Shown: piece after piece, positions 1 to 64,000 of the stretch
Layout of the letters: every line of letters begins with the position of its first letter
Position numbering within the stretch: position 1 is the stretch's first letter
NCBI GenBank assembly: GCA_025642075.2
Contig: JAODUO010000864.1
Coordinates: 62,001 to 126,000 of the forward strand
DNA length: 64,000 bases
Direction: 5' to 3'
Source: Ridgeia piscesae
Lineage: Eukaryota; Annelida; Polychaeta; Sabellida; Siboglinidae
The notes under the pieces: generated by a model
The model's database searches: none
What the model was told of the DNA's origin: nothing
The model's input: only the letters and a program-made list of their open reading frames with translations
Made by a program: the position numbers and the translations under genes

Positions 1-68
1 GACCTGTATGACCTGAGAGATTGTGACTGACCTGTACGACCTGAGAGATTATGACTCACCTGTATGAC
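1..68 (-). repeat. Short tandem repeat beginning at the exon 28 donor
   Basis: About 2.5 copies of a unit near 31 bp containing CCTGTATGACC or CCTGTACGACC. On the minus strand this is the GGGTCATACAGG at the exon 28 end and its GTCATA donor. The array continues off the left edge. Confidence 0.6.
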
Positions 69-3000
69 CCAAGTGAGCAGGTCTTTCTGTGGCTCATGCG
101 TGATGTTGGGGTGTCCGTTGAGTTGCTGTAGCATCTCCAGGATGTTGCTGTCTCCACCCAGTGCTCTGTCGATGAAGCCAAAGTTGTGGCCGGCGTCATG
201 GGCCCGCTGCTCTTCATACAGGGCCAGGCCAATCAGATGCAGCACCTGTCAGCATGTCAGCATGTCAGCACAGCTGTCAGCTCATGTCAGCACAAACTGT
301 CACATGTCAGCACAGCTTGTCATGCTACATGTCAGCACAAACTGTCACATGTCAGCACAGCTTGTCATGTTACATGTCAGCACAAACTGTCCATGTCAGC
401 ACAGCTTGTCATGCACATGTCAGACAAACTGTCACATGTCAGCACAGCTTGTCATGCTACATGTCAGCACAAACTGTCACATGTCAGCACAGCTTGTCAT
501 GACATGTCAGACAAACTGTCACATGTCAGCACAGCTTGTCATGTTACATGTCAGCACAAACTGTCACATGTCAGCACAGCTTGTCATGTTACATTGCGCA
601 CATGTCAGCACAGTGTCAGTACATGTCAGCACAACTGTCACGTCAGCACAGCTTGTCATGCAACATGTCAGCACAAACTGTCACATTAGTCAGCACAGCT
701 TGTCATGCCACATGTCAGAAGAAACTGTCAGCACATCAGCACAGCTTGTCATGTTACATGTCAGCACAGACTGTCACATTGTATGGCAGCATAAACAATC
801 ATGTTACATTGACTGCCTTATGACAGCGCAGTTTGTCAGGTTACATGTCAGCACAGACTGCTATGTTCAACGTTAGCACAGACTGTGACATGTTTGCATA
901 AACTGTCATGTTACACGTGAACACAGAATGTGACATTATATGCCAGCAGAGAATGTCACACTACATGTCAGCATAAACTGCCATGTTATAGGTCACAGTC
1001 ATTTCAAATACACAGACGTTACTACAAGTATGCTTACAGATCCTGATTTTCCATTTGGAGTACTGGCTAAGCCCTTCTTAAAATCCTGTTTCACAAAAAA
1101 GGTAAACCGTGTCTCAAATGACCTTTTAATTTTGTAAGGGCAAATGTTGTTTTTGCAAAAGAGTGGCATGTTTCAAAACGGCCACTCAGTTGGCAAGTTG
1201 CTTACTGCACCAGTGCCAGATGTTCACAGCCGAGTTCCAACATTTGAGATGCTGGTAAACGCTAACATGTCACATGACTTCACCTTCTCGAACTGCGTCT
1301 CCGACCACGACCTTGACCTCTTGGCAGTGGTTCGCTTGAGGAGTAGACGGATGAGGTAGAGCAGGAGGTCGGAGTGGAGCAGGTTGGTGACGGGGGTGTA
1401 CCCCGCTGCAAACGGGGGTGGCAACGGAGGGGGCAACGCTGCAACAAATGTGTGACATTGCAGTGTCACTGTAGAGTGGGTGGCGCAGAGGTAACACTTT
1501 GGACTCTCGACTAAGAGAACCCGGGTTCGAATGCTGTGCTGCGGTGTTAAAACCTTGGGGAAGTTTGTTCACTCTACATTGCTCTAGTTCACTCAGCTGT
1601 ATGAATGAGTACCTAGCGCTAGACAGTGGTGGATATTTGTGTGAGTAGCCTTCGTGTATTAATTGCAGCATGGCTGGATACTTCCCAGAGAATTTGATTG
1701 AACCGGTCTGCCAGGGAAGTAAAGTGTAAAGTACTTTGAGCAATCCTGAGGACTGGATAGTGCGCTATATAAGAACTTGCCTGTACCTTCATACCTCACA
1801 ACTGTCAGATAGACTTAATGGTGCCTAACAATGACATCTCAAAACAATAACAAATGTACACAGGTTGGCCATTTGTTTGACTATGTATTCAGTTGAATAT
1901 CTTACATAATAAATGTTTACTATTCGAGTTACAGAAATTTAATAATAATTTCTGTGATCGCATGTCTCGGACTGCGATAAACTTATGTCTGTGGTTGCAT
2001 TTTAATTATGTTCAAGAGACTACTTTTTTGTGTATACATAACTTTTATAAACTTAATTCATATATGCATTAATTGTCATACTATAAAATATTAATATTTC
2101 ACCGGCCTAATGATTACATTTTAACACAACTAGTTTCCAAAAGCAATGACAGTGTCACAGCGTCATAACATGACACAATTCGACATCAGTTTAGTTTCAA
2201 TCCTAACTGATCACACGTGACTACAACACATAAACTGAACAGTGGATGCTGCAGGACTCTTTAACAGTCAACCTTAACAAAGGCAAATAACAGCTTCAGA
2301 CATACGGCTTGGTCAGGTTGTGCTAGAGCCACCTACTGGCAAGTAGAACAGTTACACAAAAGGTTGGGGAGAAGCGAGGTAACTCACCCTCATCCTTATT
2401 CTCTGCCTTCTTCCTCTTTCTCTGCATCTCTTCCGACTGTCAACACAAGATACATTCTGTCACACAAAGACACACTTCGTCATAGTGACACTGATATAGC
2501 TACAGTCCAGTACAGTCAACTGTCACAACCAAACTAACAAGTCAGAGGTGGTGGCTGACTGCACCACCCCTGGCAGACATCCTACATAATGTATGGGAGT
2601 TAGCTGAATCAATTATACTTTGTCCTGATTTACGCAAGTGTGTTGTCGCCAACAACATGTTGACCATTCATATGCTTATGCAGACATGTTAAAGGGCATC
2701 TCCCGGATATCAAAAAATTATCAACCAGACCATTCCGCAGAAATACACCTTGTATCATGTGTACTTTCAAAACATCAGATGTAACATCAATCAGGATACA
2801 AACCCAAATTGATAATTAGGATAAGAACTAGATGACCAGGCAGACTTGATGGTTTCAAAGAGGTGATATACTGAGCATAACGATGACCGCATTCTGCCAA
2901 ATGTTGATAATATGTTACAATCTACGATTGATATTTGACTGCCAGCTAAATTTTGAATTTAAATAATGCATTGAACAAAACAATTCTTGAAATTTGCAAC

Positions 3001-6000
3001 AGACTTTTATCAACACACCAGATTTCGTTATAAAACATGACACGTCTTAATCATCGTATTGTCAGTTGTGATGTTTACCTTGGACTGTTCCGCCCGGGTG
3101 TAGTGATAGAAGAAAGGGTTGATAGTTTACCTTGGACTGTTCCGCCCGTGTGTAGTGATAGAAGAAAGGGTTGATAGTTTACCTTGGACTGTTCCGCCCG
3201 TGTGTAGTGATAGAAGAAAGGGTTGATAGTTTACCTTGGACTGTTCCGCCCGTGTGTAGTGGTAGAAGAAAGGGTTGATAGTTTACCTTGGACTGTTCCG
3301 CCCGCGTGTAGTGATAGAAGAAAGGGTTGATGGTTTACCTTGGACTGTTCCGCCCGCGTGTAGTGGTAGAAGAAAGGGTTGATGGTTTACCTTGGACTGT
3401 TCCGCCCGCGTGTAGTGATAGAAGAAAGGGTTGATAGTTTACCTTGGACTGTTCCGCCCGTGTGTAGTGATAGAAGAAAGGGTTGATAGTTTACCTTGGA
3501 CTGTTCCGCCCGGTGTAGTGATAGAAGAAAGGGTTGATAGTTTACCTTGGACTGTTCCGCCCGCGTGTAGTGGTAGAAGAAAGGGTTGATAGTTTACCTT
3601 GGACTGTTCCGCCCTTGTGTAGTGATAGAAGAAAGGGTTGATAGTTTACCTTGGACTGTTCCGCCCGCGTGTAGTGATAGAAGAAAGGGTTGATAGTTTA
3701 CCTTGGACTGTTCCGCCCGCGTGTAGTGATAGAAGGGTTGATAGTTTACCTTGGACTGTTCCGCCCTTGTGTAGTGGTAGAAGAAAGGGTTGTACTCCTG
3801 GTAACACTCAGGCTTCAGCTCATACATCCCCTTGCCAGTGGAACTCACAGGCTTCCTGGGAAGCACATCAACAGGTGTACACACTGACCTCAGGTATCAA
3901 ATGTGTATCATAAGAGTGACATCGAGGATGGCAGACATTTATCATTATGATGACATCAGTGAGGTCAGATGGTTATCTTTATGGTAATAATAATGACATC
4001 AGACTTTTACCATAATGGTGACATCAAAAAGGCAAATGTTTGTCATAGGTACATTGTAATGATGCTTATCATAATGGTGACATCATTGATGACACATTTA
4101 TCATAATGGTGACACCACATTGTCATGACCGCAGATGTCAATGTCAGACCTACATGAAGACACAGTTTACAGAGACTAGGGTGGCACTATGGGAGACCTA
4201 CTTGAAGACACAGTTTACAGAGACAGAGGGTGGCACTATGGGAGACCTACTTGAAGACACAGTTTACAGAGACAGAGGGTGGCACTATGGGAGACCTACT
4301 TGAAGACACAGTTTACAGAGACAGAGGGTGGCACTATGGGAGACCTACTTGAAGACACAGTTTACAGAGACATAGGGTGGCACTATGGGAGACCTACTTG
4401 AAGACACAGTTTACAGAGACAGAGGGTGGCACTATGGGAGTCCTACTTGAAGACACAGTTTACAGAGACAGAGGGTGGCACTATGGGATGACCCTACTTG
4501 AAGACACAGTTTACAGAGACAGAGGGTGGCACTATGGGAGACCTACTTGAAGACACAGTTTACAGAGACAGAGGGTGGCACTATGGGAGACCTACTTGAA
4601 GACACAGTTTACAGAGACAGAGGGTGGCACTATGGGAGACCTACTTGAAGACACAGTTTACAGAGACAGAGGGTGGCACTATGGGAGACCTACTTGAAGA
4701 CACAGTTTACAGAGACAGAGGGTGGCAATATGGGAGACCTACTTGAAAATAGCCACTTGTTGCACAACCTGGTCAATGCCTGTCTCATGGTATGGCTGAA
4801 ACACAACACAGCATGGTCATAACACACTCACAGCATGGTCACAACACACTCACAGCATGGTCATAACACACTCACAGCATGGTCACAACACACTCACAGC
4901 ATGGTCATAACACACTCACAGCATGGTCATAACACACAGCATGGTCATAACAGGCTCACAGTGTGGTCATAACACACACACAATGGTCATAACAGGCTCA
5001 CAGTGTGGTCATAACACACACACAATGGTCATAACAGGCTCACAGTGTGGTCATAACATCCTCACAGCATGGTAATAATATGCTCACAACAATGGCCATT
5101 ACACACTCACGGTATGGTCATAACATGCTCACAGTATCGTCATATGAACTTCACTTTACAGCTTTTTATTCAAAGTGCAGTAATGGCTTGTCTTAAATTA
5201 AGCTTAACTTAAATATATATAACCAATGTTATACTATCAACTGGCCTTATGCTATAAACTGTTATACCTCCAGATGCAGTTTGTTAGATCACACTAATAA
5301 TCACCCTATGTCAGAGACAATTTCTTATGGCACTACAGTGGAAGGCGACTGAGGTGTCTGTGTGGGGACATCAGTGATCTGTCACTGTCCTGTTCACACA
5401 CTGCATGGTGAATGGAGAGGTGTTTCAGGGGTCGGACCACACAATCAGGGTCCATGCTTACATTGGGTACAGTCTAATTGAGATCTTGACTTGTGACACA
5501 CTTTTACATAACACGAGATTACTTCACACCTTAATCATGTCTGTCATTCACAGTGACATCTACACCTACCTCATTCCATGTTGTCACAGCTGTCACACAT
5601 CTAGCATGACACACACATTTAACACATTGACACGTTGTCACATATTCTTATGCACAGTGACTACAGCTGGACCTTGTCATAATGTGGTCATCAGAGTCCA
5701 CGAAAAGGAACCATGTTATAAACAGGGCATGTCACAAATGTATTCCAGTCTATATTACTAGGGTGCCACCACCATGAAAAGTTCCACCAAAGCCAGTTTA
5801 AGATTGCCAACCAAAGTCAGTTTATTCCAAAATGCCATACATTGTCAAATGTAGAACTGAGTAAAATTCACAAATGATGTATAGATTTGAAATAAGTTAT
5901 GACTGAATGACGTAGTTCATGTATTCAAATGACTATTTATGGCACACTATTTTAGGCATAGAGAACATCGAACATTTGCAATGCACTGTTTACATGCCAT

Positions 6001-9000
6001 TTCAGATTATTGTTATAATGACCTTCCCTACCAAGGTGCATTAAAACATGTCATCTGATTTTAAGCAAGGATAATCAAATGTAATTTACAAGCTGGCGAG
6101 AGCACCAATTCACGGAAACCACGATGGACTGACAGGAGAGAATCACAATTGATGTTGGCACAAAACTAATAATACCTCGCTCGACACTTACTTTACCTAA
6201 AATTAGTTAGTTTTAAACATAGGACTGGTCACGTTTTAAAGAAACACTGAAAGTACATCATGCAAACCAGGTGCATTTATAAAATAGATAGGTATAAAAA
6301 AAGGACTAGTGCCATAGTGCTGATGGCAGAGCAGAAGCCAGAGGCAGAACCACCAATGGTAATTCAATTACATGCCCCAGTCCAGATTTGTTTCAGTTCA
6401 ATTTCTTGTCTGCCACCGCAAGTGTTTCAAGATACACCCATAAATGACAAAACTCAAGGATTATGTCACAAAACATGTGACAGTTAAGTTATTACAGCAT
6501 TATTATTAGACATAGTGCCCATTTCCCCTGGCAGCAAAAAAAAATGGGAGCCACGAAATGACCATATTATAACCCAATACACATTATATCCAGGCTTGAC
6601 AGTACATTGTTTAATGCAAGACCTTGCCTAGACCAACAAGCCTTATTACCGTACCTGCACATTGGCACCTTCCAGTGCAACTATGTGCACCAACTAAGAA
6701 AGAAAACGTGTACATTTAATTTTTTTAAGATTTTTCCAAATTCTGTATGACTTCAATAATTTAAGACATCTGACAAAATAGTAACAATATATTCAGTAAT
6801 AACACATTCAAATAACACAGAAATCAACACATACAGTCATTGTATATTCACATTGACACCATTTGAACACTTTCCCAATGACATGGCTGTAACAACACAT
6901 TTATAGCTACTGCACACACACTCACACACACACCACATGCAAATACAGATGGACGGACGGACGGACGGACGGACGGACGGACGGACGGACGGACGGACGG
7001 ACGACGGACGGACGGAGGACAGGACGGACGGACGGACGGACGGACACACATAACACATATGCATGCACGCAAGGACGCACACACATGCATAAACACACAC
7101 CAGCCTGTACACATGTCCACACACTGCGACTGAGAAGACTACAGTACTTACATTCTCTGGCAGTGACTTTGTGAGTTCGCTGTGAGCCATGGGATGGATA
7201 CAGAGCTGGTGGATGATCTCTCTCTTGATGGTGTCTTCTGACTCCACCTCTCCCACGCCCGGCTCATAGCGCTCACCTACGACATACCGTCTCACTTCAC
7301 CACCTGTCACCTTTGCCGGCTTTTGAATGTTATCTGTGCGAGGAGCTAAAGTGCTGCCACCTCACAGAGTCTGGGTGATCTAGGCTATGACACATGTGGG
7401 TGGTTCATTGGTGTTTTTCTATTCATGGAGCCACTGGCAGGTGGAATATGAACGGTTCTGGCATGTGACTGAATAGGTGAACATTTAAAAGTGGAGTGAT
7501 TCTTGTCCTGTGGGGTACACCAGTGGTGCCCAAACAATTCTGAAAATGTGTCCTTCCTGAGCCATTCTAGTGCGGTAGAGACTAACTATTATTTCATTAG
7601 TACTTCCAGGATACTGATCATTTATAAAGATAACTGTCATATTAGTATTTCAACAGCTCTGCAAAACATGTGGTATTATTCATGGAAAATGGAAGAAGAC
7701 ATTCTGACAGAGAAATGTTGGTTCATTTGTGTAAACACTAAACTATCATAATATGTTACAATGAAGATACTGTTACGTGACTAATCTAGGACAATAAAAT
7801 GGTAATGATTATATGACAACATTGTCACCTGACAAACGTATAACACGATGACACCATCATGTGACTAACCTATGATGATGATGAGTAGATTGAGGAACTC
7901 CTCTGCGAGTACAATCACCTGTCTCAGGCAGTCATCAGGTGAGCCGTCCTTGGTGACGACATCGTAGTCCTCCCTGTGACAGACACACTGCTGCAGGAAC
8001 ACGTTGACACTCACATCAAACACACTGCTGCAGGAACACGTTGACACTCACATCAAACACACTGCTGCAGGAACACGTTGACACTCACATCAAACACACT
8101 GCTGCAGGAACACGTCGACACTCACATCAAACACACTGCTGCAGGAACACGTCGACACTCACATCAAACACACTGCTGCAGGAACACGTGACACTCACAT
8201 CAAACACACTGCTGCAGGAACACGTCGACACTCACATCAAACACACTGCTGCAGGAACACGTGACACTCACATCAAACACACTGCTGCAGGAACACGTTG
8301 ACACTCACATCAAACACACTGCTGCAGGAACACGTCGACACTCACATCAAACACACTGCTGCAGGAACACGTCGACACTCACATCAAACACACTGCTGCA
8401 GGAACACGTCTGACACTCACATCAAACACACTGCTGCAGGAACACGTTGACACTCACATCAAACACACTGCTGCAGGAACACGTGACACTCACATCAAAC
8501 ACACTGCTGCAGGAACACGTCGACACTCACATCAAACACACTGCTGCAGGAACACGTTGACTCACATCAAACACACTGCTGCAGGAACACGTCGACACTC
8601 ACATCAAACACACTGCTGCAGGAACACGTTGACACTCACATCAAACACACTGCTGCAGGAACACGTTGACACTCACATCAAACACACTGCTGCAGGAACA
8701 CGTTGACTCACATCAAACACACTGCTGCAGGAACACGTTGACACTCACATCAAACACACTGCTGCAGGAACACGTTGACACTCACATCAAACACACTGCT
8801 GCAGGAACACGTCGACACTCACATCAAACACACTGCTGCAGGAACACGTCGACACTCACATCAAACACACTGCTGCAGGAACACGTCGACACTCACATCA
8901 AACACACTGCTGCAGGAACACGTCGACACTCACATCAAACACACTGCTGCAGGAACACGTCGACACTCACATCAAACACACTGCTGCAGGAACACGTCGA

Positions 9001-10845
9001 CTCACATCAAACACACTGCTGCAGGAACACGTCGACACTCACATCAAACACACTGCTGCAGGTTAACACGTCATGACTCACATCAAACACACTGCTGCAG
9101 GAACACGTCGACATCACATCAAACACAGTCACATGTGCCCAGCCCACCCTATCACTAAGTCATCAGTTTACAGTCATACTCACTAAGTCCATCAGTTTAC
9201 AGTCATACTCACTAAGTCCATCAGTTTACAGTCATACTCACTAAGTCCATCAGTTTACAGCCATACTCACTAAGTCCATCAGTTTACAGCCATACTCACT
9301 AAGTCCATCAGTTTACAGTCATACTCACTAAGTCCATCAGTTTACAGTCATACTCACCAAGTCTAGCAGTTTACAGCCATACTCACTAAGTCCATCAGTT
9401 TACAGCCATACTCACTAAGTCCATCAGTTTACAGCCATACTCACTAAGTCCATCAGTTTACAGTCATACTCACTAAGTCCATCAGTTTACAGTCATACTC
9501 ACTAAGTCCATCAGTTTACAGTCATACTCACTAAGTCCACAGTTTACAGTCATACTCACTAAGTCCATCAGTTTACAGTCATACTCACTAAGTCCATCAG
9601 TTTACAGTCATACTCACTAAGTCCATCAGTTTACAGTCATACTCACTAAGTCCATCAGTTTACAGTCATACTCACTAAGTCCATCAGTTTACAGTCATAC
9701 TCACTAAGTCCCTAGCCCGTCATACTTTTCCCAATTTACAGTCATACTCACTAAGTCCATCAGTTTACAGTCATACTCACTAAGTCCATCAATTTACAGT
9801 CATACTCACTAAGTCCATCATTTACAGTCATACCAGCCTCTACAGTCTACAGACAGTTTACAAGCCATACCCATCAAGGCCAATTACAGTTTACAGGCCA
9901 TAACTTCAAATCATTTGGGCCAATTTCAGTTTATCATGCCAGTCCATTCATTCATTTGGCCCAATTTCAGTTATACTCAGTTCCCTACATTCATTTATTC
10001 CATTTACAGTTTCAGTTGCATAACATTCTATCATTGGCCCAATTTACAGTTATACTCAGTTGACCCAGTCAACATTCATACTCATTTGGCCCAATTTACA
10101 GTTATACTCAGTTGACCCAGTCAACATTCATACTCATTTGGCCCAATTTACAATTATACTCAGTTGACCCAGTCAACATTCATACTCATTTGGCCCAATT
10201 TAAAGTTATACTCAGTTGACCCAGTCAACATTCATACTCATTTGGCCCAATTTACAGTTATACTCAGTTGACCCAGTCAACATTCATACTCACTTGGCCC
10301 AGTTGAGCAGAGAGAACTTGTTGAGCAGGTAGATGATGAACTCATTGCTGTCAATGAGGGCCGCCCCAGTCTACAACAGAATACAACCAGGTGACACACA
10401 AGGAAAACTATTCCTCAACAGGCCAAAGCTTCACGCATGGTAGAGTTTCAATTTTTTATTATGCCATTATTTGTCATTTTGCTCAAATTTCTGTGGAAAT
10501 AACTGACAGTTAACATTTTGAATTTTAAATCACATTCTGCAACTATTTGTTTCAGATGTCTAAATATTTATATATAGAATATTTATATACAGTTAACTTG
10601 TATGACCCCAAGCAGTATGAACAGACTTTTTTAAAACATGTTTTTCTATTCTATTACCTAAAATATCCGTGATGGTCTGCCTTCAAAGCTCATTTTGCAT
10701 AAACAGGTAACACTTCCATGCTTCCAAACTCCACAGCCATTGAAAAGTATAAAAAGTTTCAAACCATTCTGTTGACAAACATAACATGTGGCTACCCAAA
10801 AGGAACTGTTCAAATTCATGAAAGAAATGTTTGCAATTCTCTGTG

Positions 10846-10877
<32 letters not shown>

Positions 10878-13800
10878 TGCATGCATGCATGCGTGTGTGT
10901 GTTGAGGCCATATCAATCTGATGTCATGTCAATCTGAGGTCATATCTACATTGGAGTCATGTCTACATGGGGTCATGTCAACTCGAGGTGTTGGTGACCT
11001 ACCTGCAGCATTATGATGTCTTTGTCGTACATTTCTGAGCAGCATCTGACATTGTGGTAGAAGTAGATCTGTGACAACAGCAACAAATGAACTCAGATGT
11101 ACACCTCACACGACAAACACAGCACAACTCATCCCAACTTACATGTAATTTTTTCTACATGACAGAAATAGTATTTAGCCAAGTATGTGAAATGAGCATG
11201 TTGTCATGGTTGGTACATGTTCCTTATGAAATAAAAATAAATTGTTGTACACAACTGTTCCATGTCTAAAAAAGGTAATAAAGGACTTTGGACCAATACA
11301 AAAATCTGCATAACTCCCAAAGGTCACAAAATAACCTATGCTTTTACAATTTCAGAATATTCTGCAACAAGTGTGTTGGAATGTTTCATATGGCTCCTTT
11401 TTATGGGATTTTAATCCGTGTTTGTATTTATAAATAAGGCTGTTAAAAAGGGAAAACAGTGATTACATGCAACTCAATGGCCATGTTAAATACGGTCAAC
11501 TTTTTGGGTTACATTAACAACTCTTATCTACACTGTAGCGTGGCATCAACAGTGCTGTCACCTGGTTGAGAAGAGAGTAACCGTTCCTGCGCCACATTCC
11601 TGCCTGCGTCTGCGAAATAAGAACTTGCGTCCTCAGTGACGGCTCAATCAGATCGATAGCATTCACACGCTGCCAGGGATCATTGATTAGTTGTTGAGGA
11701 TCACAGTGGATCTGCCATTGCTGTAAACAACATGTGTGTTCATTGAAACTTGATCATAAAATCAACAATAATTGTTAATTCTTCAAGGTTATGGAGAGAA
11801 ATATTCACAAATCGCATATATTAAAATCTTACAAACTCAAAACCAAATGATGTACAAAGTGAAATGACTGTAGGACAAAACCACAAATGAGCGCTGGACT
11901 CTCAGACTGACCTGCCTGTGTGTCTGGCCAAAGGACAGTCCCAGCTTGTTGAGTCGCGGGTAGAGTCCAGCAAGTAACCGAGTGACCGGTCGATGGATGG
12001 ACACAGGTTGAGTGGACACATCGTACTTGATACAGGTTGCCTTCCACTGACCAACTGAAACCAATGACGTGACAAAGTGTGACCAGTGACGTCAGATCTG
12101 GCAACATGGGTAACACAAGCAGAGCCTGTCAGACATAACCCAATTGTCTGAGCATTTCACCAAAACAAAATAACAAATCTACAGAATTAAGCCAGGATAT
12201 CAGGAATATGTTTCTGTGTGAGAGAAATGTGAAACAAGAAAAGTAAAGGATGGATCCATGACTGCGTCAACACAGTGGAAGTCTAAAGGGGAATAAAATG
12301 CCTCTTTTTGTTTCTTTTCAACTAACCTTTAGTTACTACAATCAAGAAAAGTACCAGTAGTAGCAGGCCAGTAACAGAAAATCTGATGCCACCAATGTCT
12401 ACTCTCCCCAACCTTACATGTTCACAGTCACTTACACCTGTATGCCATACACACCTGTACACACTGTCGTACACACCTGTACACATTGTCACACACCTGT
12501 ACACAGTCGTATACACCCAGGGTTCATACACACAACTTGCAATTAAATTTAAGGGTTTTCAAGGGTTTTTCAAGGGTTTTCAAGTTGCCATTTTCAAGGG
12601 TAACCCAGTGTATAATTCACTTGCATTCTTTACCGAACCAGTCAAACAAAGAGTCAATCATTCCATACAAGGGTGTTTACATGTAATTGATCATGAGTGA
12701 AACATTTAAATAAATATTGACCAAGTTTATTAAGTTGTAATTGACTGTTTATTAAAAGTGTTAACAATTATGAAAAACAAACTAAACTAAATCTGGAAAA
12801 TTACTAGAAAGTTCATCACTGTTGCCAGTCACTGACTCATAGAGACTCTTAGAGAGTCACTGTTCAGGGTTTTAGTTCTTTGAGTTTGCAAACTGCTTCG
12901 GTGAAGTGTTCCCTCTTCTCCTTGGCCTTGGCAGACCGACGGAGAGCGTTGCTCTTAGCAACAAGGCTGAAGTCGCGCTTCTGCTCTGCAAAATCGGCAT
13001 CTTGCGGCACGAATGTTACCCTTTGGGTCACGACACACCCATTCTTTATACGCTGGCATCGTCAGCCATTCATCCTTGAATTTACATTTGCCTTTCTCCG
13101 GAGCCATGGTTACCAGTACACAAAAGATCTCAAGTTGTTTTGCAATAATAAATCTTTCCAAGATGGCAATGGGTGGTCACTTAATACCCGTATGTAACGT
13201 TACCCGTATGGTGAACTTATGGCGCCATCTAGCGGATAATTATCAAAACAATTGTTGGTCAACCTGACGCAGCAAGTCGTGTCTTGTCGATCGCCTTTAC
13301 TGGGTTTAGTTTTGTCTATATAAATGGTACATTTCCTTCCACATTTAATAAAAAAATTATGCCATGATACTGTTGAGATATAATAGCTTAGCTATATATT
13401 CAAAGCAAAAAACACATTTTCAAGGGTTTTGAAGGGTTTATTCTGAAACGGGTGATAATCAAGGGTTTTGAGGTACCCTTAAACGCGATTTCTTAATTCA
13501 AGAGTTTTTAAGGGTTTTCGGGGATCCGTGCGAACCCTGTATACACCTGTACACACTGTCATATACACCTGTACAGACTGTCATATACACCTGCACACAC
13601 TGTCATATACACCTGTACACACTGTCACACACACACATGTACACACTCATACACACCTGTACACACTGTCATACATACCTGTACACACTGTCATCTTGAC
13701 GGTATTGTCTCTACACTCCACGAGTGTATTGAGTGTTGCGGCAATGGCGTCTAACAACACTGTCTCCTGCAACAACACCAACACCAACAACACAGTATAA

Positions 13801-16800
13801 GACATGTCATGACTAAGTAATTGCTACAATCGTACAAATGCACTATTACTCCCCATGCTTACCACAGTGTAATTGCAATGGTCACAATAAAGGTAATTTT
13901 TAAGTACACTTAGAATAGGTAGTAAAAAGTATAAGGCCAGAAATCAGTGCAATATCGACTTGACTACAAGTAGCAGTCGCGTCTTACGTCGGTGCCGCAC
14001 CAGTCCTGCAGGATGGCAAGGTTGTCTGCCAGTTTGAGCTGCAGGTTGAAGGCTCCCTCCCACTCCGGCTCAAACTCTATGTGCTGACCTGTCTGACGCG
14101 TCACTGCATCCATGCCCTGCAACACCGTGACACAAGGGGAGTTAGTGACATAGTGACACAAGGTTGATCTGCGACACTTTGACATAAGGGTGTAAGCGAC
14201 ACAATGATACAATAGGGGCCAATGACACAACTGGGTCAACGACATATTGATTGACAAGGGGGCAGTGACACAGTGACATGATATACTGGGATCCATGACA
14301 TTTTGGTAAAGGACACTTTGGTAATGGACATTTCGGTAACAGACATTTCGGTAACAGGACATTTCGGTAACTAGACATTTTGGTAACTAGACATTTTGGT
14401 AACAATTAAGACATTTTGGTAACAAGACATTCTGGTAAAACTACTAAAAATAATCAGAGTCCAGTCTGCCATATTAGGACGTAACCTGTTGAGATGTCAG
14501 TCAGTTAAACCATTTGTAAATTAGGATGGTCCAGACATGGAACTTAGCTTTCTACCAGCAGTCAGGCAAGGTGTAAGATAGTGTTTGCCTTTGAAGTGAA
14601 CATGGCTTCCAAATAGCAGTGGTGGTGGCTAAAGTGTTCAACCACTACAGCCAACCAGTGGCTAGCAGGACACATTTAAATCCAGACACACATAAGGTGA
14701 AGCTATACATGTGAACATGGAGCTATCAACAACAACCAGGGGAAAAGCAAAGCCATTTTGGAATGGCTATACCAAGCATACAGAGAAAAATTACATTTTT
14801 GTAATTGCATTGACAGGTGCAGCTAAGGCGATTCTACCGAGTGTCGATATGTGTAAGTTTTTTTAAAGAAATATGCCTTTATAGAATATTTATTGGTTTT
14901 ACCAAAATGCCATGCCACCAAAATGTATGTTACCAAGATGTCCTGTTACCAAAATGTCTGTTACCAAAATGTCCTATTACCGAAACGTCCTATTACCGAA
15001 ATGTCCTGTTACCGAAATGTCAGTTACCAAAACGTCCATTACCAAAGTGTCCTTTACCGAAATGTCTGGATAACGATATACTGACACAAGGGGATCAGCA
15101 ACAAATTGACAGAGGGGCTAGCGAAACTATGACACAAGGGAGTCAGTGAGATGGTGACACAAAGGGGTTAAAGACAGTAACACAACGGGAGTCAGTGACA
15201 CACAGCATATTGTGACACTTTGACCATATCCACACTGCCGTTTTTATACCTTCACAGATGTGTCAACTGTCCAGACAGGTTTCAACTGTCAAAAACCTGA
15301 AAATTTACAACAAATCTGCATAGTTTTACTGTCAGATCCCAGTGTTATTGTTAAAAATTAATAAACATCGCTAAAGCTTTTTAATAAAAATGTCATTAGT
15401 CTATGTGACAATGTAAAAATGGACCTGTACTAAGACAGGTGGACCACGTGTTGTGAGAAGGTGTAGACACTTCACCCTATCAGACTACACACCTGCATAC
15501 TCTTGAGCAGTTTGAGCATACTGCAGAAGCCATTGAGGAAACTGGCCCGCAACGCATCATTCCACTCATGGGAGCTGGGCCGATGTGTCAACACATACCT
15601 GCAATATGTCACCACCAGTGTCAACACATACCAGCAATGTCACCACCAGTGTAAATACATACCTGAAATGGCAAAACTAATTATAGTGCAGCTTAACTTA
15701 CATTGCAGCACACGTGTAGAATTTCACAAATATTAATCTAGTACACTGTTAATGGTAGTGTAAACCACGCAGCATGCCAGCCAACTGACGTTGACGATAA
15801 ACAATCAATGTGACACTCGCTGGCATCAGCAAGAGTGGAAATATCAACAAAATATCAGCTCAACAGATTTAGTATTTAAACCCAATGAAGAATCGCTTAG
15901 GCTCAACTCGATATATTACTGTCTAGTCAAGTAGATTTATCATCCTGTAACTGTGGAACTAACATAAACAAGCAACTGGGCACTGACTTGAGGTCATAGA
16001 GCATGTACTGAGATCTGCGGAAGGCCGGGTTTCTCTCCTGGCGCTCAAAGGCGAAGCGACCATCCGCTGAAACAAACAATAACATCAGTCACAACGTCAA
16101 TGTTAGTCTCAAATTATAGCTACCAGTACATCAGGGCATAATAGTACTGTTGCTCGATGTGTCATGTGACCAGTGCCATGTGACATACATCAACAGATTG
16201 AATATGTCACGTGACCATAACCACATGACCCACAATGGAGAGGACTGTACTGAGACTAGACCACCATGTTCCGAGATGTAAACAAAGTTACTTGTGGTGT
16301 CAACAACATTAAACAAAAAGCCAAGGATTTGTTGTTTGCATCATATTTCAACTTCCAATCATAACATAACTCTCTACACACAAAAAAACATTGAAATATT
16401 CAATCATTGGCATGCCAACTAGGTGACACAGAAACTGTGCACACAATTTACTATTTGTATCAAAATATATATTTGTGTTAGTCAGGCTATGTTGAAACAC
16501 CATCAACGTGCAAACAAGAAAGACAAACGAGTCACGGGCTCAGGTGACTGAGCAGACGTTGACACTCACGGTTCAGTTTAGGCTTGCAGTGTTCCAGGAA
16601 TGTGTCGAGGATCACTTGTAGCAGGTTAAGTTCCCTGTGACGAGCATTCGGGCCTGGGAACACAAACAACAATGTAACGCATGTGTGATCTCTGTGATGA
16701 GCATTCGGGCCTGGGAAAACAAACTACAATGAAACGCGTATGTGATCTCCGTCCAACTCCAACCTTAGCAGACTGTCTATGTACGTTATAGGATATTACC

Positions 16801-19800
16801 CACATACGCAAATTCCTGTAGTGCTTTTCCTGTTATAATGTTGAGTAGATTTTACATTACATTTTTAATTAACTTTACATTAAATTATTTATTTACTAAC
16901 TAAATATACGTACCATTGTGACATTTTATGTTCAATATTAAACTGTATTTGTATTTATTTTTAAATTATATTTTGTATTTTTGTCTTTTGAAATTATTAA
17001 TATCAAAATAAAATGTTATACATGTATGTAGTGCCTTTCTGTATTTAACCAAGTGTAAACAAATTTTGTTTGACAGAAATGTGTAGCTCAATCACTACAA
17101 GGCAAGACACGTGCCCCTTCAGCACAGACATCATGAGACATTCTGGTGGTTGTGGCTGTTTACTGGTCTATGAGACAGGAGGCGGAGAGACCAGATTAGA
17201 GATGACACTGCGTTTCCTCAGATGATATCAGAATGAGGAGGGTATGTAGATTAGGGTGGACAGGGGTCATCTCCCAGAGGGTCAATGTGACCTGTCCAGT
17301 TAAGCCCAGGTCTTGACAAAGACTGTCTCTTAATATGTTGTTGCAAGGTGCTGTGATACCAATGCACAAACAAACTATGTTCAACTAGCAAAAATGGAAA
17401 AAAGTAATACATTTACACCCCTTGTAATGATACTGGTTTCAAAGCTTCAACTTTGTAGTTAACTCGTAACACAAATAATAAGTTGAATAAACACATTACA
17501 ATGTAACTAAAAATATTGATAATGTCAACTTGACTGCACTTACAGATGAGTGCAGAAGAATTGAGAGAAATGACAAACTTTGGTGGATATGAGAGAAATA
17601 ACACTAACTGACGTAACAATAGAACATCATGAATGTAATTAGATGAAAAATATGTGAATCTATTGTCTTTGCATATCAGAAGAGTTTAAATGAGAGAAAC
17701 TGCACTATATCCTTGACATGTTGCTACAGCTGACATCGAAATGACACCAACTGCACTGCAATGACTGCAATGTTGTTAAAATGAATTTATACATTTTGGT
17801 TGAAATGAGAGAAACAAAGACCAGCTTTTTAGTGCAGCTGAAATGATATAAATAACACCAAGACCACTGCCATGACATATCAATGAAGGTTAAATAATAC
17901 AAATAAGACCAGTGCTATGACATATTACTGGCACTAAAATGTTAGAAATACCACCAACCTCACTTTGCACTTTGCATAATAGACCGTTCACAGTTGAATT
18001 TTTTTAATAACACCACTTCCATTGTTCTTGACATATTAGTGCAGGTAAAGTTATAAAAATATCACCACCTCCATTGTTCTTGACATATTAGTGCAGGTGA
18101 AATTATAAAAATATCACCACCTCCATCGTTCTTGACATATTTGAGCAGGTGAAATTATAGAAATAACACTAACACCATTGCCTTGAGATACGAATACCCA
18201 AAGTAACCAAACACGTGGAAGTATGTGTGGATGATGACCAGCTAAACTGGAAACATTAAATTAGTACAGTTAGAACAAAATTGTTTAAAGTAGCAGCAAT
18301 CATTTACAAAGAAGGTTGTTTAATTAATCAGGGTGGAATGTGCATACTTTATTATTATTTCATTCCCTGTTTTTGCCATCTATTAGCTGTTGCAGCGAAA
18401 CTATGGGATGACACCTATGTCTCAAACATTAACAAGTGGTTTGTCTGATCAGTGGCGTAAAATGCCTGGAAATACCAACATTGTGTGTGTGTACTTTGAC
18501 GTCTGCAGACTTTGTTGAACTTCAGATAACTATTATATTGTACACAACACATCACAATGAACTACCAAATAATCTGCAAACAATGTCTAAATGGTACATA
18601 AGTGTCTTAAACTAATTTTATCAGTTACTTATTTACTTAAATTAATGCAGAGTCCGGCTCCTGCATCGACAATACCCTCTGGCCTTAGGTGCATTAATAC
18701 CAGAACCACCTACCAAGCTCGGGACTGTAAATATTTGCACAGAACAGGAAGTGGCTGACACCGAGCGCAAATGGTCGTCTTTTACGAACTCCTGCATGAG
18801 CGCAGCGTAATGCTACAAATAGAGAGACAATGGTCAGTGGCGCCATCTACCTACCAGAGTCGGCACAGTGAACATCTGCACAGATTCGGCGACGGCGCAC
18901 ACCGAATGGTCGTGGTCATCGTTGATAAAGCACTTCATGAGTGCTGGATACATCTGGTGGCAGAACAAGGTACTGAGTCTGTTTGATCGTCACATGCTGT
19001 TGTTGTCGAGTTGAATAAATACTGAACAACTCATAAATTCAGATATACACAATAACTTACGGTTGTAACTGACAAATGCAAAATAATGTAACAGACAATA
19101 AAAACATTTTAATCATAATAAAACTGATTGTTATAGAAAACAATATCTTTAAAAAAGCTGATATGGTAATGATAAAAGTATCTATTGAGTGTGCAATAAA
19201 TGCAAGAAAATATATAGTAAATGTACCCTGTTTATCATTTGACTTAAATCAACATTAAACAACTCATCACTTCAGATATACATAATCAATTATAGTACAT
19301 AATAAACATGTAATAACATTACAAAAGAACCTTACTGGTGTTTATCACAGTACCTGTAGATTCTAGAGATAAAATGCATGACAATAATAAATACATTGGT
19401 GTAAATGTTCATCAAGTCGAGAGTAATTGGTGTAAATGTTCATCAAGTTGAGAGTAAATTAGATGTAAGTTTCTTCAGTTCACAGGTCAACATTTCAGTG
19501 ACCGTAAAGGACAGCCCCAAAATTTGGCAAACTTACTGTGTTCTCAACAACTGTGGTTAATGAATACAATACCACAAGGTTGCGACATCAGTGTCCTGAT
19601 CTAAACTTGTCTCACTTGTCAGTATGTCTCACAGCTCCAGTTTGACATTAATTTGCTTTTAGTAAAAACATGAAGTCACCTTAGCGAAGAGCACTGCAAA
19701 TTGCTTCTTGCATTCCTGATGTTTGAGAATGCTGAAACATAACAACAAATGATAGGTAAATTATAAGAACACACAGGTAAATATAATCATATAAAGGTGT

Positions 19801-22800
19801 AAATTCAAAACGACATCTAGACGGGAACAACAGCATTTGTGGCTACTACTAAAATTATAAGTTTATTTCCCATAAAAGAATGAATCTGAGCAATTTTGAT
19901 ACCATAGTACCATTCATAAGATGTATATTGAAAGTGCCCCTACATGGCAGTGTGTTGGACTGGGACAAAGAGATGCGACACTTATCTATGACACACTTAA
20001 CCATGACACACTTATCCACGACACATGTATCCAAGACACACTTGTCCACGACACACTTATCCAAGACACACTTATCCATGACACGCTTATCCATGACACA
20101 CGTATCCACGACACACTTATCCATGACACACTTATCCACGACACACTTATCCACGACACACTTATCCACGACACACTTATCCACGACACACTTATCAACG
20201 ACACACTTATCCGTGACAGTGAGAAGATAACTTTGACAACTCACCCGGCCATGAAGAGTTGATGACTTTGGATTCTGGCCGCTGCAAAGACAAACATAAA
20301 TAATATTATAAGCTTGACGTCACAAGTCAACACTCCGAGCCACAAACACCTCAAGTCTAACAAACAACTGACCCATCCAACATCTGATGACAACAGTGAC
20401 TGGGCAGCTGTCAAAATTAGATGCCAAACGCGCAGGGCAATAATTGCCCATATATATTAGTTATCTCAATATCATGGCATACAAAAGCTTAATTTAGACT
20501 GTGTGTATGATTCTGATCATGACATCAACAAAGTACACCTCACTGGACCCATCAGTTGGTCAGTCTAGATGAGAAAGGCAGCATGATATTTAGAGACACA
20601 AAGTTAATTTGATCAAAGTTTGAATCTACTTGTTGCCAGCCATGGGAACTTCACTTTGTCACAGTCGCACATTCGTTCAATTACAGTAATACTTGCACAA
20701 CATGCACACCCTGTACAGGGGTCTCAACTGCCCTGACATGTTTTATGAGGGGGACTAACCTTTCCAGAGCTTCGTGTCTGCCAGCATCATCCTCTCAACC
20801 ACAGAGAAAGCTCCCGCACTGGCCGCCTGCATGGACAGCTGACAGAACAGTTGGCGCAGACCATCTGTAGCCACAACAGTCTCTTACAACATCTCACTTC
20901 AGTTCAAGGTCAACGTCAGTTATACACATTTATCTTATGTCATGTTTGTGCAAACAAATTTTTACAATTATTACAACAATTACTTTGCTAAACACAGAAA
21001 CAACAAGGATGAGATCTGACCTTGTCAAAAGACCAAGAGTTGACAGATGACATTCTGACTGTCCTGACTGAGAGATGATATCCTGATTGACCTGACTGAG
21101 AGATGACGTCCTGACTGATCCGATTGCGAGATGACGTCCTGACTGACCTGACTGAGAGATGAAGTCCTGATTGACATGAGAGATAACGTCCTGACTGATC
21201 TGACTGAGAGATGACATCCTGACTGACCTGACTGCGAGATGACATCCTGATTGACATGAGAGATAACGTCCTGACTGATCTGACTGAGAGATGATATCCT
21301 GATTGACCTGACTGAGAGATGACGTCCTGACTGATCCGATTGCGAGATGACGTCCTGACTGACCTGACTGAGAGATGAAGTCCTGATTGACCTGACTGAG
21401 AGATGACATGTTGACTGATCTAACTAAGAGATGACATGTTGACTGATCTGACTGAGAGATGACATCTTGACTGATCTGACTGAGAGATGACGTCCTGACT
21501 GAGATGACATCCTGACTGACCTGACTGCAAGATGACGTCCTGACTGACCTGACTGCGAGATGATGACCTGACTGACTGACTGAGAGATGACGTCTTGATT
21601 GACCTGACTGAGAGATGACGTCCTGACTGCGAGATGACGTCCTGACTGACCTGACTGCGAGATGATGTCCTGACTGACCTGACTGAGAGATGACGTCCTG
21701 ACTGACCTGAGAGATGACGTCCTCACTGATCTGACTAAGAGATGACATCTTGACTGAGAGATGACATCTTGAATGATCTGACTGAGAGATGGCGTCCTGA
21801 CTGAGATGACGTCCTGACTGATCTGACTGTGAGATGACGTCCTGACTGACCTGACTGCGAGATGACATCCTGACTGACCTGACTGAGAGATGTCGTCCTG
21901 ACTGACCTGACTGCGAGATGAAGTCCTGACTGACCTGACTGAGAGATGGCGTCCTGACTGAGATGAAGTCCTGACTGACCTGACTGAGATGACGTCCTGA
22001 CTGACCTGACGAGATGACGTCCTGACTGACCTGACTGTGAGATGACGTCCTGACTGTGAGATGAAATCCTGTCTGACCTGACTGAGAGATGACGTCCTGA
22101 CTGAGATGAAGTCCTGACTGACCTGACTGAGAGATGGCGTCCTGACTGAGATGAAGTCCTGACTGACCTGACTGAGATGACGTCCTGACTGACCTGACTG
22201 TGAGATGACGTCCTGACTGTGAGATGAAATCCTGACTGACCTGACTGAGAGATGACGTCCTGACTGAGATGAAGTCTTGACTGACCTGACTGAGATGACG
22301 TCCTGACTGACCTGACTGAGAGATGACGTCCTGACTGTGAGATGAAATCCTGACTGACCTGACTGAGATGACGTCCTGACTGACCTGACTGCGAGATGAA
22401 GTCCTGACTGACCTGACTGAGAGATGACGTCCTGACTGACCTGACTGAGAGATGACGTCTTGTAGCCAGTAGAGGATCTTGAGAGCGAACTGCTGATGTC
22501 CAACGACAGAGGAGTGCATGACACGAACTAGCAGCGGGTTGCTGCCCAGACGAGACGTGTTCTTCTACAACAACAGCGTCTCTCATGTGACACACGGCGG
22601 TCATGTGACAATGACTCAGGTCACATGACTGTCACGTGACAGGGACTCAAGTCACACGGGTATCATTACTGGAATACAAAAGTAATGAATCGCTTATATT
22701 CATCAACATGCTACTCATTTAACCACCTGTTGACGACTGATGGTGATGGTGATATGACTGATGATGGTGATATGACTGATGATGGTGATATGACTGATGA

Positions 22801-25800
22801 TGGTGATATGAATATCCACAACAAAATTTATGTTCACAGAGGATAACGATGATGACGACAACAGGTAATTATGACAGCGTTAATGGTGACATTGATAACC
22901 ATGTTATCAATCAGTCATAGATAAATGAGTGACACTGACAACGACAGTAGAGACACAAGATGACACGTACTTCAATGACCTGCATCGCCTTGTTGCAGTC
23001 GGCAAGGCTGCCATGTTTCACCGAGCTGCGACCCTGGAACATGCAGCAACAGTCAAAACACAAACCTACAGCAAAACTGTGCCATGCCATCACATCAATC
23101 ACACACACATGCCCACATCTAGGCCTTTTATCACACACCACTCACACATCTAGGCCTTTTATCACACACCATTCACAAATCTAGGCCTTTTATCACACAC
23201 CATTCACACATCTAGGACTTTTATCACACACCATTCACACATCTAGGACTTTTATCACACACCATTCACACATCTAGGCCTTTTATCACACACCATTCAC
23301 ACATCTAGGACTTTTATCACACACCATTCACACATCTAGGACTTTTATCACACACCATTCACACATGTAGGACTTTTATCACACACCAATCATACATCTA
23401 GGCCTTTTATCACACACCGTAGCCTAAAACCGTAGACAGGTAATATAAAAATGCATATGTTAGATGTTCACCTCTCGGTCCACAGTTGTAGCGAAGTCTA
23501 TGGCCTCCTTGTGTGAGCAGTCAACAGCTCTTTCCAGGGTCGTGATCACCTGGAAGTACAAATCCAAACTACATGCATGTCATTGTATGAGAAGATAAAC
23601 ACGGCTATCTCACACTCAACACTATAGTAACATTAATAAAAAAATAATATGATCAACCACATAAATCGCTGAATTAATCAAACCACAGGCAGGTCACTCA
23701 CTTAAAATAAACACACATAATGTTAACCTTTCAGTCCAACACTGGTGTTTGGAGCGTGTTCCTACCTGCTCGTAGGTGTGGACTTCGTCATTGAAGAGCA
23801 TGGTGATGTAGACATTGTTGGTGTAAGGACCGCGTAGACCATCAGGCAGACAGTTACACTCGGTCCACGTGAGCAGGTCCGCGGCATACTCCACAGCGAC
23901 GTGGAAGAGCTGACTGGCGCGCTCCCTGATGGCTGCTGGCAGGTTGTCTACTGGGTTCTGGGGGGAGGATCAGTTTATACCTTTCTTGACTATTCTTCAT
24001 AGATACGTACTACGTCTTCACAATTTTATTATCAATTACTCAACTTAACCCAAAGTGCAGCATTTTGAGAAGATTAATGAATGAACATGGAGACACAAGT
24101 GAAAGTTGTATGTCTAACTACAACTAAATGACGCAATGTGGCACGAAAACAGTGAGACCATCACAATAGAGGACTATGTACGACTCTAGACAGACCACAA
24201 GAAAGGACAAACAGGACCCGCCCACTTGAGGAATCTGAAAACTAAGGAACGGTCTTGAGGATTTATGATCTGTAATGAGGACTGAAACATCCACACAGGA
24301 ACTCAACTATGACTACGACGACAGATCATGTTATAGTTGGAAAAACAACGCTAAAATGAGCTGTGAACTGAAGAAATGTGTCACCTTCTTCTGTGTCTCG
24401 ACTCCCTTCTTGTGTACATTACAGAAGGGCTCAGTCTTCCATGCCTCCACGTCTCCACAGTCACAGTAGCCGCCCCCACCCGATGAGTTCATCTACACAC
24501 ACAAGTCATTTATGTCACTGCCGAGTGCTGACAGCCTGACACTATACAAAATACCAGTTTATAGTATACATGCTTCCACCGAACGTTATATAGTTACTTC
24601 ACCTGGCTGTACATCTTATGTATATACTCTGACAATGTGACGCTGTTATATATTAGGCAAGGAGTCTGTATGGATGTCAGCACAAGAGTTACCATTATTT
24701 CAAAATTGACCAAAATCTGGGGACCATTTCAATTATGTTGTTGTTACACGTTAAAATCAATTTTGATCGTTAACAATGATTTTGAATACCTGAAATATCA
24801 CGAAGCACCAGCGAAGCATTGTCACTGTTTTGTCATGGAAAAAGTGTCCTCAGTAATAAAGCACTGGATATATGCGTTTTGAGAAAAAAACTCATTGGAA
24901 TTTTAAACAGATTTTTTAAAGATGAGTTTTCCTTAAGAGATCTTTATGTTAGTGAAACGGTCCCTTGGTCTAGTTGTACTTAACTAACCAATGATGACAC
25001 CACACATACACACAGACAGACACACATAAACCCACCAGTGTCATGACCTGATATCATTGCCTAAGGTAAATGTGCAAGGTCAATAAATGTAGTGATTACA
25101 TGTAGTCATTTATATTTATTGTCACCATCCATAAAAAACCTAACAGTGACTTGCCAATGAATGTAACCAGTCATAGAGTCATTACAGTAACAGAATGTTA
25201 AATTTCTCAGTGTTCAAGTTAAGTACTTGAAGGGCACTTGATATGTTTACAAATACAAATGACACAGTAAAAATTACTTGTCCTTTCAAAAAACCAAACA
25301 ACCCAGACCCAACTGAAAAAACATTCAAATCAAGTAGAAATCCTTGACCTGAGTACTAGCAGTCAGTTGGAACCAATGATGTAATTTCAGGTGGTTTAAC
25401 TATTATTTCTTTATACTGATTTTTGTAGCTTACCATATTGTTCCATATAATTTATAAGCATACCCTTGCACATAAACAAATCTTTAGGTTTGCATAAGCT
25501 CTTTAAGATGGTGCCTCCTTGCTAATACTGTCTAGATTAATATTAGTTGTCCTTTAGACATAAGATGGCACCATGTTTCTGTTTTACAATCGGTTTTCTT
25601 TTAATATGAGTTATGCATGTTATCATAATTATTTAAATCTTTCTAAGAAGGCACACGGTGGGTTGAAATAACCTGATATACATATTCAAGTAAATGTTTG
25701 CAGCCACAAGGAATGTTCAAAACAAGGAAGAGCGTCTTGATGTTTTAGTTGACTTATTCAGGAATTACCCGCTGCCATTGCACCCACACTGTGCATGTGT

Positions 25801-28332
25801 TAGGGACTGTACGGTAGTGACATAGCATGACAGGTCACATAAAAGTGCCACATATGCAGCATTCATGTGACACTCTACTCAATCAGGCAGGCAAAAACCT
25901 GACAGACGTCAGACAATATAAAAACATTGTCTGGCGTGATAATGACTCATTGACAGTAATGTATGCTTGCGGGGCATATACATGCAAATGTCTGTGTTAG
26001 TGTGCTTACCTTGAATATTTGACTGCGAGTCTAATATGCACTACTCAATCATGACAGAGACAGTATTAGGTTCTGACCATGTACATGTGTCTTTTACATG
26101 ATCTACTCTAACAATGTTGCGGTGCTCACTTTACACCGGTGAACCTGTTACTATATTTACCTTTCACCAGTAGGTTTATGTTAAGGTACACATATCTGTG
26201 AGTCTTATGTCTTACTAGTTACTAGTTAGGATGCTTACCTTATATATGTATTTCTAAGTTAGGTGCTTATCTTGTACCTGTGTATCTCTATGTCTTAGTG
26301 CATACAGTTTACCTTGTACATATATGTCTCTGTGTTAGAGTCCTTACCTCATATCTGCATGTTTCTATGCTATGGTACGTACCTTGTATCTATGAGTCTT
26401 ATGGGCACTGTTTTGGAAACATTCAATGCACAACACACATGTTGGATCCATGCCACAGTCTCTGTGAAACACAAAACATAATCATTTATTCACTAAACAA
26501 AAATAAACAAACTAATTTATCTCTAGGCACAATTACATTCAAGGTAGCAACTGGGTAATAATTATGTAGATGCTGTTATAATCAATAACGTGGCTACTTT
26601 AAAAGCAGCTATAAAATATATTTAAAACAACACATTTTCATAATATTTACCCTACACTTAAGAAATACTTCAATGGCACCAATACTGATGGAATTAAATT
26701 ACTTAGATAGTTGCCAGATCAATGTGATGCGAAAGTCATCCACGTTAGACAGAAAAATCAATACATTACACAGCTGAAGCGGATATACTAGGGAACTAAG
26801 GAATATCTAAAAGATAGGTTTAAGATAACACTAACAGTTGTTCAAAATACAAGAGCATCTAAAAATCATGACACAACATATGTACACATTTCTTAATTAG
26901 GTGCATGTTACCTGCAGGCATACGTGGGTTCTCCATTCTTGAAGACTTTGCCACACAACTGAGGTGGACTGTCAAGGTCCTTCAGTTGACGAAAGACAAC
27001 GACGGGATCACCCCCACACAGAAACACCTCAAGGGGTTTGAAGAGGATACGGCGTGCTCGCCTCTCTTCCCGCCCCTGGTCAGCGTCCAGGAGGGCGCTG
27101 TAGACAAACGGCACATACTGCGCCCAGTGCTGGTATAGGGCATTCTTTAGTTGGCCCGACTCGTAGCCTTGAAGAAATTGCTACACAAAGAACAACACAG
27201 ATGTGGCATCAATTCCATAACTTAACTGATGTTCTCCAATCAATTCCAAATGTTGAAAATGCCCTGATTTAAAAAAGCGTCTAGCATAATTAATGTATGT
27301 ATGAAACCAAAATAAGTATATGTTTTAACATTTATGATATTTCTAGCATTTTAATTCTAAACATACACATTATTTAAAGGTAATTGCATACTGACATAGT
27401 AAAGGTCTACTGATTTGTATATTTTATATGTGATAATAACTATAACCAGATCTTTGAAGGAACACGTGTGACCATGGCAACCTCGGGGTACAATTGTACA
27501 CAAAATGTTGCTTTATCTATTGGTTGGTTACTGGTCATGCCTATGTGTTTTGATTAAGACAACAATCTTCAGGATATCGGAGGTTCCACTTTGAGATCAC
27601 ATTTCACTAGCGTGAAAATGTTGATTATTGTGGTTAATGAGTAGTTCGCACCGACTTGTTTTGCTGCATAATACCAAAACATTCACATAATCATGAGATT
27701 TTTGTTTCAGTTTTTGTTTTGACTTGAGAAGTTAACTCGGCCTGTCACAGTTAAACATTCAACTCGTCACTCCAGTCTGCAATGCATAGACATAATTTAT
27801 ACAGCTCTTTTGAATGTTAATGCAACAATTTATGCATGTAGCCATAAGTATTGAATGCAAAAAGATATACCCCCATGAAAATAATATTTCAAAACGCAAA
27901 ATAGGCAAAATAGTAGACGTAGTGCAATGAAAAGGTAAGGTATACCAATGAAAATTTAAACTACACTCCTTATGTTTATTTCAACAGATGTACTGAGCAA
28001 ATTATATTAGAAAATGCAAATGCATACCATATAGCCCATGTAAGTTTCTGCACAAAACTCAAAAGAATGACAATCAATATGTTTATGCAAATATTTTTGG
28101 CATCGATAAGTCGCTGTCAGTGTCATCGCTGGCATATGCAAGATAATGCGTACAAGCATAAACAAACGGTAAATGCACAGTTATTACCGCCAACTGCTTG
28201 TAGGTAAAGCGCAACGGTTAACAATAAGATGACATAATAATCTATGCAATATACTCTGTACTATATACTCACTGATTGTACGCCTTCAGGATTAAATTCT
28301 TGAACTACATCCCCAAACCTACTCCCATCCAT
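69..28332 (-). CDS. UBR2: UBR1/UBR2-type N-recognin E3 ubiquitin ligase, N-terminal ~989 codons (28 exons; 3' end outside window)
   Basis: This ligase recognises N-degrons: it binds basic or bulky N-terminal residues and ubiquitinates the substrate together with an E2. Exons on the minus strand, high to low: 28273-28332, 26912-27180, 26383-26461, 24385-24492, 23766-23957, 23472-23549, 22971-23033, 22441-22564, 20760-20864, 20245-20281, 19680-19731, 18855-18953 or 18714-18812, 16570-16653, 15988-16066, 15493-15598, 13988-14116, 13679-13766, 11912-12054, 11562-11720, 11003-11068, 10294-10370, 7870-7973, 7152-7276, 4743-4795, 3750-3855, 2388-2436, 1284-1438, 69-245. All have GT-AG borders and all phases chain except at exon 13, which is one base short. 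Landmarks similar to vertebrate UBR1/2 are [52 protein letters not shown] and GMYELKPEC. Invertebrates usually have one UBR1/2 gene, so the symbol marks the family, not strict orthology to UBR2. The RING and autoinhibitory domains should lie left of position 1. Confidence 0.95.
246..870. repeat. Minisatellite starting at the UBR exon 28 acceptor
   Basis: About 25 copies of a 22-23-bp subunit of type CATGTCAGCACAAACTGTCA, often paired as a 45-bp higher unit with GCACAGCTTGTCATG. It starts at the acceptor. On the minus strand each unit holds TGCTGACA-type words similar to the acceptor CTGACAG. The ORFs in it are artefacts. Confidence 0.85.
871..1283. other. Intron sequence, no gene
   Basis: Degenerate flank of the preceding minisatellite up to about 980, then ordinary AT-rich intron sequence up to exon 27. 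Nothing else seen. Confidence 0.6.
1473..1790 (+). mobile_element. tRNA-derived SINE
   Basis: The head has a pol III A-box-like GTGGCGCAGAGGTAACA (1480-1496) and a B-box-like GGGTTCGAATGC (1523-1534), the spacing of a tRNA gene, followed by a tRNA-unrelated body. The tail contains AAAGTACTTTGAGCAATC and GTGCGCTATATAAGAAC, a common animal SINE 3' motif. It sits in the UBR intron between exons 26 and 27. Confidence 0.7.
1800..2387. other. Intron, AT-rich, no feature seen
   Basis: Unique AT-rich sequence between the SINE and exon 26. No exon-like or repeat structure noted. Confidence 0.6.
2388..7973 (-). CDS. UBR2: Winged-helix region exons (22-26) of the UBR ligase
   Basis: Exons 7870-7973, 7152-7276, 4743-4795, 3750-3855 and 2388-2436. 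Exon 23 reads [20 protein letters not shown], followed by [19 protein letters not shown]. This is the conserved segment ahead of the RING end that structural work on UBR1 describes as winged-helix-like. Exon 24 (53 nt) reads [15 protein letters not shown]. Exon 25 reads [17 protein letters not shown] and [10 protein letters not shown]. Exon 26 is a basic stretch ([15 protein letters not shown]) ending G|GTGAGT in phase 1. Exons 24 and 25 both run straight into minisatellites built from their own ends. Confidence 0.9.
3075..3800 (-). repeat. 52-bp minisatellite made of UBR exon 25 end plus its splice donor
   Basis: About 13-14 tandem copies of a 52-bp unit. On the minus strand each unit encodes [14 protein letters not shown] (or a fragment) directly followed by GTAAACTATCA, the exon 25 end and donor. 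The first unit (about 3750-3791) is the real exon end; the rest are intronic copies. One unit near 3700-3749 is 48 bp (a 4-bp loss), so it is in frame with the exon. Confidence 0.92.
4140..4742 (-). repeat. 49-bp minisatellite abutting the exon 24 donor
   Basis: About 12 copies of a 49-bp unit. On the minus strand each unit has TTCAAGTAGGTCTCCC, the last five bases of exon 24 plus its GTAGGT donor. The array begins exactly at the real donor (4742). Copies are nearly identical, so amplification is recent. Confidence 0.9.
4803..5140. repeat. 22-24-bp minisatellite next to the exon 24 acceptor
   Basis: About 14 copies of a unit of type CTCACAGCATGGTCATAACA, starting about 8 bp past the acceptor of exon 24. 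The copies become degenerate toward 5140. Confidence 0.85.
5141..6900. other. Intron, no gene recognised
   Basis: Mostly unique AT-rich sequence. A 118-codon ORF at 5405-5761 (plus) has no domain and no splice context and is taken as chance. Nothing else recognised. Confidence 0.5.
6948..7045. repeat. (ACGG)n tetranucleotide microsatellite
   Basis: About 22 units of ACGG (GGAC) with two small interruptions near 7000-7022, flanked by CA-rich sequence. It gives an apparent VRPS-repeat ORF on the minus strand that is not a gene. Confidence 0.95.
7315..7385. repeat. Dispersed repeat copy (shared with 43575-43630 and 43905-43955)
   Basis: Three places share AATGTTATCTGTG-type and GTGCTGCCACCTCACAGAG-type words. 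The copies are diverged and 50-70 bp long, in different introns, so they are pieces of the same interspersed element. The family was not identified. Confidence 0.4.
7386..7869. other. Intron, no feature seen
   Basis: Unique AT-rich intron sequence between exons 22 and 23. Confidence 0.6.
7984..9128. repeat. 37-bp minisatellite next to the exon 22 acceptor
   Basis: About 31 copies of a 37-bp unit with ACTCACATCAAACACACTGC followed by TGCAGGAACACGTCG. Some units lose 2-4 bp (GTGACACT or GTTGACTC variants). It starts within about 10 bp of the acceptor. Units are nearly identical, a sign of recent expansion or gene conversion. Confidence 0.95.
9155..9830. repeat. 29-bp minisatellite
   Basis: About 23 copies of a 29-bp unit of type ACTCACTAAGTCCATCAGTT then TACAGTCAT. 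On the minus strand each unit contains GTGAGT, a perfect 5' splice-site hexamer. One interruption near 9710-9735. Confidence 0.95.
10030..10293 (-). repeat. 52-bp minisatellite derived from the exon 21 end and donor
   Basis: About five copies of a 52-bp unit containing CATACTCATTTGGCCCAA. On the minus strand this is TTGGGCCAAATGAGTATG, the exon 21 end (TGGGCCAA) plus its GTGAGT donor, with GT changed to AT in the copies. The real donor lies at 10288-10293. Confidence 0.85.
10371..10840. other. Intron, no feature seen
   Basis: AT-rich unique sequence between exons 20 and 21. Confidence 0.6.
10841..10905. repeat. (TG)n/(TGCG)n microsatellite
   Basis: Mixed GTGT, GCGT and GCAT tetranucleotide units. 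Confidence 0.9.
12518..13539. mobile_element. Non-autonomous hAT-like DNA transposon with 8-bp target duplication
   Basis: A 1022-bp element flanked by the perfect 8-bp duplication TATACACC (12510-12517 and 13540-13547). Termini are inverted: CAGGGTTCATAC on the left and CAGGGTTCGCAC on the reverse complement of the right. Both ends hold runs of AAGGGTTTT subrepeats. Inside, on the minus strand (12864-13107), is a broken reading frame starting [15 protein letters not shown], then CRFC, then after a frameshift [19 protein letters not shown]. That resembles the zinc-finger-like N-terminus of a transposase-derived protein; no catalytic domain is present. It interrupts the minisatellite downstream of UBR exon 17. 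Confidence 0.8.
12864..13107 (-). pseudogene. Frameshifted zinc-finger-like ORF remnant inside the hAT-like element
   Basis: Starts [20 protein letters not shown] and continues to [10 protein letters not shown]; then the frame shifts to [20 protein letters not shown] and ends KELKP. A CxxC pair is visible, but the expected distal His or Cys ligands fall at or after the frameshift. Likely a relic of a transposon-encoded DNA-binding domain. Confidence 0.5.
14120..14279. repeat. Degenerate minisatellite flanking the foldback element (left)
   Basis: Degenerate units of type GTGACACAAGGGG-TTAGTGAC. The same family continues right of the element at 15084-15215, so the element inserted into an array. 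Confidence 0.6.
14289..15074. mobile_element. Foldback/Mutator-like element with subrepeat-built long inverted repeats and 9-bp target duplication
   Basis: A 786-bp element between two perfect copies of GATATACTG (14280-14288 and 15075-15083). Left arm about 14289-14440, right arm about 14890-15074. The arms are inverted copies, collinear over more than 100 bp, each made of about ten 14-18-bp subrepeats of the type GACATTTTGGTAAC or GACATTTCGGTAAC. The centre (14440-14890) has no long ORF. Nine-base duplications are typical of Mutator-like elements, and subrepeat-rich long inverted repeats are typical of foldback elements. It lies in the UBR intron between exons 15 and 16, inside a degenerate GTGACACAAGGG minisatellite. 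Confidence 0.8.
15084..15215. repeat. Degenerate minisatellite flanking the foldback element (right)
   Basis: Units such as GACACAAGGGAGTCAGTGAG, the same family as 14120-14279. Confidence 0.6.
15599..15670 (-). repeat. Short tandem copies of the exon 15 acceptor region
   Basis: About two further copies of a 30-38-bp unit (ATGTCACCACCAGTGT, ACACATACC) directly after the acceptor of exon 15. They include the exon start plus acceptor-like GCAGG or TTTCAGG on the minus strand. Confidence 0.5.
16570..16653 (-). CDS. UBR ligase exon 13 with apparent 1-nt deletion
   Basis: After the TTCCCAG acceptor the frame reads ARMLVTGN and then meets a stop. The second part of the exon reads [16 protein letters not shown] in another frame. 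Exon 12 ends in phase 0 and exon 14 needs an incoming phase 1, so the exon should be 85 nt; it is 84. A single missing base near ACAGGGAAC explains everything. A partial copy of the exon start just upstream (ending at 16710) reads ARMLITE with an intact GAG codon, suggesting that the lost base belongs there. This is either an assembly error in a local duplication or a real lesion. Confidence 0.75.
16654..16745 (-). repeat. 57-bp duplication of the exon 13 acceptor and exon start
   Basis: The segment around the acceptor and first codons of exon 13 is repeated once upstream, with a second exon start at 16710. The distance between the two exon starts is 57 bp (19 codons). A third, shorter remnant (GTGATCTCCGTCC) follows. 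Confidence 0.75.
16746..17690. other. Intron, no gene recognised
   Basis: AT-rich unique sequence. A small ORF on the minus strand near 17196-17384 has no splice context or domain. Confidence 0.5.
17700..18190. repeat. Degenerate ~50-bp tandem repeat
   Basis: About three clear 53-bp copies with TTGTTCTTGACATATTAGTG at 18010-18160, and older diverged copies (GACATATCA, ACACCAAGACC) back to 17700. The nearest exon is 500 bp away, so no splice link is claimed. Confidence 0.6.
18714..18812 (-). CDS. UBR ligase exon 12b (second of two homologous alternative exons)
   Basis: This 99-nt exon has a TTTGTAG acceptor and a TTG|GTAGGT donor, phase 0 at both ends. It reads [17 protein letters not shown] and then [16 protein letters not shown]. 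It is open in frame, with the same length and phases as exon 12a, and is closer to the vertebrate UBR pattern. The intron to 12a is only 42 bp (18813-18854). Including both exons would keep the frame but is unlikely for lack of intron length. Confidence 0.85.
18855..18953 (-). CDS. UBR ligase exon 12a (first of two homologous alternative exons)
   Basis: This 99-nt exon has a CCACCAG acceptor and a CTG|GTAGGT donor, phase 0 at both ends. It reads [17 protein letters not shown] and then [16 protein letters not shown]. It follows exon 11 (ending QFAVLFAK) and occupies the family segment with the pattern DDH...SV...SVQxFT.PTL. Exon 12b, 42 bp further downstream, encodes the same 33 positions, with 19 identical. 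Copy 12a has the more derived residues of the two, such as C and N replacing charged positions. Confidence 0.85.
18954..19679. other. Intron between exons 11 and 12a, no third exon copy seen
   Basis: AT-rich unique sequence with one small direct duplication near 19395-19460. It was searched by eye for another copy of exon 12; none was found. Confidence 0.5.
19977..20213. repeat. 15-bp minisatellite
   Basis: About 16 copies of ACGACACACTTATCC (with ATGACACAC variants), 30 bp from the exon 10 donor. Because 15 is a multiple of three, it gives repetitive pseudo-ORFs on both strands (VVDKC, THLST). Confidence 0.95.
20282..20759. other. Intron, no feature seen
   Basis: Unique sequence between exons 9 and 10. 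Confidence 0.6.
21045..22440 (-). repeat. 28-bp minisatellite made of UBR exon 8 end plus its splice donor
   Basis: About 48-50 copies of a 28-bp unit (with 16-18-bp short variants). On the minus strand each unit has GACGTCATCTCTCAGTCAG directly followed by GTCAGT, i.e. the exon 8 end (encoding DVISQS) plus the real donor. The array starts exactly at the real donor (22435-22440) and runs about 1.4 kb. The units have no stops in the minus-strand frames, producing pseudo-ORFs of 289-529 codons. Confidence 0.95.
22441..23957 (-). CDS. UBR2: ClpS-like adaptor domain exons (exons 5-8) of the UBR ligase
   Basis: Exons 23766-23957, 23472-23549, 22971-23033 and 22441-22564 encode the ClpS-like part that in UBR1/2 contacts bulky hydrophobic (type 2) N-degrons. 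Visible motifs are [18 protein letters not shown], then [19 protein letters not shown], then ATTVDRE. Exon 8 ends WLQDVISQS with a G|GTCAGT donor. That border is required because it alone gives phase 1, to join exon 9 (DGLRQLFCQ) and match the family pattern WLxxxIxxSDGLR. The 28-bp minisatellite that follows is made of copies of this exon end. Confidence 0.9.
22736..22812. repeat. 18-bp minisatellite
   Basis: Four copies of TGATGATGGTGATATGAC in the intron between exons 7 and 8. Confidence 0.85.
23104..23420. repeat. 31-bp minisatellite
   Basis: About ten copies of a unit with CTAGGCCTTTTATCACACAC then CATTCACACAT, in the intron between exons 6 and 7. Confidence 0.9.
24385..27180 (-). CDS. 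UBR2: UBR-box zinc-finger exons (exons 2-4) of the UBR ligase
   Basis: Three exons (26912-27180, 26383-26461, 24385-24492) encode the UBR box, which binds type 1 (Arg, Lys, His) N-degrons. The reading gives [15 protein letters not shown], then [16 protein letters not shown], then SAHKTHRYK, then [15 protein letters not shown] and PFCNVHKKG. These supply the Cys and His ligands expected for the three zinc ions and the acidic pocket residues (DPTC, DCGD). Nothing appears to be missing. Splice phases are 2, 0 and 0. The intron after exon 3 has degenerate repeats resembling the exon-3 end plus its donor (see 25990-26382). Confidence 0.93.
24493..25989. other. Intron, no gene recognised
   Basis: AT-rich unique sequence. 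Small ORFs have no domain or splice support. Confidence 0.5.
25990..26382 (-). repeat. Degenerate repeats resembling exon 3 end plus donor
   Basis: At least six diverged units of about 50 bp containing GTGCTTACCTTGTAC-type words. On the minus strand these are TACAAGGTAAGCAC-like, resembling the exon 3 end (CATAGATACAAG) plus donor GTACGT. This looks like an old array of the same kind as those after exons 8 and 25. Confidence 0.55.
27181..28272. other. First UBR intron, no feature seen
   Basis: AT-rich unique sequence of 1.1 kb. No repeats or exon-like stretches noticed. Confidence 0.5.
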
Positions 28333-28661
28333 TTTCACGTCATCTTATGATCGTCAGATGGCGCTCCTGTCAAATTGTTCTATGCGCTAATTCGTTTCTT
28401 ATTTTCGGTGTCAAATATTTAATTATAAACGTAACCAAAATCGTGTATAGCTGTTTGATAAATTAATGTTATTGTGTTTAATAATAATAGTGTGGAAAAT
28501 ACCATCATACCATTTGGATGGCGATCAATATATCCAACTAGCTCCGCTGTAATTAAACGTATGTTGTTTACTTGTTACGAGTCGGACAGGGGGTGTATGC
28601 GGCACGCTTTGTGGTGTTCGGTCGGGTTATATAAACGAGACATTGCTGACACCTTGAAATA
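28333..28661. promoter_or_regulatory. Head-to-head intergenic region, candidate bidirectional promoter
   Basis: These 329 bp lie between the two start codons of the divergent UBR and NUDT14-like genes. A TATATAA motif at 28628-28634, plus strand, sits about 28 bp ahead of the NUDT14 ATG, which would allow only a very short 5' leader. An AGATGGCGC motif is at about 28357-28365 near the UBR start. No other gene fits in between. Bidirectional activity is inferred from spacing only. Confidence 0.5.
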
Positions 28662-30648
28662 ATGGATAAAATATCAGACGTGTCGTTTAAGAATATAACT
28701 GAAAGTATATATATTCGACCGTTTAGAATACAGTATACACAGGTAAATCTAATGGAAACAGCTCATTCTAACCAAAGTTAAAGAATGGAATTCTCTGCCC
28801 CCAAAGTCCCAAACACTGTCTCAAGTAAATCACTAAACTAATTTCAAAATAATTAAATTCAACATTTTAACAATTAAGTCAGACGACCCACCATGCGCAC
28901 TGGCGTGATGTGTCTCTAGGATATTTTGCCAGTTACAAATACAGACACTAGTTACTAAAAATAAGTTTTATATGCCAGGAAAAGCCAGGTCCATTGTCAA
29001 TAGAAGAATTGGAGTGGACGGCCCAATTAATGATATTGCCATTGATCTATTATTAAATGACACCAGTGCTAAGTAAGATATTCTGTCATATGAACATATT
29101 CTACCTCTTACAACATGCATGGCTTCCAAAAGGCTCGTTCCTGTGAAACACAGCTGCTGTGAAACACAGCTGCTGTGAAACACAGCTGCTGAAACACAGC
29201 TGCGTGAAACACAGCTGCTGTGAAACACAGCTGCTGTAAACACAGCTGCTTGAAACACAGCTGCTGTGAAACACAGCTGCTGTGAAACACAGCTGCTGTG
29301 AAACACAGCTGCTGTGAAACACAGCTGCTGTGAAACACAGCTGCTGTGAAACACAGCTGCTAGACCCTAGAATTCACAGACAACATCACCACAAACATGG
29401 AAAGTGGGCAGCAGACAGACGTCTTGGTTTTGGATTTCTCTGAGTTCTGGAAGGGGAGACCTCTGATACAATCAACATAGATTCCGTTGTTCCCCAAGGC
29501 TTAGTCCTTGGATGCAGTCTGTTCATATGCTACATCAAAGACATTGTATATGGTCTTGATGCAATGGTTTGGCTATTTGCTGATGACACCATCGCCTACC
29601 TTATGATTGCCGCCGACACTGATAATGCCAATCTGCAGAGACCTGGACAGGTTGGCACAGTGGGAAAACAAGTTTAAAATGGCCTTCCAACCAGACAAAT
29701 GCCAGGTACTCTCAATCTCTCAAAAGAAAATCGACTGCCGGCTTCATAATCAATCATTAGACCATTTCAAATCAGTGATGTACCTTAGAGCCACCATCAA
29801 CAGTACATTGGACTGGGGGGAACACATCAACAATGCCTTCAACAAAGGTTGTTAACAACACTGTCAACAAAGCTTGTTGTAACTTAAACTTTGCACATCG
29901 GAACCTCAACATTGCATCGTCCTCAACAGAAGAACTTGCGTACATGTCACTCATCAGACCCACTGTAACTTTTCTTGTTTTGTCTCTTTCTTCTTCTTGC
30001 ACTACCCCTGGCAGTAATGTTCAGCCTGCTGAGTGTGGCCAGTAGCTGGTAGAAATAGAAGCAAGACACCTAGGCTAAGAAACCTTGTGCTTAGATACAA
30101 ATAAGTCATTTACGAGTATTTTTTAATATTTGATTTTGCTTAAAATTATTGTTAAATATTAATTAAGCGTCTTTGTACCTGACCACGACACCTTGTTACA
30201 CAATGTCAGTACACGTGTACATGTGTTGGTCAAACGCCTGTCCGTACACATCATGTAGGTCCTAGGTCACTTATGTTGGGATAAGGTTATGTTCTTAACT
30301 TTATTCTTGCAGGATGGAAAGAAAAAGCTGTGGGACTGTGCAGTTCACCATGACAGGTGAGGAGGTATGTTTGTTCAGTCAACCATGACAGTGAGTATGG
30401 ATGTTTGGTGTTCAATTAACCGTGATATGTGAGCAGGTATGTTCATTGTTCAGCCACCAGTGGCAATGTTGAGACATGTTTATTGATGAACAAGTTGTTT
30501 GTTGAATCTACCATGACAAGTAAAGCAATATTGTGATTTATTGAGTCAACCATTATTCAGTCAACTGTTTGTTGTTCAGTCAACCATGTAAAGTGAGGAG
30601 GCATGTTTGTTGTTCAAGCACTACTACACACACACTCACACACACACA

Positions 30649-30686
<38 letters not shown>

Positions 30687-30742
30687 CACACACCTCACAC
30701 ACACACACTCACACACACACACACACACTTGACTGCACAACA

Positions 30743-30776
<34 letters not shown>

Positions 30777-31045
30777 ATTGTACATATATATTATCTGGTA
30801 AAAATGTGTCATGTTGTCTGTTTTCAGTGTTGCCATTTTGGTGCATAACATTTCAAGAGATGTTTTCGTCTTTGTAAAACAGTTCAGGCCAGGTAAGTTA
30901 TTTGTGAGAACTCTACAGTCTATATTCAGCGTCACTACTACTAACCACGTCTCTCAGATATAAGTCTCTCGGTCATTCCATGTCCAATAAACAAACTTTC
31001 TGGTGACTTTCCACCATACCATCTTAGAATCTATTGTTTTAATAT

Positions 31046-31114
<69 letters not shown>

Positions 31115-31130
31115 TATACCTTAATATATA

Positions 31131-31172
<42 letters not shown>

Positions 31173-31395
31173 AAAAATATATATAAAAAGTAAGTTATGC
31201 TGAAAAGTTTTAACTTAATTGTACAAATTTCAAAATGTTGTTGGAGGTCTAAATTTTTTTGGAGGTCATATTAGATTTGTCGTGACAGGCTAAAATACAA
31301 TTTTCAAAGGCTCATAAAAGTGAGAATATTTATCACAGAACTTTGACATTTTGTACATTGACTAAATGATGTGTCGGGTGAATAGAAAAGAACCT

Positions 31396-31456
<61 letters not shown>

Positions 31457-34400
31457 TAGTGGTAGTAGTACCCTCAAGTTGGGGATTTGCTTATTCTGAC
31501 TCGCATTTCCAAGGCTAAGTATATGTAAAAACGCGATACTCCTGTACCCAATATCGACAATGTAAAATGTTGTCTTCAGGAAAATTTGAATAAATATCCT
31601 GTTGATCAAGAAAGCATCATTCATGATACTTATGATGTGGTAGCAGTAGTAGTAGCAGTAATAGTAGCAGTAGCAGTAGCAGTAGTAGTAGTAGTAGCAG
31701 TAGTAGTAGCAGTAGTAGCAGTAGTAGTAGTAGCAGTAGTAGTAGTAGTAGCAGTAATAGTAGCAGTAGCAGTAGTAGTAGCAGTAGCAGTAGCAGTAGC
31801 AGTAGTAGTAACTTCATATATGATTTTGTATTAGTTAAGTATATTGGAATATGGATTTTTCAGGAACAAAATACAAGCCTAAATGTTATTCCAGTCATTG
31901 TACACGAAAAGTGTACACTTTAACTAATACTGTAAAAGACCTGTTGTAAGTACTGTGTAAATTTATTGCAGTTATGAAACTTATTTGCTTTACTATTACA
32001 TATTATTATTATTTTGCTGTTTATATAATAATGGAAATGTCTTTAAATGATTATGTTCTGGTGGTCTTCGGTATAAGCCCCTAGCGGTTTCAAGAGGATC
32101 TCCATGGTTACATCTAATATACTCACTTGTATGCTTGTGCATTTAGCAGTGACCGAAATAAATACAATTCATTCATTCATTTAAACACAACATTGCCATG
32201 TGGTGTCAATTTTGGTTATAGTTTAAAAAGATAATGATTAATAGATAATAGTAAGATAAGATTGTTCCAGTAAGTGCAACAGTGTGGATGTGTACTTGAA
32301 GTGAAGTGACAGGGTGACTGGGGTTGAAGTGACAGGGTGACTGGGGAGTGAATTGATGGGGTGACTGGTGGGTGTATTGATGGGGAGATGGGGGAGTTAG
32401 TGATGGGGTTACTGGTGGTTGAAGTGATGGGGTGACTGGGGGTGATGTGACGGGGTGACTGGGGGTGAAGTGATGGGGGTGACTGGGGAATGAAGTGACA
32501 GGATGACTGGGGGGTGAAGTGACTGGGGGTGAAGTGACAGGGTGACTAGGGGTGGGGTGAAGTGACAGGGTGACTGGGGGATGAAGTGGCGGGGTGACTG
32601 GGGGTGAAGTGACGGGGTGACAGGGGTGAAGTGACTGGGGGTGAAGTGACAGGGTGACTGGGGGATGAAGTGACAGGGTGACTGGGGGATGAAGTGATAG
32701 GGTGACTGGGGGAGGAAGTGACAGAGTGACTGGGGAGTGAATTGATGGGGTGACTGGTGGATGAAGTGATGGGGGGACTGGGGGTGAATTGATGGGGTGA
32801 CTGGGGAAGGAAGTGATGGGTGACTGGGGGTGAATTGATGGGGTGACTGGGAGAGGAAGTGATGGGGTGACTGGGAGTGAATTGATGGCGTGACTGGTGG
32901 AGGAAGTGATGGGGTGACTGGGGGTGAATTGATGGGGTGACTGGGAGAGGAAGTGATGGGGTGACTGGGAGTGAATTGATGGGATGACTGGTGGATGAAG
33001 TGATGGGGTGACTGGGAGTGAATTGATGGCGTGACTGGTGGAGGAAGTGATGGGGTGACTGGGGGTGAATTTATGGGGTGACTGGGAGAGGAAGTGATGG
33101 GGTGACTGGGAGTGAATTGATTGGGTGACTGGGGAAGGAAGTGATGGAGTCCCTGGGGGTGAATTGATGGGGTGACTGGGGGAGGAAGTGATGGGGTGAC
33201 TGGTGGATGAAATAATGGGGTGACCAGTGAAATGATGGGGATTGGGGGGTGAATTGATGGGGTGATTGGGGGTGAAGTGATGAGGTGACTGGGGGTGAAT
33301 TGATGGGATGACTTGTGATGGAAGTGATGGGGTGAACTGATAGGGTGATTGGGGGTGAAGTGGTGGAGTGATTGTGGGGTGAATTGATGGGGTAACTGAG
33401 GGGGTGATTGGGGGAGTGATGGGGTGGCTGGAGGGGGAATTGATGGGGTGACTGTAGGGGGAATTCATGGGGTGACTGGGGGAATTCATGGGGTGACTGG
33501 AGGGTGAAGTGATGGGGTGACTGGGGGGAATTGATGGGCTGACTGGAGGGTGAACTGAAGTGATGGGGTGACTGGGGGTGAAGTGATGGGGTGACTGGGG
33601 GAATTGATGGGGTGACCAGTGAAATGGTGGGGATTGGGAGTGAATCGATTGGGGGATGAAGTGATGAGATGACTGGGGGTGAATTGATGGGGTGACTTGG
33701 GTTGGAAGTGATGGGGTGTTTGGGGGGTGTAGTGATGGGGTGACTGGGGGTGAATTGATAGGGTGACTGGGGAATTTATGGGATGACTGGAGGGGGAATT
33801 GATGGGGTGACCCGAGACTGAAGTGATGGAGTGACAGGGGATGAAGTGACTGGGTAAGGGGTGAAGTGTAGAATCCTTTGGGCAGTCAGACACTGGTATG
33901 AGACGTCACTGTCCACTGACTCACCTGCAGTCTCCTTCATACACACAGCCGTCTACTACAACCAGGCAGAGAGTCTGGGTGCCGTGGAGAGCGGAAGGAT
34001 AGACAGCGAGAAGGCCCCGGGACGACTGGGAGTCACCTATGAGATGTGTGCCGGGATAGTGGACAAGGACTGCAGTGTGGAGCAGATCGCCAAGGAGGAG
34101 GTGTTGGAGGAGTGTGGCTACGACGTGCCGCTCCGCCACTTGGAGAAGATCACAGTCTGCAGGTGGGTGATGTCTAGGTGGCCCACCGTGTGGCGCCATT
34201 GTCGCAGCCTGGTTTCTAATCCACTATGTGGCGCCACTATCAAGGTCGCGTTAGGAATCTATTCACTTGGCGATGGCTATTTGCTACCCCTCCACGGCTG
34301 TTCCTGTGTACAAACATATTTAAGTTTATGGTTAGTATTAGGTTTAGGGTTAAGTTAAATTATATTCGATTAAAATTAAGCTAGATTGAAGGTACTTTCG

Positions 34401-35999
34401 ACAAGATTGACATCAAGCGTTTGTACGTGGAGGGGTAGCAAATAGCCACCTCCATAGACTAGCTTGTATACTTATTCGCAAATTTTGCTCGTTAGCATAA
34501 CAATTTCACTCCTTGTATTTATTGAAAGTAATCCAAACTGGAATGTGCCACCGGGATATTTTTGTCAGTCTGTAATGGAAGAAGTGATCTCTGTAATATG
34601 GTGGTTTGTCTTTTTGAAAATGGTCAGAATTTAATCATGAGTAACAATCAGCCAATGTCTTGTTGATGACCGATTGTTTTGCTTTCTTAAAGGCGTGTGA
34701 CGGTCCATTTAACTATCGATGCATTGAAAGTAACTTAGTATGGATTATTGTTAGGGCCAACAATACAGGTTGGCAATGAACTACCATACAGAAACTGCAT
34801 TTGTAAACAGGCTTTTTTCAGTTTACTTTATATTTTACATATTTATCAACGTAATACCAACAGTGAGGACATTTACCTCTGCAGCTGTCTACAGACTGTG
34901 TGTGTCTGCGGCTGTTGTAGTGCAATCTCTGTGGCAGCTGTCTACAGACTGTGTGTGTCTGCTGGCTGTTGTAGTGCAATCTCTGTGGCAGCTGTCTACA
35001 GACTGTGTGTGTCTGCTGGCTGTTGTAGTGCAATCTCTGTGGCAGCTGTCTACAGACTGTGTGTGTCTGCGGCTGTTGTAGTGCAATCTCTGTGGCACAA
35101 TTTGTTGTACCCGTGACATAAATTCTACAACCCTGAAACTAAAAGTGCTCATTAAATTAAAAGTCACACAAACCCAAATATATCACCACTTTTAAATAGT
35201 CTCACTGATGGTCGTGTATGTGAGGAACCCAATCTTTATAGACATGTATTATAATAAGAAGATTTCATAAATCTATCACGCCACATGTCAGTGTTGATGT
35301 AGCAGGAGTAAAGTACGTTGTATTATTGTATTTCGTGCATGGATGTCTCGACTTGGGACACGTAAGTTGAGACATCTCTATGTATTTTAAATGTACTTGA
35401 TAGTTTGAAAAGTACAGTCGACCAAGTACGGGTAATTTAACACCCTGAATGCAAGTATAAAATACAGACTTCAAAGTGTGTGATCTGTTAGGTGTGGGTG
35501 AACAATACCAACTAGACCAATTATACACCTTCTTTTTAATCATACCATGCATGTGCACACAGTGAGATAGTCCTCATTACAGTGTATTATGAGAACAAAA
35601 CAGAAGAAAATACTAGTCAATGTTTAAAAGCAGTGTTCCCAGTACTAAGTACAAATATGCTTACATTCTAGTATACGGGCTTGACTAAAAGTAATACAGT
35701 CATACTTTTCAACACAGTGTACATGTTAAAATGTTATTTTCAGAAGTGGAGTGGGCACGTCCGGCACACTACAGACCCTGTTCTACGCAAAAGTGACAGA
35801 CGCAATGAGGGTGGGAGAGGGGGGAGGAAACCCCACCGAGGGTGAACTGATCGAAGTCATCGAGGTCCCCGTCAGTGAAAGCTTGGCCTTCGTCATGGAC
35901 GAGACAGTGGAGACACCTGTTGGACTGTTATTTGGAATCACGTGGTACATGGCGTGTAAGCAAAACCAAAAGGGCTGCAAAAGTGGCGGGTGTTCTTAG
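28662..35999 (+). CDS. NUDT14: UDP-sugar pyrophosphatase, NUDT14-like Nudix hydrolase (5 exons, complete)
   Basis: It hydrolyses UDP-glucose and related nucleotide sugars to sugar-1-phosphate and UMP in the cytoplasm, by family knowledge. Exons: 28662-28742, 30313-30356, 30828-30892, 33949-34162, 35744-35999 (stop TAG 35997-35999). Phases 0, 2, 1, 2 chain without error and give 219 residues, close to human NUDT14 (222). Readable segments include SIYIRPFRIQYTQ, VFVFVKQFRPAVYYNQ, and the Nudix box region CAGIVDKDCSVEQIAKEE followed by VLEECGYDV. The catalytic EE of the box is present. The position usually Arg is Glu, as the box reads EEVLEECGY. The C-terminal part reads SGVGTSGTLQTLFYAKV and LLFGITWYMA. 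The start ATG is the first in frame after a TATA-like box. Introns 3 and 4 carry minisatellites and a MITE-like element. Confidence 0.95.
29138..29362. repeat. 16-bp minisatellite
   Basis: About 14 copies of CTGCTGTGAAACACAG with some one- to two-base losses, directly left of the RT relic. Confidence 0.95.
29363..30050 (+). pseudogene. Degenerate non-LTR retrotransposon reverse transcriptase fragment
   Basis: Broken reading frames show the RT core: IDSVVPQGLVLGCSLFICYI, then WLFADDTIAYL (the F/YxDD motif as FADD), then LAQWENKFKMAFQPDKCQVL, and later YLRATINSTLDWGEHIN and RNLNIASSSTEELAY. The order is that of jockey/CR1-group RTs. Frameshifts and missing N-terminal parts make it a relic. It lies in the first NUDT14 intron, just after a 16-bp minisatellite. 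Confidence 0.8.
30625..30775. repeat. (CA)n then (AT)n microsatellites
   Basis: CA tract at 30625-30730 and AT tract at 30747-30775, 50 bp ahead of NUDT14 exon 3. Confidence 0.95.
31039..31171. repeat. (AT)n microsatellite, interrupted
   Basis: Two long AT tracts separated by TTATACCTTAATATATATG. Confidence 0.95.
31395..31470. repeat. (GTA)n microsatellite
   Basis: About 25 GTA units with two GTG interruptions. Confidence 0.95.
31640..31811. repeat. (GTA/GCA)n microsatellite
   Basis: A triplet array of about 57 units mixing GTA and GCA, encoding poly-Leu on the opposite strand by chance. Same family as 31395-31470. Confidence 0.95.
32278..33862. repeat. ~23-24-bp GT-rich minisatellite, 1.6 kb
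   Basis: About 65 degenerate copies of units like GAAGTGATGGGGTGACTGGG and GAATTGATGGGGTGACTGGG. It lies in the third NUDT14 intron, ending about 90 bp before exon 4. The strong G/C strand bias leaves long minus-strand ORFs (His-Pro-Ser repeats), taken as artefacts. Confidence 0.95.
34272..34449. mobile_element. Short MITE-like element with ~25-bp terminal inverted repeats
   Basis: The left end reads GATGGCTATTTGCTACCCCT and continues CCACG; the right end is its inverted copy (CGTGGAGGGG then TAGCAAATAGCCACC). The 178-bp body is AT-rich with TTAGGTTTAGGGTTAAG. It lies in the fourth intron of the NUDT14-like gene. No target duplication is obvious. Confidence 0.55.
34450..34870. other. Intron, no feature seen
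   Basis: Unique AT-rich sequence in the last NUDT14 intron. Confidence 0.6.
34880..35098. repeat. ~54-bp minisatellite
   Basis: Four copies of a unit with CTGTCTACAGACTGTGTGTG and GTTGTAGTGCAATCTCTGTG in the last NUDT14 intron. Confidence 0.9.
35099..35743. other. Intron, no feature seen
   Basis: Unique AT-rich sequence up to NUDT14 exon 5. Confidence 0.6.
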
Positions 36000-36226
36000 C
36001 AGAAGAGTAATATCTGATAGATGTATTTAAAATTGCGGTGACTTTTTTCACAATATGGCAATGATTGTTTGGATAATAATAATATTATGATATTTAAAGT
36101 TTTAATGTATAAGGTACAAAACTTTCAATGGTTCAACCTGGGCAGCTCTACATAACTTGGTTTTCCTTGTGATAAAACAAATGAAAGTACAGTATTTTGA
36201 ATGTGGTATTTCTGATGCTGACACAG

Positions 36227-36232
36227 AATAAA
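36227..36232 (+). terminator. AATAAA polyadenylation signal, likely for the NUDT14-like gene
   Basis: An AATAAA hexamer lies 228 bp after the stop codon on the coding strand, in AT-rich 3' UTR-like sequence. Another AATAAA-like run lies around 36280. Cleavage is expected 10-30 bp downstream. Confidence 0.5.
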
Positions 36233-37601
36233 CTCTGTACTAACCTACATAATCTTATACATTTCTGAGTAATTGAGGAATAAATAACAACATTTATTTA
36301 AAAAAAAACCACTAACCAACAGTAACCAATTGTGAATGTGATCAGCTTATTGTGTTACACTTCAAATACCAGGTATTATATTTAGCTGTCGAGACGACAG
36401 AAAGTGATTTTTAGTAAAATAGCCATATTCACCTGTGTGCATGTTTATAATGTTTATATATGAAGACAAATAAATATACTGATTACCATGGTAACAGTGT
36501 TCCTTGATATGTACAGCAAGCATTGTGTTACAATGTAAACAGATCACACACCCTGTGACAACGGTGACGTCACAGATTAACACTGTCATTGAATAGAACA
36601 GTTTCCTTTCAAATTCTCAAACGTCTCTGAAGCTTCCCACATTCAGTTCCATTTGTTCATACTATTCACAGTGATCCGTCCTATTCATTTGTTTCAAATT
36701 CACAGTCCCAAAGTAGTTCTTTCTTGCTCGGCAAAGAATACTTCTCGTTACACGGTGACGTCGCTGAAGCTAGATGTGACAGGTCACGTGGTGCTGACAG
36801 AATCTGACTAACAAAGAGGCAGAGAGAAGATGGGAAGATTGTGTGAAGATGGATATGAGAATGTCAGCGAGGAGTGGAGAGGTGTCCTGCTTTTGTGGTC
36901 CCTCAGGTTGGCCATGGGTACTGTCGTTTTTTCTGTCTTCACTTTTCTCTCACTACGTTTTCTATTAACAGTCTCTTCATTTCTTCTTATGTTGCTGTTG
37001 TTCTCCATTCTCCTCCCACGCTTTCCAGATCTCTCTCAATCCAGTCCTCCCTTCGTATTCTCGGCCTTCCTCGTCTCCTTTTCCCTCCACTTTCTGGGAA
37101 GGATAAAGCCTCCGAAAGCTAACTGGACAAAGCAGCCGTAAGACCACATTTGATTTTTCCATAGGCGGCTATTATAACGGATCCTTCATTTCTTATAAAA
37201 TTTGATTAGATCTGTTATCTAAAATTTCACAGCATATTTAACCCCTCCTCTGGTGGACATGCCCTGGAAATGTTTTTGAATACCTCAGTTCCCATAAATC
37301 ACATTAAAGCCCGTTCATTTCTACCAGAATCAGACAGTTATCTGTGGGTGAACATCACTAATCAAAATAAAATCACTATCACTACACAGAAAAACACCAA
37401 CTGTCATCTGTCATAATGTGTCAACTCTGATGCCACGCTGCACACAAAAACGCCGGTTCTATTCATTCGACACGTCATAATTATGCGCTCACAAATTCAG
37501 ACAACCAGCTTAGTGCAATTTATATACGGTACTTTTTCGTAATGGCGGACGAACCCCTTTTTGTCGGCTCAGTGAACCGCCATTCGAAAACTATTTTCCG
37601 T
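36233..37601. other. Convergent intergenic region
   Basis: Between the 3' ends of the NUDT14-like gene (plus) and the FReD gene (minus). Short overlapping ORFs at 36830-37162 on both strands have no recognised domain; they probably lie in UTR or unique intergenic sequence. Confidence 0.5.
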
Positions 37602-38065
37602 TTACTCGACTGATACTTCGCACACCTCTGCGTCTTCTCGACGTGTCACGAAGCGCACTGTCGGCGAGTTGCACTTCGCCACGCGACACTTGCACGACGC
37701 CACGCACCTGGTCAGGTGGTCAGTGGACACGCCAGTCGACGCGACTGGACAGCGGTGGAAGCTGCCTCTCAGCCCACAGTCCTGGTCGTCCGTGTGCTTC
37801 ATGAACACCTCCAGACTGTGTCTGTCGCAGGTGATGTGTCGACCGACGATGGTGACGGTGAAGGAGCCTGTTCCCCCGCCGCCACACGTCTCGACGGTGA
37901 CACCCGGCAACCAGCACCTGCCGGTGATGGGTCGACTCCACTTCCTCGTCTCCGGCGAGAAGACCGGCCCCACGTCGAGTCTCGTGCACGTCTCGTTGTC
38001 CGAGTCACTCAGCCGGATGGACTCCGCGATGTCGGCGGCCGGCTTGACGTTCATCTGCGCCGACA
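37602..38065 (-). CDS. Cys-rich C-terminal exon, galactose-binding-like domain suspected
   Basis: Terminal exon of 464 nt after a CCCGCAG acceptor. It encodes about 150 residues with at least ten Cys. Readable segments are ESIRLSDSDNETCTRLDVG, FTVTIVGRHITCDRHSLEVF and LTRCVASCKCRVAKCNSPTV, ending EDAEVCEVSVE. The DSDNxTC start, the VTIVGxxITC strand, the CxCxxxxC cluster and the final CE(V/I) resemble a domain seen in secreted mollusc and annelid proteins, with lectin-like galactose-binding folds. This assignment is from memory. The minus strand is much the best reading, although the other frames are also partly open because of GC content. Confidence 0.65.
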
Positions 38066-41000
38066 CTGCGGGGTGAAACACAAGTCGTGTAACGCATAAC
38101 GACATGCCACATTTAACACGCGGCAAAACACGATAAGACAAACAGACAAGAGTCCAACGCTATTTGCATTATTATGGTTTTGACGCAGAGCTAGTACATC
38201 CGAGTTGGGGCTCTTCAACACACAGCGCCCTCACACGGATGGGATCAAAACTTAAAACAGATACCGTACTTAGCGACGAGACGTCCGAGATTAAGCGAGA
38301 TCTGTGCGCGTTTGGCCCCAGCTCTTATCTAATAGCTCTGTTTGACGTTATGACTTATGTTGGAGAGTGTTTGGCCACGTGCTTGAGATTGTGTTGACAC
38401 GTGCTGGAGCATTTTTGAAACGTGACAGAACATGTTTCGACACGTGCTGGAACTTGTTTGGATACATGCTGGTGCATATTTCGACACATACTGGAGCTTG
38501 TTTTGATATATACTGTAGCACGTTTTTATACGTGCTGTAGCATGTTTCGACACATGCTTGGACTTATTTCGACATGTGCCACAAGAAACTGTCACGTGAC
38601 TGACTGTCAACGAATCAGATCTGTGCACAATTCTTCCAGGAAACCGATGAAGAAGAAGGCATACTAACCTGGGTAGATGATGATATCGGCGTTGGGTTTT
38701 GTCACGACGGTTGCCACGGAAACGACGTCGTCCGTGTTGTGACTCTGCCTCAGTCGGACGATTTCCCTCCGTCCCGGGTTCGATCCCTCCCCGGCCACCA
38801 CGACGCCCTCGTCCCACGAGAGCCAGAACCGTCTCCTCCTGCCGCAGTTGGCCGTTGACTTCGCCGGCTCACGCGCCGTCTGGTCCGTGTGTCTGATGTA
38901 CACGGCGTGGTGGCCCGAGTCGGAGGCGGCGAACTGTACCTCGTAGACGGTGCGAGTGTCGTTGGTCTGAAGACAGACGCTGAGCAGGCCGCAGGTGAGT
39001 GCCTCGATCACCAAGGCTCGCTCCTTCTCCAGCATCGCAATCTGGTTGTGTCGTAGTCGGGGTGGCAGACAGTCTGTGGAACAACCGGAACACGCTTTAT
39101 GGAGTCCGCGTCGATTGGCATTGCTTCAAAGGATGACTTAAATTGCCAATAATAATAGGCTATACACGTCCCGTCTGCCGTCGTATCGTTTTATACGACT
39201 TTGCCATTTTGATACATGATCCGGTCCCAACAACTCGAAAGAGCTACGTATTGTTTCGCTTATGTAAGTAATTGCCACAGCAGAAACGCATGTTGTAAAT
39301 GTTATACGTGTTCACCCAACACAAACTCATCATCGGGAACTACTATACAGATAATATATTTTTAATGGTTTGTGTATTTCAGTAATGTTGACTTTGAAGA
39401 CGTTTACTGACAGCGAGGCGGGGGCCAGTTGTCTATGGTCTCGTTAAGTATCGCTCAAAACGGACCGGAAGTAAGAATATCTTGCGTGACTCATATTAAT
39501 AAACCTATCTTAAATGTTCGATTATAATTCAATTACTTAAAGTTCCAATATAATTATAGTGTTTTTATATAAGGATCATATTCATTATGCAACATTGCAT
39601 CGCCGTAAGTTCCATGCTATTGAATGCACCATTTCGGAGCCACACCGACGAAGAAGACGAAGGTGTCCGAGTGACGCGAAATCGATTTTAAGGAGCAAAA
39701 TCGCGCGTATGAATGAGCTCACGAGAATGTTGACGACATGGCCCACCGGACCCACCATCAGAACACTTTCGCTAGCGTGTAACGGAAACTATGTCCTCGG
39801 TGATACGGCGGCGGCTTTTTCGCTTTGAAAAACCTCCATAGTTTCAACAATGGATTTTGTTTATTGATGCATTTTATCTCATTAAGGTGTTTTTCTGCTC
39901 TGTGCGTTTCGAGTTTGAAGAATGACGTAAGCTTGCACCCCGCGCTGCCATGGGACGTACCTGGTGGCACGTACGTTGAGACGTACCTGGTGGCACGTAC
40001 AGTTAATGACCATAACACATTGTTACATACGTAGTGCATCACGAGTAGCAGTACTCGTGTTCTCTTTTCTGTCCAAATTCCTGTTTCTTCTACGTACGTG
40101 CATTTATATTTCTTTTTTAAAACGAATGGCAGCTGCTAGTTTTCAGCCCAATCTACCATTTAGTGTAGATCTGAGTGAAAACAACGCGTTTCTCTTGGTG
40201 TATTCTGCGGTGTCGCAGCGACGTTCAACGTTTTGGAAGCTTTTCAAAAACATCAAATTTCCCTCTGTCGGGACTCAACAGGGGCGCATTCAAGGGTTTA
40301 AGGAGCACAAAAGGATAGCGGGGGTAATGATCTGGGGTCTATTGGGACTCGTGTCACCCAGCCACCCACGGATCCGCCAATGGGTACTACTGACCTTGCG
40401 TCATGCCTCTCATCAATCGTTTTGTTTCAGTCACGTTTCCTAAAATACAAGAATATTGGTTAATGAAAAACAAAGAGCATTTTGGAGCATGGCATGCCGG
40501 GTGAGACGCTGCCGTGTGCGATGTAATTGCGGCACGGTCGCTGCCTTCGCTTGTTGTTAGGTAACGCTAGAAACACGGCCCCAACTATAGTTGTCATTTA
40601 TTGTTGCTAAGTACGAACGCTGCATCATGGCCAGTTAACGCCGTGCTAATGCGCTCGTAATCCTGACGGAAGCGGCTTTTACGGGCATGCATTTTATGAA
40701 TACATTTATTTAATGTATTATTTATTATTATTGATGAATTATTATTATTACTATTATTATGTTTAATGATATACTAATTATAATATTTTACTTTTTAATA
40801 TGCCATAATTCTATACGTACTTGTATTCATATATTGGACATTATATTTGTATCTTAATTACTTATTATGTATTTTTAATTTCAATATAATATCATACTTA
40901 CATATACCAATATTTTTTATATAAGAAATCCATGTACTTTTTACAATGTTTGTACGCGCCTATGAACGGACTGGTCCATGAAATACAGCGCTTTAAAAAT

Positions 41001-41532
41001 GCTGGTTGTAAAACAGAAACTAATAATAACCCATAAGAGAATCGTACAGTGTTCCCGCAAATCGCATCCGCATGCCGCATCCGTATATATGCAATCTTAG
41101 CTTTACACGTGGGTGCTAGTAGTTGGCGGATCCTACCTGTGCGTATCAACTTCATTTTCATCTCTGCCCGTTTCAATGAAATGCTACTACTCGGGTGCCA
41201 TGCTTGCCAGTGGATTCCTTTGCCAAACTGATAATGACCTGGTTTCAGGTAGCTTCCGGTCAGCTTTGACTTGAAGCACCCGGAGTACCACCACGATCCA
41301 CCGTACATGCTAGCGCACTGATTGAGTGGTTCATCCCTGTCTGGTGATGCAAACTTGATGCCGCTGTGCCAGCCAGGTAAGGCAAGAGAGTCGCCTGGAA
41401 TAACATTAATTAGAAATGCGAACTCGGTAATAGAATTGTTGAACATTGTGTTTAGAACTTGAAAGGAAACAATATAAACATGCAGACGCGCGCGCACGCA
41501 CACACGCATGCACACACGCACACGCACGCACG

Positions 41533-41574
<42 letters not shown>

Positions 41575-44377
41575 GAGCGAGAGAGACAGACACACAGGGA
41601 CAGACAGAGAGAGGCAGGGAGGCGCCGGAACGCGGTGAATATTGTGGTTGTCTCTCCAAAATGCCACATCTATAGTATGTACCCTTTGAGATTCACTGAA
41701 ATCTTCCATCTGTAACCTCTCTGCTAAAACAATGGGGAGTTACTCATCTTCCCAGCCTTCTCAAACATCTCCCCATCCTGCCAAACATCCATATATCCCC
41801 ATTTTGCCTGCGTCTACCTGGAAAATCTTGGAAACATTAGTTGCCTATCTGAGACTGCCTCACTTGACCCCCAACCATGGAGGTAAGGATGGGACGAATC
41901 TGGAATTTCATTCGAATCGAATATCGCATCGAATATCCTCAACATTTCGAATACGAATCGAATACGAATATTTAGTGGCTTCAAATGCGATTAGAATACT
42001 GAACGGTGTCGAGGTGTTTTGCCGGGACGTGACGTCATCCGGTGGGTAAGTCCGGGGCGGAGTCATCGGCAACGCGGACGTACGCGTCAATCTTTTTGTT
42101 TACTTTCTGACCTAATGATGAAAACGATTTCGTACAGCCGCCAAACTGATCCTCACATATCTTACTTTCGTATGCACACACTAGGTTACAAAATAAAATC
42201 ATCTACATTCCTGTAAAGAATAAAATTAAGAAACTCGCGTAAAACTCGGCATGATCTACGCGGAGCTCGGCGATAATGTATCGCAGGCGTCGCTAAATAA
42301 ATGACCTTCACAAATTCCGGTTTTATGCTAACCCTAAAGCCGTAATCATAACTAAGCCTAAGCTAACTTCAACTAATCGTAAACTTACCCGAAACCCTAA
42401 CCATAAACCTTAATCCGACACTGCTGACAACGACGACAATAACACCGCGTTGCCGGCGAGTTTTACGCGAGTTTGTTTTGTGAAGTTTATTCGTTTAAGT
42501 AATGTTAGTGATTTTATTTTGTAACCTAGTATATGTATACGAATACATATAATATGTGAGGAGTAGTTTGACGGTTGTAGTCTTTTTCACGATTAAGTCA
42601 GAAAGTAAAAATCGAACGGGACAGATTTGCGGCTGAGGATTTGAAGGAACTTATTCGAGCAATATTCGTTTATAGCTGCAAATCTTCGAATGTCGAATCG
42701 AATAGCGGGGAAACGCTCGAATATTCGAAATTTCGAATACGAATTGAATATTCGTCCCTTCCTTATTAGGTGGCCTGCCAGAGGGGCAAAGGGAAAACGA
42801 CAGGACAGTACACACATATATTGTAGAACAGCAGAAGAGAAAGATGGTATGGCGACACACGTACCAGCCGTACTGCTGTCGAAGAACCCAGCCACGTATA
42901 GCGTGTAGGATCTCGCTTCGTCTGCTAGAGAGAATTCGTCATACTCAGCATATCTCGTTTCTCCCTCAAACGATTCCATGTCAACTCGCAGTGAAACGTT
43001 CCTGGTTTTTGTGAGTTCGTGGATCAGGTCATTTCCCAGCCAGAACTCGCCCCCGAGGTCACCAAACCCGGCCTTGTAATCACCCCAGTTCCTGAGGAAG
43101 TTGACGGTGCCGTCTTGACGTCGCAGGAATACCTACATGTACACCCTGGATTATGGTAATTATAATACTCATGCTTAATACTGAATATGTCCTCTTTGTT
43201 CCCTGCAAGCTCTGCCTAGGTGATTGCACGGTGTCGGACAAAGCGTCTCCCGAGACTAGGATTGACATGTTACTTCTATTGGCGGGAGGTTAAATGACAA
43301 TCAAATGATGCCAAACCATTTGGTCACGTAGACCGGCAACTAATACTCCTTTTCGGCTGAACTAGCGGGCAGGAAGCAGGCGCTTACGTTTTATACCGTC
43401 ATGCGCAGTAGGCATACTTCCGCTAACGTTCAGCGTGGGTTTCGTGCAACTAACTTTCAGCCCGTGTATAAGCCGGCCGAAAGTTAGCTCTAACGTTTGG
43501 CATGTCCTAGTCGCATTTAACCGGCTTTCGCTCGGCTGCGTAACTTTGCCGAAAAGATAGTTTGGTCACTTAGCGGGCTTCTTAATGTTATCCGTGTAAA
43601 ATGCTGCCACATCACGGAGCCTGGACACTCAAGCATAATCCCGCCATAATTCATGCTTCATAAATAACTGTAAATTTGTATTTTTGTTTATTTATGTTTG
43701 CCTAAATATAATTTAATTTTGAATATTTTTATACTCCAGTATTTTTTATTATTAAATCTGATAAGATGGGTATCCTTATTTAATTTTTTATTTCAAATCC
43801 AGTCTGAGAGCCAATCAGCGTCTCTACCCCATTTGGGGTAAGACCACCCTGGCGGTTACATCTTCAGCCCAGAAATATACCAGGCGGAGTTGAGGGGCTA
43901 AAACAAAAAACAAGTGCTGCTACCTCGCGGAGTCTGGTTTTTCGAGGCTAAGCATGTCCATGCATCATAATGTGCTTGATATACGCCAAACGGAACAGGA
44001 ACATATTTTCAAACCGGAACATGCGTCTAGCATATATTGTAATATGTTTTAGTCTTTCCGTCCGCTTATCCGTTATTCCTTCGCGTCACCCTCACCAGCT
44101 ACACCCATCTCTAATAACCGCGTATGCGTGCGTGATTGTGTATGCTTGCATTTGTGTGTGCGTGCACGGTGTGTGTATGCGTGCGTCTGTGTGCGCTTAT
44201 GTGTTTTTGTGTATGCGTGCATGCATGTGCGTGGCATGTGTGCGTGGCATGTGTGTGTGCATTTGTGTGCGTACATGTGTATGTATAAGTGCGTACACTT
44301 GTGTGTTTGTGTGTGTGTGTGCGTGTGTGTGCGTGTGTGTGCGTATGCGTTTCGTTGTGTGTGTGTGTGTGTGTGTT

Positions 44378-44424
<47 letters not shown>

Positions 44425-44737
44425 ATGTGTGTTCATGCGTAAATGCATGAGTGTGCATGTGCGTACGCACGTGTGTGAGTACTCACCATCCACCCCCCGC
44501 TCCCTGTTGCCATGTCACAGTACACATCCAGCGGTTTTCTGTGCGGGTACACGACGTAAACACCGCTGGCTGTCCCACCGCCGCCGTGCTGGACGTCAAC
44601 ACAGTCCACCGCTGGACACACAAACGTATTACAACAACACACACTTCTTCTAAAAACATTGCTATAGCTGCACCAGCAGTCTGGAATCAATTCCCTATAA
44701 TTATAAAAATCATTTAAACTATTCGAAAGAAATTCAA

Positions 44738-44797
<60 letters not shown>

Positions 44798-45329
44798 TGT
44801 GTGTGTGTGAAATCGCATACGCACTGTAACCCGTACGGCAGAGAAACACTATTTTATAATTTATACATCACCATGTGATATAGTAGTAGTTATTAATATT
44901 CATCATTAATACAGACGATAGGCCCGGGTCTATACAGATTTTATATCCTTATCTAGTCCATATGCTAACTGTCCAATGGACAAACCTATAAGCAGATAAA
45001 ACAGAGTTTATTATTGGCACACAGACGTTTTCAAAGTGAACGTGTTATTTAAATGTCGCCACACTTGGGTGTATGTATGAATGTTGCGTTTGTGGGATGC
45101 GTCAATGTCACACAAAACGGCTTATTTCACATTATAACTGTATGACTGAACAGTAAGAGTTCCCACAAAGCGATTGTCTTCAAATACAACATATACAATC
45201 ATCAGTTATAATACACAACTCACGCTTCTCGACGTCAACTCCGTGAACAAGGTAGTCAGTGTCGTAAGTCAAAATGGCCGCCAATGCCAGGAGCAGGACG
45301 ACCCAGACCGGAAGTCGTCGTCTTGCCAT
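37602..45329 (-). CDS. Secreted or type II membrane fibrinogen-related protein with Methyltransf_FA-like domain (7 exons, model)
   Basis: Proposed exons, minus strand: 45224-45329, 44487-44611, 42865-43132, 41137-41394, 38669-39073, 37602-38065 (stop TAA at 37602-37604); one small exon may be missed. Every junction agrees in phase (1, 0, 1, 1, 1). The N-terminus MARRRLPVWVVLLLALAAIL is a signal peptide or signal anchor; an in-frame upstream ATG at 45383 would add 18 residues and bury it, so the ATG at 45327-45329 is preferred. Order: hydrophobic N-terminus, FReD, Methyltransf_FA-like domain (PF12248), Cys-rich domain. A lectin or innate-recognition role is typical of invertebrate FReD proteins, but that is inference. 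The link between the FReD exon (donor ACAG|GTAGGA) and the 39-kb exon rests on phase alone. The alternative is a separate FReD gene reading on to a stop at about 40898, with a second gene downstream. Confidence 0.75.
38395..38580. repeat. Degenerate ~29-bp tandem repeat
   Basis: About six diverged copies of TTTCGACACGTGCTGGAGC-type units in the intron before the last exon of the FReD gene. Confidence 0.65.
38669..39073 (-). CDS. Methyltransf_FA-like (farnesoic acid O-methyltransferase-like) domain exon
   Basis: A 405-nt exon, phase 1 at both ends, acceptor TTCCACAG, donor CCAG|GTTAGT. It begins DCLPPRLRHNQIAMLEKERA. The recognisable part is VYEVQFAASDSGHHAVYIRH, then RRRFWLSWDEGVVVAGEGS. The YE...FW.SW..G...G.G pattern is characteristic of PF12248. 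Despite its name, this domain in most animals has no shown methyltransferase activity and is thought to act as a binding module. Confidence 0.6.
39074..41136. other. Intron of the FReD gene model or intergenic
   Basis: Unique sequence. ORFs at 39559-39828 and 39964-40443 (plus) show no domain. A 25-bp direct duplication with ACGTACCTGGTGGCACGTAC occurs twice at about 39956-40002. If the gene model is wrong, this is the gap between two genes. Confidence 0.4.
41137..44611 (-). CDS. Fibrinogen-related domain (FReD) exons
   Basis: Exon 44487-44611 reads PVDCVDVQHGGGGTASGVYV and VYCDMATGSGGWM, the standard FReD start with its first Cys pair. Exon 42865-43132 reads NFLRNWGDYKAGFGDLGGEF and WLGNDLIHELT. 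Exon 41137-41394 reads SGIKFASPDRDEPLNQCASM, then YGGSWWYSGCFKSKLTGSY, then GIHWQAWHPSSSISLKRAEM and KMKLIR. The calcium-site acidic residues (DRDE), the second disulfide pair (QCA...SGC) and the GIxW motif are all present, so the fold looks intact. An 882-bp hAT-like element sits in the intron between 41394 and 42865. Confidence 0.92.
41485..41620. repeat. CA and CACACG microsatellite with a CAGACA/GAGA tail
   Basis: Mixed ACGC, ACAC and GAGA simple sequence in the FReD intron. Confidence 0.9.
41884..42765. mobile_element. hAT-like non-autonomous DNA transposon in the FReD gene intron
   Basis: Ends are inverted: TAAGGATGGGACGAAT on the left, TAAGGAAGGGACGAAT on the reverse complement of the right. 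Both ends are followed by tracts rich in TTCGAATACGAAT-type repeats, also inverted. Length 882 bp. The interior has no transposase reading frame. A clear target duplication was not found, so the superfamily is inferred from the end sequence only. Confidence 0.65.
43575..43955. repeat. Two further copies of the GTGCTGCCAC-type dispersed repeat
   Basis: Copies at about 43575-43630 (AATGTTATCCGTG then TGCTGCCACATCACGGAGC) and 43905-43955 (GTGCTGCTACCTCGCGGAGT). The related copy is near 7315-7385. Located in the FReD gene intron between exons 2 and 3. Confidence 0.4.
44110..44440. repeat. (TG)n-rich microsatellite
   Basis: 330 bp of TG, TGCG and TGTA simple sequence close to the donor of the first FReD exon. 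ORFs in it (Cys-Val repeats) are artefacts. Confidence 0.95.
44740..44808. repeat. (TG)n/(TGCG)n microsatellite
   Basis: Simple repeat with a TGCG core in the intron between FReD gene exons 1 and 2. Confidence 0.95.
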
Positions 45330-48300
45330 CGCAAAGCTTTCTCCAGCCCGCCAAATCGCTCTGTCTTTCACGTCGACCGCCATCTTGCTGTCGGCTCAGA
45401 GGATCGACGATTGCAGAGATCCGCAAGTACAGCCGGTGTGACTACAGACTACCATATTATACGCGGATCCTAAGAGCATGAGTACACAGTACCATGACGA
45501 CGTAAACATGTCATAGCGACTCAATGAATTATTTCGTCGTACGGTTTGGTTGCATCGTTGATGTGGGTGAAATAGGTGCAACAGAAAGTGTTGCTCTTGT
45601 GTGTACTAATGAGCTAACTTACGTAAGTAAAGGGAATAGAAACAAGGCTTTAACCAAAATTCGTTTTCCATGTATACATGAAGATTACGTATGTAGGTAA
45701 CATTTGACAAATTTCCAAAAATAACGATACATTTGTAGTATAAAAAATTTATTCAGTTTGAAACCCATCTTTCTACGTATTCAGAGCATATTTACACGGA
45801 TAATTTTTGGGTCGAAACGAGCGTCATAATAAAGTAGTTTGCGATATTCAGATGTAATACAAAACTAGTGATCGCAGGGAACAAATAGTTATCTTACGGT
45901 TCCCCACGAATATTTTTGTTGTTTATAAAATTGAAGCCAGAGGTTTCGTGGAGGCCTCATTAAACGTCGGGTACGCCGCCGTCTTCTGATAATTGCACCG
46001 ATTGCAGTCCACGAAAAATAATTCACGCAAGGACACACACATTACAAACATTTAACCTCAGAGAGAAATGTTATAATTATAATACGTTAACACCATTCGT
46101 ATGCTGATGTATGAAGAAGGAATTGTAAATTTATCGTAACACTTTAAATCCGGGACTCGAATCCCGTTGAGCTGCATAACTCAGTTGGTAAACGCGTTCG
46201 GTAAATGCCTTTGCTAGTACAATCGGAAGGACACAGGTCCGAACCTGACACGAAACCGCTGATATTTATTTACATTTTTGTTATCGATTCTTGTTATATC
46301 AATGAATTATATACTGCTTATGTTTTTATTGTTGTAGTAATTATTTATTCGCGACGAAAATGGAAATCATGGTTATTATATAATTATAACGATGTGTATT
46401 TCTAAATTTAAATTACTGTTACTACACGTGAAAACAAATTGTGATTGGTCTTGATAAATTAAATTTTGAAATATACATCGTCGTTATATGTAATTAACAT
46501 ATGTTTTTGTTAGTGTCGTGTAAATACTTACTACAAAAATAAAACAAATACAAGCAGTAGTCTACATAATTGCTTTATGATTCGATTAATAATTATGATT
46601 TTATGAAAAGTTAAACTAAAAGTGAAAACATATAAATGTTTTAGTGTGGGGTTAATGCCAACGTGTTGCCTTAAGTCCCCATTCTGTACTCTTAAATCCG
46701 CGTCGAATGTACAGACTTTATCATAAGTGCCAACGCGCATGTACCTCTTTAATGCGTTACTCGGAGAAGTATGTCGTCCATTTGTCGCACTAATGAGGTT
46801 TCTCATCAGTCTGAAAACATTAACATTATGTCGCACTCGGTTGGTTTCAATACGACAAGGAAGTTGGCGTTTGCTTAAGTTCAAATGTTGTCCTACGCCT
46901 ACTACAGCGACACATCTTTTTGTTTCGGAAGGCAGCGACGTTGACGCTTAATACGTGGTACTTTAGTTCGATACCTTATATATGTTGGTGACAGAACGTG
47001 TCATTGTTGACTGGTGTTAACGTAACTGTACTTGTATCTACTATCTATACGCCTCCCACGCATCGACCGTCTGAAATAATACTAAACCACTACATAATAT
47101 ATTAATGCGTGCTAGGCGTGTCAGAGTATGTTATAGTATTAATCATGCAAACAGCTAATATATTATGTTGCCTCAACGTTATGCTGTACACATTTTAAAA
47201 TCGTGTGGGGTGGGGGGTGCGTGTGTGCGTCAGCGTGTGCCCCGTGCGGGTGTGTGTATGTGTGTGTGGTGCGTGCGTGCGTGCGTGCGTGCGGGGTTCT
47301 GTATCTATACACCAATGCTTGCATATTCTAGAACTAGTTGGACGAATGTCTTGTATGAAGACCTTTTAACCTCATTTTGTTTGTCTTTGTTTCGCTTGAG
47401 GTCTTGTTGACTTTGTATATGGGATGTGGCACGATCAGCGGCGGCGATCTTGCCCGTGGAGCGTGGAGCGTGGAGGTGGTATTGTGTGGTCAGAACTGTG
47501 CGTCTTCGAGTGATGCTCATTTAAGTGCACTTCTGTGTGGATGGAAGGACATCTTCCAGCGGTGTTCCTAGACCGTTAATCTGTCACGACCTTTGCTGCA
47601 TGTCATGTTTATCTTGTGGCCTGGTTACATCTTTGTGCCAAACTGTGTCACCGGCTAAAAGTCTGACGATAGAGGTCACTCCTGCTGGAAGGTCATTTAT
47701 GTACAAACGCTTCAGTCACCTCCTCGTCCACGAGTCCAACCAACTGGGAGTCGCAGGTCGACCCTCCTCGTTGGTCGCGCAGTACCGAATACATGATTAA
47801 ATTTTAGAGAATGGTGTGCATACATAATTATGATGTACTTGTCATATGATACACAGTTGTGTTCCCTGAAATGTAAGAGTTGGGTTGTACTGTACTGCTG
47901 CTGTATTATTAATTATTCAGTTATGTACTGACCACTGTGTCCAGGAGCCAGTCTACCGATATACCGCGCGACATGGTTCGAATCAATCCCTTCTGGCTGG
48001 ACCCAGGAGCAGCGGAGGGTGAAACACAAGGGACACATGCTGGGACAAACATACTTCATCATTATACATTAACGATCTCGGGGACAACATCTAAACAAAA
48101 GGATGACTATGTGCAAGTGGCAGTGGTAACCGCAGTGTAGGCATGGGCAACGACCTAATCACAGTTGTTTGTTGATGTCGCCTGGTTCCCTCAAACACGA
48201 CCGGCGAGATATAGCAAGTGGGTGAACGTTGACATGATTCAGCCGGATGTCCGCACGGGTTTTTGTGTGCAATACACCTGCGCAGTGTAATACTATTACC

Positions 48301-48690
48301 ATTCCTGGTTCAAGAGAACGGTTCCGGGCAATCGAACAGACAAGGTTTCAAGCCCTTTCATCTGATTTGATATGACAGACCTAATAGAAAGGTGTGATTG
48401 TTTGTAGAGATACTTAGCGATCACCCGTGTGCTTGATCTTCTTCACCACCAACCTCTTTCTGGTGTCCATCCAAACCATTCCGTTCTTATCTATAGGCTA
48501 ATGCCATGCCCATACTTCTAGAACACGTCGTTGCACTGTTGGGCGTTTCATGTTACTTCTTGTTTGTTATCCATTAATAATGATAAGATTGGCAGATTAT
48601 ATAACCTACAATCAGCCGGACCTGTACATGCCTAGCTCAAGTTGAGACTTCCTTCCCAGTTCACGCAAGAAGATTCACAGTTGCGTCGGT
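45330..48690. other. Intergenic, no gene recognised
   Basis: Upstream of the FReD gene start. Holds the tRNA-like stretch at 46165 and a TGCG microsatellite at 47215-47300. Minor ORFs (46531-46884 minus; 47525-47800 plus) have no recognised domain. Confidence 0.5.
46165..46260 (+). mobile_element. tRNA-like SINE head or decayed tRNA-related sequence
   Basis: An A-box-like stretch CATAACTCAGTTGGTAAAC and a B-box-like AGGTCCGAACCTG, with an intervening CTAGTACAATCGGAAGG, resemble the tRNA-derived head of common invertebrate SINEs. Stems are imperfect, so an active tRNA is not claimed. No clear tail was found. Confidence 0.4.
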
Positions 48691-48695
48691 CGCGT

Positions 48696-48791
48696 ACAAT
48701 ATATATATATATGTATATAATATATATATGTATATATAATATATATATATATTATATATATATTATATATATAATATATATAATATATATA
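48696..48791. repeat. Interrupted (AT)n microsatellite
   Basis: AT tract with phase changes, cut at its right end by the candidate solo LTR. Confidence 0.9.
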
Positions 48792-50103
48792 TGTCAAGGA
48801 CGAGAAACTCGAGCGGTCATAGTTCACAATTCGTCTTTATTGTACCAAACGAGACAAAACAAAACCCTGTAACAACTATAAATCACAGTGAGCACAGGCA
48901 TCATTACATACAGTACAATATACAACATCATGTAAGAAGATCCATCTCTGCACACACTACTTAAGTTCAATACTTAAGCCAACAAGCCAACACTGGCAAT
49001 TAACTGAATAAATAACACAATACCTACGTATTGCATTAAGTAATTAATACTGCATGACTTTGGTGGCAATAATCAAACTCTTACTTAGTCTAAGACAAGT
49101 ACATATTTACGCACACCCCAAATGGCAAATATAATATAGTCTAAATCACGATATGTACCTGCCCACAGTCAGACGTCAGGACTATATTCTCTGGCTTCTT
49201 GCTTCCAAAGCATTCATGAAGCAATCACGCTGCAGAACAAAAATATGTTTCTACATCGCTCATAATAAAAACCAGCAACATCTACCATGTACACATTAAT
49301 TACATCAGTGCTGACCCCTCGTGATCATCCTGGTGCCAAACACCCAGACTTGTACAACTACAAGTCAACAGTTTGCACTCATTAATGTCACACTACAGTG
49401 TCTTAATTTGTGATCCATCACCAACAACCATGCTGTGACACTAAACACGTTCTCTCACAATACATATATCGGCAAGTACTAGCACTTAACCATAACAATA
49501 CTGGTTACCATTTCTCGATCGACCCACGTGGATAGTGACGATTTGACTTAAAACATTTGATAAATACATTAATACAACGATTTGTCGCTTCTTCCGTAGA
49601 AAAACAACCTCAGTGTTCAACGTACACTCTACACGGCATGCTGCTGCACAGTTCAATATAAATGGCAACCTTAATGGTTAGCTGTGGTATAATTACCCGG
49701 TAGTTAATTTACCAGCCCATATCAGAGGATTTTACACATGGGAATACGAAGGGAAATTAAACTACTGCAATAACTACGCAAGTATTAATAACTGTCCACA
49801 ATTATCAAGGAGCAATAATGGCTCACATGTTACAGCACTCATGGCTCAAATGTTATTATATAATTGCAGTAATTAAACTCACCAAAGCAACTTCTCACTT
49901 CCCACTGGAAACACAGCCTCGTGGCACGGCTCATTGCTTGCTCTCCACTCTCCCCCAAATCCCGCTATCATCCCGCCGATCAAACTGTAGTGACACCTAT
50001 TGTCACTGCGAATTAACTGTAACCATTAATCACCAGGTGGAGTCACCGATTACTGAACCAAATAAATACATACAATATGATAGCGTCATGGCGGTCCGTG
50101 ACA
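48792..50103 (-). mobile_element. Candidate solo LTR inserted in an AT microsatellite
   Basis: On the minus strand this 1312-bp unit starts TGTCACGGACCGCC and ends GTCCTTGACA, i.e. TG...CA ends with matching short inverted termini, a common Ty3/Gypsy LTR form. An AATAAA (complement at 48836-48841) sits 44 bp before the 3' end, as expected for an LTR polyadenylation signal. Both flanks are (AT)n, so the insertion split a dinucleotide tract. No retroelement coding region or second LTR lies in the window. The flanks are too simple to prove a target duplication. Confidence 0.5.

Positions 50104-50160
<57 letters not shown>
50104..50160. repeat. (AT)n microsatellite
   Basis: About 27 AT units directly right of the candidate solo LTR. 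Confidence 0.95.
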
Positions 50161-50164
<4 letters not shown>

Positions 50165-50879
50165 TGAAACCCACGTGTTCCTTTCAATGAGTAAACACCA
50201 GCGTTGTCTGTGCACTGAGCGAAATGTATAATGTAACAATTGGTGACACTTGGCACTACATTGTACGGATTTGTCCCATGTCATTGTGTCTGTCAACGAG
50301 GTGAAGACGACAGAATAATTCTTGGTTGCGTTCTCTTATTGTCTTAGAAAACACTAGGCGAACCACCAATGGGAAACACCCGCGGGCTAACCCGTCTTGT
50401 TCCCCGGGAAAACAAGGGCGAGGAATGTAGCAACACGAGGCGGGAATGGGAAGCGCGGAGTTTCCCCGTGTCCCCAGACTTGACCCCCGTCTGTCTCCCC
50501 CTGGCACGAGAGGCGGGAATGTCTCCATTGCGTCACGGGCCGTCCTACATACCTCGACTGAGTCAATCAGCGGAACTCGACGACATCAGCCAGTCAACTC
50601 GCGCTCACGGACTGCCTCGTAAATACAACGGTTATCAACGGGAGACACACAGTGTCGATTGAGCGGTGTTCGTGGCGGAACTGTTGGGTGCAGAACGCCG
50701 GAAGGCAAGGGGGTCGGCTCACTGACATTCGTACGACATTCTTATCAATTTTTAATCACGATTTTGCTCTGTTAAATCGATTTCACCTTTTTAAAGACTA
50801 AATAAAATTAACCTTTTCCCAATCTGATTTAAATATACCCCAAAGATACTGTGGTCATGCTATTAATATCATAATAGTG

Positions 50880-51166
50880 TAATCACGAAGACCTCTGACC
50901 ACAGTAAAGCGACGCAAATTGAACATTTAATGGTACGGGCACATACCAAGATCTTCAGGGCTTGCCAAGACAACCGTGCAGGGCCCAGTACAAGGAGGGA
51001 GAAGAAGAGGCAGACAGAGAAAGAGATGGGAGGAAAACATCCCGGAATGGACTGGCATGACGCTGGGCGCCGCCATGAGGAAGACGGAGAGGCGAGAGGA
51101 ATAGAGGGAGCTGGTTGCCAGGTCATTGGTGGTGCCCCAACGGTCCACCAGACTACGGGATAGGTG
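50880..51166 (+). pseudogene. 3' terminal fragment of a non-LTR retrotransposon ORF2
   Basis: One frame reads LTTVKRRKLNI, stop, WYGHIPRSSGLAKTTVQGPV and then QGGRRRGRQRKRWEENIPEW followed by TGMTLGAAMRKTER. With one frameshift it continues to RELVARSLVVPQRSTRLRDR and a stop. This basic GGRRRGRQRKRW tail after a KRRKLxWxGH motif is very common at the C-terminus of animal non-LTR retrotransposon RT proteins. The in-frame stop and frameshift show decay. Confidence 0.7.
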
Positions 51167-51169
51167 AGG

Positions 51170-52300
51170 GTGAAGTGTAATCCCTCTCCGCTTTCCAGTT
51201 GAAGCGCCCTTTTGGTCGTCTTTTCTCTGTACATTTCTGCAGTTTGTTTAGGTACTTAGCTATCATTGGTGACGTCACAAGATAATGATGATTGGTGTTT
51301 CAGGCCGTACCCGAAATTGCAATCGCAGACTTTTATATTTTCAGAAATCGCCGTAAAATACGTACTTGATGAACATGTGAATTTTAGTAACTTTTTGAAT
51401 TATTACATTGCGAATGCATAATTAATTGAGATTATAATAATGTCTGATAGCACAGTAAAGATAACAATCCTATGTACAGATAAGCTACTTGTGTTCCAGG
51501 ATTTAGTTTTAGTTTTTGCGTTAGGTCTATCTTTGTTTTGTGACAAGCATATCACTGGCTTAATGACAGAAATTCATAATCAACATAATTTATATCGTAT
51601 TTGGCAACTTAAATGACACGAACATTTAATGTACATATACGAAGTTTTGGAGAAAGCGAAACATTTATTTCACGTAATTTTCAACATTATGTGCTGAAAA
51701 CTTTCACCACGAAGACGTGCCCGCCAGCACCCATCACGTTACTTGCGCCGGTGTCAATGAAATTTTGTCCTCGTTAAATTTTAAATGTGGTGGCGCTTTT
51801 TCATTTTTTTAAAGATCTTGACATTTACCAATAAAATGTGTTTATCGAGTGATATTTTTTACGAGTTCTCTGTCTAAGTGAAGCGGTCTGTGGGCCGATG
51901 TAGCCGCGGCTAATGGGGGAAACTAACCCAATTATTACACCGAGCGACCGAAGCTGTCCAAACATTGCAGTCTCCCATCTTTTTGCCGCTATCGTTCATT
52001 AATCTTCCCCACATTTTTGACTGTCGTTTCCAGAAATAAATGCTGCGCTGGCGTTCAACAAGCGGATGTAGCTGTCGACGGTTGTGTTCGTAAATAAACG
52101 TGCATATGGCAATTTATTTTTTGTTTGTTTGTGTGTTTTGGAAGCCCATGACTTTGTCATCATGGGCGTTGCAGAATGTTACGAATCAACAAGAGGAACA
52201 TTGGACGCAAAATGTGTTCAACTTTGGATTGTTTGACGTTAACTGACCGATTGGTTGAAACTGTGTCATGCGGTCATAACAACGTCAATGACCAACATGT
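51170..52300. other. Intergenic, no gene recognised
   Basis: AT-rich unique sequence. Nothing recognised. Confidence 0.5.
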
Positions 52301-52309
52301 ACACTCATA

Positions 52310-52425
52310 CAAGTATGCGCGCACACATACACACCACACACACACCGCGCACGCACATGCACGCACGCACGCACGCACACACGCACCCACAAACACAAAC
52401 ACAAACACACACACCCACACGCACA

Positions 52426-52457
<32 letters not shown>

Positions 52458-52511
52458 CACCCCACACACACACATACACCCCCCCCCACACACACACACC
52501 ACACAACCCCA

Positions 52512-52578
<67 letters not shown>

Positions 52579-52728
52579 GTACACTCATACAAGTATGCGC
52601 GAACACATACATATACCACACACACACCGCGCACGCACATGCACACGCACGCACGCACACACACACACAAACACACCCACACGCACGCATGCACGCACGC
52701 ACACACACACACACACACACATATATAT

Positions 52729-52768
<40 letters not shown>

Positions 52769-52841
52769 TCATACAAGTATGCGCGCACACATACACATAC
52801 ACACCACACACACCGCGCACGCACATGCACACGCACGCACG

Positions 52842-52882
<41 letters not shown>

Positions 52883-53077
52883 CACACACACACACCACAC
52901 ACACACACACACACACCCACACACACACCCACACCACACCACACACACCCACCCCCACACACACACCACACACACACCCACACACACACACACACACACA
53001 CCACACCACACACACCACACCACACACACCCACACACACACCACACACACACCCACACACACCACACACACACAGCA

Positions 53078-53140
<63 letters not shown>

Positions 53141-53157
53141 CTGCCTAAACAGGCACA

Positions 53158-53189
<32 letters not shown>

Positions 53190-53190
53190 G
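52310..53190. repeat. Complex CA microsatellite with a duplicated higher-order block
   Basis: Nearly 900 bp of CA, CACG and CACACC simple sequence. A block with ACTCATACAAGTATGCGC occurs three times (about 52300, 52580 and 52765), each followed by ACACATACA and CACCGCGCACGCACATGCAC, so a unit of about 190-280 bp was duplicated. Confidence 0.95.
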
Positions 53191-53399
53191 ACCTGCCTAA
53201 AATCAGGCCTCTTCTCAAACAGGTATCAAAAACACTTATTCAAATAGACTGCACGCGGTATTCACCATATACACGCTTGAACTATTTCAGGTTATTACAC
53301 TTTTCCAGACACTTTTCCGTGCGCGATATCGCTCGTCTAGGAAGCGAGTATGTTTTTCGTGCCGCCTCTGGTTGAATGAGCACGCCTTCCCGCCTAGGG

Positions 53400-54005
53400 C
53401 CGGGGTGTCGGCGCGCTAAGGTAATCGTCAGTTGTAAGCGTGCCCCTCCAGCGGCGCTGTCTGTCAGCAGTAGACTCCGCTCTTTCTACGCATCCGCGTC
53501 TTGCGGCAGATCAGTTTCAAGTGGATTACGTCTCAGTAGGACGTGATTACACGGAGCCATCCGCTAGGAGTGTAACTGCCACTTATAACGGGGCTCGATT
53601 AACATACATTGATTACTGTAGTCGATATTAGCGTTCAGCGACCGAACTCAACGCGACGGGCGCCTGCAGACGGACCTAATTGATGTCACGTCGTACGATG
53701 CCGCATCATTCGACGACAATCAGGTCAAGTTTGTTTATTTCTGTTTAACCTGCGCGCCACGTGACCTGCGCGGCTGGTGAACCTTGTCTGCGGAAGTGTC
53801 GCGTTTTTGTCGCTGTCGCCGGCTGTTTTTCCGACGGGATTTACGGTTGTTACGAGTCGGACCGGAAGCGAGAGCTTTGAACAAACAACAGACATCGACG
53901 TCTGTTTTGGACTTCATTCAGACGCCAGCTCCTCATCGCGCGCTATGCCAACGGCTCAGACCTAGACGGCTGCAAACCCCGTAACTTTCGTGCGCCGGTA
54001 AGTGA
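53400..54005 (+). other. CpG-richer unique block, possible first exon or promoter
   Basis: This segment directly after the CA arrays is richer in CG dinucleotides than its surroundings and ends in a good donor-like GCCG|GTAAGT at about 53995-54004. No long ORF with recognisable domains runs through it. A 5' UTR exon of a plus-strand gene continuing beyond the window is one reading; no downstream exons could be identified. Confidence 0.2.
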
Positions 54006-56030
54006 AACTCGAGTGTGTGACTCGATAACGCTAAATTTGTGCTAATGACGTGTTCTTCGGTTCATTGGTGGCACTGTTGCGTATCGACTGCTGACACTGA
54101 GACGGCAAATGCCCTCCAGTTGTGGTATAGTCGTAGTAGTTCTAGACTATGTTTTGCTGTGTCACGCTTTGTTATTGGCGTGTGGTTTTTACCCGTATAC
54201 ATGTCGGCTGTTAACGCTTAAATCGTGTCACATCAACGATGACACGCGTGCGACCAGACAAAACAACCTGGGTGGTCGCGGTGACCAAAAACTTATTCCA
54301 GGGAAACATCATGGAAGGAAAGAGTCGGTGTCTAATAGTAATAATTTGGTCACTTATATTGCTCCTAAAAATAAATCCTGAGAAACCAAATTCAGAGGCG
54401 CATAAATGCAAAAGGGTTAATCGATCGCAAGAGTCAGTAAACAATTCCAGTTGTCTACTGCATCTTCTACTAAGAAAGAGTGTACGTGTAGCAGATGTCT
54501 TAACCATACACTTACCACATGCTTTTGGAGCCAACCTCCACACCATATAACCCCCGTCTGAGAATCAACCTTTCAACAGTGTTAACATCCCCACGTTCTG
54601 TGACGCCTTCAATAGAATAACCCCCAGGCTAGGGACAGATCAGTGTGCCCAAATCGTGTACACACTTTATATCTTCTTCTTATTTGAGATTCTATATAAC
54701 ATACACTGTATAACAATCTAAAGTATGACATTTACTGTTTGCCATATTGATCGGCTTCGAGTAATCCAGCACCTACGCTACTCGACGCATATTATTGTAT
54801 CTGACTCAACACCTCCAGTTAATGACCAGTCACACAGCTGACTGTGGTTACCGATCTATGGGGACGTCGGGGGTGGGGGGGGGTCTGGAAGGTCACTTAA
54901 GGATGCAATTTATTCTCAGAATCCGGACAGTTCGCGCCTGCTGGGTCTAATCAACATGTGATCTATTCAAAATCATCTCCGTGCCATGGTGGTTATTGAC
55001 GTATGTTGAACAGGTGGTATGCGAAAGAAAAATGGACGTGACTTATCTAATATTTATAGTTGCCATATTGTCAAACCCGTAGGATGGGGGCGGTGGGAGC
55101 GTCCGCAACCACCCAACCATACTGAGGCAAAAATTCCCCTCTGAGAAATTAATTCCGCTCTAGGCGTCACTGAAGAGTTGGAGGTTTTTTCGTAGCCTAA
55201 AAATCGCAGGTCGAAGAAAACACCCCGAAAATGAACCACTCCCGGCTTAGGTAATCATTTAGGATGCACAACAATAGGATACGCAAAACGCTCGCGGTAG
55301 CTAATTAATAATGCATATCATCGAACAATAATTATAGCCACCCACCACGTTAAGCCAATTGTCTGCCTTTGGACGTCCGCCTATCGCAACGGACCGTGAA
55401 TCAGCCGGCTGTCGAATCAAATGTTTAATTAATGTTCGCCATTAGACGCGAATGACCTCAGAGTAGGAAAGTCCACGAGTTGTTTACACAACAAATGTCA
55501 GCCGAGGTCACGACCCAATGTCTGCGGTCTAGTGAGACGAACGGCATGCCTGGGCGATAATGCGATGATTCGCGTGATGAAAATATAACGCCAGTTGTGG
55601 GCTTAATCATTTGATGAACGGGCATGATCGGTTTTACGTTTAGTGACCTGTTTAATGGGATGGGTTTGTTGTTACAATTTTGCTTAGATCCCTAAGGGTC
55701 TCACGAGGTGTTGTTAGACCCAACAAATGCTGGTTGTAACACAAGTGTCGTTAGAGCCAAGATTGTAAGACTGAGACTAGCGTATGATGTAGTGCTAACG
55801 CAAAAAATTGAGCGAGGATTACGTTCTCGTGAAATCTGAGCAGACGTTTGTCAACGAGTTGCATCGTTACTGATGCGGTCGTTCGCCCACTGGGTACTAA
55901 TAGGTAGTTGCTTGTTGATACAGCACACAGCCCGAGCCTGTCTCTTGTCATACAACGGACAACCTGGGGTGGGACATTTGGGCATGCTAAACTTTCGCAA
56001 ATACTTTTATATATGTAACCGTAGACCTCA
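54006..56030. other. Intergenic, no gene recognised
   Basis: Unique sequence with short ORFs only. A G-run (TGGGGGGGGG-like) lies at about 54874-54884. Confidence 0.5.
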
Positions 56031-56039
56031 GCTCTTCTG

Positions 56040-56200
56040 GTATATTAGAACCTCCAGTAGGTCCACTCTCAACGTCAGCTTTTTTGTTATCTTAGATCCT
56101 CCAGTAGGTCCACTCTCAACCTCATCCCTTCTGATATATTTGGTCCTCCATTAGGTCCACTCTCAACATCATCCTATCTGATATCGTAGACCCCCCACTT
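56040..56200. repeat. ~59-62-bp tandem repeat
   Basis: Three to four copies of a unit with CCTCCAGTAGGTCCACTCTC. Just left of the 172-codon ORF. Confidence 0.8.
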
Positions 56201-56319
56201 GGTTCACCCAGTGACCGCTCGTGGCGACGAACAGTAGCTCATCGCTAACGGAACCATTTTAGAACAGTACATAAACTTTAGATGGCCCACTCAAAATACC
56301 ACAACAGCATCCGGTCGCT

Positions 56320-56838
56320 GTGCCGAAAATACGGACGACAGTTTATGCTAAACGTATATTTCCGCATTGTATGAACTGTGCATTAACGCACCGTGAGATC
56401 ACAGGTCTGATATTTGGACATAGTTACACAAGCGATGAGTCCATAATTACATCGATAGGCATCGGCCGCGCATTACCGGCGGGGCCCGCCTCCGTCGACG
56501 GGCCCGATGGCGTCGACACCCGTCTGATAACATGTGCTATATTACCTCGTCCGAAGCAGACCGGCCCGACGACTATAATTTTGTTCGCTCGAACAAGTCT
56601 CCTTCTTGTTTTTGTCGCTGCCGCATGCATGGTCGACGTGGGTGAACTGAAGAGAGGGCGTTTTCCTTTATTTCGTCATAAGGGATCCTCTCCATATGTG
56701 TTACGTGCCGTTCCTGCTGTTGTGTCACTCTACACACGTGACCGCTACACTGTTGTCCCACTGTTGTTAACCATGGGTTGTCACGCGCTGTGCAAACTAT
56801 GTCATTTACCTCATCCATTTGTGCTGGAGAAATGTTAA
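56320..56838 (+). CDS. 172-codon ORF, unrecognised, possibly chance
   Basis: This is the longest ORF of ordinary composition outside repeats and the known genes. It contains a Pro/Gly/Asp stretch around codons 50-65 and one hydrophobic segment (TIILFARTSLLLVFVAAA). No domain was recognised, and no clear acceptor or donor pair frames it. The opposite strand is also partly open. It follows directly on a short minisatellite. Probably non-coding, listed because of its length. Confidence 0.15.
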   Translation: MPKIRTTVYAKRIFPHCMNCALTHREITGLIFGHSYTSDESIITSIGIGRALPAGPASVDGPDGVDTRLITCAILPRPKQTGPTTIILFARTSLLLVFVAAACMVDVGELKRGRFPLFRHKGSSPYVLRAVPAVVSLYTRDRYTVVPLLLTMGCHALCKLCHLPHPFVLEKC

Positions 56839-56939
56839 GCCTTCGCCGGTTGCCAAATGATTAGGACAATGTGTCCATTGGCGACCGAGAATGTCTACAA
56901 TGAAGAAACAGACATCAGTGGCCGTTTGCAGTACTGTAT

Positions 56940-56993
56940 TTATCATCATCATCATCATTATTCATCATCATCATCATTATTATCATTATTATT

Positions 56994-57034
<41 letters not shown>

Positions 57035-57040
57035 TATCAT

Positions 57041-57087
<47 letters not shown>

Positions 57088-57145
57088 TATCATTATTATT
57101 ATTATCATTATCAGTATCAGTATCATTATCATTCATCATTATCAT

Positions 57146-57213
<68 letters not shown>

Positions 57214-57225
57214 TATCACCGTCAT
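56940..57225. repeat. (CAT)n microsatellite
   Basis: About 290 bp of ATC/CAT triplets with TAT and CAG interruptions. It encodes poly-His, poly-Ile or poly-Asp by frame, so ORFs here are artefacts. Confidence 0.95.
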
Positions 57226-57229
57226 CATC

Positions 57230-58079
57230 AGTATCATCGCTTTGAAAATATAGAATATTCCACTCCCAGCTTGGTTTTGTTTTGGATACATTTAAATTTT
57301 GGTAAGCGCTAATTATGCAATGAGAATACTTGCGAAACACTGATACATTGGTATTCCAGTGTGTGTCGTATTCATCATGGTGATATCGACTGACATTCAT
57401 ATATTTCTCACCGATCTCTTGCGTGTATAAGCGCATATACAAACATTCAATATTGAAACGCTTTAGATGACTTGTGGCCAATTCTGGTTAATACTGTTAG
57501 AACACAACATATGTATACGTTTACCTTCCTAAAGGTGCAAGAAAACGGGCATGAACGAAATTGCTCCAGTTCTGAAAAGACGTCAGGCATCGTACCACCG
57601 TCCTGACGTTCTAACCATTAGACCACCGCGCCCCTCTGAAGGTTACACCGAAACATGGAAAAAACTCTTGTATTTTTTTATCAGCAAATAAATCGAGATA
57701 TTACCGCAGACAGTCTGACTCCGGCGGAAGCAAATAATTCGTTGATACACTAGCAGCAGCCGCTTTCGCCATACGAATTGACACCCGACGGTTTTAGATA
57801 GAAATGTAAAAAATCTTTAGTGATTCGAGCAATTCGGGTTGTCGATATAAAATACAACATCCTTCAATGTGGTTATTTACAGGAATGTTTACTCTGAGCG
57901 GGAATATAGGCGGCACCACATGTTTCATCCGATTACTCCCAGGAATGTCGATTACGAACAGACATCTGCACGTGGGAAGATTCGTGGCACCGCGTGGCGT
58001 GTCTATAAAAATTCATGGCGATTACGTGCGCAAAGGAAACACCTCGCAACGACTTCCCGCGAACGTTTTAACCGTCTTG
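57230..58079. other. Intergenic, no gene recognised apart from a SINE-like head
   Basis: Unique sequence with the tRNA-like remnant at 57565-57640. Confidence 0.5.
57565..57640 (-). mobile_element. tRNA-like SINE head remnant
   Basis: On the minus strand: GGGGCGCGGTGGTCTAATGG then TTAGAACGTCAGGACGG, which matches a tRNA 5' half with its A-box. The 3' half and B-box are not convincing. Likely a truncated SINE. Confidence 0.35.
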
Positions 58080-58500
58080 TTTGTTGCTCGTCTTTGTGGA
58101 GGCGGTGACGATGTCTTTGATCGACGGACATAATCCGTCCCAGGCACCACGCGTGAAGCCGCCATCTGGTCGGTTCGTCTTCAGCTCTCGTGGCGTAGAC
58201 CGTAGACGACCGTGGACCACGGCGGCTGCTGCGTTCGTCGCCTCGTCGTGGCGGCGTGAGGAGTGACGGTGTGATCGTAGTTGACAGACGACGTTGTCGA
58301 CGGGTGTCGCCTCGCGCCGTGTGGCTATGTCGGCGCCGTGGACACGTCCGTCAGCTGCCAACTCGCGTTTGTCTTCCCGCCACCTCCGTAACGAGGGAAT
58401 AGTCGTTCTTTGGCTAGGCGTGGACAAGTCGAGGACAGCCAGAGACGACGGGATGCGACAAATAAAACGGGGCTGGGCGAACACATGAAATAGAGGTTGT
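58080..58500. other. CpG-rich block with open frames on both strands, not recognised
   Basis: The block is open for about 140 codons on the minus strand (ending at 58068) and partly open on the plus strand. The minus frame has a segment rich in Arg and Ala (AATNAAAAVVHGRL type) and a tail KDIVTASTKTSNKQDG. It is bounded on the right by the ACAG array. It could be a terminal exon or a CpG-rich promoter. No family was recognised. Confidence 0.2.
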
Positions 58501-58529
58501 CTTAGTCTAACGAGGTGTTGGAAAGTGGG

Positions 58530-58952
<423 letters not shown>

Positions 58953-59344
58953 AAAGAATAAAACCAAACAGCAACACAAATGCATGTAGCAATTCGAATT
59001 CATCAATCGACATTTACAAAGCCTGTGCGTACATTCATGCACCCACGGAGCATACGTTGCCGTACGTTCATGTGTGTATCGGGTGCTGCAACTACGACTA
59101 CGTGGACTCTAGACGCATGTGTCAGTTGAACGCTGTTGAACAGGTATACCTGTCATGAGCTCCAGATTTAGCAGCCGGCTACCTGGATCCTGCCACCCGA
59201 CACCGCCGAGCCGTGCCGAACACATGGTTAGGCAGCGGTTCGATGTTTTTCGTCATCCAGACAAAATACCCAAACTTACGTAAACGCCTTTCTAGTCTTA
59301 AACTTCAGTGTATCATTTATATGTCATAATAACAGCGTAGCACA

Positions 59345-59694
59345 TGCGCTTTCGTACGCACGTACGCACGTACGCACGTACGCACGTACGCAGACAGGCA
59401 GGCGGACATGCGGACATGTGGGTAGGCGGGCGCAGACAGACAGACAGACAGGCAGACAGGCAGGCAGCAGGCAGACAGGCAGGCAGACAGGCAGACAGGC
59501 AGGCAGACAGGCAGACAGACACACAGGACACACAGACACGACAGACACAGACAACAGACACACAGACACAGCACAGACACAGACACAGACACAGACACAG
59601 ACAAGACACAGACACACAGACACACAGACACACAGACACACAGACACAGACACAGACACAGACACAACAGACACAGACACACAGACACACAGAC

Positions 59695-59726
<32 letters not shown>
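59345..59726. repeat. Mixed CGTA, ACAG, GGCAGACA and ACAC simple repeat
   Basis: Starts with (CGTACGCA)n, then GGCAGACAGG units, then ACACAG and ACAG units. A second tract of the same family as 58530-58952, separated by about 390 bp of unique sequence. Confidence 0.95.
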
Positions 59727-59727
<1 letters not shown>

Positions 59728-59870
59728 ACATAGGGCGTAGTAGAACTGTCCTCGAGATACGTCCAGGAAGAGTATATTATTGAACATAAAATTAAGCGCA
59801 GGCGACTAATTACAAACAGTAATTATACAACACAAATAATGAAATAACAATAAACAACAACAAAACGAAC

Positions 59871-59958
59871 ACTCTTTTGTGTTTATCGCTTCACTTCTTT
59901 GCGTCTTCACTGGGTAAAGAAAAGACGCAAAGAAGTGAAGCGATAAACACAAAAGAGT
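59871..59958. repeat. Perfect 37-bp inverted repeat with 14-nt loop
   Basis: Left arm 59871-59907, right arm 59922-59958, no mismatch. Arms contain ATCGCTTCACTTC and GAAGTGAAGCGAT. The loop is CACTGGGTAAAGAA. A long perfect hairpin of this kind would form a cruciform or block polymerases; it sits at the left border of the 29-bp array. Confidence 0.95.
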
Positions 59959-59963
59959 ATCAG

Positions 59964-61867
59964 ACGAGCCAAGGGCACGATGATAGCAATATACGAGCCA
60001 AGAGCACGGTGATAGCAATAGACGAGCCAAGAGCATGTTGATAGCAATATACGAGCCAAGAGCATGTTGATAGCAATAGACGAGCCAAGAGCACGGTGAT
60101 AGCAATAGACGAGCCAAGAGCACGGTGATAGCAATAGACGAGCCAAGAGCATGTTGATAGCAATATACGAGCCAAGAGCACGGTGATAGCAATAGACGAG
60201 CCAAGAGCACGACTAATTACAACAGAATTATACAACACAAATAATGAAAAACAATAAACAACAATAAAACGAACACAAGCACACTGGGTGATAGAAAGAC
60301 GGCAAAGAGTGCAGTGATAACAATATAACGAGCCAAGAGCACGGTGATAGCAATAGACGAGCCAAGAGCACGGTGATAGCAATAGACGAGCCAAGAGCAC
60401 GTTGATAGCAATATACGAGCCAAGAGCACGTTGATAGCAATAGACGAGCCAAGAGCACGGTGATAGCAATATACGAGCCAAGGCACGGTGATAGCAATAG
60501 ACGAGCCAAGGCACGTTGATAGCAATAGACGAGCCAAGAGCAGGTGATAGCAATATACGAGCCAAGAGCACGGTGATAGCAATAGACGAGCCAAGAGCAT
60601 CGTGTGATAGCAATAGACGAGCCAAGAGCACGGTGATAGCAATAGACGAGCCAAGAGCACGTTGATAGCAATAGACGAGCCAAGAGCACGGTGATAGCAA
60701 TAGACGAGCCAAGAGCACGGTGATAGCAATATACGAGCCAAGAGCACGGTGATAGCAATATACGAGCCAAGAGCACGGTGATAGCAATAGACGAGCCAAG
60801 AGCACGGTGATAGCAATAACGAGCCAAGAGCACGGTGATAGCAATATACGAGCCAAGAGCATGTTGATAGCAATAGACGAGCCAAGACCACGGTGATAGC
60901 AATAGACGAGTCAAGAGCACGGTGACAGCAATAGACGAGCCAAGAGCACGGTGATAGCAATAGACGAGCCAAGAGCACGGTGATAGCAATAGACGAGCCA
61001 AGAGCACGGTGATAGCAATAGACGAGCCAAGAGCACGGTGATAGCAATAGACGAGCCAAGAGCACGGTGATAGCAATAGACGAGCCAAGAGCACGGTGAC
61101 AGCAATAGACGAGCCAAGAGCACGGTGATAGCAATAGACGAGCCAAGAGCACGGTGATAGCAATATACGAGCCAAGAGCACGGTGATAGCAATAGACGAG
61201 CCAAGAGCACGGTGACAGCAATAGACGAGCCAAGAGCACGGTGATAGCAATAGACGAGCCAAGAGCACGGTGATAGCAATAGACGAGCCAAGAGCACGGT
61301 GATAGCAATATACGAGCCAAGAGCACGGTGATAGCAATAACGAGCCAAGAGCACGGTGACAGCAATAGACGAGCCAAGAGCACGGTGATAGCAATAGACG
61401 AGCCAAGAGCACGGTGATAGCAATAGACGAGCCAAGAGCACGGTGATAGCAATATACGAGCCAAGAGCACGGTGACAGCAATAGACGAGCCAAGAGCACG
61501 GTGACAGCAATAGACGAGCCAAGAGCACGGTGATAGCAATAGACGAGCCAAGAGCACGGTGATAGCAATAGACGAGCCAAGAGCACGGTGATAGCAATAG
61601 ACGAGCCAAGAGCACGGTGACAGCAATAGATGAGCCAAGAGCACGGTGACAGCAATAGACGAGCCAAGAGCACGGTGATAGCAATAGACGAGCCAAGAGC
61701 ACGGTGATAGCAATAGACGAGCCAAGAGCACGGTGACAGCAATAGACGAGCCAAGAGCACGGTGATAGCAATAGACGAGCCAAGAGCACGGTGACAGTAA
61801 TAGACGAGCCAAGAGCACGGTGATAGCAATAGACGAGCCAAGGGCACGGTGATAGCAATAGACGAGG
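59964..61867. repeat. 29-bp minisatellite, 1.9 kb
   Basis: About 62 copies of a 29-bp unit with GACGAGCCAAGAGCACGGTG followed by ATAGCAATA. Three main variants: ATAGCAATAG, ACAGCAATAG and ATAGCAATAT. It is interrupted at 60210-60315 by a diverged copy of the left flank (59806-59945). The minus strand has no stop in any of its three frames, giving pseudo-ORFs of 300-570 codons. Confidence 0.97.
60209..60316. repeat. Second copy of the array's left flank inside the array
   Basis: About 70 bp (GACTAATTACAA, CACAAATAATGAAA, AACAATAAACAACAA) match 59806-59870. After that comes ACTGGGT-GATAGAAAGACGG, like the hairpin loop and right arm. This shows duplication of flank plus array start. Confidence 0.8.
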
Positions 61868-61987
61868 AGTGGGGTATTCGTTGACAGCACCCGGGGTGAG
61901 AGCCGTCAACGAGTGACGTTTGCAAGACGAGTGTCATCAATCAGTCGTCAGTTGACAGCCACGCACCAGTAGGTTTGTGTCGCTTAC

Positions 61988-62084
61988 GTGACGCCAAGTG
62001 CTTCCAGGAGTCTCCCCCCAGCCCTCGCGTCCCTGACTCGGATGATATTCAGTGCGAGTAGTCTCCAGGCTTCCCTGGGCGTGC
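61988..62084 (-). CDS. Candidate internal exon, death-fold-like C-terminal helix
   Basis: A 97-nt open stretch on the minus strand between a TTACAG acceptor and a CAC|GTAAGC donor. One frame reads PREAWRLLALNIIRVRDARA and GGRLLEALGV. The pattern RLL...R..RA..G.LLEAL resembles the last helices of death or CARD domains, which are abundant in molluscs. If the donor is not used, the same frame stops at TAA directly after GVT, so it could also be a final exon. No partner exons were found, so this is a weak call. Confidence 0.35.
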
Positions 62085-62365
62085 CTGTAACGAAATACGC
62101 AGGACCGGAAGTTACTACATCGCGTCCGGTACGAAATATAATACGTGTGCTTCTTCTATAAATAATCGGGGGCCCAAGGTCGATCGCGATGATTTGGAGT
62201 AACGCCTCGTTTGATGACGGGCCAAAGTCCCTCGATATTTCTGTTGGGGATATAATCGAGACGCACCCATTGTGAGACTAAACCTGGGTTAAGGGTAAGG
62301 CCGGTTGTAGCTATTATGTCTGACATTTCAACTGCCCCTTCACGAATTGTGACAGAAACACAAGT
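62085..62365. other. Unique sequence, no gene seen
   Basis: Upstream of the candidate exon on the minus strand. Nothing recognised. Confidence 0.5.
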
Positions 62366-62367
62366 AG

Positions 62368-62368
<1 letters not shown>

Positions 62369-62434
<66 letters not shown>
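62369..62434. repeat. (TA)n microsatellite
   Basis: About 33 TA units. Confidence 0.97.
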
Positions 62435-62439
<5 letters not shown>

Positions 62440-62924
62440 AGATAGCTTTTTTGCCATGTGTTCACATTGTAGTTACAATAAAACATTGGAATATGTAATG
62501 ATATTAGTCGTCGTACTAGTACATTCACATGAAAATACATTCACATGCACCAAACGATGATGATAAATATACTACTACTTTAATTAAATAAATAAATAAG
62601 AACAATCACATAAAAATATCCGAATAAATTATTTTTCTTTATAACATCGATAACTAATTGATACGATCTAGTAGAAATATATTAGCTTAAAATGTAAAAT
62701 ATGAAATAAAATAATATATAATACATTATGATAAAATATACACACTAAAACCTCTCCGGAACGTGGAATGTGTGTTTGCTTCGGGTGGGAGAAAAATCGC
62801 TTCTGTTTTGACAGGGCTTGAACGGCTAAAGGGAAAAAGCTAGTACTAAAGCGGTTGATCCTGGTTTTTATGGATCTGAATCGGCGACTAGATGGAAGAG
62901 GTTCAAATAGGTCATGGGCAGGAT

Positions 62925-62928
<4 letters not shown>
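62435..62928. other. AT-rich unique sequence, no gene seen
   Basis: No exon-like structure noticed. Confidence 0.5.

Positions 62929-63005
<77 letters not shown>
62929..63005. repeat. (TA)n microsatellite
   Basis: About 38 TA units. Confidence 0.97.
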
Positions 63006-63009
<4 letters not shown>

Positions 63010-63400
63010 GCGACAAATTCTGTCAGACGAAGAAACCGTGCAACTGCTACATTATTGTATGATAATTATCTAAATGTAGGACAGCATCCCAATAAACGTG
63101 GAGGAATTTGAGCTAAACAAACACTGCATGTTATAAATGAGGATGCTGGTGAATTATCTGAGTAAACAATGCTCGATTGGAGCAATTGATCTGCGAGGAA
63201 CCGACGTTTGAAGCCGGTAAACACGAGCGAGGAATGTGGGGATGACCTCGTTGCTTGATTCTCTCACGAGCGCCGATGTCTCAGAGTTGCTGAGTTGTCA
63301 CCAGACTCCACAATGTTTTTCATGGTAGGTTTGAGGAAATCTTTCATATCATCCAAAAATGCAGTTGAGGAGAGCAGGAGTGGGATAGGGGGAATGAAGA
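63006..63400. other. Unique sequence, no gene seen
   Basis: No domain-bearing frame noted. Confidence 0.5.
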
Positions 63401-63404
63401 GTAG

Positions 63405-63551
63405 ACATAATAGACAGAGATTCAGACAAGACAAACAGAAGAGGAGAAAGAGACGGAGAGAGGGAAAGAGAGGGAGAGAAAGAAGGATGGAGGGAGGGAG
63501 ATAGCGAGGAAGGGAGAGGGTGATGGGATGAAGCGAGATGAAGGAAAGGAA

Positions 63552-63593
<42 letters not shown>

Positions 63594-63725
63594 AGAGGGA
63601 GAGGGAGAGAGAGAACGAGGGAAAGAAAGTTAACGAGGGAGAGGGAATCGGGGATAGAGGGAGGAAAGAGGGTGCGATGAGACAGAAAGAGCCCGACTGG
63701 GGGAGCGAGAGGGAGAGACAGGGGA
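63405..63725. repeat. Purine-rich (GA/GGGA) tract
   Basis: About 320 bp almost free of pyrimidines on the plus strand, with a pure (GA)n run at 63556-63588. Such mirror-type purine tracts can form triplex DNA. Confidence 0.9.
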
Positions 63726-64000
63726 GGCGGTGATATTATTATGATCATTAAAGTAAATGAACGTTACCTCTTTAATTAAGTGCAGCGTCTTCGACCGACG
63801 CACTTAGCAGTGACCACAGACAAGGAGCGCGGTGATAGATTGACCCTACACTCTGGTTATTGCAGTGGTTTGTGTGGCGTTGACACTGATCCACTGAAGT
63901 GAAGCTAGTCTGCAAAGGTCAGGTAGTCGCTTCTAGCGGTGGGAAAGAATAAGACATATAATGGTCAGATCAATGGGTGCCGCTGTCTAACCACATTATG

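Follow-up and report, generated by a model that had tools for sequence, protein, structure and literature searches.

The UBR2 gene of the tubeworm Ridgeia piscesae carries tandem arrays that sit on its exon borders, and their repeat units hold the end of an exon with its donor, or an acceptor with the start of an exon, at several unrelated borders. Of the 48 arrays in the gene as a whole, 18 touch a border, where 7.8 are expected (P=0.0002) under a null in which arrays may freely cross a border by up to 45 nt. We read these arrays, with a probability of roughly 70%, as mirage-type minisatellites, in which border-straddling duplications would be tolerated, the exon copy would serve as a lasting seed, and the copied splice sites would mostly be by-products.

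The window, by which we mean the whole 64,000-nucleotide stretch analysed here, sits in contig C864 of a 628-Mb genome. UBR2 (about 44 introns) runs off its left side and ends at C864:39294, and the rest of the gene was read from the contig. The protein read from the window contains UBR box and ClpS domains and matches UBR2 of the siboglinid annelid Lamellibrachia satsuma at 82% identity, with 65% of the query covered. Among the best 120 of 1104 protein hits (7992 candidates scored), Branchiostoma UBR2 is 51% identical, and further best matches come from molluscs, a nemertean, a brachiopod and Owenia, at identities of no more than 57%. The 30 scored matches (42 candidates) to the L. satsuma UBR2 all lie on C864 and include no paralogue or second haplotype. 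Joined at the exon-side splice sites, the UBR2 reading gives an uninterrupted alignment with the protein predicted for L. satsuma, including the arrayed joints 17/18, 21/22, 24/25, 25/26 and 28/29; this is a consistency check only, with exon ends set by homology. The L. satsuma model stops short of exon 8, and the borders of intron 38 were set by hand because of its array. The UBR2 features of the window are:

60-28332, minus strand: UBR2 gene part, exons 1-28 of the exon model (29 exons counting the alternative 12a and 12b)
1-69, minus strand: donor array of exon 28 (60-245), 28-bp units of 10 exon and 18 intron nt, GT in 3/3, P=0.0025
255-791, minus strand: acceptor-side array of exon 28, starting 9 bp from the exon, with no null pair as high in the border test
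2437-2474, minus strand: acceptor repeat of exon 26, a 20-bp unit in 1.9 copies that adjoins the exon, on the intron side only
3069-3792, minus strand: donor array of exon 25 (3750-3855), 14 units of 52 bp (41 exon and 11 intron nt), GT in 14/14
4146-4747, minus strand: donor array of exon 24 (4743-4795), 49-bp units of 5 exon and 44 intron nt, GT in 13/13
4800-5144, minus strand: acceptor-side array of exon 24, 16 copies of 22 bp, 4 bp from the exon, with weak border similarity
7983-9127, minus strand: array before exon 22, 31 copies of 37 bp, 9 bp from the exon
9152-10303, minus strand: donor stretch of exon 21 (10294-10370), with a proximal 26/52-bp array, a decayed middle and a distal 29-bp array
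12448-13694, minus strand: donor array of exon 17 (13679-13766), 22-bp units of 16 exon and 6 intron nt
15585-15669, minus strand: acceptor array of exon 15, 2.6 copies of 31 bp, overlapping the exon by 14 nt
16635-16749, minus strand: acceptor duplication of exon 13, 2 copies of 57 bp, overlapping the exon by 19 nt
21041-22459, minus strand: donor array of exon 8 (22441-22564), about 50 units of 28 bp (19 exon and 9 intron nt)
about 25980-26390 (approximate limits), minus strand: old, decayed array after exon 3 (26383-26461)

Similarity across the borders was measured independently of Tandem Repeats Finder (TRF) by searching the adjoining intron (at most 400 nt of it, and 49 nt in the case of exon 28) for resemblance to a 24-mer that spans the border, other introns serving as the null. 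In this border test the donors of exons 8, 17, 21, 24, 25 and 28 reached P≤0.0025 among 29 donors, and the acceptors of exons 13, 15 and 28 exceeded every null pair among 28 acceptors. Weaker signals came from the acceptors of exons 24 and 2 (P=0.011) and the donors of exons 3, 15 and 22 (P=0.025). For 12 selected borders we also summed five matches and compared the sum with 200 Markov resamplings: this summed-similarity test gave 0.005 at the exon-16 acceptor, 0.01 at the exon-22 donor, 0.075 at the exon-2 acceptor and 0.175 at the exon-15 donor; the donors of exons 6, 10 and 20 and the acceptors of exons 22 and 26 gave no signal. A first-pass annotation made from the sequence had placed donor-border arrays at exons 8, 17, 21, 24 and 25, a similar one after exon 28, and acceptor duplications at exons 13 and 15; TRF and the border test locate the donor arrays where it put them, and the acceptor duplications stand out in the border test as given above.

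The units differ between borders, and each matches its own exon. Introners, in comparison, are related intron-making elements inserted in many genes. Unit lengths of 28 bp at exon 8, 49 bp at exon 24, 52 bp at exon 25 and 26/52 bp at exon 21 agree with those first proposed, and the exon-17 unit measures 22 bp rather than 23. Each unit had been said to carry the end of the exon plus its donor. The exon end is indeed there, amounting in exon 24 to only 5 nt; the donor is present throughout at exons 25, 24 and 17 (7/7 copies, plus 4/4 in a part cut off by an insert), but GT is kept in only 34 of 55 exon-8 copies and in 1 of 11 copies of the proximal exon-21 array. The insert at exon 17 is 1022 bp long (12518-13539) and is flanked by an 8-bp target duplication, TATACACC. 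The exon-28 donor array crosses the window edge and continues for 38 bp, to C864:61963. The duplicated donors are GTACGT (exon 3), GTCAGT (exon 8), GTATGT (exon 17), GTGAGT (exon 21), GTAGGT (exon 24), GTAAAC (exon 25) and GTGAGT (exon 28); a single splice motif as the seed of the arrays was considered and rejected by eye, the duplicated donors having no special motif in common.

Copy structure shows that the arrays span all ages, from near-uniform to almost erased. Mean column identity is 99% in the exon-24 array, 97% in the exon-25 array and 86% in the exon-8 array, and the exon-3 array lies under TRF detection: even at score 30, TRF reports only a 7-bp repeat there. The old array proposed at this border is nevertheless recovered by summed similarity (67 vs 45.1 ± 4.0, maximum 57 in 200 Markov resamplings). 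Intron 21 holds a succession of two uniform blocks with decayed copies between them. Its proximal array (10022-10303) is uniform, with units of 11 exon and 15 intron nt, and the single copy with GT is the real donor; the rest read CT (5), AT (4) or have a deletion (1). There are 23 GTGAGTATG sites in 9131-10310, including the real exon-21 donor, and our reading of the letters suggests that the distal 29-bp array belongs to the same family as the proximal one.

On the acceptor side, arrays starting within 10 bp had been noted at exons 28, 24 and 22, and all three are so placed. The exon-24 array has some border similarity (59 vs 46.9 in the summed-similarity test, 0 of 200 as high). The array before exon 22 contains no exon sequence and shows no border similarity (summed-similarity test, P=0.99); the region 7974-9140 instead repeats TGTGAGTG 26 times and CTGCAG 31 times. 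The exon-26 repeat, absent from the first-pass annotation, was not significant in the border test (P=0.15) or by summed similarity (P=0.50). Exon 13 has an unexplained frame problem beside its duplication.

Array positions were counted with TRF in positions 1-28400, where 12 of 30 merged tandem arrays overlap an exon border or lie no more than 10 bp from one. Free placement gave 3.8 expected, with 0 of 4000 runs as high, and a rigid rotation gave 3.2, with none reaching 12; placement within each array's own intron gave 4.2 against 11 of 29 observed (P=0.00075). With a strict overlap of at least 5 bp the figures are 8/30 vs 2.8 (P=0.004), or 7/29 vs 3.1 (P=0.024) under the own-intron null. The second half of UBR2, which the first-pass annotation had not seen, contains 19 arrays; seven lie no more than 10 bp from a border, compared with 1.9 expected (P=0.00125), and one of the seven is the exon-28 array, counted in both halves. 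True overlap alone was not significant in that half (3 vs 1.4 expected, P=0.16). Within UBR2, then, the proposed excess of arrays at borders stands in both halves. Over 17 introns of the second half, the border test places the donors of exons 28 and 31 and the acceptors of exons 34 and 39 above every null pair, with the intron-32 donor at 0.015. The array after exon 31 keeps GT in 17 of 18 copies; at acceptors, the exon-30 array has two copies (border test P=0.022), the exon-34 array has units with few exon bases, and the exon-39 array consists of about nine 57-bp in-frame units with AG in 9/9.

For the whole gene, overlap of at least 5 nt gave 11 arrays vs 5.7 expected under the free-crossing null (P=0.02). 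An intron-confined null (46 arrays, period at least 10) expected only 1.84, and 0 of 20,000 runs were as high. The border excess in UBR2 is therefore between 2.3-fold and about 10-fold, depending on the neutral model chosen.

We then examined further genes. The window contains a second gene on the plus strand, which we take to be NUDT14-like and to which Pfam gave no family assignment. Its one array of note is:

30347-30452, plus strand: decayed donor array at exon 2 (30313-30356) of the NUDT14-like gene, on the strand opposite to UBR2

Summed similarity at this donor was 83 vs 38.4 ± 3.6 (maximum 48 of 200); the single-best-match test gave P=0.025 there and P=0.23-0.75 at the other seven borders. 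We picked VCP without having seen its locus and modelled it with 15 introns, leaving out the protein ends. Five arrays lie inside the model; one, at the exon-7 acceptor, repeats a 51-bp unit about 53 times, with AG kept in 51 of 53 copies. In the border test, two of the other 14 acceptors stood out weakly (P=0.005 and 0.014) and the 15 donors not at all. Together, NUDT14 and VCP show no excess (2 of 15 arrays at borders vs 2.45 expected, P=0.75); UBR2, NUDT14 and VCP combined, at periods of at least 10, give 20/56 vs 9.4 (P=0.0003). Four borders of a fibrinogen gene gave nothing clear (P=0.05, 0.05, 0.63 and 0.85), and a likely haplotig pair (L036/L037, 96.4% identical; one pair compared) contained no large array. 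The border preference is shown for UBR2 only; border arrays themselves are not confined to it.

These counts bear on the view that the arrangement is too regular for random birth, which overstates it: the excess is about 2-fold over the free-crossing null, with none in the two other genes. The main rival for the border excess is a mutational hotspot at splice junctions, where features of exon edges (the AG/GT motif, R-loops or a nucleosome edge) would raise the duplication rate, with no survival effect needed. It would account directly for a 2.3-fold excess over the most generous null, and inner short repeats occur at some borders, such as CAGTCAGGTCAGTCAGG at exon 8. The duplicated donors, judged by eye, nonetheless share no special sequence, both sides of introns are affected, and the excess does not extend to NUDT14 and VCP; we consider a hotspot rather unlikely. 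Birth and tolerance as proposed in the mirage-type reading face the same figures, since by themselves they would leave the 2.3-fold excess unexplained; the absence of an excess in NUDT14 and VCP and the non-significant true overlap in the second half also count against that reading. Part of the roughly 2-fold excess in UBR2 could be explained by survival.

The density of splice-like sites raises the question of function. Arrays contain 44 donor-like sites with a score no lower than that of the median real donor (5.5 per kb), compared with 12 such sites outside them (0.7 per kb) and with 2 and 9, respectively, in an antisense control; at a lower-quartile threshold there are 108 sites in arrays and 79 outside (13.6 vs 4.6 per kb), 30 of them from the exon-22 array. 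Rows of equal splice sites might thus act as functional decoys that tune splicing or the mRNA level of the host gene, a role that the first-pass annotation had suggested, and complete or near-complete retention of GT in the exon-25, exon-24 and exon-17 arrays and after exon 31, and of AG in VCP, would suit it. Such retention, however, accompanies uniformity of the whole unit in the exon-24 and exon-25 arrays and need not be selection, and the exon-22 array has no border similarity at all. The simple reading that GT is kept by selection was rejected: 10 of the 11 copies in the proximal exon-21 array lack GT, as do 21 of the 55 copies at exon 8, and the proximal exon-21 array spread in spite of this loss. 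A role as decoys is conceivable, though unsupported, and we think it quite improbable.

No UBR2 border array extends more than 43 nt into an exon, in line with the limited spread into exons first proposed. Whether the copies themselves bear a coding signal was assessed in five arrays from the distinct substitutions among copies and their synonymous share in the exon frame. All four substitutions among exon-25 copies were synonymous (26% expected, P=0.0045), as were six of seven among exon-39 copies (23% expected, P=0.0009); both P values are uncorrected, and both patterns were seen by eye before the test. Restricted to changes seen twice, exon 39 gives 3/4 (P=0.042). Exon 8 (6/19), exon 17 (1/3) and VCP (3/8) show no bias of this sort. 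We had considered a surplus of synonymous changes as a possible general mark of the exon as source of the copies; it holds in two of five arrays. Near-all-synonymous differences in those two arrays speak against the mirage-type reading, as free decay would not produce them. Translation of the copies would explain the bias in exon 39, and re-seeding from the exon would explain it in exon 25, whose 52-bp unit shifts the frame.

No stop interrupts the exon-39 array, which can be read in frame from end to end. At the same place the predicted L. satsuma protein has three copies of an 18-aa unit, compared with about nine of a 19-aa unit here; the unit is lacking in the Lingula, scallop and mussel proteins, the three of eight tried in which the region is visible. 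An array at this border is thus either shared by the two tubeworms or of two separate origins. Border copies might on such evidence be turning into new introns or exons, as in the Rogers model of intron birth, and both an acceptor-like and a donor-like site occur within the VCP and exon-22 units. Most arrays lie wholly within existing introns, however, and we consider intron birth in progress very unlikely as an account of them. A wider proposal, which we offer tentatively and consider rather doubtful, is that splice junctions are preferred sites of minisatellite birth or survival genome-wide, with the selected exon copy as a permanent re-stocking seed, and that some arrays, such as that of UBR2 exon 39 with its in-frame 57-bp unit, undergo translation to a varying degree and yield protein length variants.

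An assembler could also have stretched or collapsed repeats. Such arrays are hard to assemble, the frame problem of exon 13 lies beside a duplication, and one amphioxus globin mirage was apparently misassembled in the draft genome, according to the accessible text of PMC3087553. Against an artefact, differences between copies are ordered, an insertion flanked by a target-site duplication interrupts the exon-17 array, arrays are present in three genes on two contigs, and the exon-39 unit is repeated in the predicted protein of a separate genome, that of L. satsuma; we give this explanation almost no weight.

Border-straddling, mirage-type minisatellites would start from a short tandem duplication, made by slippage or unequal repair, whose source sequence by chance lies across an exon border. 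Duplications within exons would be purged, and one across a border would be tolerated, as the splice site on the exon side would remain functional: it would yield the right mRNA, as fits the coding frame, leaving the extra copies intronic. Use of the exon-side sites is likewise suggested by homology. The array would then grow, be homogenised in blocks and decay, dynamics that are consistent with the observed copy structure. Because the exon-side copy is under selection and could not be deleted, border arrays would retain a seed and persist longer than intron arrays of the ordinary sort. The copied splice sites, numerous as they are, would be mostly by-products and no regulatory device.

The closest known systems are the "mirages" of amphioxus. 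PMC3087553 describes them as duplicated intron-exon boundaries that resemble minisatellites, present in globin genes and previously seen in Adh3; they affect both borders, keep AG/GT in many but not all units, and are unstable in length. Mirages also occur in amphioxus PGBD5, with TnC cited, in the accessible part of PMC3902484. As in these cases, UBR2 donor units span the border, with 5-41 exon nt plus the splice site, and both boundaries are involved (donors of exons 3, 8, 17, 21, 24, 25, 28 and 31; acceptors of exons 13, 15, 30 and 39). Many, not all, tubeworm units keep AG/GT, and copies are homogenised within clusters. Mirage units range from about 10 to 160 bp in the available descriptions; tubeworm units are mostly 22-57 bp, and TRF also fits 83 bp after exon 31. 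Unlike in amphioxus, the host is a siboglinid annelid, and 8 donor and at least 4 acceptor borders are affected in a single gene of about 44 introns. The accessible account gives 6 and 3 units in two haplotypes for the mirage of BflGb6 (BflGb6 and BflGb9 being amphioxus globins), whereas tubeworm arrays reach about 53 copies. RT-PCR cited there suggests undisturbed splicing of the globin genes; for UBR2, splicing at the exon-side sites is a prediction from homology.

Other systems resemble the tubeworm arrays in part, going by the accessible portions of the papers. Human internal tandem repeats at exon-intron boundaries of duplicated genes have units of about 30 bp and can alter splicing (PMC2812944). 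They are recent, lie in segmental duplications and are kept or spliced out in transcripts (PMC2812944), whereas the tubeworm arrays are in single-locus genes and appear to be spliced out together with the intron. Tandem duplication has also been described as a source of new introns in potato RdRp (PMC4974935) and Drosophila (PMC2891723). The duplicated segment likewise carries splice signals, and the potato segment crosses an intron-exon boundary; there, a single duplication gives a new intron, in contrast to the long arrays seen here. Within annelids, intronic minisatellites with monomers of about 180 bp on average occur in earthworm metallothionein genes, with no border position stated in the accessible text (PMC12783039). 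Among the matches listed in the open-access full-text literature we found no report of border arrays in annelids, and the accessible part of the Ridgeia genome paper says nothing on them. By the features that can be judged from the letters, the tubeworm arrays are members of the mirage kind. The kind itself was published for amphioxus; what is new here is the phylum, the density and the VCP acceptor array.

The finding extends what had been a curiosity of the amphioxus genome to a distant animal phylum, with rows of one splice site in essential genes. Such arrays also carry a warning for gene prediction, as they can be annotated as exons; the UBR2 model of L. satsuma is a probable case, judging from its repetitive first 95 residues. 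They are a possible source of intron-exon drift, and they offer natural test objects for an old question, namely how the spliceosome chooses one site among dozens of equal neighbours.

Splice-like sites occur in pairs within the units of the acceptor-side array before UBR2 exon 22 (7983-9127, minus strand), where most 37-bp units carry both a donor-like TGTGAGTG (26 occurrences) and an acceptor-like CTGCAG (31 occurrences). The unit of the acceptor array in a further R. piscesae gene, VCP, likewise holds an acceptor and GTAAGT together. Left of the window, on the same contig (C864), two very large intron arrays lie 16 and 64 bp from UBR2 exons, beyond the 10-bp limit that we set for border-touching arrays.

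C864:45720-49359, very large intron array, 33 bp x 111, 16 bp from UBR2 exon 41
C864:40851-43766, very large intron array, 47 bp x 62, 64 bp from UBR2 exon 42

In the predicted UBR2 protein of Lamellibrachia satsuma (P0004), the first ~ten exons are missing, and residues 1-95, at its start, resemble the translation of a ~37-bp tandem repeat; the annotation seems to have mistaken an array for an exon.

Two elements lie within UBR2. The insert within the exon-17 array, which we take to be hAT-like, has the ends CAGGGTTC/GAACCCTG, and the arms of the inverted-repeat element are 89% complementary; the latter is flanked on both sides by decayed repeat, near the exon-16 acceptor.

12518-13539, 1022-bp insert inside the exon-17 array, 8-bp target duplication TATACACC
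14297-15068, inverted-repeat element in intron 15, long arms of 108 nt each

Exon 12 of UBR2 is present twice, and the copies, identical at 19/33 residues and 60/99 nt, are probably mutually exclusive exons; the predicted L. satsuma model uses 12a alone, not 12b.

18714-18812 and 18855-18953, minus strand, exons 12a/12b, 42 nt between them
16570-16653, minus strand, exon 13, frame from exon 12 broken at the homology-defined donor

With that donor, the whole UBR2 reading contains 18 stops, and the frame from exon 12 into exon 13 is open only if the donor is placed 4 nt further. The break may reflect a real variant, an alternative donor or an assembly error.

Elsewhere in the window, a FADDT motif presumably marks reverse transcriptase resemblance in a set of open frames.

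29444-29852, plus strand, open frames, reverse-transcriptase-like
40901-44600, minus strand, Fibrinogen_C domain gene, in three pieces

One AAA-type gene is found on both contigs C118 and C4406 (loci L036 and L037), with 96.4% identity over 4 kb. These are likely the two haplotypes, which would make the genome very heterozygous.
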